From contig JASSKH010000019.1 of assembly GCA_031763025.1 (NCBI GenBank), forward strand, positions 11,902,009 through 11,966,008: a DNA stretch of 64,000 bases, given 5' to 3'. Under the pieces are notes generated by a model. It was not told the DNA's origin and made no database searches. It worked only from the letters and a program-made list of their open reading frames with translations. Of the stretch, positions 1-64,000 are shown piece by piece. Made by a program: the position numbers and the translations under genes. Origin of the DNA: Macrocystis pyrifera. Its lineage: Eukaryota > Sar > Phaeophyceae > Laminariales > Laminariaceae. Positions within the stretch are counted from its first letter, which is position 1, and every line of letters begins with the position of its first letter.

Positions 1-174
1 TGGCCGCATTGTGGCGTACGCGTCGCTTGTTCTTGTCCTCCTGACGCTTTTCAACATTGCCCGCAGTTTCATGAACGTCTGGTGCCTCTCCGCCACGAAA
101 TTGTCGAGCCCGGTGCGGAAATGTTCACCGTCCAGCGCAGGAGTAAGAGCATCCAAGTTTGTGTGCGCATTACG
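1..174 (-). pseudogene. Integrase C-terminal part, truncated by window edge
   Basis: After the core-domain frame stops at 170, another minus-strand frame is open to position 1. It reads as a typical downstream integrase stretch containing ALTPALDGEHFR and a later FMKLRAML. The frame change means a small indel near position 170. The rest of the domain and the 3' LTR are outside the window. Confidence 0.55.
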
Positions 175-667
175 ACCACATAATCTTGAAGGGCGTCCCA
201 CCTGACGGGAGACGCGGGTCCGGCGTAGTCCTTTGAATCAAGCAAGCCGCGCTTACATATTCGTCCGACCTTGCCGTCCAAGATTTGCAGAGCTCCGCCA
301 AGACCTCCTGAAACCACCCCCCCATCCTTTCCACGGCTCTTTGACTACGAGGGTGGTCAGCAGGACCATGATCCAGCTCCACCCTCAGCCACTGGCACAG
401 GTGGGCGACCACCTTAGCGGTGAACTCCCCCCCGGCATCGCTCCTAATCCACAGCGGCACGCCAAACGTGAGTAACAGCTCCAGGAGTTTCCTCGCCACT
501 CCCAATAAATCCTTAGATTCCAGCGGGTACGCAAACTGGAACCGGCTGGCCCGATAAACCACTACCAGCAGATACATATTCCCTGCGCTGGATACCTGCT
601 TCATGTCCTGGAGTTCGATCTCAAGCACTTCCCAAGGCCACAATAACCGAGCAGGCATCATGGCCAC
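170..667 (-). pseudogene. Retroviral-type integrase catalytic core (DDE)
   Basis: This is the strand-transfer core that inserts the element's cDNA. ELQDM supplies a candidate first acidic residue. WIRSDAGGEFTAKVV contains the second Asp in the usual SD-x-G-x-EF context. AVERMGGWFQEVL contains the Glu about 35 residues later, the normal spacing for DDE integrases. The preceding zinc-binding region is separated from it by a stop (near 742) and a frameshift (near 690), so this copy cannot make an intact integrase. Confidence 0.85.
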
Positions 668-743
668 GCGTTGGCTCCGGGCCCTTTTTCTCCTCCTGCA
701 ATCGCACGACAGTACGCACTCCCACGTCCTGGGCTACTGTCGG

Positions 744-1397
744 TCACCCGTACTTGCCCTTAATGAGCAGAAGGGTCCGCGCAACCCCCGGGTGGCCGTA
801 GGCACTGTGCTCGAGTGCCAGCACCCCTGGCACTAATGCTCTCGGAATGGCCAACTTCGGTGCCTCCCCCCGAGGAGCGCTCCACAGTAAGTCGCTGTCG
901 TCGAGAACGTAGTTCGCCGTCCCTTCCGGTGACTGCCTGTCACCTCTTCCTGGCAATCGGCCCCAAATGGGGCCAAGTCGTGCGTCCTCCCGTTGCTGTT
1001 GCACCAGTCGTGGTTTATCACGCTCCACTTCCGCTACCTGGTCGACCATGGACGGAAGGGGTCCCGGATATTCCGAGTATTCCGCTCTCGGTGTTCGTCG
1101 CCTCGGCTGGGGCTGTGCTCTGGACTGTGGCGGCAGTGTGGGTTGTTTCTGCGATGACGACGGCAGTGCTGACGTGGCCGACTGTGTAACAAGCGGCCTT
1201 GGCACCTGCGCATGCTGCGCTGTTGACCTTCCTCCTGCTACGCCCGCTCTGAACCTCGTCACCGCCGGCGTTACCTCGGCTATGTCCTCCTCGAAGAGCG
1301 CCTGCAAGCCTTCCAGCGATTGAGTTCCGTGGAGCTGTCCCCCCCTGGCTTTGTCTATCAACAACCCCTTTCCCCACAACCCCGACAAGGCCTCTCT
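744..1397 (-). pseudogene. Pol linker and start of integrase zinc-binding domain
   Basis: A roughly 190-residue low-complexity linker (Q, P, S, R-rich) leads into VLALEHSAYGHPGVARTLLL and KGKYG. This is the typical His-containing first half of the integrase HHCC domain, where GHxGxxRT is the usual context. The expected Trp-Pro after KYG is preceded by a TGA stop. The Cys pair appears only in another frame (an LSCDC stretch near 700), so the HHCC domain is broken. Confidence 0.75.
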
Positions 1398-2270
1398 CGC
1401 CATAGGTGGCAATGAAAAGTCCGCCAATATCGCGGCCGCTGCTCCCCTGCTGACGGTTGGGGGCACTCGGTAGTCCACTCGTCCGGTGGCGAGTTTCTTG
1501 TATTCGGCAAAAGTCAGCTCGTCTGCTTGGTCGATATCGCTTGTGTCCGAGGGGTGCGGTTTGTACGTTCCTTCGGGGGGTTTCTCGCCCATGATGTGCG
1601 TTCGAGTGATGGAAATGATTGGATCCTCAAACGAAAAGACCCCCCTCTCTTCCACGCCTCGCTTCAGGAAGTAGGTTCCCCTCCTCCCGAAGAATCTACC
1701 TAGAGATATGCACCCTGGGTCGCGCCGTTCTATATCCCTCCTCCACTCCCTTAGCCTCTCACCTTCCCTTTCGGGCCTCCCGCTCCTCACGCCGACAGCG
1801 AACGCCTTCCTCTTCCCCGACAGAACCCCCACGATGTCCGCCGCCAGTTTGACTGTCGCCACCGTACACGCCGCTTCCTTCAACGCAGGCAGCACCACCT
1901 GCCCCCACTCCGTCGATCGAAGTAGATTCGGGTAGCATTCCAGCAGGAGAACCCTGGCCGTCGAATCGATGAAGGCCCTCACGATATTCGTTGCCAAGGT
2001 CGCTGCTCCACCGGGGCCCCGCTGGCCTTACTTTCTGGATGCATCTCCCATCACGACGCTCGTGCTCATGTCGTTCAAGAGCCTTTTGCAATCTTCACCC
2101 CCTGGTTCCGCTCTCACCAACCGAACTCCTTGGTCCTACCCGTTCTTCCTAACACACTCGAGCGCTCTCCAGTCGTGGTCAGTGGCACCCTTGACTGCGA
2201 CCATCCCCTTCGCCGCCATGAGACCACCTCCTCCCCCGCAGCAGAGCACCACGGCGACTGGATGCTCCTC
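1398..2270 (-). pseudogene. C5-cytosine methyltransferase-like domain inside pol
   Basis: In the same frame as RNase H upstream and integrase downstream. AVVLCCGGGGGLMAAKG resembles motif I (DLFCGxGGxxxG). TDHDWRALECVRKN resembles the motif II acidic-then-Asn pattern. RVLLLECYPNLL resembles the ENV motif. KLAADIVGVLSGKRKAFAVG resembles motif VIII (D-GVPQ-R-R-x-F-x-VG). DELTFAEYKKLATG, with a VPP stretch following, could be motifs IX-X. The expected catalytic Pro-Cys is not visible: the equivalent stretch reads VVMGDASRK followed by a TAA stop (2,028-2,030). A TAG lies at 2,136-2,138. A C5-MTase is the best match by motif order. An extended pol linker with chance similarity is the alternative. 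Confidence 0.6.
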
Positions 2271-3212
2271 GGCTGCGGACGTTATGGGGGCTCTCTCAGT
2301 GTGTGCGTCGACGGCTCTGCCTGGGGTAAAAATTACGCTTGCCGCAACCGCCGCGTTTTTCCCTGTTGGCTTTTTCACCTCGTCTGCCCCCAGTTCGCTG
2401 AGCAGTACGCCGTCGAGCACCGGTCCCTTGGGGCCCCGGTACGTGGTCCTCGAAGAGGGGTCGTCTGGGAATGAGTCATCGATGTCCATGCGCTGCGCGT
2501 CGTTCGGCGGCAGCCTCGAGAGGGCGTCCGGCAGCTGGTGGTTTGCCCCCGGTCGCCACTGGAGGTCGATGTCGTGCTCCATTAATATGAGCGCCCACCA
2601 GTGGAGTTTCGACGAGAGGGCCTGGCTCTTCAACAGCCACGTGAGCGCGGAGCAATCGGTGAACATAACGAATCTCCTTCCCCATAAATACGGTCTGAAA
2701 TACTGGATGGCCCACAACATTGCCATCACCTCCCGTTCGGTTGCGGACCGTTTGGCATCCGCCCTTGACCACCGGTGGATCGCGTATCCAACGACACGTT
2801 CCTCTCCCCTGGTATCCTGCGTAAGCGCCGCTCCCGCACCCAGCTCGCTGGCGTCCGTATGCAGTTGAAACGTGGCCTCCCAATTGGGCAACGCCAAAAT
2901 CAATTGCGATGTGAGGAGCTCGATCAGCGCCTTCAGGGCCTTGTCCTGCTCCACCCCCCACGGTACCCGGAGCCTTCTTGCCTGTTTTGACGCGAACCGC
3001 TTGTCCCGGAGCAGGTCCGAGATATGCCCCACGATCGAGCTGTATCCGGGCACAAACTTCCTGAGGTAGCTGCGCATGCCCAAACGTGACCTGACTTCCT
3101 CCACATTGTTAGCACGAGAGAGTCTGCCACCGCTTCTATCTTCGTTTTTGACGGTTGTACGCCCAGTCTGCTGACAACCATGCCGACGAACTCCTGCTGC
3201 GGAGCGAACCAA
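2271..3212 (-). pseudogene. RNase H domain of pol
   Basis: This domain removes the RNA strand during reverse transcription. The four acidic sites are all present: FQLHTDASELGAGAAL, SATEREVMAMLWAI, RFVMFTDCSALTWLL, and NHQLPDALSRLPP. The connection segment LGMRSYLRKFVPGYSSIVGH links it to the RT. The RT frame and this frame overlap between 3,212 and 2,933, and a one-base indel near 3,113 separates them. The frame continues without interruption into the methyltransferase-like segment. Confidence 0.9.
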
Positions 3213-3889
3213 GTCGATTTGGCCAGGTTCACCGACAACCCAAATTGCTGGAGTCGCGCCAGCACCTTCTCCACCAGGCCCACATGTCCCTCGACGTGTT
3301 TGGTGTGGATGATGATGTCGTCAAGCCAGTTCTGTACGCCTTGTCCTTTTAGCGGACCCAGAGCCTCCCCCACATAGGCCGCAAAGCCGGAAGGAAGGGT
3401 CTTCAGACCAAACCCGCACGGGTTGAATTCCCACAGCTCTCCATGGGAGTCACGAAATGCGGTCTTGTGCTTGTCTTCCTCGGCAATGTCCAACTGGGTG
3501 AAACCTGACGCTAGATCAATGGACGTGAAGCACTTGGCGCCCCTCATGTTGTCGAAGATGCTTGCGATATCCCCCAGCCCTCCGCTATTGGACTCCAGCA
3601 ACGCGTTTAGCCCTCGATAATCCCGGCAGACCCTCGCGGTGCCATCCTTTTTAGCCACAACGACGCAGTTTGCTGCCCACGCTGACTGCGACCGGCGAAT
3701 CGTCCCCGCTTTCTGTTGCTTCGCCACCTCGCTCTGGATCATGGCCGTTTCCTCCGGCGAATACCGTCGCTATTTTGCTGCATGGGGCGTGCAACTGTTG
3801 TCAGTCAGCGGAAGCTCCAACTTAGCTCGATTACAGGCCGGGACAATCTTCGGGTTCACCGGGAACAAATGGCGGTACTTCTCCAACGC
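2933..3889 (-). pseudogene. Reverse transcriptase domain of pol
   Basis: RNA-dependent DNA polymerase. Visible motifs are VVVAKKDGTARVCRDYRGLN, FTSIDLASGFTQLDI, KTAFRDSHGELWEFNPCGFG, the active-site box NWLDDIIIHT (W in place of the usual Y/F in xxDD), and GLSVNLAKSTWF. The N-terminal lead-in (YRHLFPVNPKIVPACN, then RRYSPEETAMIQSEVAKQQ) is in the same frame but contains TGA (about 3,888) and TAG (about 3,774) stops. Good RT reading after about 3,113 continues only in the RNase H frame. Confidence 0.93.
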
Positions 3890-5269
3890 TCAAATCAGGG
3901 CCTTCACTGGGGCACTCGTCTGAGCGATGTTGGCCAACGACAAGTCCACCCCGTCGGCGTCCGCCTCCTCACCCGCGCGTTCCTGCGGCGCCACCAGTAC
4001 TGATTGCTCCTTCATCTCCGATGTGCTGTCTTCCTGCACGACGGGGTCTAATAGCATCTGCATACGCTCCTTGTCCCTCGTGTTGACGGCGTAAATCCGA
4101 GCGACAACCCCGCCCTGCTTCAGTGCTAAGGGTACTTTTGAACTGTTCACCAACTTGCACTGGAGCGGCGTTCCGGGGTGCCACCACTGCGCCTTGCGCG
4201 CGATCCCCAACTTTGCCCCCGTCTCTACGTCGTATGAAGCCTTCGGTTCCACTACCACCAGCTGCCTGTCTTGGAGTTGGACGCCCTTGGCATAAGCGTC
4301 CACCTGCGCGCTGACGAAACCCGGTACCACCGTATGTTGGGCTGGACGTAGTTCCCAGTGTAGGGTGCCATCGTCCTCCCAGGCCGCTGGGCCCTCGCTG
4401 AGTTGTGTGAGCGGCTCGGTTATTTCCGCCGACTCTCCCCCTCCACAGGGTGGCTTGACGGCGCAAAATTGCTCCCACGTTGCCGTGTTCCCCGTCGCCA
4501 CTGGCTCCGCTTCTGCTCTGCTCGGTTGGACAGACGCATGCCAGCTCACCGCCTTCCGCTCCGCCACCTTTGAAGAAGAGGCCCCTGGTGACGAGATAAA
4601 GGGCACCCAAGGTGATTTTGGTGCCGGTTTGAAACCTCCCCCGGCCGCGAAGCTGATAGTGCTGCCATTCTTTCTCAGGGACGCTGCTCCTATGATAAGG
4701 CCGTACGGGAGACCCTCCGCCACCCGCACCAGTACCTTGCGCACCGTCTCCTCCGGGCTGAACACCAGCGGGAGCTCGCACGACCCGGAGATTTTCATTG
4801 GCGGGACTGCGCTGTTCGTGGGGTTGGCTGCCCTCAACCACCCCTGTCCCCTCGGGCTCATCATCGATTGCCCCCCTCCTCCACTGCGTTCGACGGAGCG
4901 TACGAATGCCGCGGAAGAGTAATTTCCACCTCCTACCCCCGTGTCGACCAGCACCTCCACAGGAATGCGGCAACTGGTTCTGGTGTGGTGCCACACGAAT
5001 GCGCGCACCCACACCTGCTTAGCCCCTGCTCCCACGGCCGCCACGCTGCTTGGGGTGTCCACATCTAGGGCGCTCAACGCGAAGTTGCTGTACTGCTGCG
5101 CCGGGACGACCTCGTCGTTGTTAGTGCCCCCCCCCGCCTTTTGTCGAAGCGGCGTCGTAAGTACAGCGTCTCTCCTCCTCTTCCTCCCGACCTCGCGTTT
5201 GTTGCTCACTTTGGCTGCTGTTCCCCAGGAGAGAACCTCCTGGGGCGCGTCTTCAGGCCAGCAAGGCAC
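3890..5269 (-). pseudogene. Pol N-terminus with aspartic protease
   Basis: A 459-codon open segment. PVEVLVDTGVGGGNYSSAA carries the DTG catalytic triad of retroviral-type aspartic proteases. About 80 residues later LPYGLIIGAASLRKNG is the usual hydrophobic-hydrophobic-G pattern near the domain end. The remaining about 270 residues are the linker before RT. It overlaps the end of gag by 17 nt in the +1-shifted frame and stops with TGA just before the RT lead-in. Confidence 0.8.
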
Positions 5270-6326
5270 GCGAGGCGCCTGCGGCGGCCCCGCCCTCCTC
5301 GGCCGTGTACGCGCTCAGCATCTCGAGTGCCGTAAACATACCAGGCTCTAGCTGCAGGGCTTGCGTCGGGGTGGTCTTGCGGGGGTACAATCCGTACGGC
5401 ACAACATCCTCGTCGTGGGAGAAGCGGCACCTTCCTCCACCGGCAGCGCTCTTGTGGGGGCAGTCGGAACCCCTCGCATGAAAAAAACAGACCCTTCGCT
5501 GGCGCAAGGCGTCGATAATCACCTTGTCTTCGGCATCCGGGCTCGGTAGTTCGTCCCGTTCCTCCCTGGGGTCAGTTGTTTGTCGGTTCCTACTGCCCGG
5601 GCGGTCGTTTCTGTCACCTTTGCGGCTTACAAACGGGGTTCCATGTGCACCCGGGGTGGAAGCGCGGACGTAGGAAACGGCCGCGACGTTTGGGTGATCA
5701 TCGGCCGCTTCCTCCTCCACGTCCTTCCCCTCATCCTCCTCGCCCTCAGAGGAATATTCCCCGTCTACCGCAGCCAGCGCCGCGCACGCGCTGTCCCGGA
5801 GCGCCTCTACCTTCTTCCTCCACGCCTTGGGTACTTCCCTGGTGCGCGGTTTACCTCTTTCCTCCCATTCTTCCCTCGACGGAAACCCCCTCGTCTCGGT
5901 CTGCCCCAGGGGCAGCCGCTGACTCTGTGTTAGCCCCGCTACGCTGCCTCGGCTCCGTCCCGTCAGGGGTGCCACGGCTAGGGGGTAACGACTGCACCGG
6001 GTGAGCAGTGCATTGATCAAGCCGTAGAATATGCCGTGAGAGACTTCTCCGCGGTGTACCATGTACGGATTCAGAGGTTTACCGGCGTCCACGTGTACCG
6101 GAGTGAGATATTGCTTAACTTCAGTTCCCACCTGGATAAGGAGGGATTCCATCCCATTGCGATCGGAGGCGCTGGTAAAGAATAGAACTACCGCTCGTTG
6201 ACAGAGCTCCGCCACCTTCCTCCCCGACACGTACCTCCAAAAGTGGACTTCTTCCGACGTGTGCGGCCTCGCCTCGTCGGCTGTTGCCGCCCGAACATGC
6301 ATCACCAGCCGGCGGGCTGCGGCCAT
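5253..6326 (-). pseudogene. Gag main segment with CCCH-like zinc finger
   Basis: Structural protein of the retrotransposon particle. The N-terminal part (HVRAATADEARPHTSEEVHF and onward) is probably capsid. It is followed by an acidic stretch (SSEGEEDEGKDVEEEAADDH), then a finger VCFFHARGSDCPHKS with a later CRFSHDE (C-x8-C-x10-C-x3-H). This replaces the CCHC knuckle usual in gypsy gags. The true N-terminus lies upstream in another frame: an LTEITLIEGESS stretch leads into this segment in frame, and the preceding gag piece stops at 6,370. Confidence 0.75.
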
Positions 6327-6369
6327 TGACGACTCCCCTTCGATAAGCGTTATCTCCGTGAGTGCCGCC

Positions 6370-7335
6370 TCAACTCTCTTCTGCGCCTGCCCTGAAGGCG
6401 CTACCTCGGCTACCAGGATCCGGCACCACTCCTTCGACTTCCTCGAAGGGAATGTGGCAAAACCCCCCTTGTACGAGAGGTACCTCCACTGTAGAGTGCG
6501 GGCTCATCATATCCCGTGTCGCCAGGGTGTCCGCGATGAGCTTTCCAAAGCACTCGACTCTCCACGGCGTCAGTCTATCTGCTCGGGGCGGGGCAGGATT
6601 GATCCCATCAGTGGAGGACTGGTCTTGGGACATGGCCCTCGCCGTCCCCTCGACCTGTGACATGACCTTAGTAAGCTTGTCGACGAAGAGCACTGGATCG
6701 TTCCTCCATGAGAGTTCGCCCTGCGGTGCCACAACCAGTCCCACGAAACCATCTTGGCCTTTCATCGGTCCCATGTCGCCTACGATCTTGCTAAAGACCC
6801 TTTGGGCCTCTTTCGAACTGCTGGGTTCCAATGCCCCCAGGTGTGTGGCGGTGATACCCCCGTCGGTTGGAGCGTCTGTGCGTTTTGGCTCGACTGCCAG
6901 ATCCAGGGGGTAGGGCGGGAGTAGTGCTGGTATCGTGCTCCATGCTGCCCGACGTATGCTGATGGTGCGGGCTGAGGCTGGCGTAACGTTTGCGCCTGGG
7001 GCACCTGCGCGGGCGAGTAGTGTGCGCGAGAATACCCCGCCCCCATGTTACCCAGACTCCATGGATGCGCTGCGTAGCCAATAGGGTGTGGTGCCAGGCT
7101 TGTTGCCGGTGCCGGGCGTAGGGGCTGCGCCGACACCCGTTGTTGCTGGTGCTGCTGGTTCTGCTGGTGCTGCTGGTGCTGCAGCTGCTGCTGGTGCTGC
7201 GGCTGCTGCTGCTGCTGCTGCTGTTGCTGTGGCAGCTGCTGCCTCTGTTGTGAGAGCGACGACTGCCGTTCCCTTTGATGTTCTGGCGACGGGGACTTGC
7301 TGGCTCCGTACCGACCTCCCCTTCATGCTGCGGCG
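6370..7335 (-). pseudogene. Gag upstream part with poly-Q tract
   Basis: Two overlapping minus-strand frames. The first (about 7,335-6,780) reads SKSPSPEHQRERQSS, then a long Gln tract from about 7,235 to 7,137 made of CAG/CAA codons with interspersed His and Leu. It continues into a Pro/Gln/Tyr-rich stretch. A frameshift near 6,835 moves the reading to the second frame (6,831-6,370), with EPSSSKEAQRVFSKIVGDMG. A further indel near 6,440 connects to the main gag segment. The poly-Q and SR-rich composition is unusual for gag, and this may be a separate leader ORF. Confidence 0.55.
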
Positions 7336-8047
7336 GCGGCTCTCCCGGGGTGCACTGCCGTGGCTGCTGTCCTGGCTACGGCGGCGACGGCGTTCCTTGT
7401 GGTCGCGGCCGCGACTGCGGTAGCGGCAGCGTTCCTTGCTGTCGCGGTTGCGGCCGTGGTGAAGACGGCGGCGTTCTTGGCTATCGCGGCTGTGGGCCAC
7501 GGTGGCCGCTGCGTTTTTTGCCGTCGCTGCCCCGCCCTCGGCGGCTGCGGCGCTCGCTGCTGTCGCGGCTACGGCTGCGTCGGCGTTCCTTGTGATCGCG
7601 GCCGCGACTGCGGTGGCGGCTTCGTTCCTTGCTGTCGCGGTTGCGGCTGTGGTGACGACGGTAGCGTTCTTGGCTATCGCGGCTGTGGTCACGGCGGTTG
7701 CTACTTTTTTTGCCGTCGCTGCCCCGGCCCCGGCGGCTACGGTGCTCGCTGCTGTCGCGCTGCTCCTGCCCGCTGCTAGAGCGGCGGCCACGGCTACGAG
7801 GACCGCTGGCCTCCCGCTCCTGGTCGCGACCACGGCCGTAGTTGCTAGATGAGTGGAGTTCGCCCATACACCCCCAAACTACGCTGTGGACGCGTTCGCG
7901 AGGATGACCGCTGTTGCTGCGGTTACCACCGTGGTCCTGGTCGTCGTGGCTCCCCCGGTCGCTGCTGCTACGAAATGGTTCGTCGCCCCGCGTACTGCCT
8001 CCTTCGCCGGAACGGTCGTCCTCGTTGGTGGCGTGGTGGTCGTCCAT
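7336..8047 (-). pseudogene. SR/RD-repeat N-terminal ORF of the retrotransposon
   Basis: ATG at 8,045-8,047 opens a 188-codon frame. It begins MDDHHATNEDDRSGEGG and becomes almost entirely Arg/Ser/Asp/Glu (RDSKERSRHRSRGRDHKERR), like an RS splicing-factor domain. The DNA holds two imperfect copies of a unit about 193 bp long (starting near 7,390 and 7,583 on the plus strand). Since 193 is not a multiple of three, the second copy reads in another frame, and the original frame stops at 7,481. Position directly upstream of gag suggests it belongs to the element, but it could be an unrelated captured sequence. Confidence 0.45.
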
Positions 8048-9593
8048 GTTTCTCCAATTTCCTTCCCTTTTCTTTTTGCGGTCTGCTGCACGTTTTATCC
8101 TGTGTGTACGCTCGCGGCATTATATGGCAGCACAGAAAAAGGGGAAAGACACATGTACCTGGCTGTATTTTGAACATATATTCACATATGGTCAGCATCG
8201 TTCACAGCCCTTGTGTTGTTTGAGATTGTCTGCGTGTCGGGTGTACAGACTTGTCCTGAAAAACAAAATAGTGTTAGTGTTTTAAAATTCTTGGTCCATG
8301 CTTGGCCTCAAAGCAAGTTACGTGTTCGTCAAAAAATGTGTTGTAAATGACCTCGCTCTTGGACGGCATCAGTACAGCAATAGGTTCTACATGATTAGTT
8401 ACCGGTGTTACCTAACCCGGGCGAACGACATACGAGACTATGCGTGTATCAGTACGTACGGCGCCTTTGGTCTGTCGGCACCTGTCGTGTGCATTTGTTT
8501 TTGAAGGTGATATGTGGTCAATAGCATGCAGTCATTTATTAACGAACGTGCATGTGTGTGAACATGAACATTGAGCAGGCAAACGAGCACGGGCAACAGG
8601 CAGACGGAGCACGAGCAACGAGTATGCCTGCATCCATTGACCGAGCACATATCTTCAAAGCAATATAGAACGAACAGTCGAAGTGCCACTGGCAGCGTGC
8701 ACACATAACAGCATTTCAAGTATGGCCATAATGCCAGGCGGGCAAAACAAAAACATGCGGGTTTTCACATGCATACGAATGTGGGTACAAGAGTGTATAT
8801 GACTAATATACGAGATCAATCTGAGGTGACGCATGAGCATGCATGATAGCATCATTCCCTCGATTTTGCAAACTCTTCGGGTCCCCTGCAACCGTTTTGC
8901 ACACACTTCGATTTCCTGCAATGCACTTCGGTCAGCCTGGGTTAATCATGTTACAACAGGGTACAGCTCTCAGACCCTAAAAGGACCTGCGCTCGTTTGA
9001 TCTCTGACGCCGGCTCACTTGTTGTTTGGGTGTTCGAGGAAGTGCCTTCAAGCAGTAATGATCAGGTCACGAAGAACGTGGATCGATGCAATGCGGTAGA
9101 TGCAAGCAGTCAGCGTGAAAACTCAATGTAGCACCACAGACACGATGACGGGCACGACGGGCAAGGCAGGGCCCAAGGGCCTGGGGGTCGATAGGACAGG
9201 TATCACAGAACACTTGGCTTTGACTTTCTTTCTTCACTTGGAGGTGTTTAGTAAACACCGGGTTGTCCCGGAACCTCGTTACCGGCTCTGTACCCGAGAC
9301 CGAAGGCATTCCCACACCGGGGATCCTCCCTGCCCCTATAATATCCGCCCAGAGGATGCTAACCAAAGCTTGCCCTCTGCCTATCGAATAGACCCGACGC
9401 GTGACACTGATCAGAACAGCTGTCTCGCGCCGTATTATCCTCTTCGAAGCACTGTCGGCGATGCAACACCTGGGGGCGTGTGTAGTCCATAGTAATGTTC
9501 TCTGACTTTGAAGGCTTGCGCAGTTCTTCGGAAGTTGAGAGGTTGATTTTGTTTGGCTGTTGAAAATTTGTGCTTTTGTTCAAAGTCAACGCT
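8048..9593. other. No gene seen; probable 5' flank or UTR of the retrotransposon
   Basis: The first about 250 bases above 8,047 would be the element's 5' untranslated region or LTR, but with no second LTR in view I cannot mark a boundary. The rest is moderate-GC sequence with only short random open frames on both strands and no recognisable motif. Confidence 0.4.
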
Positions 9594-9665
9594 GACTGAG
9601 TGGTCTAGCAGGTAGTGCAATATATTTCCCTAGGGTAGGTCGGGGGTTCAAATCTCGCCGAATTC
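9594..9665 (+). repeat. tRNA-like fragment (possible SINE head)
   Basis: TGGTCTAGCAGG at 9,601-9,612 matches the RNA polymerase III box A consensus (TRGYNNARNNGG) at all positions. GGTTCAAATCT at 9,645-9,655 matches box B at most positions. Box spacing is tRNA-like, and CGGGG/TCTCG around the T-loop can pair with G-U pairs. The acceptor arms do not pair, so this is not an intact tRNA gene. A tRNA pseudogene or the head of a tRNA-derived SINE fits better. Confidence 0.4.
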
Positions 9666-12600
9666 GAAAGTTGTTCTTTTCGAGCGCACGCGCTGGAGAC
9701 AATACGAATGATTATGATAGTGTGCCTGCAGACACCAGTAGCGTTTGGCGCGGGGAGAGTCCGGAGATCACTGTAACTATGTCGACGAGATTCCACTGAA
9801 TATCGTTTGTCCAATTCCGCGGAAAATGCCGATTTACCTTACACCGCTGCTGCACTCGGAGCTCGAGAAACGCCCCGGCCGTCCCTGTTATTTTCCTCTT
9901 TGATTCAGAGCGTAAATTTGAGGCGACGTCAGTTGCCCTACAGCAACCACAGAGGATGAGAGTCGCATTACTTATCAGATTGTGGTTGACTGTGTAGCGC
10001 AAAAGGCGGTCGGTTCCGGCGCAGTGTGAACTCGTGGACCACTGTACATGATGCTGCCGTGCGCTCGTGCTTATTATGCGACAGTTCTAGATCAGGAGTA
10101 AAACCTGCAGCTCTAACGTATCTGTGGCAGGTGTCATTTGACGGCAAAGTGTCGTCAGTTTTCCCAGGAAATTCACCCGGGCTACCGCTTCAATAGGTTC
10201 TCCTGAACATGTTACACCGATTCATTATTGGCCGAGCGGCGAAAAAGGCGCCGGCGGGCGGGCTTGCTTTGTGCTACGCGCGCGACGCGAACGGCGTCTA
10301 AGAGTGATGAAGAAAACTAAACGATTTTGGTAAGCTGCCACTAAATGACGGAGGGGTCGAGGCCGATGATTTCGATGAAGAGCTCGCAAAATCATGAAGG
10401 GCAATAGTCCAACGAACTGCATATTTGTTTTTTCTACACCCACTGTGCATGCATTTTTTTTTCCATCATACTCGAATCATAGCTTGAGATTTTGTGCCTG
10501 ATGGACTTGTTCGACGTGTGCGTGTGTTTATTTGTACTCGTTTGTGTGTTGTTGTCTTCGTGTCGCATTATCAGGCAGGCTCTCATTATTTTACGAGTGT
10601 ATCTACCGGGAGTAGTCGTGTGTTTGCATTACCGATTCCGAGAGTTGTACGTTACCGATTTCCGCAACGCCGGTATCTGATGAAGCTGGCGTTCTGGAAC
10701 TGACGCGTGTGACTTTTGTCGCTGAAAGTCATTGCGAGTTTGTGTCGCTTTGTTCCGTCGTACTGGTGTATTTTTTGTGCAACAGGATATCGTTATGTTA
10801 CAGTTTTGTATCTTACGAGCACACAAGGCCTACATACCGCATGTGTCAGGCTGCCTTGCCTCATGTACCTCTATACTACCTCTGCAGTACTCGGCTCCAG
10901 CGAAGCTTTGGCAACCACTTATACTTGCACACAACAGAGAGGCTGTGCACTGTGTGCTATCTCTTTGCTATTTCGCTCTGCCTGTATACAAATCTTCTCC
11001 CCTTTCTTCTTGGAATTTGAATTGGTCGATGTTTGATAGGACATCACGAGAACCCACCGCTTGTAATTTGAAGTGGTCGATGTTTGATAGGACAACATCA
11101 CGAGAACTCATCGCGAGTGAACAGCTTTCCCGACAAAGTGAAGTAAATAACTATGAACGAGTAAGTGCAGCTAGAAGACTATGTACGGTGGAACATACAC
11201 CTATTTGCCGATCGCAGTTTCTCTTGAACGTGATGTATATTGATATTATCGAGTAATGTCTCTGGCATAAAATATAGTATCCTGTTCGACTTTGACCCTC
11301 GACAGTAGCAGTCCAATATCATTTTTTATAGCGGAAGCAGCCTTCGTTGTACCACTATTCCCACAGACCCCCAAAAACATACAAACAAACAAACAAACAT
11401 TCTTCATATATAACTGAAGCGCACCCCACTCCTGGACGCTGTGCATCGACCGTAAGTGTCGGGTGTAGTTTGCATGTAGAGTATACCTCCAATTTTTGCG
11501 AAGCGATCAAAGGACGTTGATTGACAGAATGCGCAACACAAGAAAATACCATCATCATATTGGTATCAAAAGAGTACTAACGTCGTCTAAAACAAATGAT
11601 GTCTACTTGAAACGTATGGAGTCAACGCACACGCTGCACGCGTCGTGCATTATTTGGTTTGATCTGAACAGTACTCTCTAAATCGATTGCACTTCACACG
11701 CACCACTATTGCTCGTGCGACCGGCCAGGATTGAAGCGCGCCTTATGTATTTCGTCTCAGGCGCACCTAAATCGCCCCCCCGACTGATGTTATAAATCGC
11801 GTTCTTCTTTATTGGCTGTTTTAAGTCGTTGCAACGCTCGTCTGGGGCACAGCTGCAAATATGCCCTCCCACCCTGTGATCCAGACAACTGATTATGGTG
11901 TTTGCCCCCACTGTCACATAGTGCCCAGTTGAAGCTGGCAAACGTGCGAAAACCCCGAATACATTGATGAATGCAAACCAAAACTCTGGTGCTCTCATAT
12001 TGTCGAGAAGCTTGATTTGATGCATCGACGATTCACTCTTCCACCCGTGGACCTCCACTATCTACGGAAGCGCGCATTTGTCCTGATGGGCGCATAACTC
12101 TCCCTTTTGGGCTTTAGCGCTCACCTAACGATGTCTGAGTCACCACCCGTGGGGCGCGGGATGTGGGTAGTACGTGTCATGTTAGCCCTCCAAAGCAGTA
12201 AGTACATCACCAGAACTGTATACGGCCTGGCTCGAGCACCTGAAACTGAAACAAATAACGGAAATGCTTGTTTTCGATGTTTCACGCTACGTCTCGTGGT
12301 GGCCGGCCTTGATGCTCAAAATCGAGACAACCGCATCATTGTTCCGCTTCCGTAACGGCGACGACATCGTCCACTTCAATGATCGATTGGAAAAGTGTGC
12401 AGCGCCTCGTACGTACGACGAGCGTCATGAATATGGTGCTGGACTTGGAGCGTGGTCGGTACGTTTTACTAGGGTTGCAGCAGACTCGAACGAATCGGAA
12501 GTGAAACAACCCTGCTCGAGGAGTATGCACCAGGACCGCGTAGTAGCATTGATTATGTCGTGACATAACTCCTCAATATCTCGCACGTTTGACATCCAAT

Positions 12601-15039
12601 ACCTCTCGCGCGTTGAGCGTCCTGCTACGGATAATTGGATTGATCCCCAACGTCACCGAAATAGTATTGCGGAAATCCAGTTCGGATACTTGGCGTTGAT
12701 CAACAGCACGAAAAGGGTTATTTCACGGGAGCGAGTAGAACCTATGAAAGCAACAACAGAGATTGATTTTCAACGTCGGAACGACGACACTGGTTCAGCC
12801 AGCGGCAGCACGTAGCGAGAAACAACGCGGCACCGTATCCAGCACTCGACCAACCTATTCCATCATGGCCCAGTTGCTCACCCCCCCCACCCCCATAAAG
12901 GTTATTCTAACGTACAACATTGTCTCAGAACGGCAGGGCGAGGTAGAACGGCGCACGCGTGAAGCCCAGAGACGCGTTAGATGTCATGTAGAAGTAGAGG
13001 GAGCTGGCGCAAAAACGAAACTCTACCCCACTTCTGCTATTCAGGTACAGAGCGGGAAACTACTTGCCCAAACAGAGGGTCAAGCAATAGTACATGCTGG
13101 TGCCAGTAGCACACACCGGAACCGAATCCCTCTTTAGCCTGTCCACTGAAAGCACCGGTGTTCATGCCGTCAGTGGTGCGTTCTGGCTGTCAATTGCCGT
13201 TCGTGATGTCACCCACGCCCTCCCCCGCCCCTCCCGATCTCTCCACTTTGCACGCACGACAGCTGCCGTGACTTCGATGCAGTGAGCTACGACGCCACTG
13301 AGGTTTCACGCAGAAATGAACCTGACACAAATAATATTTCTCTCTTCCCAAAGCCCGTCCTACTCAGGTTATTCCAGGGGCCGGGCAAGTGTGGCGGACT
13401 TTGTTGACCTCTATGATGGCGCGATATTATGGACATGGGCCCTGGCTTGTGCTTTCCCACGCAACCCTCACCTGCCGTGGCAATTCCTTGTGCCGGCTCT
13501 CTTCCATCGTTCACAATATCAAAGGTTGATGTCTTCCGCCATTGAGTTTAGCTCTGTTCAGCATCATTTGTCCGTTGTTCCCCCTTTCTGGTCGGTTGCC
13601 GGCGCATTACAGTCGTCGCTTTCGCCTAAGTGAAAAACGTGTGCACGACTAACGAGGACCACATCCATGAGTACAAACCCACGTTCGCTTTATCGTGTGA
13701 CGCCAGCGTGCCTCCTGGTGTTGTCCTACGACTAGAGTGCAAGCGCAGCGGGTTGTTGAGAGAGTGAAGACCAGAAGGTGCAACTTCTTCAATGCAAACA
13801 GTAACGTCAGCACCAGCAGTATCCCCCTGTGCTCTACCATAGCTGTAAATGTGATTGCGTATCAGTCGATTGTATGTACGATCAATATAATGTACTCGCA
13901 GAGTCTGAGGCGCAAACCAATGCCGACCACGGTTGCTGCCGTGTGAAGTAGTAGGTAAAGTATATAGTGAGCTCGTGCGGTGCAGATGACAACCATCTAC
14001 TGGAGAGACAGACGCGCAGTTTGCGACCGGTAGACGGCAGCCGTGCAAGATGTGACGCACCAAACAGGTGTCTCCCTCGTAGGCCGCATTGTCTTACAGC
14101 AGTACCTGGTACAACAACAGGGCAGTACCCCTCCTGCACCTGCGCATACGGTCGGAGAGCTTTCATGCAGTACGAGGTGAGGTGCCCTTCTCCTCCCCCG
14201 CCCTTCGCCAGCACATACCATACTTAGACACCATCCCACATGTATTATATACGTAGTACGTAGGGCTAAATCACACTCCCCTCTTCTCCCTTCTCGACGA
14301 CTTTCATCCAACTCCCTCTCGCCCTTTCATTCACCCAAGATGCCCAAAAATGGGAGACCATTTTCTAGACGCAACAAGGTCGATTTTGGCCTTGACGTAC
14401 TGCTTTTAGTGTAGGGGGCGGTCAGACAAGGAGTCAAGCCGCGGTCTCCGACACTAATGACATATTTGACTGCCACCTATCTAGAGGCTGGTGTCACGCC
14501 GGGGTTCTCGTTCGAACCCGCGAGCTTCGTCCAAGCCAGCACTATTAACAGAATACTGCTCATTTCGTCGAAATCAGTAGGGTTCCTCGCGAACAAACCG
14601 CAGCAGGTGGAAAGCAAATAGTAATTAATACTCTATGTACGACCCACTCTTCCATCTGCGCTTACGAAAATTTAAAAGAAGGGGGCATTTTTCAACGGGA
14701 AATAAAAATCATCAATCGTTACCGTTACCGACTGAGTGCCAGGTATACCTTACATCTTGCCGTATTACAATGCGAAACTTCGAACTAATTTAAGGGGCTT
14801 GTTTTACGCGCTGCCACTTCCTGCGTCGACGAGCTCCTCCCCCCCCCCACGAACAAAACACGGGACTTCGGCAGCAGTATCAACTGCTGTGCTGTCACAC
14901 AGCTCCCTTGCCTACCTACCAGAAACGAGGGATCTGTTTTGCACTCCTTAACGAGGCCATGGCCTGCCACCATGAAGGGGAGACGGCGGGACGATGGCTA
15001 AGACAGAAATACCGCTATTTAGCACGTACCCCCCACCCC
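9666..15039. other. Gene-poor region, no supported gene
   Basis: Only short open frames with no family resemblance. One feature is a diverged tandem duplication at 11,014-11,113. A GC-rich stretch at 13,130-14,330 has several frames of 60-145 codons on both strands, none with recognisable motifs or consistent composition. I see no splice-linked gene model. Confidence 0.4.
11014..11113. repeat. Two-copy tandem duplication, about 51 bp
   Basis: Copies begin at 11,014 and 11,065. Both carry a TGGTCGATGTTTGATAGGAC core followed by ATCACGAGAAC; the second has a 3-bp insertion and several substitutions. No coding role is evident. Confidence 0.75.
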
Positions 15040-15150
15040 CCCACTTCCTGGTAGATGAAAACCCGACGTGTTCCGTCCCAGTAGTGTACGTAGGGAGGAG
15101 AGGGTCCATGGTCGTACGACTACGGCCATGCAGGCTGCGACAGAAAAACC
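15040..15150 (+). repeat. LINE 3'-tail copy 1
   Basis: Shares GATGAAAACCCGACGTG, TTCCGTCCCAGTA, GAGGGTCCATGGTCGTACGA and CTACGGCCATGCA with the tails near 15,267 and 17,386. Solo tail copies fit 5'-truncated target-primed insertions. It is followed by C-rich sequence and, at 15,240, by a poly-C run. Confidence 0.6.
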
Positions 15151-15239
15151 ACTGTAAACAATCCCACAGCCTACCCCCCCGCCCCCCTGCCCACACTGGG
15201 CTACGGCAGCAGTACAGAAACACCATCACATAGCCAATA

Positions 15240-15260
15240 CCCCCCCCCCCCCCCCCCCCC
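15240..15260. repeat. Poly-C tract, 21 bases
   Basis: Uninterrupted C run lying between two LINE tail copies. Other C or G runs occur at 15,381-15,404 (one A interruption), 15,731-15,760, 18,609-18,624, 22,285-22,297 (G) and 28,123-28,150. Confidence 0.9.
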
Positions 15261-15266
15261 GCCGCC

Positions 15267-15404
15267 CCTGTGCGAGCAATGTCTCCCTGGTCGGCGAAAA
15301 GCCGACGTGCTCCGTTCAGACATCGTAGGGATGCGAGGGTCCATGGTCATAGACTACGGCCATGCACTATATTGAGTACACCCCCCCACCCCCCCCCCCC
15401 CCCC
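15267..15404 (+). repeat. LINE 3'-tail copy 2 ending in a C-rich run
   Basis: Contains GCAATGTCTCCCTGGTCGGC, CGTAGGGATGCGAGGGTCCA and CTACGGCCATGCACTATATT, matching the tail after the LINE coding remnant near 17,386. It ends in GAGTACA followed by a C run interrupted once by A. Confidence 0.65.
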
Positions 15405-15730
15405 GTGCCCCTCCTGTTCCCCACCAAATGTGATTTTACGTGATACACACAGCAGTGCCGCTGCTGCTGCTGCTGTTGCGAAAAACAAGGAAACGTCTGG
15501 CACCGGGCACAGACTACTACTGTAAGGGACAGTTGATTGCTTGATCGATAATTCTAATTTAGACCGACCTTCGCGATCTTGTAAAAAATAACAGACGAGA
15601 GCTGAAGTACCCAACTGTAGAATCTAGCTTACGTACGTACTTGGTTTTGGGCACCATCGCTTGGTCATGCATATACTCCAAGGAAAGCAAAGGAAACAAT
15701 TGCGCACCAGTATATCGAAACGACCACCCG

Positions 15731-15731
15731 C

Positions 15732-15760
<29 letters not shown>
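15731..15760. repeat. Poly-C tract, 30 bases
   Basis: Uninterrupted run of C, the longest in the window. No adjacent LINE tail is visible here, so its origin is unclear. Confidence 0.9.
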
Positions 15761-15762
<2 letters not shown>

Positions 15763-16751
15763 ATTAGTCAATGGGTGCCCAAACGTAAGCTTTGAAGCTA
15801 TCGGGGCTGGCTGGCGCCACACCACTCCTGATACTAACTACTACACCCTGCAGCGGACGGACTACTTGCAACCCTCTTAATCAGGACTGTGGCTCCGTGT
15901 TCGGGACAACTTACTTAACATTTGAGTAATTTTGTCCCGAAAACGGGACTGCAGCTCTAGTAAAAGGGTTATATGCCGGTACATGGGGACTACGTGTAAA
16001 GTCGCCTGGAGTGGAAAACCCGTTTTGTTTTTCAATGAGCGCCTGGAGGAGCACGCCGGTAGCTGCCTGCCCTCCTAGCCAACATGCGCAGGCCGCTCTT
16101 GGGCTCCTCTGTATCCCGGGACTAGAGCAAAGCCACGTATAAACCCAACGCTACTTACTGGTGCCACCCAACCTTATCCCAACTCCCTAGTATCACAAGA
16201 TCGTCTGGCGGCACAAACGTCTGCGCTGCAAACGCCATTTCTCACTTTGCTTGCTACGGCTCTCACCTGTATATCGAATATTTTGCACATCGATCAAGTC
16301 AAATAAAGTCAACCAAAGCTTGCAACGAACGACATGTTTTGGTGCTTGGCTTGGGTTATCTCAGACCTCGGCATATGCGGTACCATGCATAAATTCAGAC
16401 AATAGTACATACATGCGTACCAGTGCGAGTACGTACGCTGTACATGCCGTCCGAATGACCAAACGACAGGTGGTTCAGCGCGAAACACACGCCGCACCCA
16501 CAAAATACAAACATATAGCGCAAAGGACGCAGAACCTTGACCGCCCGGTATGTGTACGTGCCTGTCCCCGCCTCAAACCGACAACGCTCACGACACTGAT
16601 ATTACCAGGAAATGATTGTATGCGCTTAATATAGGCATGTCGGAACTGCTGCGACACGAGGACTTTATGCACGCGTCCAGAATACATAGGCAAGAATCGG
16701 CATCATAAGAGGAGTCGGGCTCACTTGCAAGCCTTTCTTCCCCCCCCACCT
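15761..16751. other. No gene seen
   Basis: Only short frames without recognisable motifs. The plus-strand frame at 16,251-16,634 (127 codons) shows no family signature. Confidence 0.35.
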
Positions 16752-17372
16752 GGCCGATAGGTACAAGGCAGAAATAGAAGAAAGGATATAAAGAAGGGAA
16801 AGGCTAGCGCCAAGAAACAAGGTGGAATCGGGAAAACACTTAGAGATATACGGGGGATTGAGGGAAGGAATAGGAATGAACACGTAATTGCATGGCTCAA
16901 TGGACTGCGCGAAAACGCTGAAACTGCGCTTTCGTGTGGGGGACCTGGACCTGCCCGAAAGAAGAAAGAGGTACACCAGTAGCCGGGAGGAGGAGGAAGT
17001 AGACGCTCAGATGTGCCCGTGTGGCAAAGCAATAGATAGTAGAACTCACATAGTAGGAGAACGTAAAGTATAAAAGGAGGAACGGGATGTGAAGGAGAGG
17101 AGATGAGGAAAATAGACCAATGTGACATGGAGGAGTTTGATACAATGAATAGCAGCGAGAAAACAATCGCTATCCTAGGAGATAGATGGTGGCAACAGGA
17201 GGCCAAACAGGACGGGGATAAGATTATCAAAACGTTTCTATGTAATATATGGAAATAACGTAATGAGAGCCCAATTGTTGGAGGTGTCTCTATTAGGAGT
17301 AGGAACGGTGCTCCGTCTCGAGAGGGATGCGTGGGCAATGGCCAAATGACTAAGGCAAGCAACAAATGAGTT
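16752..17372 (+). mobile_element. 3' end of a non-LTR (LINE) retrotransposon ORF, broken
   Basis: The plus strand reads a coherent C-terminal RT tail in pieces. KVESGKHLEIYGGLREGIGM is followed by MDCAKTLKLRFRVGDLDLPE, then QMCPCGKAIDSRTHIVGE, the terminal CxC...H zinc-knuckle-like motif common at LINE ends. After a frameshift near 17,095 comes EMRKIDQCDMEEFDTMNSSE, then KTIAILGDRWWQQEAKQDGD, an internal TAA near 17,257, and GGVSIRSRNGAPSREG to a TGA at 17,370. Upstream RT domains are absent, so the copy is 5'-truncated. The long open frame on the opposite strand (16,721-17,551) is a shadow of it. Confidence 0.7.
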
Positions 17373-17520
17373 CGCGCTAAGTGCAAGCAATGTCTGCCTG
17401 GTCCGTGAAAACCTGGCATGCTCCGTCCCGGCATTGTAGGGATACGAGGGTCTATGGTCATACGACTGCGGCCATGCATGAGATCGAGTACATCTCTACT
17501 ATCGATTACACCGCCCCCCT
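17373..17520 (+). repeat. 3' untranslated tail of the LINE remnant
   Basis: Directly follows the LINE stop and carries the tail sequence shared with 15,040-15,150 and 15,267-15,404 (GTAGGGATACGAGGGTCTAT, CGGCCATGCATGAGATCGAG), ending in C-rich sequence. This is what ties the two orphan copies to this LINE family. Confidence 0.65.
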
Positions 17521-17840
17521 CCCGCGGCCGATATGATACTGTACCGCACAACTACTATATCGCGAAAGGCCAAAGCACTGACTGCGACGAACACTTGCTT
17601 TCGCTTCGTTGACACAGTAAATGATGGCCTCGAAGCTTGAAAAGCAAAAGCAGCTCAACCTTTCCGCTTCGGCCATCTCCACTGCGCCCTAGCTTACAGC
17701 AGCCTGGAAAGCGAAAGCAGTGCCATGCAATCAAAATCATTCACCTGGCCAACCCCAGTGAAAAGTCGGCAAAAGCGTGGAAAGCGAAAGCAATCAATCA
17801 ATCCTACACTTGCCTTCTTGCGCTTTGCCCCCATCCACTA

Positions 17841-17945
17841 CTACGGGGGTCCATAGTTAATACGACTTATGGTATACATAAAAACCTATATATTTACCAA
17901 TTTTTACTAACAAAATTTGGTCCCGTTAACTATGGACCCCCGTAA
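17841..17945. mobile_element. MITE copy A, about 105 bp, TA target site
   Basis: Terminal inverted repeats: the left end reads CTACGGGGGTCCATAGTTAA and the right end, read on the other strand, TTACGGGGGTCCATAGTTAA. TA dinucleotides flank both ends (17,839-17,840 and 17,946-17,947), as for Tc1/mariner-type elements. The interior is AT-rich and non-coding. Three relatives lie at 33,486, 42,383 and 48,639. Confidence 0.85.
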
Positions 17946-18122
17946 TAATATGTTGGCCTACCCCCCTTTGGCTTTATCTTTCGCGTCGACCCTCCTGGCT
18001 CCGCCCTCGGCTTTATCCCGAACGCCATACATACGAATCAATAACAATAACGAATCGGACAAGAACGAGACAACGAAGATAACAACGAAATACACAACAA
18101 CAGCGACAAGAACAAGGAAACT

Positions 18123-18426
18123 TTCCAAGGGCGTGTTCAGTCTGGTATACACTCTGGGGTACGCCGGTACATACCCGACCTTCCAAGAGTGTGTTTAGTA
18201 GGGTATGTGATCTAGGGTACTCCAGGTACATATCACACCTGCTTGTATTGCTTGTAAACCCGGGCACGTACTCGGCTTCTCCCACAGTAGTGTACACCCT
18301 ACCAAAATATAGTAGGAAATATACCCTGGGGTGTCCGGGTACCAATCCTGATTGTTTTGGTGATACTCGGGTACATACCTGGGTATACTCCGAGAGCATG
18401 CGCTCTACTGAACAGCCCCTTGGGAA
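18123..18426. mobile_element. Inverted-repeat element, about 300 bp
   Basis: The left end reads TTCCAAGGGCGTGTTCAGT. The right end read on the opposite strand is TTCCCAAGGGGCTGTTCAGT. The interior is rich in GGGTAC/GTACCC words and contains an internal degenerate copy of the left end near 18,180. No coding capacity. It looks like a non-autonomous DNA element; no clear target-site duplication is seen. Confidence 0.55.
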
Positions 18427-19456
18427 CCTCACCCTCGTTGTCACCAACGTGGGGGCGTACTCCCCTTCGTCTCTTTTTGGTGACAATCTAACCAGTACGA
18501 TGCGCTCTCACAAACGCCACGCGTGGCACGTCCACCACCACGGACAGACACGTAGTGTGGGTCTAAATTATTGACACATAGGCACAACACCATTTTGCCC
18601 TCATGCCACCCCCCCCCCCCCCCCGGCTCTATCGTGTAAAGTAACAGTAAAAGGGCACACGACACACGCCTCATTTTGAGGGGAACTCCAAGGCCAACCC
18701 CCCAACTAAGGACGGAAGTAATTCGACCAAAAGCTTCCCCATTGTTTTTAATTCGCGGCGCAGCTACAAAGTAGTCACTCTCACTCTTCCACGCACCAAA
18801 TTCTTCAACAAAGAGCATTCTTCTAGCGCTCGCTACTGCTTTACAAGAACTACGCAATACTCTTGTTCGTTCCCGCTGAAAGTCACGTCACACGGTTCAG
18901 TTTCGCGATTCGTATGTTTGTTTACTTTCAATTCGGCGAGCAAAATATGTTTCGAAGTGTTGGCAAAGGTGACAGCGCTATCAAACCATTATCACAAAAC
19001 CCCGACAACGCGCGTATAAAAACGCCAACCACTAAGGGGCAAAAATCGTCGCGCAGGGCAACATCTCTCATCGCACACGTGTTTTTTCGCGGCAAGAATT
19101 AGGGCTCTCGACCGCACGCGAAACACCTACTTTACAATATCCCGTATACTTCGTATAGCGCACATTTCAAGGACGAAAATAAAATGTTGAGGCCGGTCGC
19201 AAATCAAAAAGCAATTAACAGAAGTAGTCATCAGCAGAGGTCAAAATCGAATTTCAGGCGTTCGTCGACCGCCGCATCCAGAGCTCCCTCCCCCCATCCA
19301 GTCTAGCCCCTCGCCCCCCCATCAGGTAGCTGCTGAAAAAAGAAAACATGCCACAATCGCCCTTCTCCTCTCCCTTCGCCGCTTTCAAAAGTCGACCACC
19401 CCCCCCGCGGTTTTATCCCTCACCAAATCGGGGCTTGCGGCGACCGCGGCCGGGCC
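18427..19456. other. No gene seen; contains a poly-C run
   Basis: Contains a C run at 18,609-18,624 and short frames only. The minus-strand frame at 18,441-18,857 (138 codons) has no recognisable motif and its composition is not distinctive. Confidence 0.35.
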
Positions 19457-20517
19457 TCAGATAGCGGTGAGATGAGCGCCCGAAGCCCGGGGAGTTGCAT
19501 CCAACGGCGTTGTCACAGTGATTGGCTCGTGACCGTTGCAGGCATCACCCCGCTGCTGTCCGGTGGCAAGGTTCCAGAAGCGTTGGTCCACGGAAGAGGA
19601 AGAAGCGGCCACGAGCGGAGGCAAGAGCCCGCCGGTATTAGCGAAGCTTGCGCCAGTAATTCCCTCGTGGTTAGCGAAGGTATGCTGGGTCTGCTGCGGC
19701 TGCTGCTGTTGCTGCTGCAGCGTCGGCGGCGGGCAGCAAATAAACTGCCGCTTGCCGGGAAGGTGCAAGCCTCGTCCCCCCCCGGCGACCGCACCCGCTC
19801 CCCCCCGCCAATACCACCGTCACCAGTAGCACCGGAGGAGGGGCCGCATTCCGGGCCGGAAAGCAACGCCACCAGGGTCGACAGCCTCTCCTCAGCGTAT
19901 TCCGGCGTCCACGACGAAATAGGACTGCTGATTCCGTGACCTTACGCTATGCGTGCAGTGTTGTATCGGTCGTGGGCCCTGCCACTGCCAAAAGCGGTCG
20001 TCTTAAGCTCGGGCCCGCCGCTGCCGCTAGCGTGGCGGCCGGGAAACACCATGATAGGGGAGCACGAGCGTGGAGGTAGCCGGCCATTTCGGACGTCTCG
20101 CCAGGTGGTGATGCCAGACCGGCCGCCGTTCACGGTAACGGCCAACGAAGGTTGGTCATAAAATATTCTCCTTCTGCTGCCACCAGCGCCGAGGTGGTGG
20201 TCTTCATCTCTCAAGCTCCCCCTCCCCCCGTCCCCGGAGAACTCGTCGCAGCCATCAGATCGCCTCATCCTCCAGGCTCTTCCCGAATATCTCTGAATCT
20301 TCGCACCTCGACGAACTTGCCCGTTGCTTGCGGGATCTGACCGCGGCGGCAGGTGCAAGAACGACGGGCACCCGTATCCTACCCCCATCCCGCGCAAGCC
20401 GGCGGTGCCCGAGTCTAACCCGATCGTGGAGTGATGACGCGAATCAGCAGCAGCAGCACTCATGTTATCGCCGCAGGGCATCATGGGCGGCAGGACGGCA
20501 ACCTTCGCAGCCGCCAT
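19457..20517 (-). other. GC-rich patch, possible minus-strand exon(s) of an unidentified gene
   Basis: The minus strand has overlapping open frames with protein-like stretches. MAAAKVAVLPPMMPCGDNMS opens at 20,517 with a reasonable start context (CTCCATGG). Further down come SSPISSWTPEYAEERLSTLV and, in another frame, a Gln run followed by TQHTFANHEGITGASFANTG. G runs between them could hide introns or indels. No domain is recognised. The strand is a preference, not a certainty. Confidence 0.3.
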
Positions 20518-20778
20518 GGAGTTGAACTGCGGGGTGGTGCGTCGGCAGGGGGGGGGGGCGGCGCCGGCCTCGCCGTCGGCGAGGCCACGCCGACGACACC
20601 GGCGCCTGCGTGAGCCCGGGCGGGGGACCCGGCAGAACCGAGCTTGAGAGCAGAGACGGAGGCCCGCTTCCTGCTCTGCTGCTTGAGGCGGTGGTGACGC
20701 TAGTGAGGAAGGCGAGGCTCCTTGCCGGCGGGGGCGACAACAGCACCGGTCTTTATCTTGACCCGGGGCGGCGGGGAG

Positions 20779-21144
20779 ATGGACGAAGTCTGCGAAGGTC
20801 TAGGAGCGGCAGGTGGGAGCGTCGCCGCGCAAACGCTAACGGTGGCGTCTGGCGGGCAGCCCTATTTTCTTGCGTTGGTGGGAAGAACCTTCTACCCCTT
20901 GGCCGAAGAGGCTGACATTGCTCGCCATCCCACCTGTGTCGACGCCGACTTCTGTTACGGCGTGGTGGCTTGCTTCTTCTGCCGAGGTCCGAGAGCTTTC
21001 GAGAACGACAGTGGTGCGACGCAGACCCGCTTGGCGGGAGACTTGCGCAGGGCCGGGTCGGCGGTGGTTGCGGTGGCGGTCGTGTTGGGGGCGGTGTCGA
21101 TGGTAGCCGTGGTACTCGCCAACGTCGTCCCGCGCATGCGGTGA
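20779..21144 (+). CDS. Hypothetical small membrane protein (weak)
   Basis: A 121-codon frame starting MDEVCEGLGAAGGSVAAQTL, with a protein-like centre (YFLALVGRTFYPLAEEAD, then DADFCYGVVACFFCRG) and a hydrophobic C-terminal helix (AVVAVAVVLGAVSMVAVVLA) that could span a membrane. No family is recognised. A competing minus-strand frame (21,318-20,836) begins with a Leu-rich signal-like stretch, so either could be the shadow of the other. GC-rich codon use keeps many frames open here, so confidence is low. Confidence 0.25.
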   Translation: MDEVCEGLGAAGGSVAAQTLTVASGGQPYFLALVGRTFYPLAEEADIARHPTCVDADFCYGVVACFFCRGPRAFENDSGATQTRLAGDLRRAGSAVVAVAVVLGAVSMVAVVLANVVPRMR

Positions 21145-21606
21145 CGTCATCGTCCTCCTTGACGCCCTTGGGCCCACTCTTCTGGCGCTGGCAAGGCGTG
21201 TGCACGTGTGTGGTAGTGGGCGGGAAGGAAGTAGGAGAGAGGAGGGCGTGTATGAGCCAGCAAGAAGCAGCGGCAGCAGCAACAGTAGCAGCAATGGCGA
21301 AGATGCGTCGAACCACATGACGTCACGTCAAAACGAACAGCACGAGAAAAAAAACACTTGTCGAAGTTCGAAGACTACGGCAGAACACGATGCTACTACT
21401 TATTGATGGTATAATAATCTCACTGCTGTTCTCTCTTCCCCCTTCTCTGTCTGCACGAAAAGTCACACACACAATGCTGCTGTTTGCATAACATAAATAG
21501 GATGAAGTCTTGCTGCTGTCAAGTGTATATGTGTCAGTTTTTTTACACTCATCGAAGCACCGTTCTTTTGTGACCAACGGCGTCCAAAACATCCACCCAC
21601 CAGGTC

Positions 21607-21820
21607 GGTTCATGTCTAGGGGAGTACGCACTGCGAGTACAAAGAGATATCGCACCACACGTACCCTCGTACAACATCTGGACGTCAACAAGCTAGTAGA
21701 AAAAACGGCAGAGCCAACAGAGGTCATGTCTACGAACGCACCGGTACGCACTGAGAGTACAGAGAGATGTCGTGTCCCATGTACCTCGTACAACCTCTAA
21801 CAATCCCAGGGTCAACAACA
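21607..21820. repeat. Two-copy diverged duplication
   Basis: Copies begin near 21,607 and 21,721, sharing TCATGTCTA, GTACGCACTG, GAGTACA, CTCGTACAAC and GTCAACAA in the same order with substitutions and small gaps. Confidence 0.6.
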
Positions 21821-24689
21821 TTCCAGAAACAACAGCAGAACAAACATACAAGATCAATACTAGGTACCGGTACGAGGTACATACGAGTACACAGGGCACC
21901 AGTAGTGGTACGTACCAGATACAGGGTAATTCGAAGTTGTCTCTGTCGTCGTATCAAATCATACAGAAGCAATAAATCCCACGCAAACGAAGGATATCAT
22001 ACCACTGCAGTTTCGACGAACGAGGTCTCTTTCGTCGTAGAATAGGATACGTCTGGTACTTTTTACATTTTACCGGCTCTTTGTACTTGGTACGAATATC
22101 TTTTCTGATAGCATGCCCTCAGGTACTACGAGTCAAGAGGAAAGATCTGCCTGCATACTTGTACTGATGACGAAACAGTCTGTCTATTACTAGCACAAAC
22201 ACCACCGCAGCAGCAATATATTATATGGCCATCCGCCGCCGATGCGAAATTTCACAGCGATCGATCAGGTCAAGGCAAGTCCCCGGGGGGGGGGGGGCGA
22301 AGCGCCAGAGCGCAAGCGGGTCTACAGCAGTAACCGACAGCGGCTACTTCAACCCACACCCTACTGTCTGGCGGCGCCGCTTGCCGAAAAGCACAGTGCA
22401 GCGGTGGGGGTCTTGCTTGGCATGTTTGCGTTTTAAAGAGTCACTCAACAAAGCGTGCAGATTTAGAGAACGCGAGAAGTTCTGACAGAACGACCGCTTG
22501 CTTTCATGCGCCACTGGAAGTTTGTCGAATATCGCAATGGAGAAGAAAAAGGCCGCTACGGTTTTAGTATAGGGTAGGCGATAGAGGGAAGTGGAGGTGG
22601 TGGGGCGGTATGAGTGCTCGTTCGCAGCACTATGATATTAGCATATGGAACCACGAGAAGCGTCGAACGTTTATGGCGACTGTTATGTCACTGCCGTGTC
22701 TCTTCGTGTGAGATTGATCCGGCGGTATCTTATGAATACTTCAGCACTTTACGAGGATTCATAACGTAGCTCTGCAGCATCACCATGCGTCAAAACCACC
22801 CGTCAGCCACGCGAATTTCATGTTCGGAGGAGGCGATGGGCACTTTCATACATTCAACGTAACGAAACAGAAACATATCGTACCCAACCCAATCGTTCTT
22901 CCTTCTATAGGTGTTTGTAATACCAAGACAAACCGTTGGCCCTTTGGTCGCAGTAACGATGTGCTGATGAGAGGTTGGGTCACACTGATACTCGCCATGA
23001 TCCGGTATATATTTGCCACATTCCGAAGCTAGGGTTCTACTCTATCCGATGGGTAATGTCAGCTTTACAACCGGGTACGCAGGTACCTTATTCGTGGTCA
23101 AGATCCTGGGTGCCCGGGTGACCATGTACTCAGCAATGTTTGAAGGGTCTCCTGAGGCGTTCTACGGTAGACGTTTATCCTCATGCGTCTGAGGTTCCTC
23201 ACCTGAGCAGCTTCATACCTCACCAGACAATTACCTTCAGCAAACATCAAAATGCATCCCGATGAATAACATCATGGCCCATGTATACACGAAAACTGTT
23301 TTTCTCAAAAACAAAGTGGCATTGCGACCATTTTGGATCAAGAAGCCCCGTCTTTCAGGAACATAAAAAAGCGAAAGTATGCTACCTCTATCGTAGAACA
23401 CGTTTCCTGCATATTTCTAAGGGGCTAAGAGTGAAGCTAGAGTGGTGAAAAATCCTTACTGTTGTTCGAAGCCGAAACAACGAATCCGACCAGTTTTAAA
23501 GGCCGATTGGCGCACATTGTCCGGCCCGCTACGTACGGGATATAGAGGGTAGGCATACATATACTGTGAAGGAAACATAACCATACAGTATTGACCGTGC
23601 GTATGTGGTAGAAAAACTAATACCGGAGAATGACACATCACTACCCGGGCTTTACTTGAAAATGAAAAAGCTGTCGTGAACAGAGAACAAACCCACAGGA
23701 GGCAAGACGAGCCCTTTACTGTTGTTTGCAAAGAAGCCGTCACCCACGTATTTACCGGGGGGGCGGCGCCAGTATCGCCGCATAACCAGCCAGGTAGATA
23801 GACACGCAGAAGCGCACATAAAGAGTATAAGCCTCCCAGTGTTTGTTGACGAAAATGTGATGTCGACGGGCTCCTCACGGTAGAGAGGTTGGGAGGATGC
23901 AAAACCGGGCAGACCCCATACGTCCTAGCCCGTATGCGTCGAAACCATCTCAAGCTTGGCAGTGATAGACGCTTCTTTGACTGTTTGTGCGTTGGAAGCT
24001 ACGAAAGTGTAACGAGGGATACGAAATGCACGAGGGTATTAATATCTCCGGTGATGACTGCGTAGCCGGGTAAAGGTGACGACATAACCCGTGGGCTTCG
24101 AACCTTAACGGGATGTTCAAGGTCGGACCCTACCTCCCACACTCGTACAGGTTTGGGCGAGGGTATGTAGCTACTACCGCAGTCTTCGATTATGGTGGTT
24201 GACGGAGGCTGTGCCGTTGGGTAATGTATCACGATACGGGCGTGGTGAAGAGTTTGCACGGAAAAATAAACCAATAAAAGACGCACAGAAACGTAAATTG
24301 TATCAGAATCTCGGAGGAATGGGAGTTGGGCCCACTACAATATATTCCGAGCACTCCGACGTAAACGCCGAAATATCGCATCAAGACTCGTGTTGTTGCA
24401 GGACGGGGACTCCGAGCATTTTCCGTGCTTCGTACCCCCTTTTCCTAAGTCCTTGACCGTACCCACCCGCTTCGGCCTTTCCTGGGGTGGTGCTCTATTT
24501 TCGCCTGCTCTACATCAACTGGGTTGGGGAGAGGTATAAAATCATGCCAAAGCGTTTAATCGTCGCTGTGTGAATGCCTTCTTCGATCCAGACATCGAAA
24601 GCGATCTCCGAAGGCGGTTTCAACGAGTAACGGTAAGCAGGGTTTCAGCCGTTTGTCGCATTGGGATCGGGGAGGTTATGGTGCGAATT
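21821..24689. other. No gene seen; poly-G run inside
   Basis: Moderate-GC sequence with short open frames. A G run lies at 22,285-22,297. I recognise no domain, splice chain or repeat structure. Confidence 0.35.
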
Positions 24690-24908
24690 TTAGTCGTACG
24701 TAGTTAGTTCGGTTTGCGGATCTCGCATTAGGCATGCAATGCGCGAGTTGTGAAAGAAGCTGTCGACGAGTTCACGGCATTTGACATTGGTTGAAGCTGA
24801 GGAGCCGAAATGCGAGTGAGCAACGCGGACGAGGAGGTCGTAGTTTTCGTCTATAATGGTCGTGCGTGAGGGTGGCGGTGGACGTGGGGGTACGCCAATG
24901 AACCGCAA
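24690..24908 (-). CDS. Hypothetical exon or gene fragment
   Basis: A 72-codon open stretch with balanced composition: GVPPRPPPPSRTTIIDENYD, then LLVRVAHSHFGSSASTNVKC and RELVDSFFHNSRIACLMRD, ending in a stop. It has no ATG start, and an AG near 24,917 could serve as an acceptor, so it would be a terminal exon. I do not recognise the family. It may be real or chance. Confidence 0.25.
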   Translation of the reverse strand: MRFIGVPPRPPPPSRTTIIDENYDLLVRVAHSHFGSSASTNVKCRELVDSFFHNSRIACLMRDPQTELTTYD

Positions 24909-25169
24909 CGACCTACAAAAGTCTCAAACAGTTGGTTGATTTACCGATCTCGACTCATTGATATATGTCGCTTGCCTGTCTTTTTGGTTTAGTATCACCC
25001 TATGTGCGACACGTAGACCGGACCGATTTAGATATGTCCGGTATCTAAAGACTCTTTGTTTCTAGGCCGTCCGACCACGGCTGTTCGTGTTCAAAGTCGC
25101 GCCGATTTCGGAGAACGTGGTGGTGGTAGATGCTAGAACTGAAAGAAACCATTGTGTATCTGTGCCGAA

Positions 25170-25388
25170 ATGTCAATGGGATCCGAGAGGATCAAGCCTC
25201 GTCTCACCGAGCTCTTCAAAGCGAGCGGTAAGACAGAGAAGGGCCAGCCCAACCAGCAATCACCGCCAACAAAGCTCAACACCACCGCATGCCACATTCT
25301 GCAAGCATATGCCACCCTCACCACAACCACCAACGCGACGACCACCTCACAAGACAAGCAGCAGGAGGATATCGCTCGTGGTCGCTAG
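25170..25388 (+). CDS. Hypothetical ORF or first exon (weak)
   Basis: ATG-initiated 72-codon frame beginning MSMGSERIKPRLTELFKASG. A donor-like GTAAGA follows that block directly, so the true exon may end at about 25,229. Without splicing the frame continues as a Thr/Gln-rich tail to a stop. It is basic and of unknown family. Confidence 0.2.
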   Translation: MSMGSERIKPRLTELFKASGKTEKGQPNQQSPPTKLNTTACHILQAYATLTTTTNATTTSQDKQQEDIARGR

Positions 25389-27980
25389 TGGTCGTGGTAT
25401 TGGCACTGTGTTCCATTATGTGGTGTTCTCGGTTGTTGTTTTTTCATAATATAGTACCTGGCAGGGAACAACCACGTGCGTTATGCCGCAACCATAGTTC
25501 TCCACTGGTGCCGGCATTCGACGGCACTCATGCTTCCGAATGGAAACTGTTCGTGGCATTCTGTAGACTGTGCGTGCATTTTCAAAATCATTTTCCTGAG
25601 TAGTTCAATACTTAGATATGCATCATCGGCAGTCCTTTGTCTCTCGGGCTCGTTCATAGGATTCGAATTGAAGTTTTCGGTCTAGCACTAGGTCATGTCT
25701 ATTCCATTACAGTCTCAGTTATCACGCACGACGCTCGCTCGTATGATTGGACATCGGATACACGAATTTACAGGATCAAGTCGACGCCAAGTGTGGCAGG
25801 AGGAAGGCAATACAAACTATACTTGGAGATTTCCAGTTACATCGTTTCATATTGACAGGTATACAAACTAGGTCTGGACCATCTCGCATGGGGTCCGACG
25901 AAGCCCACGTATATTCATGCGATCGTGCCACGTAGTGTTTGCTCCGCAGTGTAACTGAGATGTTTTGTCCATAAATTTTGAAATAAGTCAGCTGTGAGTT
26001 CGACTGGTTAAATAGTTGATACTCAACTTTGCACGCTGCGTAATATGCCTCGTCCATATTCCTTTTTTACCGAGTTTTACAAGTATTGTGATAAACCGAA
26101 CGCGCGTTTTCTATATGGGATTCCTTGTCAAAGATATAGGTCAGCGGCTCCCCTGGATGCTGCCCGGAATATTTGAAATTGATTCAGTATTGAACACTCA
26201 TGGTCGAGATCAGTCACGTAGAATGGAAGTACGATGACCTGATTCAATTATATGTCATAACCTCAGGAAAGGCCTCGCAGCCATCACACAGTAGTGTCGA
26301 GTTGTTACATTTGTTATTAAAGTTCAATATCGTACGCGTATTTGGTTGGGTTCAACTGTCCATGCGAGGCGGAAACGCACACTTTCAGAAGAAGCAGTCC
26401 ACTTCAAAAACTAAACAATACGTGGTAATTATGATGGGTCTACTAGGGTTGTTATTTGCTTCTGATCATCATGCATGTTTATGGGCAAATTGATTGACAG
26501 CTTATCTGTGGGGGGAAACGGATGGGATGGTTTGAGAGCTAAGAGCATGATGATGCCGCAAGCAGGGATACTGAAAAGGTTTTTCGGATTGACGGGTACA
26601 TGCGCCAAGATCATCGACAGCATGTCATATTGGGAGATGGTTGATGTTGAGTCTTGACATACGAACAACCTGGAAGTTTTACAACTTTGAATGGCTGACG
26701 GGCCAAGCACCTCATTTTCGTAGGTTTATCGTTCTTCTGGGCCAGTTCTAGTTCAGTTCATATGTTTAGTTGTACGCGAACTCTACGGTGGATAGAAAAA
26801 TAACGTATACTGGATTTTCTTTGACGGCCAGCTCTGACTGCCTTTGCCTTAACGCGTGAGCCCAAGCAGGCCCGTGCTGTGATTATTCCCTTAAGAATGG
26901 ACTCCAAGTACTCATACTCGCGGACGAGAGTAGTACAAATGTACCACGTATATTCAAATATGTGGGACACACACAGACGTATCTTTGTTGTCACACAAAT
27001 CCTGTTTCGCTGCACAATACTAACCCACACAGAAGTAGATTTCTATTAAGCACCGCAGTATCACCATAGAACCCTCGTACTACTGACAGACGACAGGCCC
27101 CGAACAACGTGGTAGGTATTGCAAGGTAATACGACGCTCTCGGACTCCTCCATACGTTGTTGTCAAGGTAAAACGGCAATGTAGGATCCATATTCAACAG
27201 CCGCCAATGTAAAACGGCAATCCCCACGCGAAGTATTTCAGTCCTTATTTCAGTTCAGATTTTCCCTACGCAAAGTCAGACAACAACTACGGGAAGGGAA
27301 AAAGCCAACAAACGAGGGTATGCTGGCAAAATGTTCGAAGCAAATGAACTACACCGTCCTGAAGTAGTGATCGTACGGCCGATCACATCCCTCCCCCGGT
27401 GATGCACGCTGAGAACAGCAAAACAACATCAAGTCTCTCATACGGAACATCTAGAATGAAACAACAAGGAGTTTTCCTGCTGGGCACTACCCACAGAAGC
27501 CTACAAAAGTACGAAACGAAAACCCCGATCTCTCTTGGTTCCGTAGTATCCATGCAAATAGGAAGGCTTCATTCGCATGCGATATAGGTTGGGTACTCAA
27601 AATGAACCTCCTTTCGTAGGAACCGTAAAATGCACTAGTTGCTTTGAATCTATACGTTAGAAGACTATGCCTTCTAGTCGTTAAGAAGCGAGAGAGAAGA
27701 ATGTAAGGCCTTCGCCGATGTCCCATTGGCCAAAACATGAATAGTGCATGGGCGTAACTGACGTACTACGCAGCTGCAATCGTTCCCCCGGCCATGGATA
27801 CTGAGCAATGGTGGAGACAGCGCGAGTCACACCGCCAATCACCCAGTCTCACACATATTTCTTTCTTCTAATCGAAACGAAAAGTGTCACCGATGACTTC
27901 CTCTATACCCACCGTTCGGCTTGCTGACATGATCGAGTAAAACCAATTAACTACGTGTATGAGCAGTTTCATTTTGCTAC
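25389..27980. other. No gene seen
   Basis: AT-richer sequence with only short random frames on both strands and no repeats that I could detect. Confidence 0.35.
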
Positions 27981-28106
27981 GTTGGTGAATACCAGGTGTA
28001 CCAACATGTCTTGGGTCCTTGCGTATTGAAACATCAACGACTCGTTGTTGAATACCAGACGCATCGACATGTTCTGGGTCCATACGTATGAAAATGTCCG
28101 TGACCC
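27981..28106 (-). repeat. Two-copy 63-bp tandem repeat in an open frame
   Basis: Copies at 27,981-28,043 and 28,044-28,106. On the minus strand they lie in one open frame (28,119-27,868) as two 21-residue units: VTDIFIRMDPEHVDASGIQQ-R and VVDVSIRKDPRHVGTPGIHQ-R. Many nucleotide differences fall at synonymous third positions (CGC/CGT, GTT/GTC, CGT/CGA), while IR, DP, HV, GI and QR are kept. This suggests the repeat is or was coding. Family unknown. Confidence 0.5.
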
Positions 28107-29306
28107 GTATGCACGGCAAACTCCCCCCCCCCCCCCCCCCCCCCCCCCCCGTACACTGTCAGCTCGAAATATAGCCCAACATTCACAGCATACAGATTCT
28201 CGGAGCCCAGCTAATATTACTGCGACATGTTCATGATATATCGGTTTCCTAGCTGGAGGAGGTCCGGGCCTTGATGGGGTCGCAATAGATGCGTTACTTG
28301 ACCATGAATTTCACCTGAATGACGTGCCCAGGGGCGTGGACGCATCGTGTTAATGCAGTTGGTATTAGTGCATCGGCCACATATCTTGGTTTGACCACTA
28401 TCAATAGCTCATGTACTCCTCGTGTCGGTTGCGCAAGTCAAGTCCATTAGACACACGTTTGCAACACCCGAAAAGCGCCGACTCTGTTCATTGGTAGTAC
28501 CTGCTCGATCACTAATGGTAGGCGCTTAAAGCTCAATCGTGTGTGAACCATAAGGTCCCAATCAAACCGGAAGCCAAGCCGTATCGTATATGGTAAAGCT
28601 CAACCTCTGCGTATAAGGAAAAATTGTAGCCCTCATGCCACTGGGGCATTCGTCTATCAACCAAATACGAGGTTACAGCTATGCCCGTCACACTACGCTG
28701 GTGAAATCATGCACATCGACTGCCCGGAAAACAACAAATGTAGACCTACCAACACCACTACACTGCGGCTGTCTAGCGCAAAGGTCTCCGTGTACCGGAG
28801 TGAGCATCGAGTCGTCGGGGTAGTAATTCGTTTGGTGCTTGTCTACTCATATATTCGAAAAGGAGAGCACCGCCATTAGATCTCCATATCGACGCCAGTG
28901 TACGGTTTGATAGCTACAACGTTTACTCAATACCGTTGAAATACAATGTACTTCAGCCGGCTTTCCAATCGATCATAGGAATGAACTCGACCCTGATCAT
29001 GGTCGTCGGAACGGACCCCCGCACATACTTGAATCACTCCAGAAGTAGGGATAGGCCTCGTTCAAGGGCAAAGGGTGGCTAGCACCGTGCTACCAAGCTA
29101 CTATCGCGACGACAGTCCGGAGCCGTCCCTATGTATGCCTTTGCTGCAAGTGGTGTTCTGATCAGGGCGGTGGAATTCCAAGTTATGGTATTGTCCACAT
29201 AGAGTAAGCCGAAACCAATTTACCAATGCAATTTTTGACCTCAACCTGGCAAATGTATTTTAAACAGTGAGTCTAGGTTAATCGATAATCGAAACAAGGT
29301 AATTGT
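28107..29306. other. Poly-C tract, then 3' flank of the LRR gene
   Basis: Begins with a 28-base C run (28,123-28,150). Between there and the LRR-gene stop at 29,307 I see no gene and no canonical AATAAA on the minus strand just past the stop. Confidence 0.4.
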
Positions 29307-29788
29307 TTAGTAATAGCGACCCACCTCCGTGATGCTCAGCCACAAGCTCGGGTTGGACTCGTGGTCGTGAAGGCAAATCCTGACGTCGGCGGTTTCATCC
29401 GAGTCAAGAATGAACCCTTGGTATCCGTTCGTCGTGCCGCTGGACTCAATCTGACTGTGGAATTCACCATTGTCGTACACGTCAAGAGATAGGGCGCTCT
29501 CTGTCCCCTTGAAAAACGCGATATCCATTCTGACAATGTCCTGGGGATCGTTGAAGTCATACTCGATGCAGCATCCCCCGGTCCCGTTGACTAGGTCTCC
29601 CTTACAGGACCAGCGAGAGCTGTCATCGAGACTGTCGTCCCGAGTGTTTTCCGGCCTGCAGCCATCGGGGCTGCACCCATTCCCGGACGTCCTCTCGTCA
29701 AACGCTGTGGCGTCCACTGCAACAGTTGTCCGTTCGGCAGCATCCACGAGATCTGGATTGGCGGGAATTATGTTCGAGGGGGCAGGGT
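29307..29788 (-). CDS. Terminal exon: galactose-binding-like C-terminal domain
   Basis: Acceptor CAG at 29,789-29,791, phase 1 (two bases complete a codon), then 159 codons and TAA. A short Pro/Asn linker is followed by GCSPDGCRPENTRDDSLDD, SSRWSCKGDLVNGTGGCC and IEYDFNDPQDIVRMDIAFFK. It ends SNPSLWLSITEVGRYY. The layout resembles discoidin or carbohydrate-binding beta-sandwich modules, in which a W-x-C start, a central YDF-x-x-PQDI strand and a final SITEV strand are typical. Six Cys suggest an oxidising, extracellular environment. Naming the exact domain family needs a profile search. Confidence 0.75.
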
Positions 29789-32700
29789 CTGCGGGGGTTT
29801 AGATGCCGGGGCCTGTAGTAAGAAAGCTTGGGATCATGAGGCGCTGAGGTAGCAGCTGCTGGGGTTATGTTGATTTATTTGTTTGGTTTGGACTGTGGTC
29901 ACTGCATGTGAATGCGGCGGGGGATCTCGCACCAGACGCCAATAATTCGACATTTTGCTCCCAAGGGACTCCAGTGTGTTACGGTATTTGGTGCGTGTTG
30001 ATGGTATCTGATCTCGGTTGGTAGAGTGATGTGTTGTGTTCATCCGGATGACACGCATAGCAGAACACGACATGATTGTCGGCCGAGGGCATCGTCCGTG
30101 ATCCACTGCAAAACCACTTACACTCTTTGCGCAACAAGCACGTTCGAACTATTTCAGACTTCTGGAGCATCCGGTAACTCGAACAAGGCTTTGGCGGAAA
30201 GTTTTTCATGCCTCGATACACCGACCCACCCAATCCGTGAACCGCCACGTAACGGAATAGGCCCCGCAAATGCCTGCATAACCTCATTTGTGAAGTACAT
30301 TGTTAGACAATAGCCTTATTGGACGTCCATAGGTTCCTTCCCAGACCGCGGTCAAACATTCCGCTAAACCACACCTATCTCCATAGGTTCCTTCCCAGAC
30401 CGCGGTCAAACATTCCGCTAAACCACACCTATCTGTTAACGCATGGGTCATAGCTATGTATTTGTCGTATACCTATCGGGGAACGGTTATGAGGTACCTA
30501 CCTCAGACCGGTGTTTGCCGCGAACACAATCCCGGTTGCTTCAATCGGCGTTTGACCATAAGTGCAGAATTAATACATAGATCTTCGCGTATGCCCCCCA
30601 CAGGCACAACACGGATCGACGTGTTGGATACTACAAGTACAATGTCGAAGTAAATCTGTAGTTTTCTAACGTTGCTTGGTGTGTCCTCTACGCGTGTAAA
30701 TATCGAGCGAAGAGTACACAAACGCTGCACGTCATACCAGCGGCAGAATAAATATAGTTTGGATTACGCTCCGTTGGTCAACGCTCAAATTCTTTGAAAA
30801 ATATTATTTTGCCCGGACTTCCAGTCGCTCCTCGTCTCACACGACGTTGCAAATCGGCGCTCCCTCTGGTCGATGTGTTTAGAATCTCTTTTACGGTGAA
30901 TGCTAAAGAGTAATTCGTATGTCGTTATGAGTATGATTTGCCGTGTGTTATAGTCACCAGTTCGCAAATCCGTGTCACCGGTATCAACGTTGAAGCGGGT
31001 AGCACAACTGACGACATGATCAGAGAGACAACCACTCGCCTGAAGAAGGACAAGAAAACGCCCTCACCAACTTGGAAGAGGACCCGACTGACAACGACAG
31101 AAAAACGCACGAGGGGCAAAGAGAGTCAAGGAACAGAAAGAAGTATTATTGGGAGTCCTAACGCCGTTTAACCATAGCAAGGACGTACAGCCACATATGA
31201 TGTGTACGAGTTTGGTGTATTCGTAGGGAAATTGTGACGGAACTGCCGAAGATTTAGATGACTTTGTTCCCTTTTGATCACTCTGATAACGCCTTGTAAT
31301 ATAGCAACAGATATCACTTCCTACGACGTTCGAGCATGTGACAGGGGCACCCGGTGAACGCACTGGATAGTGCTAAACGTAATGTCGTAGGTCGTACTGG
31401 CACCATCAGCGTGGGATTGGATCTACACACCACACAACTAAAGTAGCTTTCATAGCACGAACTGTTCCAAACTGCGTATATGACGTGGCGCAATAAACTA
31501 ATATGTGACAAGTGGGATTTTGTTGTTCATCCTAGCCCAAGCCCGTTTCTCTTTTCATGCTATATATATGGTCGCATGTAGAGTGGGTACGTCAGAACAT
31601 CAATTAATAGAATGCATAGACACTGGCAACCATCTATGCGGCGATACCCGCTAATCGTAGACCCGGAGACACAAACCCGTGGTTGCGCGATGATGGCGAA
31701 ACCTTACACTCGTCAAACAGATCGCGATGTAGATAATCACCTTTTTGTCTACTCTAGATCCTAAGCCGCACTATTGGGGTCCTGTTTAGGCCGTTAAGAG
31801 TGCAGATCTGACAGACGACGTATGACCTGGATAGTACAGACCAGGTATTTGTTAGGCATGGACAGGATCATTCATATGTGAAATTTGTCAGCCCTAAACC
31901 ATATGGGGCTTGCAGTAGGAACAGAATGTATGTTCGAGGCGTGAATCCTTGTAGGACATGAAACACTCCAACGACGTTCGGGAAAACCAACGTCGGGAAT
32001 ACGTATGGTACACGTCGACAAAATATGCAACTACGCATGTTGGTAACATGCCACACACCGCAGCTGTAGCCGTTGTTTCCAGGCTGGCACTCGCAGGGAG
32101 AACCATCCTCATCGCAAGTAGGGAAGTCCGGGCACTCTGCGCAACGATACCAACAAATACAGCATTGCGGTGGTATCTTAGCACGCGCGTAAACGCCATT
32201 TTCTGGTCCGTATATGAACTCCACCGGTCATATGTGACTCGTCGTGTGCTGTTTGTCAACCTGGCTGATATGAAGTGCTTTCGTGCGGGAGATGAGCAAA
32301 TTTGACCACCGGGTTATGACAAGCCAAACAGCGGCCTATAAAATCGCGGTGGTTGTAACCCTGAGAAAAGTGGTATTTTTTCCTTCTCACCGCGCGTCAG
32401 GTAAGACAACCCGCATTCCGGAATCAATCATATGATAGCTCTGATGATGCGTACTGGCATGGTGGAACATAGTCGTGCGTAACTCGGAACAATTCGATAT
32501 CGATATAACAAATCACATCTCAACCGGTAGCAGACTGACTGTCTGGGGTTTATGCTCTTCGATAGCTCATACCTACGCTTGACATCCACCACCCAAACAG
32601 GAGGAACTCGAACCCGAGAGGCAAAGTACGAAAAGAGGCACCTAATTACCCGACGACCCCTCAGGTGCCGAGCTGTATACCCCACTCTACCGATGGCCTT

Positions 32701-35700
32701 GAAGATCACAAAATTGCAACTGGGCGAACAACTTCATGGTGAAGGTATACTTGGACAATGTTTCAGCCACAAACGCTTTCCGCGCGATACTAGGTAACTA
32801 CCACCTGAACTATGCCCCGTTGACGAGACCTATCTCTTCCACAACGGAATACTGCTAAAGTAGGACGTGTCTCGACTTCAACGCTAAAGGGAAACACTCA
32901 CCGCATTCGGTGGTGTCATCGAACCCCTCGGGAAATCGGACATCTTCCGTGCTTCTGCGGTACGAGGCCACGTCAGAGCACAACAGCGTCGAAATTATGG
33001 TTCGAGGTTAACCTTATGTTATTTCGTCAGAGTGGATATGTATCTACAGAATCGAGTTGACGCGTTCACGATTGACGGGGACGCGGACCTTCAGGCCTCA
33101 CGGCCAACATGTTTCAGTGCGCCGAGAGGTTTACGGGTCGCATACATGCCGTGTCCACGAAACGAATGGCGAGTGGCCGCAAGCAGTTGAAGCGCTGTGG
33201 TAATGAATGTGTTACAGTACCAAGATCCCTAAACACTTAAAAAGGAAGGGAACATCGGAGAAATGGAACATGGTACCAAGCGCTACGGTATAACACGCCG
33301 TACGTAGTATAATGCGGCAAATATATGCACGCATTGCATAACCACAGCATAGGGAGTCAAGAAAAACTCACCTTTCGGGGAGGCATTGGAGATCTTCGTT
33401 GTTTCTCACGTCCCTGCGCAGGGCGAAAGGCATAACGATATTGCATCAGGAAGACGAGTCCAGGGTTAAGACGAACAAGTGAATATTACGGGGGACCATA
33501 GAAAATAGGACCTACGATACATGCAAAAATATGTATGTTGTCTCCATTTTATAACAACACTGTTTGGTCCTACTTACTATAGCCCACCAATATAGCAGAG
33601 TTCATCACCATCCTGGATCAGATGAGGCCAGTGACATGGTCGTCGGACGGAATACTGTGCCGAGGTATAATTAGGTATTTCCAAGCGCGTCACGGGAGAC
33701 GATTACGGGACCCCAAATTCACCACACGTGTTCTTCTAGAAAACATCGACGACACCGTACCGTGATAAGAGGGGTAATTCATGGCCTAGAACGCCTTCGG
33801 CTTTCGAGCGACTGTTTCTGCGTCGACCAGAAGGCTCATAAAAAACGAAGAAAAGGCGAGAAACGTGGTTGAACGCGATATAGAGCTTAGCACGCATATA
33901 CAGTATGTAAAAACACACTGACCCCCTAAAGCCGAACCCACTGCTGGGATAATTCCAAATACTCTAACAGAGCGTAGTTTGTTGCGTTGCCAACTTTCCA
34001 ACCACACACTTGGTCGTATTCGGGGGATAAAACCACACACAGCGGCGATCCATTCAAACCTCGGGCCTACACGTGGTTGGGAGTTCAATCACGGAAGAAG
34101 TACATCATCAGCATGGTTGGATTATTGCGCATTATTGCCTGAGTTGTACCTCAGGAACGTACTCACTAGGAGCAAACAAAAGGAGTTCAACCAACTACGC
34201 TCGCTGCGCTCATGAGGCGGAAGGGTTTTGTTAGATGCTGGAATTGTTGAGGTCGTGTGTCTATCTAAAAGGTACTGACATTCGGCCTAGCTCCAACAAC
34301 AAATGCGCCAACAGCCAAGGTGTGAAACCATCTATTAATAGTAAGGAATAAGGTACGATTTGGACTTTTTTTTATCCCAAATCCGTGTTTCCTGGTCAAA
34401 CTACAACCAAGCGCTCGGTCTTACAGACGTGGAGAGGATTCATTTTTTGGTTTACAATTATCTTGAAATTTAGGACTACTGATCCGACATGGAGACAACA
34501 CCCGACGACTCCCAGGCGCTTTCTGCCCGTCCTAGCTTGTCAAGGTAGCTATCCAACATATGCTTTATGTTTGCATTGGGTGTCTCATCATGTTCCATTT
34601 ATTTGCCGAACATTGTATCACTTGATTGCGGAAGGCGCCTACAGTTAAGAAACCGACACCACTGTCCAAAGAAACAGGGATGGCCAAAGTCTAAAGATGG
34701 TCACCGCTCAAGGAGAAATCTCACCTGTTCGTCAAGGAAACGTCTTCCCCAACGGCGATGCGTATGGTATCACCGTACTGTGCTTGAGTTCCTCGCACGG
34801 AGCAGTGACGTCTCCATGACAGAGTTGACTATCGTCCGACTGCGTGAGGCGGGAGGTATGTTCCTATCCTCTTTCGGGGGCCCTTGCCATGAAATCAAGC
34901 ACGTCTGGGTATTGCAATCAAACCACACGTATGTTTCGTTCGTGTAGCATAATAGCAACCGTACACTGGCTATACCTGCAGGCCGTCGTCACTAAACGAC
35001 CATCAACATCAGGTGCCCGTGCACGATCGAGCCCTCCAAAACGCCATGCAGCAAAGATAACGATCGACTAAACGCAAGTCGCGACGAAGCCAGCATGTAT
35101 CCGAGACTACACTTACGGGCGATGAAAGCTTTATTGGGCACTTACAAGTGGGTTAGAGCTTCCAACCCATCGAACAAACCGGCGGGGAGGGTTGTCAGGC
35201 TGGTGTCATGTATATACCTGGGCGCGGAACGAACGGAAACAAATGTCAACGATTCAGTCGTTGGTATGACAAGTGCGGTCGAGCGATAAAAAAACCGCAA
35301 CTTGACGTTACAGCCTATGTGTCGAACACAAAATGAAATACCGGACTCGAATTTGTGCCTGCTGTAGTCGGAATACGGATGAACCCGGAGAAGTACAACG
35401 TCAACGGTTGACTTCCCAGTTCTCTGCTGATAGAGCGGATACTCACAAGTAGGTCAATGAAGCCAAGTTATCGAACACGTCCGTCGGAAGAGAGGCGATA
35501 TTGTTGGTCGATATATCCCTGAAGATGTTTCGTGCGAGCAAAAGACATTAAAACGTCGGACAGCGAGAGCGAAGGTTGGTAATGGCTCTTTCGATGCGGA
35601 CATATCGACGACTTGGAAATGGTGGCCCTCGATTCCCAAATGGCGGTTGTCAAGGTACGTTAATCAAGTCGGGCCGAACACGCAGAGGAGGCTTATACGG

Positions 35701-38700
35701 GAACCCAATTAGTGCGCCACATCTTCCGCATGACGGCAAAAAATGTTGACATCCTGAAATGTTGACTCTGTACGTAAATAGACCTGGTATAAAGCGTGCA
35801 CACAAGACAGAGGTCTTGGTGACGTATTTGGGACTTGAGAAACAAACCTAGACGAACACCTCGATATTAGGAACAACGTAACCACGAACTATTCCGGCCT
35901 GGTCAAATCGGAGAGCCTACTTGTAGTATCAAATCTACTTTGTGTAGAGCTGTATGACACGGTTTTCGCATAATACCACTGTAAACGCCCTGACGAACAA
36001 AATCCTCACACGATGAGTGTAGATGGGCATCTCCTTTGTTTGGTCGTTTTTTCTGAGCTCAACAGAGATTGTTGTTTTTTCGTGCCGGGGGCTTGCCGAT
36101 GAAAATGCGCTTCAGGTTTCGTTCTGCAAGTGCTCAAACCACTAGTCGTTTGCAAAATATTTGCTTGGATCGTTGCAAGGTCATCGTTTTGCTCACTCAG
36201 ACGAAAACCACACCAACCGACCAGCCCGTGATGAACCAGGGACTGCGTCTGGACACACCCTGGTGCCTCCATACTAATCGAGCAATGGGTAATATTGCTA
36301 TCGATTGTCTTGGCCCGTTTAAATCGGACCACCCATCACATCAGATGATTGTGGCATAGTTAGGTCTTGATCAGTTTTCTGGATCGATTAATCCGGTAAC
36401 TAGTTGCATGAATAGCCATAAACGAGAGCGTGGGGCACATCTCAGGCACAGTCCAGACACATTCCGGCGTATTGGAGTGCGGAAAAGAAACCGCTTGTGA
36501 AACGACCCTGGCCATTTTAGCGTTCGCCAGCACAACAGCACAAGGCGAGTAATTTCTAAACCTATTGCCACCTCGAAAACACTCATACCAAAAAACATTC
36601 TACCTCAAATTTACAGTGTCTTAATGCGTCTAAATGAAGTGACCTACCCCCCACCCCCCCCTCTCGCTATGTGATCGCCTTGTGCGGGTCAAAGAACGTA
36701 TCCGTGGACCCGAGAAGGTGACCTTAGTGTTGGTCAAGCACCACGAGGTGCTTTGGGCGACATAGAGAAACGATTTTGGTCATGCTAGGCGCTACAACCA
36801 TTATATTGCTCTGGAGCTCCCACCTGTTAGATTTACCCAGATAACTGACTTTGAGGATCGCTTCGAACGATATACCCGATACCAAAAGGACAGGTAGTGT
36901 ATAATAGGCACGGAATCCGATGACACAGTAGAGAACGGAGCTACAGACGACCAACGCCTTTTCGGATCAAGGCTGGAAACCATACTGTGACAACAATACC
37001 GAGCGAACCTTTCAAACGTGCAAACGGAAATTGGTAGCAATTTGTGTAGCATCAACTGTTCAGCTCGTGGTATACATTTCGTTCTGTTGGCGTCCGTAAC
37101 GGAGAGGGCCAGATGGTGGTTGGGCGATTCTTCATGGGGTATGGGGTAGCTCCCCTGCTATAGGAGTTCAGTCAGCGTGATACGTTTTGGCCATCAATGG
37201 CGACCTCTTCAGTAGAACGACTCGTCTCTTTTCCGTCGAATGAACCAGCCCCAGCTACTTCAACACATGTGTCCCTCTTGAATCGATGTATTCCCAAGGA
37301 TCCGATGGCCCATGAATATGCGCTCACAGTCTATCCAGATCCGTCGTACTTGCGAAAATTCCGGCAGGCAAGGCTGTGATCTTGTTATCTTGCAAGCGTC
37401 TGTGTCGTCACAGACGGGGGAAGGTGGCGCGTACAAGTGAACACATGTAATATGCATGGTGCTTGATCACTTCGCCCGATGTGCAACAAACAACAGAACA
37501 CATTGGGAATTCCATCGGTATTCGTGCCATATCAGCCTGAGTTAAGAAACTGGCAGCACCGGTCTGTAACGGGATGCACGCCATGCGTTTCGACTCCATG
37601 TGGAAACACGCCCGCTAACTTCCTGAACTGGCGATTCCACACAGCAAAGCACTGGCAATAGTACGATACTTCATGTTCCACGGCCGCATTGCTGTGTAAA
37701 CTCGGCCATCAATTCCATCAACAAGAATACAGCTAACGTGCCGCGCAAATGTTGGACGGCGTGGGGGAAGGTTTCATCCAAGGTTGAAAACCTTAGCGGG
37801 CATGCCAGCGATGGAGCCTTAACCATTTCAATATCGCCTACATCTCGTTTCTACACCCGAACGCAGAGCGAGTGGACTCACACAGATTGCAGAGCCGGTG
37901 TCCGTTCAAATAGACTCGCTGGCAAGGTAGACAGCTCATTGCTGTCGATGAACCTGAATCAAACCACGGTATCGTAGCAGGGCGAACGGTTGGAAACATT
38001 GGGGTGCGCCACCAAAGGTATTGGAGCCTCCGACCAGACTATCATATGCACTGTCCCTCGTTGAGCCAAGTATACACCCTCTCATGGTACAAACGATCGT
38101 GGTATGCACACCACAGTAAAATAGATTTTCCGTGACTATGTTGATGGCCTAGACGATTCACTTCGTCGGAAATATCCCTAGCTGGTGAAGCCTCGGAGGT
38201 ATGAGCCAGCAGCTCCCTGGTGCAACCAACACCTTGGATGCTCTCATATGATCACATATATTATTGAATTTCGTTGAACCATCACTGGTTGGTCGGCGCG
38301 TTTCGGGGATAAATCGAGCGGAGAAACTCCTCACGACGCTAACTCTGGCCCAAACCGTTGGAAAGCTCTGTTGGGGAAGATATTACACCGGGGACAAACC
38401 ATGGTGGACTTCGAACGGTAGTAGGAACACTTCGTGGATATATTTCGATATACATCTGAGACGCTAACTCGAGTGGCAGGCGTGATGCGTGGAGGCCAAG
38501 CACGTGCACTATTAAAGTCGATCAAACATCGGCACATCAACAATATTCTCACCCAGACCGCAAACAATTGCCTCGATATGAAATTCGTGAAATAAGATGC
38601 CATAAAATAATTCTACAACGTATATCTGTTTACGCGGATAACAGACAAATTTCCTCACGGCAACTCGCCAGCAACACCGTTTTCTTAAGTGACTGCAAAG

Positions 38701-41700
38701 CATTTTTCAAACGTTAAACCTGGCGTGCGTCCAGGTGTGTACTCACATGACTTCCAATGACACGGTATCGGCGAAGATGCCCGCCGGCAAGCCGGTGATC
38801 TTATTGTCCTCAAGCAGCCTAAATTCCGACCAAGGAAACGTCAGGAGTGGCGGGTAGAGGTTACCGGGCCTTGCAATGCGTAGCGACAAAAAACATGCCA
38901 CTTTGCAATTGGGGCATCATGTAATCTCACTTACCGGAGAGTGGCATGAAATATGCAGTACAGAACGATTTCCGCGATAGGGGTAGCAAGTGTGGACCGA
39001 AACAGGTCTACACCTGGCGGAATTTCTCAACGGAGGGATTTATCCAATGTGGTTGTAGCCCCATCAAGGGTTTACAGTTTTCTTCCATACGTGCATATAC
39101 AGGCGATGTGATAATTTCACGGGGATAAACGTTCGCTACTAGCAAAAGTCACATCGTTTGCGGGAGGAATTGACCGCCGCAAGTCGGAGACCGCGGAGAT
39201 GTTGCGCGAAACGCTCAGTGGACTTGACCTCTTGTTTGACACCATCGTTGATGCAGTAGGCGAGACATTGACTCAACCCGGATTGCCGCCACGGTAGGGC
39301 GGCCTAGTTGAGTGTCCGGTGACCATTCTACTGTTTTGTGGTCATAAGGTTTGATAGTTTCGTGTGATACGGTACGCACCACCAGGGTATTTTCGCTACG
39401 AAACCAAAACGGCTATAGAAAGCAAACCAATGAGTGAAGTCCAGAGCCACTCGAGGGGCAAAAACCCTCGATCAAAACTGGAAGTAGCTCCCCTACTGCA
39501 GAACCAGTCTTCTATAGGCTTGTTCATCAAACAGTGGACCAGATATGGCGTTTTGGTTAAGATTGTTTTCGTGTCGTACACAGTGACCCTCGACGGCTAT
39601 GTCGAGCGTAGTATAACCCCCTCTCAAGCCTTGTTCGCACGAAATAATGCTAACATACCGCGAATTATCGATATATCAGTTGCTGCGTGCATTATCGAAA
39701 ACTGTTCGCCGCCGAGAGACATACGTTGGCAGTGCATGAAGCGCCTTCCATCTCCAGTACCCACGACTTCTACCATGGGGGCGATTTTGTCTGGCCAGAC
39801 GTTTGTTTAGTCACACAACGCTTGTAACGAGAGGGGCAGATTCCGGTCGGATTGCTTCTGACTGATCCGGTTACGTACATTAATATCCTAGGAATGCCGT
39901 TTGTACGTTACGTGTTATTTCAATTTACACCCATATAGGCGTGGGGATCGTTCAGTGAAGAGCCCAAGGGAGTTCAGTCTCTACTACTACCATGACACGC
40001 GTCTGACGGATATCTCCATCGAAGAGACTACCTTATATCGTCGGAATATGAACTTGGAGTACTCTGAGCATACTCAGGCCATGGTCATGTTCGTCGGGTG
40101 GCACGCTTGCTTGCAATAAAGTAATCAGCATACTTATAGGCTCAGAGCTCACCCCGCAAGGGGCCCAACAAACGTGCATGGTGCACCTCTCAATACTTCA
40201 GCATGCATATACATACTATCTCGAAGCCATCTATGTCGTGCTATCACACTACTTGAACCCATGGGACCAATATAGGGTAACTCACACACTTTCCAATTTG
40301 TCGCATCCGTCGAAGAGGCCCGGCGGCAGGGATGTGATCTGATTTTCTTCAAATATCCTAGTAGGCCCAGACGTTTCATCGATGTATTGGCAAGCACGGC
40401 CGGGGCAAGGGCGGGAATACCGTACCCGTGAACACAACTCGCGGTTGGATGTGTTTGCAGCACCCCGCACGACAAAGGTCATATACGAGATACAGGAATG
40501 GGCCTAGCAAATATCCAGAGACTTTGCAGACATATTATAATCCTTAAGTGCATGCTTTCAATCCCATGGCAACTAATAATCGGCTAGCGAACCGAAATAG
40601 TGTATAAATGGCGGCCTTGTAAGGACATCGGCGTGGGAGTATACCACCTGGCCAACATTCGACAGAACCCAGCGCTACCGTATTCAAAGAGTAATGAGTT
40701 TGACCTGTAACGGTCATCGTTGACCCTTTCCACGCATCGTGTTTGGAGACGGAGCAACCAGTAGGGAGGGCGGGCCTTTTGAATCGATTGGAGTCTCTCT
40801 GAGCCACTCGGAGGAGTGACTACCTTGCTTCTTTGCTTTCGAAAGGTACTTGTATGAGATAGTTGCTTGATACTGTAGGAGTAACTCGTATTGTCTCCAA
40901 GGCTTCTTCCTGTCTAGGGCTCTGCTATGTCTCCCACAGAATACAAAATGTACAAGTAAAAAAGACAACAATTCCATTCGGCTGTAATACTTTCTTTCCT
41001 CAGTAGGTGGACATCTGAAAAATGTTGTGAAACATGAATGACATTCCAACCATGTTGGGTATGTAGTTAGCGGCAGCCAGATTGGGTTTATCCAAACGAC
41101 AGCACAGGCTGATAACCATCGGCCATTTAGTTGCTTCTTGCAATTTCCTGATAGGTAAAATTTCGAGCCAAGTGCACAGCCACTCACCAAGGCAGCCGTC
41201 TAAGAGGGATTAACCCCCTGGCCGAATATCTAGTCTGCACGGTTAGCCTCTGTACTCACAAGTCGGTTATGGCCTGCGCACTTTGGAAGAGCTCCTCAGG
41301 AAGAGACGCCAGCTCATTTTTGTGTACATACCTGGACGTGCAGGACAAAACATTACGGTTTAAAGTGCTTTCGCGTCACTCACAATGTGTCCAAATCCGT
41401 TGAACAGTGGACAGGCTTCTCAGGAGGAGCAGGTAGATAAGTTTTGCTAAGGTCTCTAGGCCGCCAGGACAATGGCCGTGATAGCCGACGAGATTGCATA
41501 ATAGATTGATTCCCAAGGTGTTTGTGCTCTACGTAATACTCGTAGCCGTAGAGGGAAGTATGTGCCCTACGATTACGTGGACAACGCAACATCAACGTGA
41601 AGGGATGCCGTCTAGCATGAGTATCGCTCCGATGAGATAGACCATAGTGTGCCCCACACCCCTACGTGGTATATCATCGCATCGAACGAGGCGTTTAATG

Positions 41701-44700
41701 ACGAAGCCAGCTAGGCAGAGCACCATCTTCTAGAGTTTGCATGTTTGCGTAATTTTAGGGCAAGGTCGCTACCGTGCTCGTGTACAACACACCGCACGTC
41801 AATGTCCCATACGCGGAGATGTGGTACATAGATGGCTCCACAAGAAACCCAGTAATGTGTATCTGCGCTCTACTACAGGCTCCGTAGGTAGCCGGAAGAC
41901 GAACGTGGTTGTATCATTCATTCTGCCGGGGAACGCTAGGCAGTTGTGTGGGCTGAAGCTAACCACCTGCGACCCCCCCATATTTGACAAATATTAGTTA
42001 TAGAATAAGAAACGAACGGATCATATTCACTCACAGTATATGTAAAGAGATCAAACCGTCCAGCAGGTGCGCTGGTAGCTCGCTTAAACTCGTTCTCTTG
42101 CAGTTGCCTGTGCAGGAAGTTGCGGTAGTGTACGGTGGTTCTCTTGAAACCAGATTGGACATATTCAATAGACACCTGTTTTCTTTCCCTTCAAGGGCTA
42201 AACGTTCGGAGCAGAACGTTTCCAGGATTTCCGATCATACATGCGACACCAACAAGGGAGAGAGGGAGCTTTCATCCCTCACTCACACAATGGTACAGGT
42301 GAGCAAGTCAATATCCAAGCAATCCACTAACTTCGAAACAACCTGCGACCGCGACGTACTACAAGGTATAAATGTCGTGTTATTACGGGGCACCATAGTT
42401 AACAGGACCTGCGGTACACACAAAACCCTAAGTATTTTCCTGTTTTTACTAACAATAATTGGTCCTGTTTACTATGGACCCCCGTAATAGTATGCGTTTC
42501 CACTGGACAGTTGTCTTCTTAACGGAGTGTGCCATTCAGTACGTATCCTTCCGTACCTTTTTTTCTTTAGGTTTAGGCTTCAATCTGTGTCTTCACTACT
42601 GCGTAGCCCAAGTACATGAACCAATATCATCCCCAATCTACGTCGCTCGCGAAGCATTATGACCAGGGCGACGTAATATTACTTGCGTCACTCGTCATCT
42701 GACAAAAAATATTTCACTCACACGAACCAGGTTTCGTACGCGAAGAAAAAACTATATAAGCTATCAGGAACAGCAATCCTGGAAACTACGACCTACTGAT
42801 AATACGGGCTATACTTCACACCCAACGGTAAGCTGTGACTATCGCTCGTACAAACTGTCTTCGCGTCCCTTACACTAGCACCCTTTGCCAAACTTACAAC
42901 AATAGGATCGCAATACCAAACAACAGAACATTTCAAGGCTGCGAACGGTTTGCCGATAACTCTTGTGTGTCAATAAATTCAAATGCGACGTCCATGAAGT
43001 GTATTCTTCTGTTGCTCAAGAAGGGCCATGCATACCGTATTGCGCCAAACCCCTCTACTCATACTTGAACAACACCGTATCAAACCCTCGCAGCAGCTCC
43101 GGGACATGGACAGCGACACCACAAGATTGTGCCTGTATATCACGGTAGTGCAATGTAATGCCTTGCAGGTGGTTCAAATAAACCAACACATACATAAATG
43201 TGGTCCACTTACAGATTGAACAGGGACGTCAGGCCCTTGAAGATTCCAGCTGGCAAGGCCGACAAGGCATTCTCGGCAAGATACCTATCGCGGCAGTCGC
43301 CCGTCAAGTTTTTCATATTGCAGTGGTGAATAATAGGTACAGCTGGTACGACTGGCTCGCGGCAGCACGCACGTTTGGTGTCTACGTCATGCACGTTTTT
43401 CCTGTAGCATTTTCGGCTAGACGCGGGTCAGACAACGAATACTGCTGTGAAGCAGGGGCCTCGCTGTTTCTGGCGTGCAGCTATTCCTTGCGCCTGTGGC
43501 TCTGTCACCTGCGCGGGTATTCGTCATCACCGACAGTCACAAAGCTCTGGAACACATTCTTGGCATTATGATTCGAAACAACTGACATATGGATCATGCC
43601 CTGGTGTGTATCTGTGCCATCAGAGGACTCGCCCGGAGAATTGCGTGTTGCGAAACCGCGATCTAGCTCTAAACCCTATTATAACAACAAATGCGCACAT
43701 ATCTTACTCTTGCTCACCGAATTTCCAACGCAGAGGAACTATAGCTGTTTCAAATAAACATTGCGACAACACTCACAGAAACTGAAGCGACACCAAGCCG
43801 TCGAATATCTTTTCAGGCAGCGAGAGAAGCCTGTTCTCTCGGATATTCCTGCCGAGAGATCGTACGTTGGAAGCGGTATGGGTAACACAAACTAGTGGGT
43901 CACCGTCAAAACATTGTACATGTCCTTGCGACGTGACTAACACGTCCGTTCTGGAATGCGTACCGCTCGATGCCGAAGATGCAACGAAGAACGCGCTACG
44001 TAGGTAACAACAACTTGCTGTGGTGACACGTCTATGGAGATCGAATAGCTACAAAGCTTGAGGAATACACGTGCCGCCACATCGAGGATAATTATCCAAC
44101 AATCGACATGACTGTCCCTCTTTCAACCATTCTTGCGCGGGGTTAAACACCGTCCGCTCTATTTCAGACGGTTGTACGGCATACATATGGCTACATTCCC
44201 GGCAGAGATGAGAGGTTCACAACAACCAGCGACATAAATCCTCACCAAATAAATAGATATTTCGTCACGGAGTGTTCCACATTTTCTTCGCGCCTTATTG
44301 TCGTGAACCCCTAACCGCTTGTATCCTTTACTCACAGTTCACTGAGGACGGACATGCCATCAAATACGCCGGTTGGCAGGGTTGTAAGCTGATTCTCCCA
44401 AAGCAACCTGGGGAAACAATTATTGTCACCGCGGGTGGAAAGGGCATGTGTGCTACGATCGGCGCAGGTTGATCATAACTCCGGGGGGTGCTTTAAAATC
44501 CCGGGCATTCTCATTTTGTACTTTGCCCCTTGGATATTGTGACTTGAAAACAATTTGATTGGTCTACTCAGGTGCAGAGGATACCTCGGCCAGTATCGGT
44601 TCAGCTGACGACGAGAAATACAAAAGTTTCCACGTGGTCTTTCACCTGCTTCCCCACTGTACATTTCCAAATACCAGTGTGTATAGCAGTGTTGTTAATT

Positions 44701-47700
44701 CCTACGCACATGTACATTAACGTCGAATGCCAAGCGGAAAAATGCCCCAGAACTTTGCATAACATTTGAGAAGCACACACCACGAAGGGAACTCTTGACG
44801 GAAGAGACAACACACCAAGCCCAAGCGAGGAAAATGAATTTCAGTTTGGAAAATTTCCTATTTACGTCGGTAGCGGTGTAAGTACCCCTGTCTCGCTCTT
44901 CGCAGGAGTTCCAGACGGGAACAATAAAACAAATCATAGCCCCACAAACAACACACGCCCTTGAAGACTAAAACAAATCATAGCCCCACAAACCACACAG
45001 GCCCTTGAAGACTAAGACCAATTGAATACCAGCGGCAACGGCAACAGTAGAACATGCAGCGCAGATAAGTTCCCCCAGCTAACCGACCTGGCGCATTGTT
45101 ACCCCCCCCCCCTGCCCTCTTCCATTATTCACCGTGTATAGGTTTTGACAGCCATCGACTAAAACTCAGCGGCCGAGCTGTTATTGCGTACGACCTCATT
45201 GCTTTTGTCTCTGTTGTCGTTTTCAAGATCGCGCCAGCAACAGCGATTCAGACTTGCACAACATACGGCGGCCCTCTGGATGATAGCACATAAACAAAAC
45301 CAGAGGACGAGTATTATGCATTACCACAACTCGCTACCAAATCGCCACCAAGACGTATATCTAGAACGGCCAATCCGTTGATCGGTGAGCGTCTCTTCCA
45401 TTATTTTTCCACTATATACAGCAGTATCCATGCCGAAAATGCACCATTCTATTTTCAAAACCGGTACGGACGAGGCGCTTCTGGGTGATATGCATAACAT
45501 TCTACGTTCGGGTGCTCATGTATTTAACGTGTTGCAGAAATACAGAATAGACACGTCTAGACGACCGCATTCACAACCGTACGTATCGGTGATTTGTAAA
45601 TCAGCGCTAACATTTCTGAGACAAGTTCAAGTTATTTAAAGATTTTGTTCGAACATGAAGTAGGTTCTGGTAGATTAACTTGTTTTTTTTTTTACTAGAG
45701 CCATAGCCTCCGATACTTACGAAGTTTCGACCTTATGCTATTCCCTAAGGTTTACCAAACTCTAATAGGTATGATCCCCGCCATTTACTCAATTTAGGTA
45801 TAACCTTTGTTACTTTCCTACGTTTTGGGTACGACTTCCGGTACCTACCTACGAATTACCTCACCTAAGGTACGATCCAGATATATGCGAAAATGATCGG
45901 CATAACAGATACAACCTTTGACACCTACCTAAGTTTCACGCACGTTAGTTACGATTTCAGACGCATACCTCTGGTAAGTCGCAACCTCAATGGAACTTCT
46001 CGAATCTTGGGTTCATCAGGTCGTCAGGTACTGACCAAGATATTCTAGATTTTGTCTACGTGCCGAGTTCCCTCAATGCTATTTTTGTCGTCGTCTCCGG
46101 GACGATTTATAAACGTGTTCTTCTGTAACTTACCAGGCACGCGTTGTAAACAATATCCTCTCTCACGCACAAGAACCCTGTCACACAGCGCCGTGCCTAT
46201 CACACGGGTACAGAAGAGGGTGGTGGACAATGCGCTAACGTATTGGTGGGTACCGCGGTGACCCACATATCGAACACGGCGAGGGCGCCGGCTCAAAGGA
46301 CACGGCTAGGGTAGAGGTGACTGACCCCACGCGGCCAAGGGCGTGGCTGTTGTCACGTCGAAAGGCGTTTAGAAGATCAGGGGGGGGGGGCGCAGGGGGG
46401 TGACAGGCGTGTCCAGCGCCACAACACAAAGTTTGTCGACGTCTTCATTGGACCCCATGGTTATAGGAGAGAAGGGACACATGAGGCGTCCTGAATGTAG
46501 TCTGCAGACGTCTACAGAGCGACGTCAACGCCGTGTAATACCGTTGCTTCAACCATGCGGGCCGCTCTGCATATATATACCGTAATTTCCTGCGCCAAAT
46601 GTAACGCACATACTTCGATACCCACCTAGCTTGAGGTGCGACCCACGATACCCACAAAACAGTACGTACGACCTCAGTTACATGCCTCGGAGCTACGTGT
46701 CTGTTTGGTACGACCTACAAGGGTTTAGGTACGACCTTCGATAATTATCAAAGTTTACCTACTGTCAGGTACAACTCCTTGCACTTATCCAAGGTGTAGG
46801 CACGACCTGCGGTACTGGCATATTTTTTCTCAAATGTTGGGTACGCCCTATGTTTTTTCTGACATTAAGTAAGACCTTACGTATGTACCTAAATTATACG
46901 TATCGTTATATACAACATCTCATATGTTAATGGGTTCAAGTACGTTGGGTATGACGTCAAGACTGTGCCCTGGCACATGCATACCTTACCTACAGCAACG
47001 TAACATTCCTAATATATCTCCTGTTTGCTGAACATCGGACGACTTGCATCGCCTAATTCGCGATCATTCGAGGTTTGGGAAAAGCACAGCATCTCAATCG
47101 GCAGATTATATCAACTTGAGGTTTTGTTTCTGTTCATTCGGAGCCTGTTACTGTCCAAACGCTTGCATTTTCCGCTACAAACTCTGCGCCTTGTGTACGT
47201 GTGTAGATATTGTACTGACACAAACATCATTTTTACATTACTGGTCTCAGGTGTTTGGGGGAAACACTGGCATGATGGACTTTCATGGCAATATTCACAA
47301 TGCGACAGATGCTTTTGTTGTTGTGATTTTCAGTGCAAGTGAATCAAACTCGAAGTTCCGCACAATTAATAGTAACCATAAAGTTATGCTTGGGAAGCTG
47401 CAAACCGATAACAACGCCGATCATCACCTTTTTCACATCGTTTCAGGTTGCCATCAAGAACAACCGTCGCATATTTTGCTTCCAACTCTCCTTATCCATT
47501 TACGCCGCGTGGTATTGGTGTTTCATAACTGCGTTTGCGAGGTCCTTTCGATGTCAGCTACCCTGACGCTTGTCTAACACGTTGTCGTCGGTAAATACCC
47601 GTCGACTGCGCCAAGGATTTTCACTTGGTTATTACAGGTGTACGACTCACAAGACTTCCAGGGCTGGAGCACCGTTGAAGGCCCCGGCTTCTATGCTTGC

Positions 47701-50700
47701 AATTTCGCAAGAGTAGAGCGACCTGGTCCAATCGTAATATCAGTTGAATGAAACAAGAATTTTAGCATTCTGTCATTGCTTATCTTTGGGTGCGCACGAC
47801 GAGCAAGCAACATTATCACGTAGAAACGGCCTGACTGGTTATTTCAACGCTAACGGGCAATTCATAACCGCTCCGGAGTGGTAAAAACCGTGAACACGGG
47901 CGGTGGACACTGCACTAGGTGAACGTTGATCAACTAATGTCCTCGTTTCGTGCCTCTACCGCGCGTGGTTCACACCCAAATTCAACCGCGCTACTCACTC
48001 CATATCCCTACGATTCTCAGAACTGGGCATGTTGTTAGTGTTTCACCGAGACGGCAACCATTTCTTGGAGAAGGCGTAAAGAGCCGCAAGTGTCGGCCGA
48101 ATCGCGTCAGCGGTGGGCTGCCTCTCACTGACAACCACTCATCAGCCGGACTTGAGTGAATACGGATACCAGCGACAAAACAATAATGGGTACTACCCCA
48201 CCAGTGACGTAAGCGTCAAGGGGGTCAGCATTCTTTTGACAATTCGTTTAGTAGCGAGATTGTAGATGCATACCCGAATAAACCATAAACCATGACAGAT
48301 TGTGTCATTCGTACATACGATGTCTGGTTGTTTCACTCACAACCGTGTCAGAGACGGAAGACCGTCGAACGTCCCGGCTGGTAAGAAGGCTAAGTTATTG
48401 AAGCCAAGATTCCTGGTCAATACACAACAGGCGGCGAGCAAACGTTATCGGATGTCCAGGGGTAGACGCGTTTATGGCCTTATAGAGAGGTGACAGTGAC
48501 CGCTATCGCATGAACTACATGAAATACGTATCTAAAAATAGCAGAGCATGATTTCGCACAGAAACAATGCGCAGCAAGGACAAACATATCGTGTGTTCGT
48601 AGCTCAACGATCGACAGAAAAAAGCGTATTTACGACCATTACGAGGAACCATAGTAAATAGGACCTACGGTACACACAAAAACCAATATCTTTACCTATT
48701 TTTACTGACAATATGTTATCATATTTGCTATGGTCCCCTCAAGCGCGTGCATCTCTACCCTGCGCCCATTTGATGGTGTTTTTGCTGAATGCTTGTGCTC
48801 TAGCACGCTGTGTGTTCGCCGCTTGGAAGCAGCAGAGTGATGTAGGGGAACCAATAGGAACAACCGTGGGCGCAGTCCAATAAATACCCCGTGGACTACG
48901 TAGGCTTGATCACGAATGGATTTCGCAAGTTGCAGCATACATCAAAATGGTAGAGATATGTCATATATTTACGGTCTACTGACGATGTCAAAGCGCAAAT
49001 GGGATTATCTACGGGGTCAACGCACCAATGGGATTGCCAACATGTGGTGTCGAACAACGAACGAATTTTAAAAAAACGTGGTGTACAAACACACTTGCGT
49101 TTGCACATATATATACATAGAATCGGAACACAATGGGGTGGCGAATAATCGGGAGATATGTTTGCCAGAGCCTGGAAATATGTCGGTTGGAATCTTGGGA
49201 GTTGAAAGTACGACCATGGCAACGTGCCTCCACAGACATTTTCGACGCGTGCAACGGTGGAGAAATGTATCTCCCCAACCCAACAACCGCTGGTAAGGCA
49301 TTTTGTACTGCAGTGCACTGAACCGTATATGGATCTTAGTTTACCTCCAAGGGGGTCGCCCCCGAGACGGGAGTGCAGCCCTGAAGGGGTTAAGGCAAGC
49401 AAAACCCCCGACGCAAACACCACAAAGAAGACACAAACGTTTGCCCCATCTTACTAAACATTTTTGGCAGTTTGTCAGTGACTAGTGTTCGGGTCTACAA
49501 GGGAGCTTCCTGCGGAAAGTGTAGCAACTCTCTTTCGATCAGATGGCCCTTGTCGCATCGGTTAAATATAGGTGCGTTCTCATGCTTGAGAGGCAATTAC
49601 ACACGATGTACCAACATCGTCAAATCGACGACATATTAAAAATGTTTTTTTTTTTCGTTAAATCTGGTGGAATGACGCCATTTCCTTGGGGCCAGTACTG
49701 GTCCAGTATTTGTACACCCGCAGTACACATAATCTGGCAGCTCATCGCTCATGGTTAAAAAGAAGTGCCGAGCTCCCAGGTTGATGGAAAATAGTTTTTT
49801 CGCACTGCTGATGCGCCTCGTAGTGCAATAAACGCCCATCGGAACGAGTGAGCATGAGAGGTAAAAAAAAACACCACACTAGCATTCCATGCGAACCTGC
49901 ATTACCGTGCATTTTTTTCTCGCTTTTCCGCTTTTTTTTGGGTCCATTCACATCCCCTGCATCAACTTTCCAGTTTGAACTACGGCCCAGAAGCAACACG
50001 TGCTTGAGATCTCGCGAAGCGAAATCGCACAAATCCTGCGGTGGCAGGGCGCCCTTCGCGGGGCCTCCGGGAGTGCCTCAGGTGGGTCCCCCTCCACAGC
50101 CGGAGGCGGGGCGACTCGGACAAACGACATCGACATTACCAGTGCAGAGACCGTGCTTACTTCTACATTACTACAGGAACACAACCTTGACGCCCAGGGG
50201 CAGCAGCAACAGGCAACATCATGCACGTGCGGCAGACCCGCGCTTTTTCGTTTCATAGTTGTTATATCGGAGCCTGTGCGACCAATCAAATAGTCAAGCG
50301 ACAGGTTGCTCTGCGGCTGTTTTCTGTGAGTCGTGGTTTATGATTTGTTTCTACTGCTGTTTCGGTGCTAGTATGGCAGCAGTGGCAGCACAGCCGCGGC
50401 ACGGGGCCATGCTCCAAGCAGCATAGAGGCTAGTGGTCAGCAAATATGCAATACCAGTACCTTTTTTCGTTATCGTTCCAAGGCCTACGCACGACGTACA
50501 CTGCTGCTTGCTCGGCCTTGCCTCTGTGTTTCGTGAAGCTACCAATTGCTAAAGTCTGTCCGCGACGTTTTCTTGGGTTTTCCGCATCCAAATCGAACTT
50601 CTCCATGCCGTGCACGCAGGGCTTAAGGGGTGTACAATTTCATTCTTCGTTCGTACATTCATAGTACGAAGCACCAACTGATGTCTGTCATTATTGCAAT

Positions 50701-53700
50701 TTCAGATATCATCAGCCGTGGGATCATTCCAGGCCATCGAACTTGTAGCAGTACACGTCCCTGATGTCGCGCATACCCACGATGTCATACCACTTCATAC
50801 ACGCACGAAAGGTACGGCACGAGATGCGGAGTCACTTTAGAAGACGTTAAAAGTGTTCCTCCGTAAAACGCACTGTTGTAATTTACTGCGTAATCGCGGA
50901 GGAACCCAGTCTTGGTCAAATGCGTTTTCAATATCGTGCTCCGATGCTCACCCTCGAAACTTGTTTTTGTTCGCTCTTATGATGTTCACGTGTACGTAGA
51001 GTAGAAGGGAGAGTCTCTAGGCTTGGACGCCTGCGGTATTATATGATATTCGATCCCAGTGTGAGTTCAAAGTGTACGATCCACTGTCGGAGGAGGGCAA
51101 AATGAAGTACAACAATAGTACGCTGACTGCTCGAGTACATGTGCTCAGAGCATCTCCATGTGACAGATATATTCTCCTGTTTTTCTATGGCTTCGTACGG
51201 AGCTGGGTCAAGCGGTGCGCATCACGCGTAGTGTGAGTGCGAAAAAATATTGGTTTGTTGCCAGCGTGTTGTGTCTTGCTGGAGAGGGTGCACCTTGAGG
51301 GCCAACAAATGTTTTTGTTTTGCGGTAAAAAATGAAAATACGGCACGAATTTGATGCAGTCGACAACACTGTTGGATGAGCTCACAACCTCGCGCACAAT
51401 TTACATTTACGCCACACACCTATAATGGGCCATCTGTTTAGCATCTTCACTGTGCACTTGAACCCTTTTACCATGCTCGTACGAGAAGAATTCCGCATTA
51501 GTTGGTCGTCCTTTGTCTTACTTAACGTGGGTGTATGATCTATATGATTTACAGAAATGACAACAAGCAGTTACGAGAGTGTATGAATGTATGATAATCA
51601 AAACTTCTCGTAAGCATTAAAAAGTGCACAGAGATCCATGCCCAAAAACAGAACGACACCGAACTTGTACCATGGTAAAAATGGGAAACAAACGAGTGCG
51701 TAAGGTTGAATGGTTGGGCTGAAAAACGGATTATTTTTTGTGAATTATTGTTCTATTTTTGTTTTTCGAAAACATTTTATCGTCTGCTGGTATAGAAGAA
51801 TACAACGTAAGTTCAGTACATTTGGCCGTAGGATGCCCCCCGCTGTATGTGTCTTCACAATGGGTAGTAAGATGTTGGAGTTTTGTTTAGCGTGTAGCCC
51901 TGGGTGACAGGCATTCAATTTGAAATGACGTGCAGAGCAGTCCAAAGTGCTACGATCAGGTGTTCGAAATGAAAATCGATTACGGTTCTAAACCGTCGCT
52001 CAACCGGGGTCCCTATCGTTTATGCTATGTGTTTTGGAACTTGTTCAGTCCCCGGGGCTCGTCCCGGAGGGAACCCATGTACGTAAATATAGATACTAGA
52101 TATGTCTGAATTACCACACCTCACATGTCGGGTGGTCTGTGCCGTGTGCGGTTCTGGTATAGCGTTCTATGCCGAACTTGGGCCAATGACGCACATTCCA
52201 ATGTACATTTCATTGTTTGTCGTGTGTATGCCAGCTGCCACTGCCGTGCGACCAAGTGCGGGAAATACGTCAGCACCAGCGCCTGACCTCCGGGCCGCAT
52301 TTATTTCAACTCGTCGAACATGCTAACCACTTAGTCGAGGACGGTCTGGATCGATCTTGTCACAGCACTAGGACGAAGAACTTAGCGTTGCGAAAATGTG
52401 ACCCAACTCTGTTCTACACGATTGTAGGCTATCTCGGGTAGCTCTGAGGTTTATATAACTGGAGTCACGACACACGTTGCCCAATGTGACCATTGTTGTT
52501 TTCGAGTATGCTTCCATACTCACAAATCCTGAAGCGAAACCAAGCCGTCGAAGATGTTATCAGCAAGCGCAAGAAGCTCGTTGCCATTGAGATCCCTGCA
52601 GGGCAAAAACATTTCGGAAACGGGTTAAGTGGCATAAACCAGTGCGCCACCTTCAAGATGTCTTACATGCCCTTCAGAACGCGACGTGGCCTATTTGGTA
52701 CTTTTTTTATTATTGTTGCAAATGTTTTGCCTCAAACCGGGACTAAAGCAGTTCTGAAGGACTTCACACGTTGCTTGCTGGATGGGTACAAATGCATTGC
52801 TTAACCGCACCCTCCAAAACTTGCCCCAAGCGACGATATCTCCTCCGTTGTCAGGTACCTGTAGGAGTTGCACGAACGACTGAAAACATACATGTCCTGC
52901 CACCTAAGGGACAATCCGGGAATATCGAGATGATCATGTCTCTTTTCAAATTCACGGCCCAAGGTAGCACTGTCCACTGTCGCGTTAATGTTCGCAAGCG
53001 ATACCAAGGTACAAGTTGGAGCCCTTCTGGAGTGGCTGCGATTATGACCGTCCGTGTCTTTCCGGCCTGACGCACAGAAAGAGTTGGATGTGACGTGACC
53101 ATGTTTACCACATTTCGTACAGGCCTGACGTCCATGAACCAAACAAGGTGTGGACGTTTCACTCACAGGATTGTTAGAGCGTTGAGTCCGTCGAATAGGC
53201 CGGCTGGCAGGGTGGAAAATTGATTGCTTTCAAGGTTCCTGTTAGGTTTTCATTGACGCGAGGGGTGTCGATGAGAAGCTTCGTTCGATTAGCACTCATC
53301 ATTCGTTGCTCAGGGAAATCCTGTAGAGCAGAAAAGCTAGACTGGCACGTTTGGGTCGCGAGGTAATCCGTTTTCAATTGCATAATGTCTATTCGACTCA
53401 GACGTCTACAAAACAACGGGCAGCATGGGTCCCTAAAGAAACTTTTAATTGGAAGAATCACAGATTACCTGTTACTTTTACCCTCCTGAACTATGTTCCG
53501 TGACCTGTTTTGACACCGATGCGATTGTCGCCCTATACCAAGACATACAGAAACGAAAACGAAAACAAACATGTCAAGCGGTGCTAAAATAGGCCTGACA
53601 GAAGCCCATAGAGCAAATAACGTGTTTCAAGCAAGGAGGCAATAAGTAGGAAGAGACGCCCCGACAACGAAGAGAAACAAAAATTGAAGTATGTCGGGAA

Positions 53701-56700
53701 TGCTTGGACGCCGGTGGTGGTACAACTATCGAATTCCTCCAAGGGCGAGGTGACAGATATTGCAAAACGAACAAGACGAAAAACGCACGCCACGAGGTAC
53801 AGGCGCACCACCATATATCAACTCTAACCTAAACCTGAACCAGCCTCAGCAGGTCGAAGAGGTTGCGCAAGATAGGTCACACCTGATATGACAAACGACC
53901 TGGGACCTTGCTCCCCTGTCCACAAACTCACCCCTCAGCAACGGAATCATGCGTTCAGGGAGCGGCTAATATAATGAACCTGCCGGTCTGCTACTCCGCA
54001 CGAGATGTGTCGAATGGTCACCGATATGATTGTCAAGATCTTGTCACCACCGCGATTCGGTCTTCGAAATTACTCCGCAGTTCGCTTTGCACATGACGTT
54101 TCAACCTAGGCCAGATAGTGGGTGTAGTGTATGCTGCTGTACGGTTCTCTAAACCCGAAACGACAGAATCCCCACCACACCAGGACTGTAGGTCAAATTG
54201 CTTGTATGTCCGCGATCGTTCAGGTCCAAACGTTCCACTGCTCTCTACGTTTGCTTCCACAGTCGACACCTAGACACCATTTCGCGGGGAGGGCAAGAGT
54301 ATTGATATACGTAATATTTCGAACTATCTATATTTAATAACCGCCTAACGGGATCAGCTTGCACAGCTTCCGTCGTCGTGATTGAAACGTGGAGGAGATC
54401 GTCAATTATTTCTTGTGCAGAATTAACTTCTGGTTTCCGGCAGAAGTCTTGCTTCTGTCGATCACCCGATTATCCGCAATATATACCACGTACATTCTAT
54501 TTCAAAGGCATGGGTAGACTTTGTCACTCCCTGAAATCAATGTTTGTCAGTCGTAGCCGGGTCCCGCGTGATATTTGGATCTCGCCATCGCTTGTAGCAT
54601 ATTTCACCATGTTGAGTACGATACATCATAGTATCACATGCTAGTCGTTCGCATCAGCCAAACCCCAACTTGTATGCGACCTCAGCAATCACATCTCACT
54701 CGATTCAGGTAAGCTACCACGTAGGTCGGGCTTCGATATAACTCACAGTTCAGTGATGGATCCGCCTATGCCGTCAAATATGCCTGCTGGAAGAATGGTG
54801 AGCTCGTTCCGACGTAGGTTCCTGTGTTAGCGACAGCGTTAGGACCGTACGGACGAAATTCGCGGTGCATTCGCGTAGGGGCTTCAATGCGATGCTGACA
54901 AATCCGAGACAAGCAGCAAACTTTCTTCTCGCTTCCGTGGAACGACGCCAGTGTCTAACGACACAACCACTGTGTGGTACAGGCAACATGCCCTGATGTA
55001 TGTATTCACTACTACCACAACATCGGCAAGGAACGTATGAGGCGCTAGCGTTTGCATGTCGAAGGTACTGGTGCACTACTATTATGGGGCATCCAGAGTT
55101 TCAGTAGGGTGTCAATCGTAACGGATCGACCGTGGAAAAGGAAACGTTGCATTACACACTCGGCACACATGTTAACATTCGTTTTCCAAGGGCCGTTTGA
55201 CGGTACATGTTGGGTCTTGCAGGACGGCCGACGTCCGAATTTCCGACAGATTCGGACGTAGCCCTAGCCGGCACTACGTACACTAAACGGTGTCGTGTGT
55301 GGTGATATAGGGAATGGATCATCTGCCACAAATGAGGCCGAAGCGATGTCTTGGACATTCACCTGCTGAGGAGCAAGCGCTTCTCTATTTCTTGAAGTGC
55401 GTGTGCATGCCGGCACTACCGAACCCTTGTCAGATTTTGTCATTCGAACCAATAATGTCAGATGGTTTCACTCACAACAACGTGAGAGATGGCAGGCCGT
55501 CGAACACCCCCACTGGTAAGGTGGCAAAGTCGTTGGAGCCAAGATCCCTGGTGAATATGCAACAGGAAGCAAACGGGCTTAATCGGACGTACATATTAAG
55601 ACATGGCGTTGGTTGTCTGCAGGTCTTGGTGCAACCGCTAAACCAAAGACGCAAAAGTTTCGTATTTGAAAATAGCAGCTCATCACATCTGGGAAAAACG
55701 TAAAAGCGATGATCAAAGGCCAGGTGGTTGTACCTACCAACAAATATAAGGGATTGCATGATACCCGAACGCTGTCAAAGTGGTTTGACTATCAATACCA
55801 ATGCCTGTTTCCGTGCAAGTGTGAAGTACTCGGCGATATTCTTATGCTCAAACCCTTTGTTTTTCGAAGACCTTGACTTTGCACGAGCCGCACAGTAGTT
55901 GAAGGTTGACTTAGTTTCAAATGCAGGATGTTACGCTTCCCTCGCGCCAGCCGCTTGCATAAAGAATGTACAACCATATTCAAAAACTTGTGGGACTAAA
56001 GACCATCGTGAACTTGGTATCCATGTGTTAGAAATATCAATTCAGTTGTTTTCAACTGACGCGGTCTACGATACCACTTACAGTTCGCGGAGCGACGCTA
56101 ATCCGACGAAGACACCAGGTGGCAAGGTCTTCATGTTGTTGCCGTCGAGAGTTCTTCAGTCGTCCGTTGTCAGCGTAGCACCAACGACGAGGTGTCGATG
56201 GGTGATCCAAAGGGGCGGTGGCATGTTAGCTTAACACATGCACCAGTATCACAACGGACCGCTACGAAAGGTGTATTTTGGGTACCCATCCCCCTAGACG
56301 AGTGATGCGGACGCGGTTCCCCAATTGACAAGGAATTTCAACATCTATCACGAACCACGAGGAATTCGCTCGGTTCGTTACTGGAATTCACTGCAATGAT
56401 CGTAAGTGCATACGGTCGGTGCAGGCTGCGCAAAAAAAAACGTCCTCAAGTATAAACTATCACCATCGATAGCACACTAGACTGGAGACACAGAGACCAC
56501 AGCACCCAAACTGAAATATTTTGATATTCTCACAGCACTTCAACCGCTGAAGCTCCCTTGAAGTTGCCGGCCTCCAAGATAAGGTCGTTGTAAGAAAGGC
56601 CCCTGATTTGCCGTGTCGCAGAGAGGAAGTCGTCAGGGTGATTGGGCATACACTGTTGGTTGCTTGGCTGCAGAAGTATTTTTATGATAACTATCCAATG

Positions 56701-59700
56701 ACTTCAAACCAGGGCGGTGCCAGGCTCACTGAATCCATCTGCAATAGTACACGTGAACTGAATAGTGCCTGCTGGAAACAATATTCTGGACAGCGGATAT
56801 TAGTGACACGGTAGCCACCAAACAGTAAGAGTATTTTGTTTTATACACTCCGTGCGATCTCGAACACTACAACGATCAAACGAAAACAGTATCCCCGGCC
56901 GGCCCGAAGCAGCACGAACCTTGAACACAACAACAGACTCTAACGCCCAAAAGGTTTGAATTTAATGCAACCTCGGCCATCCAACAATATACTGGATAGC
57001 CGCGTACACGCTTGTCGCAAAGTCAATCAATGGCGACCGAAGGCACGGGACGGGGATAACCTCGTTTGTTGTTTGTCGCTCGGAGCCACCCGGCCGAGTG
57101 GCTAGTGGCTACCCGTTTTTCACGTCGGCTTGACCGATGTTTCTGTTTGGTTTCGCGGTGTGCAATGCCATGGGGATGATTGTTACGCTGCTCCAACATT
57201 ATTTTCTTCAATTCTACCTGGGAGTGAGATACCGGGCCGTCCGTGCGAGCGGTGAAAAGACGTATCGTAGTGAATACAAACATAGTCCCCGTACCGCAGA
57301 ACGTATCTGAACGGTTTGGATTATGCGATACTCACAGGGCAACCAGTGCTCCCAAATGATCGAAGATGTCGAGTTGCAGTGCGGTAAGGTCGTTGTAGTC
57401 GAGGCGCCTGCGGGACGGCAGTATTTGTAGAACAAGACATAGACAACAGTATCGCAAGGGTCGTAAGGTCGCTACTTGACACCATGGGCGCAGGTATATA
57501 CTCACAGCCTCCCGCCAATATGATCGCCAATTTGCACAACCCTCAGCACACACGATATAAAAGAGAGCCTGCCAACGTAGGGTCACCCCTAGAGTGTCCG
57601 AGTCTGCTGGCTTGAGGAGCTATATGTCATGCCCTCAGAACGACCTTGACCGAACTGAAAGCACAACTCGAAATACACATGCATGTTTTTCGCGTCGACA
57701 AATACATGCAGTCGGTATTCCAGAGATTGTCTAGCGATATTGGAATAGTAACTTAGTTTACTAGCTCAACAGGCACAAACAGAACCGTCCACACGTGCTA
57801 CTCCAATCGCAGCACGCGTCGCCGACGTTGTATGGCCTATGTGAAGCGAACAAACACTCGGCAAGTGCGGCCTTACCGACTTTGTGGAGTAGTGAGAGCT
57901 TGTACGGGCGAAATGGACATATATCCGCGATTGTGAGGTACCCCTACTTCCCGGTTTCAATTCAGAGACATCCGGCCCTGCCCTTGCACCGCGGAATGCT
58001 CGGATTGGCCGATGCCGCGAAATCGTTAGTGGGAGTTACACACACTATTTTCGCCTGTAAAATCCGTGAGGGGTTAAGGCAACCGACCCCCCTCATCTTA
58101 ACAGGTTCGACCGCGTTTACCACCCCGTGAGTTTGCTGGTACTACTGTAACCACTACGTTGCGTAGTACATACATGACAGACAGCTGAATGTGCGTGTTG
58201 TGCCCGTATTCGTGGGCACGCGGGCACATGCTAGCTTGGAGCGCACCAATTGTTATGTTGAGTTCCTCTCGTGAAAAGCCCTATACCTCACTCAAACCGA
58301 TTTTAGATAACTATAATAATGCCATCCGATGAACGATCCCGTGACTCAGGTATACACAACGTCAACGATGCGGAAGACATATGTCATTTCGATGATTTTG
58401 GGACAAGGAGCCTCGTCGTCGCAAATACTATGCAGGTGAAGTGGACTGCCTGTTTCGCAGCACGCGTCTAGAATACAGTTCCAACACAGTAGTAATAGAC
58501 TACGGACGACTACAGAATACATATCTGAATTCGTCGCACCCTGAACGAGCACTAGCGGTATCTGGTACGTACGCCACAGCCAAAGTTTCGTGTACCTACT
58601 GTAGTTTGCACGCTGCCGATTAAGGCTCTTCAATATGCCAGATGGCAACTGGACAAAGTATTCGAGCCTACACACCCAGAGTAGTAGCCGGTCCTTGCGG
58701 TTTTGTCATTGCGGGGGCGAATATGTATTTTTAGACATGGGATGGCTGATGTTCAACAACACACATGTTCGGTGCCTGTGTTGTACACGTTTCTACTCTA
58801 GTGTCTTCTGCTGCGGACGATATGAGGGATGCACACTAGAGTATACCAAACATCTTGTTTTGGGAGTGCAAATTTAGTGTGTGGGGGGGGGAGGGCCTCT
58901 GCACCCGTCGCACGATCAATCACGCGTCTGTTCAGCACTACCAACACCCAACCTAGGTCTGGGAGTCGTTTTTATTTTTCAATTAAATATGTTAACATGG
59001 GGATCACAATTAGGCTCGGTCTGGTTCCCTGACGTCAAATGACAACAACCACGAATATGGCATCGGTAACCCTCGGTCCAGCGCTAGGCCGACAATGCGG
59101 TGGTAAATGCTGCGTAGGTATGTGTTTTGTGTTCGCCTGGCTTGATACACACTTTACTGAACCGTGTTATTTGCTTGGGTACTTAACCAACACTCACAGG
59201 TCCTGAAGAGACACCAAGTCGTCGAAGATGTTATCAGGCAGAGCGACAAGATCGTTGCTTTGGAGATCCCTGGGAGGCAGCCACAAGTTGAGAGTGGGAC
59301 GGGGAATACATTCTAGCTGGCCGCCTTAAATGATTCGTGCGCATTCTTCAGAACGTGACTAACGTGTCCTTGCTTGGATTGATATCACTTCGATGCCTAG
59401 CGCGAAAAGGACAACAAGTGACGTCCTCGCCAAAGGTCGCCACTGCGGGGATACGATGATGGCTGTTGTTTTCGTGGATGTATGCAAAACACTCACAGAT
59501 TCTGGAGCGATACCGAGCTGTCGAAGATGTTATCAGGTAGCGCAGTAAGCTTGTTGTCTTCAAGATTCCTGCGATGCAATAACGAACCGAAATTTTGGGC
59601 GGGCATCACAAACCAGTTGGCCACTTTCAAGCTAATTGCACATCCCTTATAATATGGTTGACATGTCCCTTCCTGGATGGATATCACTTGGAATGCCTAA

Positions 59701-62700
59701 CGCGTACGAACAACAAGTTACATACTGGTCGAAAGTCGTGACTGTAAAAAAGAGTTAAATTTGTTGTTTGCATCTGTGTTTGAACTAACACTCACAGCTC
59801 CTGAAGCGACACCAAGTCGTCGAAGATGTTATCAGGCAGCGCCTTAAGCCCGTTTTCGTGAAGATCCCTGGGCGACGAACACAAAGAGGTGGCGGGAATG
59901 GATATACAAACCAGTGGAGCACCCTAAACATACGTCGCTCATATCCTTCACCGCGTAACCAACGATTCCCTTCCGGGATGGGTATCACTTCTATGACAAA
60001 GGTGAAACGAACAGAAACATATTCCGGCGGAAATATTGTCACGCTCAAGGCGAACGTTTTGGAAAACGCATGGGCCGACAACACCGCAAAGGATTGTGAA
60101 ACATTGAAAACATCGTACATCTGTCATTGTATACGCCGCAAGGAATAGCACCGTCGGCGGTGTGCCCGATAACCGTATCAGGCATAGATAAGGTGGAAGC
60201 TTTCCTTGGCACGAAACGCGCACAACCACTCTCTGCCTTTACTCGGCCTCACGCAAGCGAGCAGTTCGATACGTTACGACGGGTACCACATTTGCGGCGT
60301 GGTTTGCATTCACGAACTCGATAAAGGTATACTCACAACTTTTCCAGAGCGACCATGCCATCGAAGAGGCCAGCTGGCAAAGCCGTGAGCTGATTTCCAA
60401 CGAAGAGCCTGGGTTTATTTTCGTTGAAACGGCGGTGCGAAAGTAAACGCGTGACACAAATGGCGCCCACAGGTCGTTGTTACATGAGGCCGCCTACATG
60501 GCGAGGACAATTACATGAACACGTTTCGGTCCTGAACGCTGGGACTGAAAAAGCAACGCGTTTGGTCTTACTCAAGCGCTTACGGGATAGCGACCTGCAT
60601 GAGTCCCGAATGAAACGTTTGACTCGGCGCATTGTCACATGGTCTGTCACCTTCCCTCACCCGGTCATTTGTGTTGCCGGTGCTCGTGCCTTAGCTGTCG
60701 CATGCTTGCACCACGGGTATAAGAGCGTGCCACGACAGAGAGAGTATGCTTGGACGGAATCATTTTATGGCAGCCAGGGCTGCCCAACCAAGCCACTGTA
60801 CCCAATAGCATGCATTCAACACAAATGGTGTTTAGCATGCCAGTATTAGTCTATCTAGGCCACCGAAATCCATTTAAACGTTATTAAGAAAAGGTGGGTG
60901 TGGGCGGTATAAACCGGGTCAGCTGATGAGTCCGAGGGACACCTGGGTAAACCCACTTCGTAGCATACGTCGATAGGCGGATTAATATTATCCAAGGAGA
61001 AACCATGTCGAACAAATACCTATGCCGAAGAAGAAGATCAAAAATCTTACCAAGTGAGCAGGTGCTCCAACGACCGTGATGGTACCACTGCTGCAGCGTT
61101 CCTCCAGGGGGGGTGGGGTATAGACATTGCGTGACGATCTAAAGAGCGAGGCAGAATACTAAAAGCCACAGCGTCGCAACCAATGCAAATCAAGAACAAT
61201 CCGAACCAGTGAGAGCAGGTTAACGACGTGGCATTGATATATTTTACCTCCCATTGTACAATGTTCGTTACATCCTGCTGCATAAACCGAATATTTTGCT
61301 CGGTAGGGGTACCTACAAAAATTGCGTCTACCGACCTGCAATTGTCCACGTGCTCAATAGGGTAGGTTTGTTATGGCTGTCAAGACCTGCCACGATTAAG
61401 CGTTGCACAATACACGGCAGCTCACTTGGCAACGTAAATTCAACAGCAACCAAGAATGCGGGTATAGTTTACGCCACGTATTGCTCAAATCGTTGATCGT
61501 TTAGCTCTATACGTATAAGTGTTTCCACGTTTACGGCGGTAGTCATATCTAAACTCTGGGAGAGAAATTCGCGAAGCCGTACGAGCAGGTAGATGTGTTT
61601 CGTTGAACAAATCAGCGATGACCGTCGTGATATCAACTGGAACAGCTCTCGTCGCAACGTTTTCAACTGATATGAGATACGTCATTTTTTGGAAGGACGC
61701 ATGGGCTTACGCGACACGTTTGTTCGTGTCGTCCACCCAATCTCTCGCAGTACACATACTTATATGTATCATGCCCCGTCTGTTTTCAGGCTACTTGGCA
61801 GGAATGTATCCCCCTCTTAGATCAGTATTAGAACCACGTGGCTTGTTGCCCTAAGACATCTTCATCTCGGCAATATTTGATGTTTGTTACATCCCTTTGA
61901 CAACAACATATCGTACCGTTACGCACTTGGTGCCCCCATCAGTGCGAACCCCTAGATTCTTTACACGTAAAGCAGGTAAGTATGCACTGTGCGCCACTAC
62001 AGGATGGTGTTTTACTGTACTCACAGTTCTACCATGGATCCGCCTGTGCCGCTAAAGATGCCAGCGGGGAGTGTGGTTAAGTCGTTGTCACCCAAGTCCC
62101 TGCGTCAACGTACATGACAGGGACGTCTTTATGAAACATCGCGAGTTGTTCGCGCGGGAGCATCAATGTGTTTCTCAGGAGTCCGAGACGAGCAGAAACC
62201 CTATTGGTCGGGTCCGTGGAACAATGCATATATTCAACAACGCAAGCATCGTACGACCGCCCGGACGACTTACCGCGATGTAGAACGTTTTCACGCCACC
62301 AGAAAAATGACTCACGAATGACTGTCGTGTGCGTTTGGAATATATCGCAACCCTACTGTAAATCGGCATTCTTAACTTCAACCGTTGGCGGCGGTAAAGG
62401 GTTGATTCTAGAACATTGGCGGTACAATTGCTAACATGTATATTAAAAAATCCGCTTGACGGAAGGTGTTCGGTGCTGCAAGATTGCGAACGCCGGACGT
62501 AAGAGCAATATTTGGATGTGCATGTACAGCCTCCCGGACCGGGACCCTACGAACGATGTGGTGTGGTCGAATAGGAAATCGATCTTCTGCGATCACCACG
62601 ATCACCGCGATGTCTTAAGCGTTTAAGCGCCGAGCACTGGGTCCTTCTCGGTTCCTTCAAAGACGTATACATACGTGGATGCGTACCCGCACTACCGTAC

Positions 62701-62819
62701 CGTTTTAGACTACATTCAGAATAACAGCGTCCGTTGTTTTCACTCACAACCACGTTAGAGACGGCAGACCCTCGAACAACCCGGCTGGCAAGGTGTCAAA
62801 TCTATTGAAGGCAAGGTCC
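29307..62819 (-). CDS. Giant one-LRR-per-exon receptor-like gene, 5' end outside window
   Basis: Exons on the minus strand run from 62,819 to a stop at 29,307-29,309. There are 26 in-frame exons of 69-75 nt each coding one 23-25-residue LRR (consensus L-x-L-x-x-N-x-L-x-x-LP-x-G-I/V/L-F-D-G-L-x-x-L-x-x), one frameshifted exon (42,035) and three tentative ones. A half-repeat exon, a linker exon, a Cys-rich EGF-like exon and a galactose-binding-like terminal exon follow. LRR introns are all phase 2 (one base, 22-24 codons, two bases); donors are mostly GTGAGT or GTAAGT, acceptors CAG or TAG. Junction phases are consistent to the stop. Likely an extracellular recognition protein; ligand unknown. 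No transmembrane segment or kinase/ROCO domain appears 3' of the repeats. The first exons, including any signal peptide, are outside the window. Two adjacent genes cannot be excluded (4.1-kb gap at 48.4-52.5 kb). Confidence 0.8.
29789..32058 (-). other. Last intron of the LRR gene, 2.3 kb
   Basis: Donor GTGTGT after the EGF-like exon and acceptor CAG before the terminal exon. It contains the perfect 54-bp tandem duplication at 30,327-30,434. No coding sequence seen. Confidence 0.6.
30327..30434. repeat. Perfect 54-bp tandem duplication
   Basis: Units at 30,327-30,380 and 30,381-30,434 are identical and begin CCATAGGTTCCTTCCCAGAC. Perfect identity implies a very recent event or an assembly artefact. 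Confidence 0.95.
32059..32136 (-). CDS. EGF-like Cys-rich exon, 78 nt, phase 1-1
   Basis: Codes CPDFPTCDEDGSPCECQPGN followed by NGYSCG: five Cys with the CxC-x-PG spacing of EGF-like modules. Acceptor CAG at 32,137-32,139; donor GTGTGT. It starts with two bases and ends with one, so it joins the linker exon (giving ...ECECPDF) and the terminal exon (giving ...SCGDPAPSN or ...SCDPAPSN, depending on the joined base) in frame. Confidence 0.7.
32137..32901 (-). other. Intron between linker and EGF-like exons
   Basis: About 0.77 kb. It contains a weak box B-like sequence (32,604-32,614, minus strand) and a 7-bp hairpin (GGCACCT...AGGTGCC, about 32,638-32,670), neither convincing as an RNA gene. 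Confidence 0.5.
32902..32954 (-). CDS. Linker exon after the LRRs, 53 nt, phase 2-1
   Basis: Codes STEDVRFPEGFDDTTEC. Acceptor CAG at 32,955-32,957; donor GTGAGT at 32,896-32,901. The first base A completes AG from the half-repeat exon to Arg. The last base completes a codon with the EGF-like exon. This is the exon that changes intron phase from 2 to 1. An upstream in-frame stretch (LLCSDVASYRR) could extend the exon, but the phase match favours the start given. Confidence 0.6.
33372..33413 (-). CDS. Half-LRR cap exon, 42 nt, phase 2-2
   Basis: Codes DVRNNEDLQCLPE, the first half of an LRR with a Cys, as in LRR C-terminal caps. Donor GTGAGT at 33,366-33,371 and acceptor CAG at 33,414-33,416. 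Its final AG joins the linker exon's first A as Arg, giving LPERSTEDV. Confidence 0.7.
33486..33592. mobile_element. MITE copy B inside an LRR-gene intron
   Basis: Left end TTACGGGGGACCATAGAAAA, then TAGGACC. The right end reads GGTCCTACTTACTATAGCCC. Same family as copy A, with a more eroded right inverted repeat. Confidence 0.75.
33593..35145 (-). other. Intron between last full LRR exon and the cap exon
   Basis: Together with 33,414-33,592 this forms a 1.7-kb intron. Apart from the MITE I see no repeat or coding sequence. Confidence 0.5.
35146..35217 (-). CDS. LRR exon (last full repeat before the cap)
   Basis: 72 nt, phase 2-2. Codes YIHDTSLTTLPAGLFDGLEA then LTH. Donor GTAAGT at 35,140-35,145, acceptor CAG at 35,218-35,220. 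Canonical LP-AGLFDGL core; Asn of the motif is replaced by Thr. Confidence 0.88.
35447..35518 (-). CDS. LRR exon
   Basis: 72 nt, phase 2-2. Codes DISTNNIASLPTDVFDNLAS then LTY. Donor GTGAGT (35,441-35,446), acceptor CAG (35,519-35,521). The intron to the next exon is only 229 bp. Confidence 0.9.
35519..37327 (-). other. 1.8-kb intron
   Basis: No clear exon. A minus-strand stretch near 36,830-36,890 reads GISFEAILKVSYL, faintly LRR-like, but lacks usable splice sites and correct spacing. Confidence 0.5.
37328..37399 (-). CDS. LRR exon
   Basis: 72 nt, phase 2-2. Codes RLQDNKITALPAGIFASTTD then LDR. Donor is GTGAGC (37,322-37,327), acceptor CAG (37,400-37,402). Close relative of the exon at 38,747 (shared DNKIT-x-LPAGIFA). 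Confidence 0.88.
37882..37953 (-). CDS. LRR exon
   Basis: 72 nt, phase 2-2. Codes FIDSNELSTLPASLFERTPA then LQS. Donor GTGAGT (37,876-37,881), acceptor CAG (37,954-37,956). Confidence 0.88.
38747..38818 (-). CDS. LRR exon
   Basis: 72 nt, phase 2-2. Codes LLEDNKITGLPAGIFADTVS then LEV. Donor GTGAGT (38,741-38,746), acceptor TAG (38,819-38,821). Resembles the 37,328 exon. Confidence 0.88.
38819..40285 (-). other. 1.5-kb intron
   Basis: No LRR-type exon recognised. The plus-strand frame at 39,364-39,810 (148 codons) has no family resemblance and I treat it as chance. Confidence 0.5.
40286..40357 (-). CDS. LRR exon
   Basis: 72 nt, phase 2-2. Codes IFEENQITSLPPGLFDGCDK then LES. Donor GTGAGT (40,280-40,285), acceptor TAG (40,358-40,360). 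Contains an unpaired Cys in the DG-C-D position. Confidence 0.88.
41260..41331 (-). CDS. LRR exon
   Basis: 72 nt, phase 2-2. Codes YVHKNELASLPEELFQSAQA then ITD. Donor GTGAGT (41,254-41,259), acceptor CAG (41,332-41,334). Confidence 0.88.
41384..41455 (-). CDS. Divergent LRR exon
   Basis: 72 nt, phase 2-2, donor GTGAGT (41,378-41,383), acceptor TAG (41,456-41,458). Codes DLSKTYLPAPPEKPVHCSTD then LDT. It keeps the leading L-D-L-S and the closing L-D-T-L frame, but the LP-x-G-x-F core is lost and a Cys added. The intron to the 41,260 exon is just 52 bp. Exon size and phase are exact, so it is probably still spliced even if the repeat no longer folds normally. Confidence 0.65.
42035..42107 (-). 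pseudogene. Frameshifted LRR exon, 73 nt
   Basis: Donor GTGAGT (42,029-42,034), acceptor CAG (42,108-42,110). The first half reads QLQENEFK. One base later, in the shifted frame, ELPAHLLDGLISLHI completes a good LRR. The exon is 73 nt instead of 72, so including it would shift everything downstream. As flanking introns are phase 2, skipping it would preserve the frame. A sequencing or assembly indel is also possible. Confidence 0.8.
42383..42487. mobile_element. MITE copy C inside an LRR-gene intron, TA target site
   Basis: The left end reads TTACGGGGCACCATAGTTAA. The right end read inversely is TTACGGGGGTCCATAGTAAA. TA flanks both ends (42,381-42,382 and 42,488-42,489). Same family as the copies at 17,841, 33,486 and 48,639. 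Confidence 0.85.
42722..42778 (-). CDS. Tentative short LRR-like exon, 57 nt
   Basis: Donor GTGAGT (42,716-42,721), acceptor CAG (42,779-42,781), phase 2-2, multiple of three. Codes IAVPDSLYSFFFAYETWF; only the A-x-P-D-x-L core recalls an LRR. It could be a shortened or decayed repeat, or chance. Confidence 0.35.
43213..43284 (-). CDS. LRR exon
   Basis: 72 nt, phase 2-2. Codes YLAENALSALPAGIFKGLTS then LFN. Donor GTAAGT (43,207-43,212), acceptor TAG (43,285-43,287). Confidence 0.9.
43777..43848 (-). CDS. LRR exon
   Basis: 72 nt, phase 2-2. Codes NIRENRLLSLPEKIFDGLVS then LQF. Donor GTGAGT (43,771-43,776), acceptor CAG (43,849-43,851). Shares exon core and part of its flanking intron (CGTGACTAAC-x-CGTCC) with the 299-bp tandem set at 59.2-59.9 kb. 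Confidence 0.9.
44336..44407 (-). CDS. LRR exon
   Basis: 72 nt, phase 2-2. Codes LLWENQLTTLPTGVFDGMSV then LSE. Donor GTGAGT (44,330-44,335), acceptor CAG (44,408-44,410). Confidence 0.9.
44926..45014. repeat. Two-copy tandem duplication, about 44 bp
   Basis: Both copies carry AAACAAATCATAGCCCCACA and end CCCTTGAAGACTA, with minor differences between them. Confidence 0.9.
45700..46010. repeat. Degenerate minisatellite, part 1
   Basis: Irregular units of about 30 bp built on TTTAGGTACGACCTTCGG followed by TACCTACCTACG-like sequence, strongly diverged between units. Resumes at about 46,600 after some 590 bp of unrelated sequence. Confidence 0.5.
46600..46960. repeat. Degenerate minisatellite, part 2
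   Basis: Same unit family as 45,700-46,010 (GTTTAGGTACGACCTTCGAT, GTGTAGGCACGACCTGCGGT and similar), in the same orientation. Confidence 0.5.
47651..47722 (-). CDS. LRR exon, EAG-type
   Basis: 72 nt, phase 2-2. Codes SLYSCEIASIEAGAFNGAPA then LEV. Donor GTGAGT (47,645-47,650), acceptor CAG (47,723-47,725). LP is replaced by IE, as in the 56,534 exon, which shares EAG-x-F-x-GA-x-A-x-EV; the pair forms a subfamily. Confidence 0.85.
48341..48412 (-). CDS. LRR exon
   Basis: 72 nt, phase 2-2. Codes NLGFNNLAFLPAGTFDGLPS then LTR. Donor GTGAGT (48,335-48,340), acceptor CAG (48,413-48,415). Third member, with its flanking intron sequence, of the family at 55,476 and 62,748. Confidence 0.9.
48639..48742. 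mobile_element. MITE copy D inside an LRR-gene intron
   Basis: The left end reads TTACGAGGAACCATAGTAAA. The right end read inversely is TTGAGGGGACCATAGCAAAT. Shares CCTACGGTACACACAAAAAC with copy C. More eroded, and TA flanks are no longer visible. Confidence 0.75.
49950..50293 (+). other. GC-rich patch with an open frame inside the long intron
   Basis: A plus-strand frame (50,000-50,293) reads EISRSEIAQILRWQGALRGA and, further on, TSAETVLTSTLLQEHNLDAQ before a Gln run. Composition is more coding-like than its surroundings. It could be an exon or pseudogene of another gene on the opposite strand. No family recognised. Confidence 0.25.
52524..52595 (-). CDS. LRR exon
   Basis: 72 nt, phase 2-2. 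Codes DLNGNELLALADNIFDGLVS then LQD. Donor GTGAGT (52,518-52,523), acceptor CAG (52,596-52,598). Same subfamily as the 299-bp tandem exons at 59.2-59.9 kb (DNIFD-x-LVSLQD), with LP changed to LA; its intron is also homologous to theirs. Confidence 0.9.
53167..53238 (-). CDS. LRR exon
   Basis: 72 nt, phase 2-2. Codes NLESNQFSTLPAGLFDGLNA then LTI. Donor GTGAGT (53,161-53,166), acceptor CAG (53,239-53,241). Confidence 0.9.
53239..54746 (-). other. 1.5-kb intron
   Basis: No exon or repeat recognised. A donor-like site near 53,928 has no open phase-2 exon behind it. Confidence 0.5.
54747..54821 (-). CDS. LRR exon, 25-residue type (75 nt)
   Basis: Phase 2-2. Codes NLRRNELTILPAGIFDGIGG then SITE. 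Donor GTGAGT (54,741-54,746), acceptor CAG (54,822-54,824). One residue longer, with a GGS turn, as in the exon at 62,025, its apparent duplicate. Confidence 0.9.
55476..55547 (-). CDS. LRR exon
   Basis: 72 nt, phase 2-2. Codes DLGSNDFATLPVGVFDGLPS then LTL. Donor GTGAGT (55,470-55,475), acceptor CAG (55,548-55,550). Paired with the 54,747 exon in the same way that 62,748 is paired with 62,025. Confidence 0.92.
56082..56153 (-). CDS. LRR exon
   Basis: 72 nt, phase 2-2. Codes TLDGNNMKTLPPGVFVGLAS then LRE. Donor GTAAGT (56,076-56,081), acceptor AAG (56,154-56,156). First base is A, so the split codon remains Leu (CT+A). Confidence 0.88.
56534..56602 (-). CDS. LRR exon, 23-residue EAG-type (69 nt)
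   Basis: Phase 2-2. Codes GLSYNDLILEAGNFKGASAV then EV. Donor GTGAGA (56,528-56,533), acceptor CAG (56,603-56,605). Same subfamily as 47,651 with one residue fewer. Confidence 0.82.
57336..57407 (-). CDS. LRR exon
   Basis: 72 nt, phase 2-2. Codes RLDYNDLTALQLDIFDHLGA then LVA. Donor GTGAGT (57,330-57,335), acceptor CAG (57,408-57,410). LP is changed to LQ. Confidence 0.88.
57506..57568 (-). CDS. Tentative short LRR-like exon, 63 nt
   Basis: Donor GTGAGT (57,500-57,505), acceptor CAG (57,569-57,571), phase 2-2, multiple of three. Codes LSFISCVLRVVQIGDHIGGR, which lacks the N-x-L and LP-x-G-x-F positions. Supported only by splice sites and phase. Confidence 0.3.
57569..59197 (-). other. 1.6-kb intron
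   Basis: Contains a GGGGTTAAGGCAACCGACCC stretch near 58,074 similar to one at 49,395. No exon recognised. Confidence 0.45.
59198..59269 (-). CDS. LRR exon, 299-bp tandem copy 1
   Basis: 72 nt, phase 2-2. Codes DLQSNDLVALPDNIFDDLVS then LQD. Donor GTGAGT (59,192-59,197), acceptor CAG (59,270-59,272). The next exon begins exactly 299 bp away and the intervening introns are homologous. Confidence 0.93.
59497..59568 (-). CDS. LRR exon, 299-bp tandem copy 2
   Basis: 72 nt, phase 2-2. Codes NLEDNKLTALPDNIFDSSVS then LQN. Donor GTGAGT (59,491-59,496), acceptor CAG (59,569-59,571). Differs from copies 1 and 3 mainly at residues around the conserved Asn. Confidence 0.93.
59796..59867 (-). CDS. LRR exon, 299-bp tandem copy 3
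   Basis: 72 nt, phase 2-2. Codes DLHENGLKALPDNIFDDLVS then LQE. Donor GTGAGT (59,790-59,795), acceptor CAG (59,868-59,870). Confidence 0.93.
60337..60408 (-). CDS. LRR exon
   Basis: 72 nt, phase 2-2. Codes LFVGNQLTALPAGLFDGMVA then LEK. Donor GTGAGT (60,331-60,336), acceptor CAG (60,409-60,411). Confidence 0.9.
60409..62024 (-). other. 1.6-kb intron
   Basis: Contains the tentative 51-nt exon at 61,051-61,101. The plus-strand frame at 60,424-60,849 (141 codons) shows no domain. No repeats recognised. Confidence 0.45.
61051..61101 (-). CDS. Tentative truncated LRR-like exon, 51 nt
   Basis: Donor GTAAGA (61,045-61,050), acceptor GAG after a C-rich tract, phase 2-2. Codes NAAAVVPSRSLEHLLT, resembling the N-x-L...P-S-x-x-(F)-E-x-L part of a repeat but lacking the start and the F. 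Weak. Confidence 0.3.
62025..62099 (-). CDS. LRR exon, 25-residue type (75 nt)
   Basis: Phase 2-2. Codes DLGDNDLTTLPAGIFSGTGG then SMVE. Donor GTGAGT (62,019-62,024), acceptor CAG (62,100-62,102). Shares the GGS insertion with 54,747; the next exon upstream is 723 bp away (729 bp in the other block). Confidence 0.9.
62748..62819 (-). CDS. LRR exon, 5'-most one seen in the window
   Basis: 72 nt, phase 2-2. Codes DLAFNRFDTLPAGLFEGLPS then LTW. Donor GTGAGT (62,742-62,747), acceptor CAG (62,820-62,822). An incoming phase-2 acceptor proves at least one more exon upstream. Confidence 0.92.
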
Positions 62820-64000
62820 CTGATCATTGTGCAACAGGCGGCAGGCACGATTAAATAAAACGCAGCTTGGACAACGCATTGGGTGTCTGCAGGAGTTTCG
62901 TAACCGTCAAAGCAAGGACACCGTGAAATTCGTACGAACTGTTTGGGGGCAGCTGGAATGTCCTGGTTTCTACACGTTTGCGACCTATATTGAAGACTGG
63001 CAAATGTATTGTATCCTTGTTGCTGTTCATGGCCATACAAACCGCCCAACAATAGTCTTTTTTCGAAGAACTACTGATTTTGAAGAGGCCTAAACATTCT
63101 TGCAGTCAGCAGATTCGCTCGTGTCTTTCCGCCGATGTCCCGCAGTATACAACATGCACCGTCTACGTCAGAGATACGTGGTAGGTATTTTTGTTTGTCT
63201 ATACCAATGTTAAGCGTGGCCTGTTCTCGTGATACATCTTGATATAGGCAATATCCTTACTATGCTCCCTTGATTGATAATGATATTGAGCAACACCAAT
63301 CGTTGCCGCTCGCAATAGCCGAAGAAATAGGTTCAACACTTAAGTAGAATAGGGCTACGCTTGCCCTCGAGGCAAACATGTCTGCGAGACGAGCGGTGAG
63401 ACTGTTCGGACCTAGGCTCAAGCCCGAAGGACCGCGGCAAGGCCGTAAAGGCGAAATATCCCGTTTTGGTTGCGCTCTGGAATCAGTTTGCTGCTGAGGA
63501 GTGCGAAACACACATAACCTATCCTGCTCGTGGCCGTGGAACACTGCGAAACCGTCACAGCGTAGCTGTTGTAGGACCGCACGGACGGCTTGTCGTGATG
63601 TAACACGTAATATTTTACACGACACCACAAAGTTACGCTCGAGACACCATGGTGTGCATGGCGAAGGTGACGGAACACTACCGTTATGGGTCATCCGTGA
63701 CATCAACCGGTAGCAGCGGAATGGGATCGATTCTGGACACTTCGTAGTACACACCTTAACTTTCGTTTTTTAAAGCCGTTTGACGGTACGGGCTTAATAT
63801 TGCATGGGACACGCGGACATACTTGTGTAATCTCGCCAGCCAGAACTATGTCGACCGAACGGTGTCGAGCTCATGTGGGGAACATACAATCTGCCATCAC
63901 TGAAACGAAAGCTATGTGGTCGACAATGACCCGCAATGTACAACTAAAATTGGTTCGCTGTTCTCAGAAACACGTATCTATGCGTACGTATCTGCACTGC
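62820..64000 (-). other. Intron running off the window
   Basis: No further exon found. The stretch from about 63,660 to 63,800 resembles 55,060-55,230 (both end in CGTTTT...GCCGTTTGACGGTAC), so the block duplication includes intron sequence upstream of these exons. Confidence 0.5.

Follow-up and report, generated by a model that had tools for sequence, protein, structure and literature searches.

In plants, the PGIPs and the LRR extensins are wall-associated leucine-rich repeat (LRR) proteins, the PGIPs being soluble decoys or inhibitors, and the variable lymphocyte receptors (VLRs) of lampreys consist of capped LRR modules with variable concave residues. In brown algae, Teng et al. (PMC11378527) describe LRR exons of 72 bp and phase 2 in the ROCO genes of four species, together with splicing variants and positively selected concave sites; the design of one LRR per phase-2 exon is already published for brown algal ROCO genes. 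The gene described here, from a 64,000-nucleotide stretch of the Macrocystis pyrifera genome (contig C199, 11902009-11966008; hereafter the window), follows that exon design, as an earlier note on this DNA had recognized: in common with the LRR-ROC-COR genes (Zambounis et al. 2012, as reported by Teng et al., PMC11378527), it has one-repeat exons of 72 nt in phase 2 and variable concave residues. In contrast to the ROCO genes, its product is predicted to be secreted, lacks a ROC domain, and has N- and C-caps, an EGF-like module and a CBM32-like module.

The gene is real and intact-looking and represents a new architecture within a known exon strategy. The full model, whose exon structure we regard as close to certain, comprises 38 exons on the minus strand over ~41 kb and encodes 983 aa in a single frame ending in a stop codon, with the start of the gene ~5.1 kb beyond the end of the window. 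A signal-peptide exon is followed by a Cys exon, an N-cap, 29 LRR exons, two C-caps, an EGF-like exon, a 48-nt linker, the CBM32-like exon and a last exon of 21 nt. Of the 37 introns, which have a median length of 765 nt and a maximum of 4,111 nt, 36 have GT-AG borders and one has GC-AG borders; 32 are in phase 2, four in phase 1 and one in phase 0. The uniform phase 2 claimed previously holds between the Cys exon and the second C-cap exon and fails for the remaining five introns. In the feature list that follows, coordinates above 64,000 continue the numbering past the window; the first three exons come from comparison with a paralogue on contig C219 (hereafter C219), LRR exons 1-4 from the scan of L045 (the ten kilobases past the window) and LRR exons 5-29 from the LRR scan of the window.

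69135-69084, minus strand: first exon, signal-like peptide
68748-68697, minus strand: Cys exon
67350-67261, minus strand: N-cap exon
66095-66024, minus strand: LRR exon 1 of 29
65211-65143, minus strand: LRR exon 2
64752-64681, minus strand: LRR exon 3
64131-64057, minus strand: LRR exon 4
62748..62819, minus strand: LRR exon 5, 72 nt, phase 2-2
62025..62099, minus strand: LRR exon 6, 75 nt
60337..60408, minus strand: LRR exon 7
59796..59867, minus strand: LRR exon 8
59497..59568, minus strand: LRR exon 9
59198..59269, minus strand: LRR exon 10
57336..57407, minus strand: LRR exon 11, first of a block resembling exons 1-8 (also by block alignment)
56534..56602, minus strand: LRR exon 12, 69 nt, 87% identical to exon 2
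56082..56153, minus strand: LRR exon 13
55476..55547, minus strand: LRR exon 14
54747..54821, minus strand: LRR exon 15, 75 nt
53167..53238, minus strand: LRR exon 16
52524..52595, minus strand: LRR exon 17
48341..48412, minus strand: LRR exon 18
47651..47722, minus strand: LRR exon 19
44336..44407, minus strand: LRR exon 20
43777..43848, minus strand: LRR exon 21
43213..43284, minus strand: LRR exon 22
41260..41331, minus strand: LRR exon 23
40286..40357, minus strand: LRR exon 24
38747..38818, minus strand: LRR exon 25
37882..37953, minus strand: LRR exon 26
37328..37399, minus strand: LRR exon 27
35447..35518, minus strand: LRR exon 28
35146..35217, minus strand: LRR exon 29
33372..33413, minus strand: C-cap exon 1, half repeat with LQCLPE, phase 2-2 (C219 conservation score 32; segment also in P0043)
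32902..32951, minus strand: C-cap exon 2, phase 2-1 (weak C219 score of 15, next 12; splice sites match; segment also in P0043)
32059..32136, minus strand: EGF-like exon, phase 1-1 (63% identity with C219; also at L016 and in P0043 and P0050)
31040..31087, minus strand: linker exon VGSSSKLVRAFSCPSS, 48 nt, phase 1-1 (from the loci of relatives; same 16-residue segment in P0043)
29325..29752, minus strand: CBM32-like exon of galactose-binding fold, internal, phase 1-0 (donor after ITE, profile, fold comparison)
28294..28314, minus strand: final exon encoding VKFMVK and the stop, 21 nt, phase 0 (counterparts at C219 and other domain loci)

The scan for LRR exons required AG-exon-GT units of 66-81 nt in phase 2 that match an LRR profile. 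Within 29307-62819 it yielded 25 exons, every one on the minus strand, with lengths of 72 nt (22 exons), 75 nt (two) and 69 nt (one); of the 26 exons of 69-75 nt counted in the earlier note, the size range and the single LRR per exon stand and the number does not. These exons score 18.0-59.1, against maxima of 7.6 on the plus strand and 10.2 over ten Markov-shuffled controls; 18 of the 25 served to train the profile, and the other seven score 18.0-49.6. Among the four LRR exons upstream of the window end, the lowest-scoring, at 13.8, lies near the control maximum and yet is 87% identical to LRR exon 12. Across six loci, 57 of 68 LRR exons are 72 nt long and the rest 69 or 75 nt, and 63 of 68 end in CT or TT, in a set that omits one L058 unit (below 23, with odd ends; six of the seven listed were used) and retains one L061 unit with atypical ends. 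All exons from the N-cap to the first C-cap are frame-neutral, so that repeats could be gained, lost or skipped without a frameshift. Two introns of the array carry a short repeat (window 42382-42482 and 48638-48738, 79% alike) with similar stretches in six other loci, which is probably a small mobile element. Elsewhere in the window, positions 170-7000 on the minus strand hold long open frames with stretches that by eye resemble reverse transcriptase, RNase H and integrase (RDYRGLN etc.), probably an LTR retrotransposon.

The short exons at the two ends of the gene were located by comparing the window gene with C219. The signal-like peptides of the first exons at these two loci, MRVIKLLIPLLFAVGTD and MWLTRLLGPLLLVVTTAD, share an identical donor and phase, and the peptide is partly present in P0043 too; the C219 candidate at 31239 agrees with the window gene in sequence, donor and phase, and an alternative at C219 37693 was dropped. 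The Cys exons of the two loci, LNPCISDKVCSSGSTS and LNSCFTDARCAPGVSD, score 35, against 17 for the runner-up. When the last LRR exon is spliced directly to the EGF-like exon, the frame contains stops, and it was this that led to the search in which the two C-cap exons were found. The EGF-like module has a CxCx8C end and six Cys if the last Cys of the second C-cap is included; a comparison of Pfam EGF_laminin with P0043 falls short of the cut-off (E 0.49). The linker exon is present at nine of the ten non-C189 loci examined, L010 being the one where it was not found, and at none of the four C189 loci examined. Its donor is GC in the window gene and GT in the relatives displayed with one; the exon at 31040-31087 may be constitutive or optional in the window gene.

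The open reading frame 29798-29307 had previously been taken as the terminal exon. We reject this assignment: a donor follows ITE, the supposed stop codon is intronic, and the CBM32-like exon is internal (29752-29325), the true last exon being at 28314-28294. By manual count, 24 of the 28 loci that yielded the motif have GTRNGT, a donor-like sequence, following ITE. The last exon was recognized from the C-terminal end of P0043, two similarity searches having missed it because it is only 21 nt long. Its pattern, V-x-[FLI]-M-V-x-stop, occurs ~1 kb downstream of the domain in the window gene and 2 kb downstream in C219. Among 29 other domain loci, each with 1.5 kb of flank, 17 showed it, in every case on the domain's own strand, and 12 did not; some of the 17 are recent duplicates, and the L021 match (VLLMVVI) is atypical and maybe due to chance. 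Past residue 25, the highest mean hydropathy over 19 residues is 1.31, inside an LRR, so that no membrane-spanning-like stretch follows the signal. The signal-like first exon and the capped LRR array together predict an extracellular LRR protein, and the lack of any membrane-spanning-like segment past the signal in the complete 983-aa frame sets it apart from LRR receptor kinases and other transmembrane receptors.

Support for the joining of these exons comes from P0043, a 393-aa ORF on a 1,610-base contig that holds the whole chain in one frame without introns: the end of a signal peptide, the Cys exon, the N-cap, five LRRs, both C-caps, the EGF-like module, a 16-residue linker (AGSSSRLIPAFECVVS), the domain and VQFMVE. 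The linker exon that the window gene shares with P0043 supports the gene structure. P0043 shares 70% identity with the C219 model across the region queried (the C219 query lacked the linker); folded alone it gave a pLDDT of 52, and this model was left unused. As the LRR-bearing loci examined have introns, P0043 is most simply the transcript of a relative; it could also be a retrocopy. The C219 paralogue itself joins alike, with 20 exons, 551 aa and 11 LRRs in the same order of parts.

The intron-free P0043 also bears on the suggestion, made for LRR-only sequences of Saccharina japonica by Teng et al. (PMC11378527), that such sequences serve as a reservoir of donor material. Applied to the present locus, this would make the array a relic or store of shuffled LRR exons for ROCO or other genes, in line with the 15 non-ROCO sequences with shuffling LRR exons, most of them LRR-only, that the same paper reports for S. 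japonica. We consider this improbable for the window gene, whose frame is complete with caps, a signal-like exon and a last exon, and whose CBM32-like domain is under purifying selection.

The order of the repeats points to growth of the array by tandem duplication of genomic blocks and of single exons and not by free reassortment. LRR exons 1-8 (X1-X8) without X4 align in order with exons 11-17 (X11-X17), with 2 of 2000 permutations scoring as high; the same order is kept by seven of the 11 C219 exons when these are set against X11-X17 (13 of 2000 permutations reaching the score). In the pairs checked, the similarity extends into the flanking introns, at 67-77% over 145-387 bases including the exon. 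Given these ordered alignments, block tandem duplication with point change explains the gene better than free shuffling. The exon shuffling proposed earlier is therefore unsupported as it was worded, the X1-X8 and X11-X17 blocks being ordered duplicates whose order is kept in C219. The likeness of the two blocks, together with introns of up to 4.1 kb, is also what would be expected if two or more adjacent genes, for instance one per repeat block, had been misread as one, with the C-terminal exons belonging to the last of them only. Such a misreading is highly improbable: signal-like, N-cap and C-cap exons were found only at the two ends in a non-exhaustive search inside the array, the phase is kept at every junction, and both the 11-repeat C219 paralogue and P0043 have the same ends around one array.

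Variation among the repeats is concentrated on one face. Variability in the 57 exons of 72 nt is highest at repeat positions 3, 23, 1 and 4, where general LRR structure places residues exposed on the concave strand. Six exposed positions have a pN/pS of 1.25, against 0.37 for the rest, in 17 non-independent pairs of at least 72% identity; in eight exon pairs that share no exon, some of them from one subgroup, the values are 1.46 and 0.27. For these eight pairs the pN excess of the exposed set is equalled by one in 20,000 random six-position sets, the exposed set following LRR structure and having been fixed after the entropy table of some of the same exons was at hand. The exposed LRR positions evolve fast; synonymous counts are small, and a pN/pS above 1 at these positions is suggestive only.

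With respect to the C-terminal module, the earlier description as galactose-binding-like is right as to its existence and can be made more exact, the domain being CBM32-like. It matches the profile of the CBM32 modules of the alginate lyases AlyQ and AlyB-OU02 (E 9e-9), and the five Foldseek hits at E<=0.001 are all uronate-type CBM32s. In both sequence and fold, the domain is thus related to CBM32 (F5/8 type C fold), as represented by the modules of the bacterial lyases. A likeness in fold extends to 2jd9, a pectin-binding CBM that we take to be YeCBM32. Unlike the bacterial modules, the kelp domain is joined to LRRs instead of a lyase, has extra Cys residues and, in the window gene, lacks the uronate Arg. 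In AlyQ, whose CBM32 binds cleaved alginate (PMC5651945), this residue is R248, an Arg that may contact the uronate carboxyl. R248 aligns with column 85 of a domain alignment of 36 rows (the window copy and 35 of 42 relative proteins), where Arg occurs in 22 rows, Asn in 12, Glu in one and, in the window gene, Ser. The Trp equivalent to AlyQ W303 is retained in the window gene; the C219 domain keeps the Arg equivalent to R248 and has Phe at the W303 position. The Ser at the R248 position suggests that the window copy may bind something else or nothing. Domain pairs from 16 loci were compared where the two members matched in length and were at least 75% identical; the 12 pairs, which are not independent, have pN/pS of 0.19-0.48, and the domain is under purifying constraint.

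The domain recurs widely in the genome, with 150 scored matches (the best 150 of 186 candidates), some of them fragments or with stops. By manual count, contig C189 has 99 of the best 150 of 186, in the interval 11.08-13.43 Mb, and the remaining 51 fall outside it. LRR exons occur upstream of the domain in the window gene and at all five further non-C189 loci sampled, a set drawn from the domain's closest relatives; matches on C194, C200, C202, C210 and others lie outside it. Over 40 kb at the C219 paralogue, all 11 LRR exons share the strand of the domain; the 10 kb upstream of the domain at the four further loci hold 7, 8, 7 and 7 listed LRR exons on that strand, again with none on the opposite one. 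The separate extracellular branch suggested previously is supported, as the product is predicted to be extracellular and at least six loci share the plan. The only C189 stretch that was read, 20 kb comprising a unit and its neighbour, showed no LRR exon, and many domain copies may therefore serve other genes.

The C189 matches themselves (C189:11083192-13426822; ~99 in 2.3 Mb among the best 150 of 186) are in many cases 10-20 kb apart. Over 8 kb, the unit read (L039, L040) and its neighbour share ~83% identity, and the search of this unit turned up neither LRR exons nor the linker, the last exon or any other clear exon; the last exon is kept at several other C189 loci. On C194 and C202, many matches span only domain residues ~10-108 and stop near one point, as though an intron interrupted the domain or a different module followed there.

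Beyond Macrocystis, the named relatives of the domain are from Laminaria digitata, Pylaiella littoralis, Ectocarpus and, by label, Undaria; searches of viral and prokaryote contigs with one pattern each, of low sensitivity, found no relative. A full-length search with a 967-aa model without the linker returned 1399 proteins; the best 120 are mostly unnamed, and the named ones among them are bacterial or animal LRR proteins. P0050 (841 aa, g15705.t1) shares with the kelp gene the CBM32-like domain, the type of N-cap, LPAGxFEGL LRRs, a C-cap and an EGF-like end, and differs from it in that the domain is N-terminal, before the LRRs, the modules run in the opposite order and two extra Cys-rich modules are present.

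These modules stand where a ROCO gene would have its GTPase. The earlier proposal that EGF-like and galactose-binding-like modules replace the GTPase is borne out, as the frame ends in the CBM32-like domain and a stop, and no Roc match among the 53 listed is closer than 290 kb to the gene. In contrast to NB-ARC-TPR genes, the repeats are LRRs. Conversely, the 10 kb upstream of two Roc loci contain no LRR exons of the window type. In the PDB, the closest sequence neighbours of the repeats are animal extracellular LRR proteins, among them IGFALS, LGR4 and LRRC15, along with TLR3 and VLR chimeras. With the lamprey VLRs the kelp gene shares capped LRR modules, variable concave residues and a similar repeat motif; unlike a VLR locus, the kelp locus is already complete in the genome. 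As proposed for the kelp protein, plant PGIPs and LRR extensins are secreted or wall-held LRR proteins of recognition or sensing; they differ in LRR class and in wall anchor, and we claim no homology beyond the LRRs. In the literature searched, mostly other than subscription papers, we found no secreted LRR-EGF-CBM32 gene family.

We favour, with moderate confidence, the view that this member of a multi-locus family codes for a recognition protein of the LRR type that is secreted and retained in the cell wall. The CBM32-like domain would anchor the protein to alginate or another wall uronate polymer, or would read the ends of such a polymer, and the concave LRR face with its fast-evolving exposed residues would bind variable ligands, most likely microbial, an immune role being less sure than wall-associated recognition as such. 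The array would have grown as ordered blocks of about seven exons, and also individual exons, were duplicated in tandem. As to signal relay, a co-receptor or action as a soluble decoy or inhibitor like the plant PGIPs appears most likely.

The same features might belong to an extracellular-matrix protein of development or cell adhesion, or to one of gamete recognition, in which case the fast positions would mirror self or mate recognition instead of immunity. Many of the closest PDB repeats (IGFALS, LGR4, LRRC15; TLR3 and VLR chimeras) are non-immune, the domain is lectin-like, and none of the present data separate the types of ligand; nevertheless, several LRR-bearing loci with fast concave positions fit changing partners better than a fixed ligand. 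This argument counts against a fixed developmental ligand and is compatible with gamete recognition, and we regard a non-immune role of this kind as rather unlikely, if worth serious attention.

Wall-associated recognition, the reading that we prefer, has a more far-reaching form, which we put forward as doubtful: a repertoire of secreted LRR recognition proteins that are tethered to the wall and are analogous to the VLRs of lampreys or the Dscam of arthropods, in which ~10 to 30 frame-neutral repeat exons per gene would provide many faces via splicing, block duplication and selection, with the CBM32-like tail on alginate or its cut ends. A somatic or splicing repertoire is speculative; if this form were true, wall damage and microbial ligands would be read together.

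The present gene indicates that the design of one repeat per exon is not tied to the ROCO GTPase. Furthermore, in the brown algae, in which complex multicellularity evolved independently, a secreted LRR family with fast-evolving binding positions and a domain like those of alginate lyases would give candidates for extracellular recognition.
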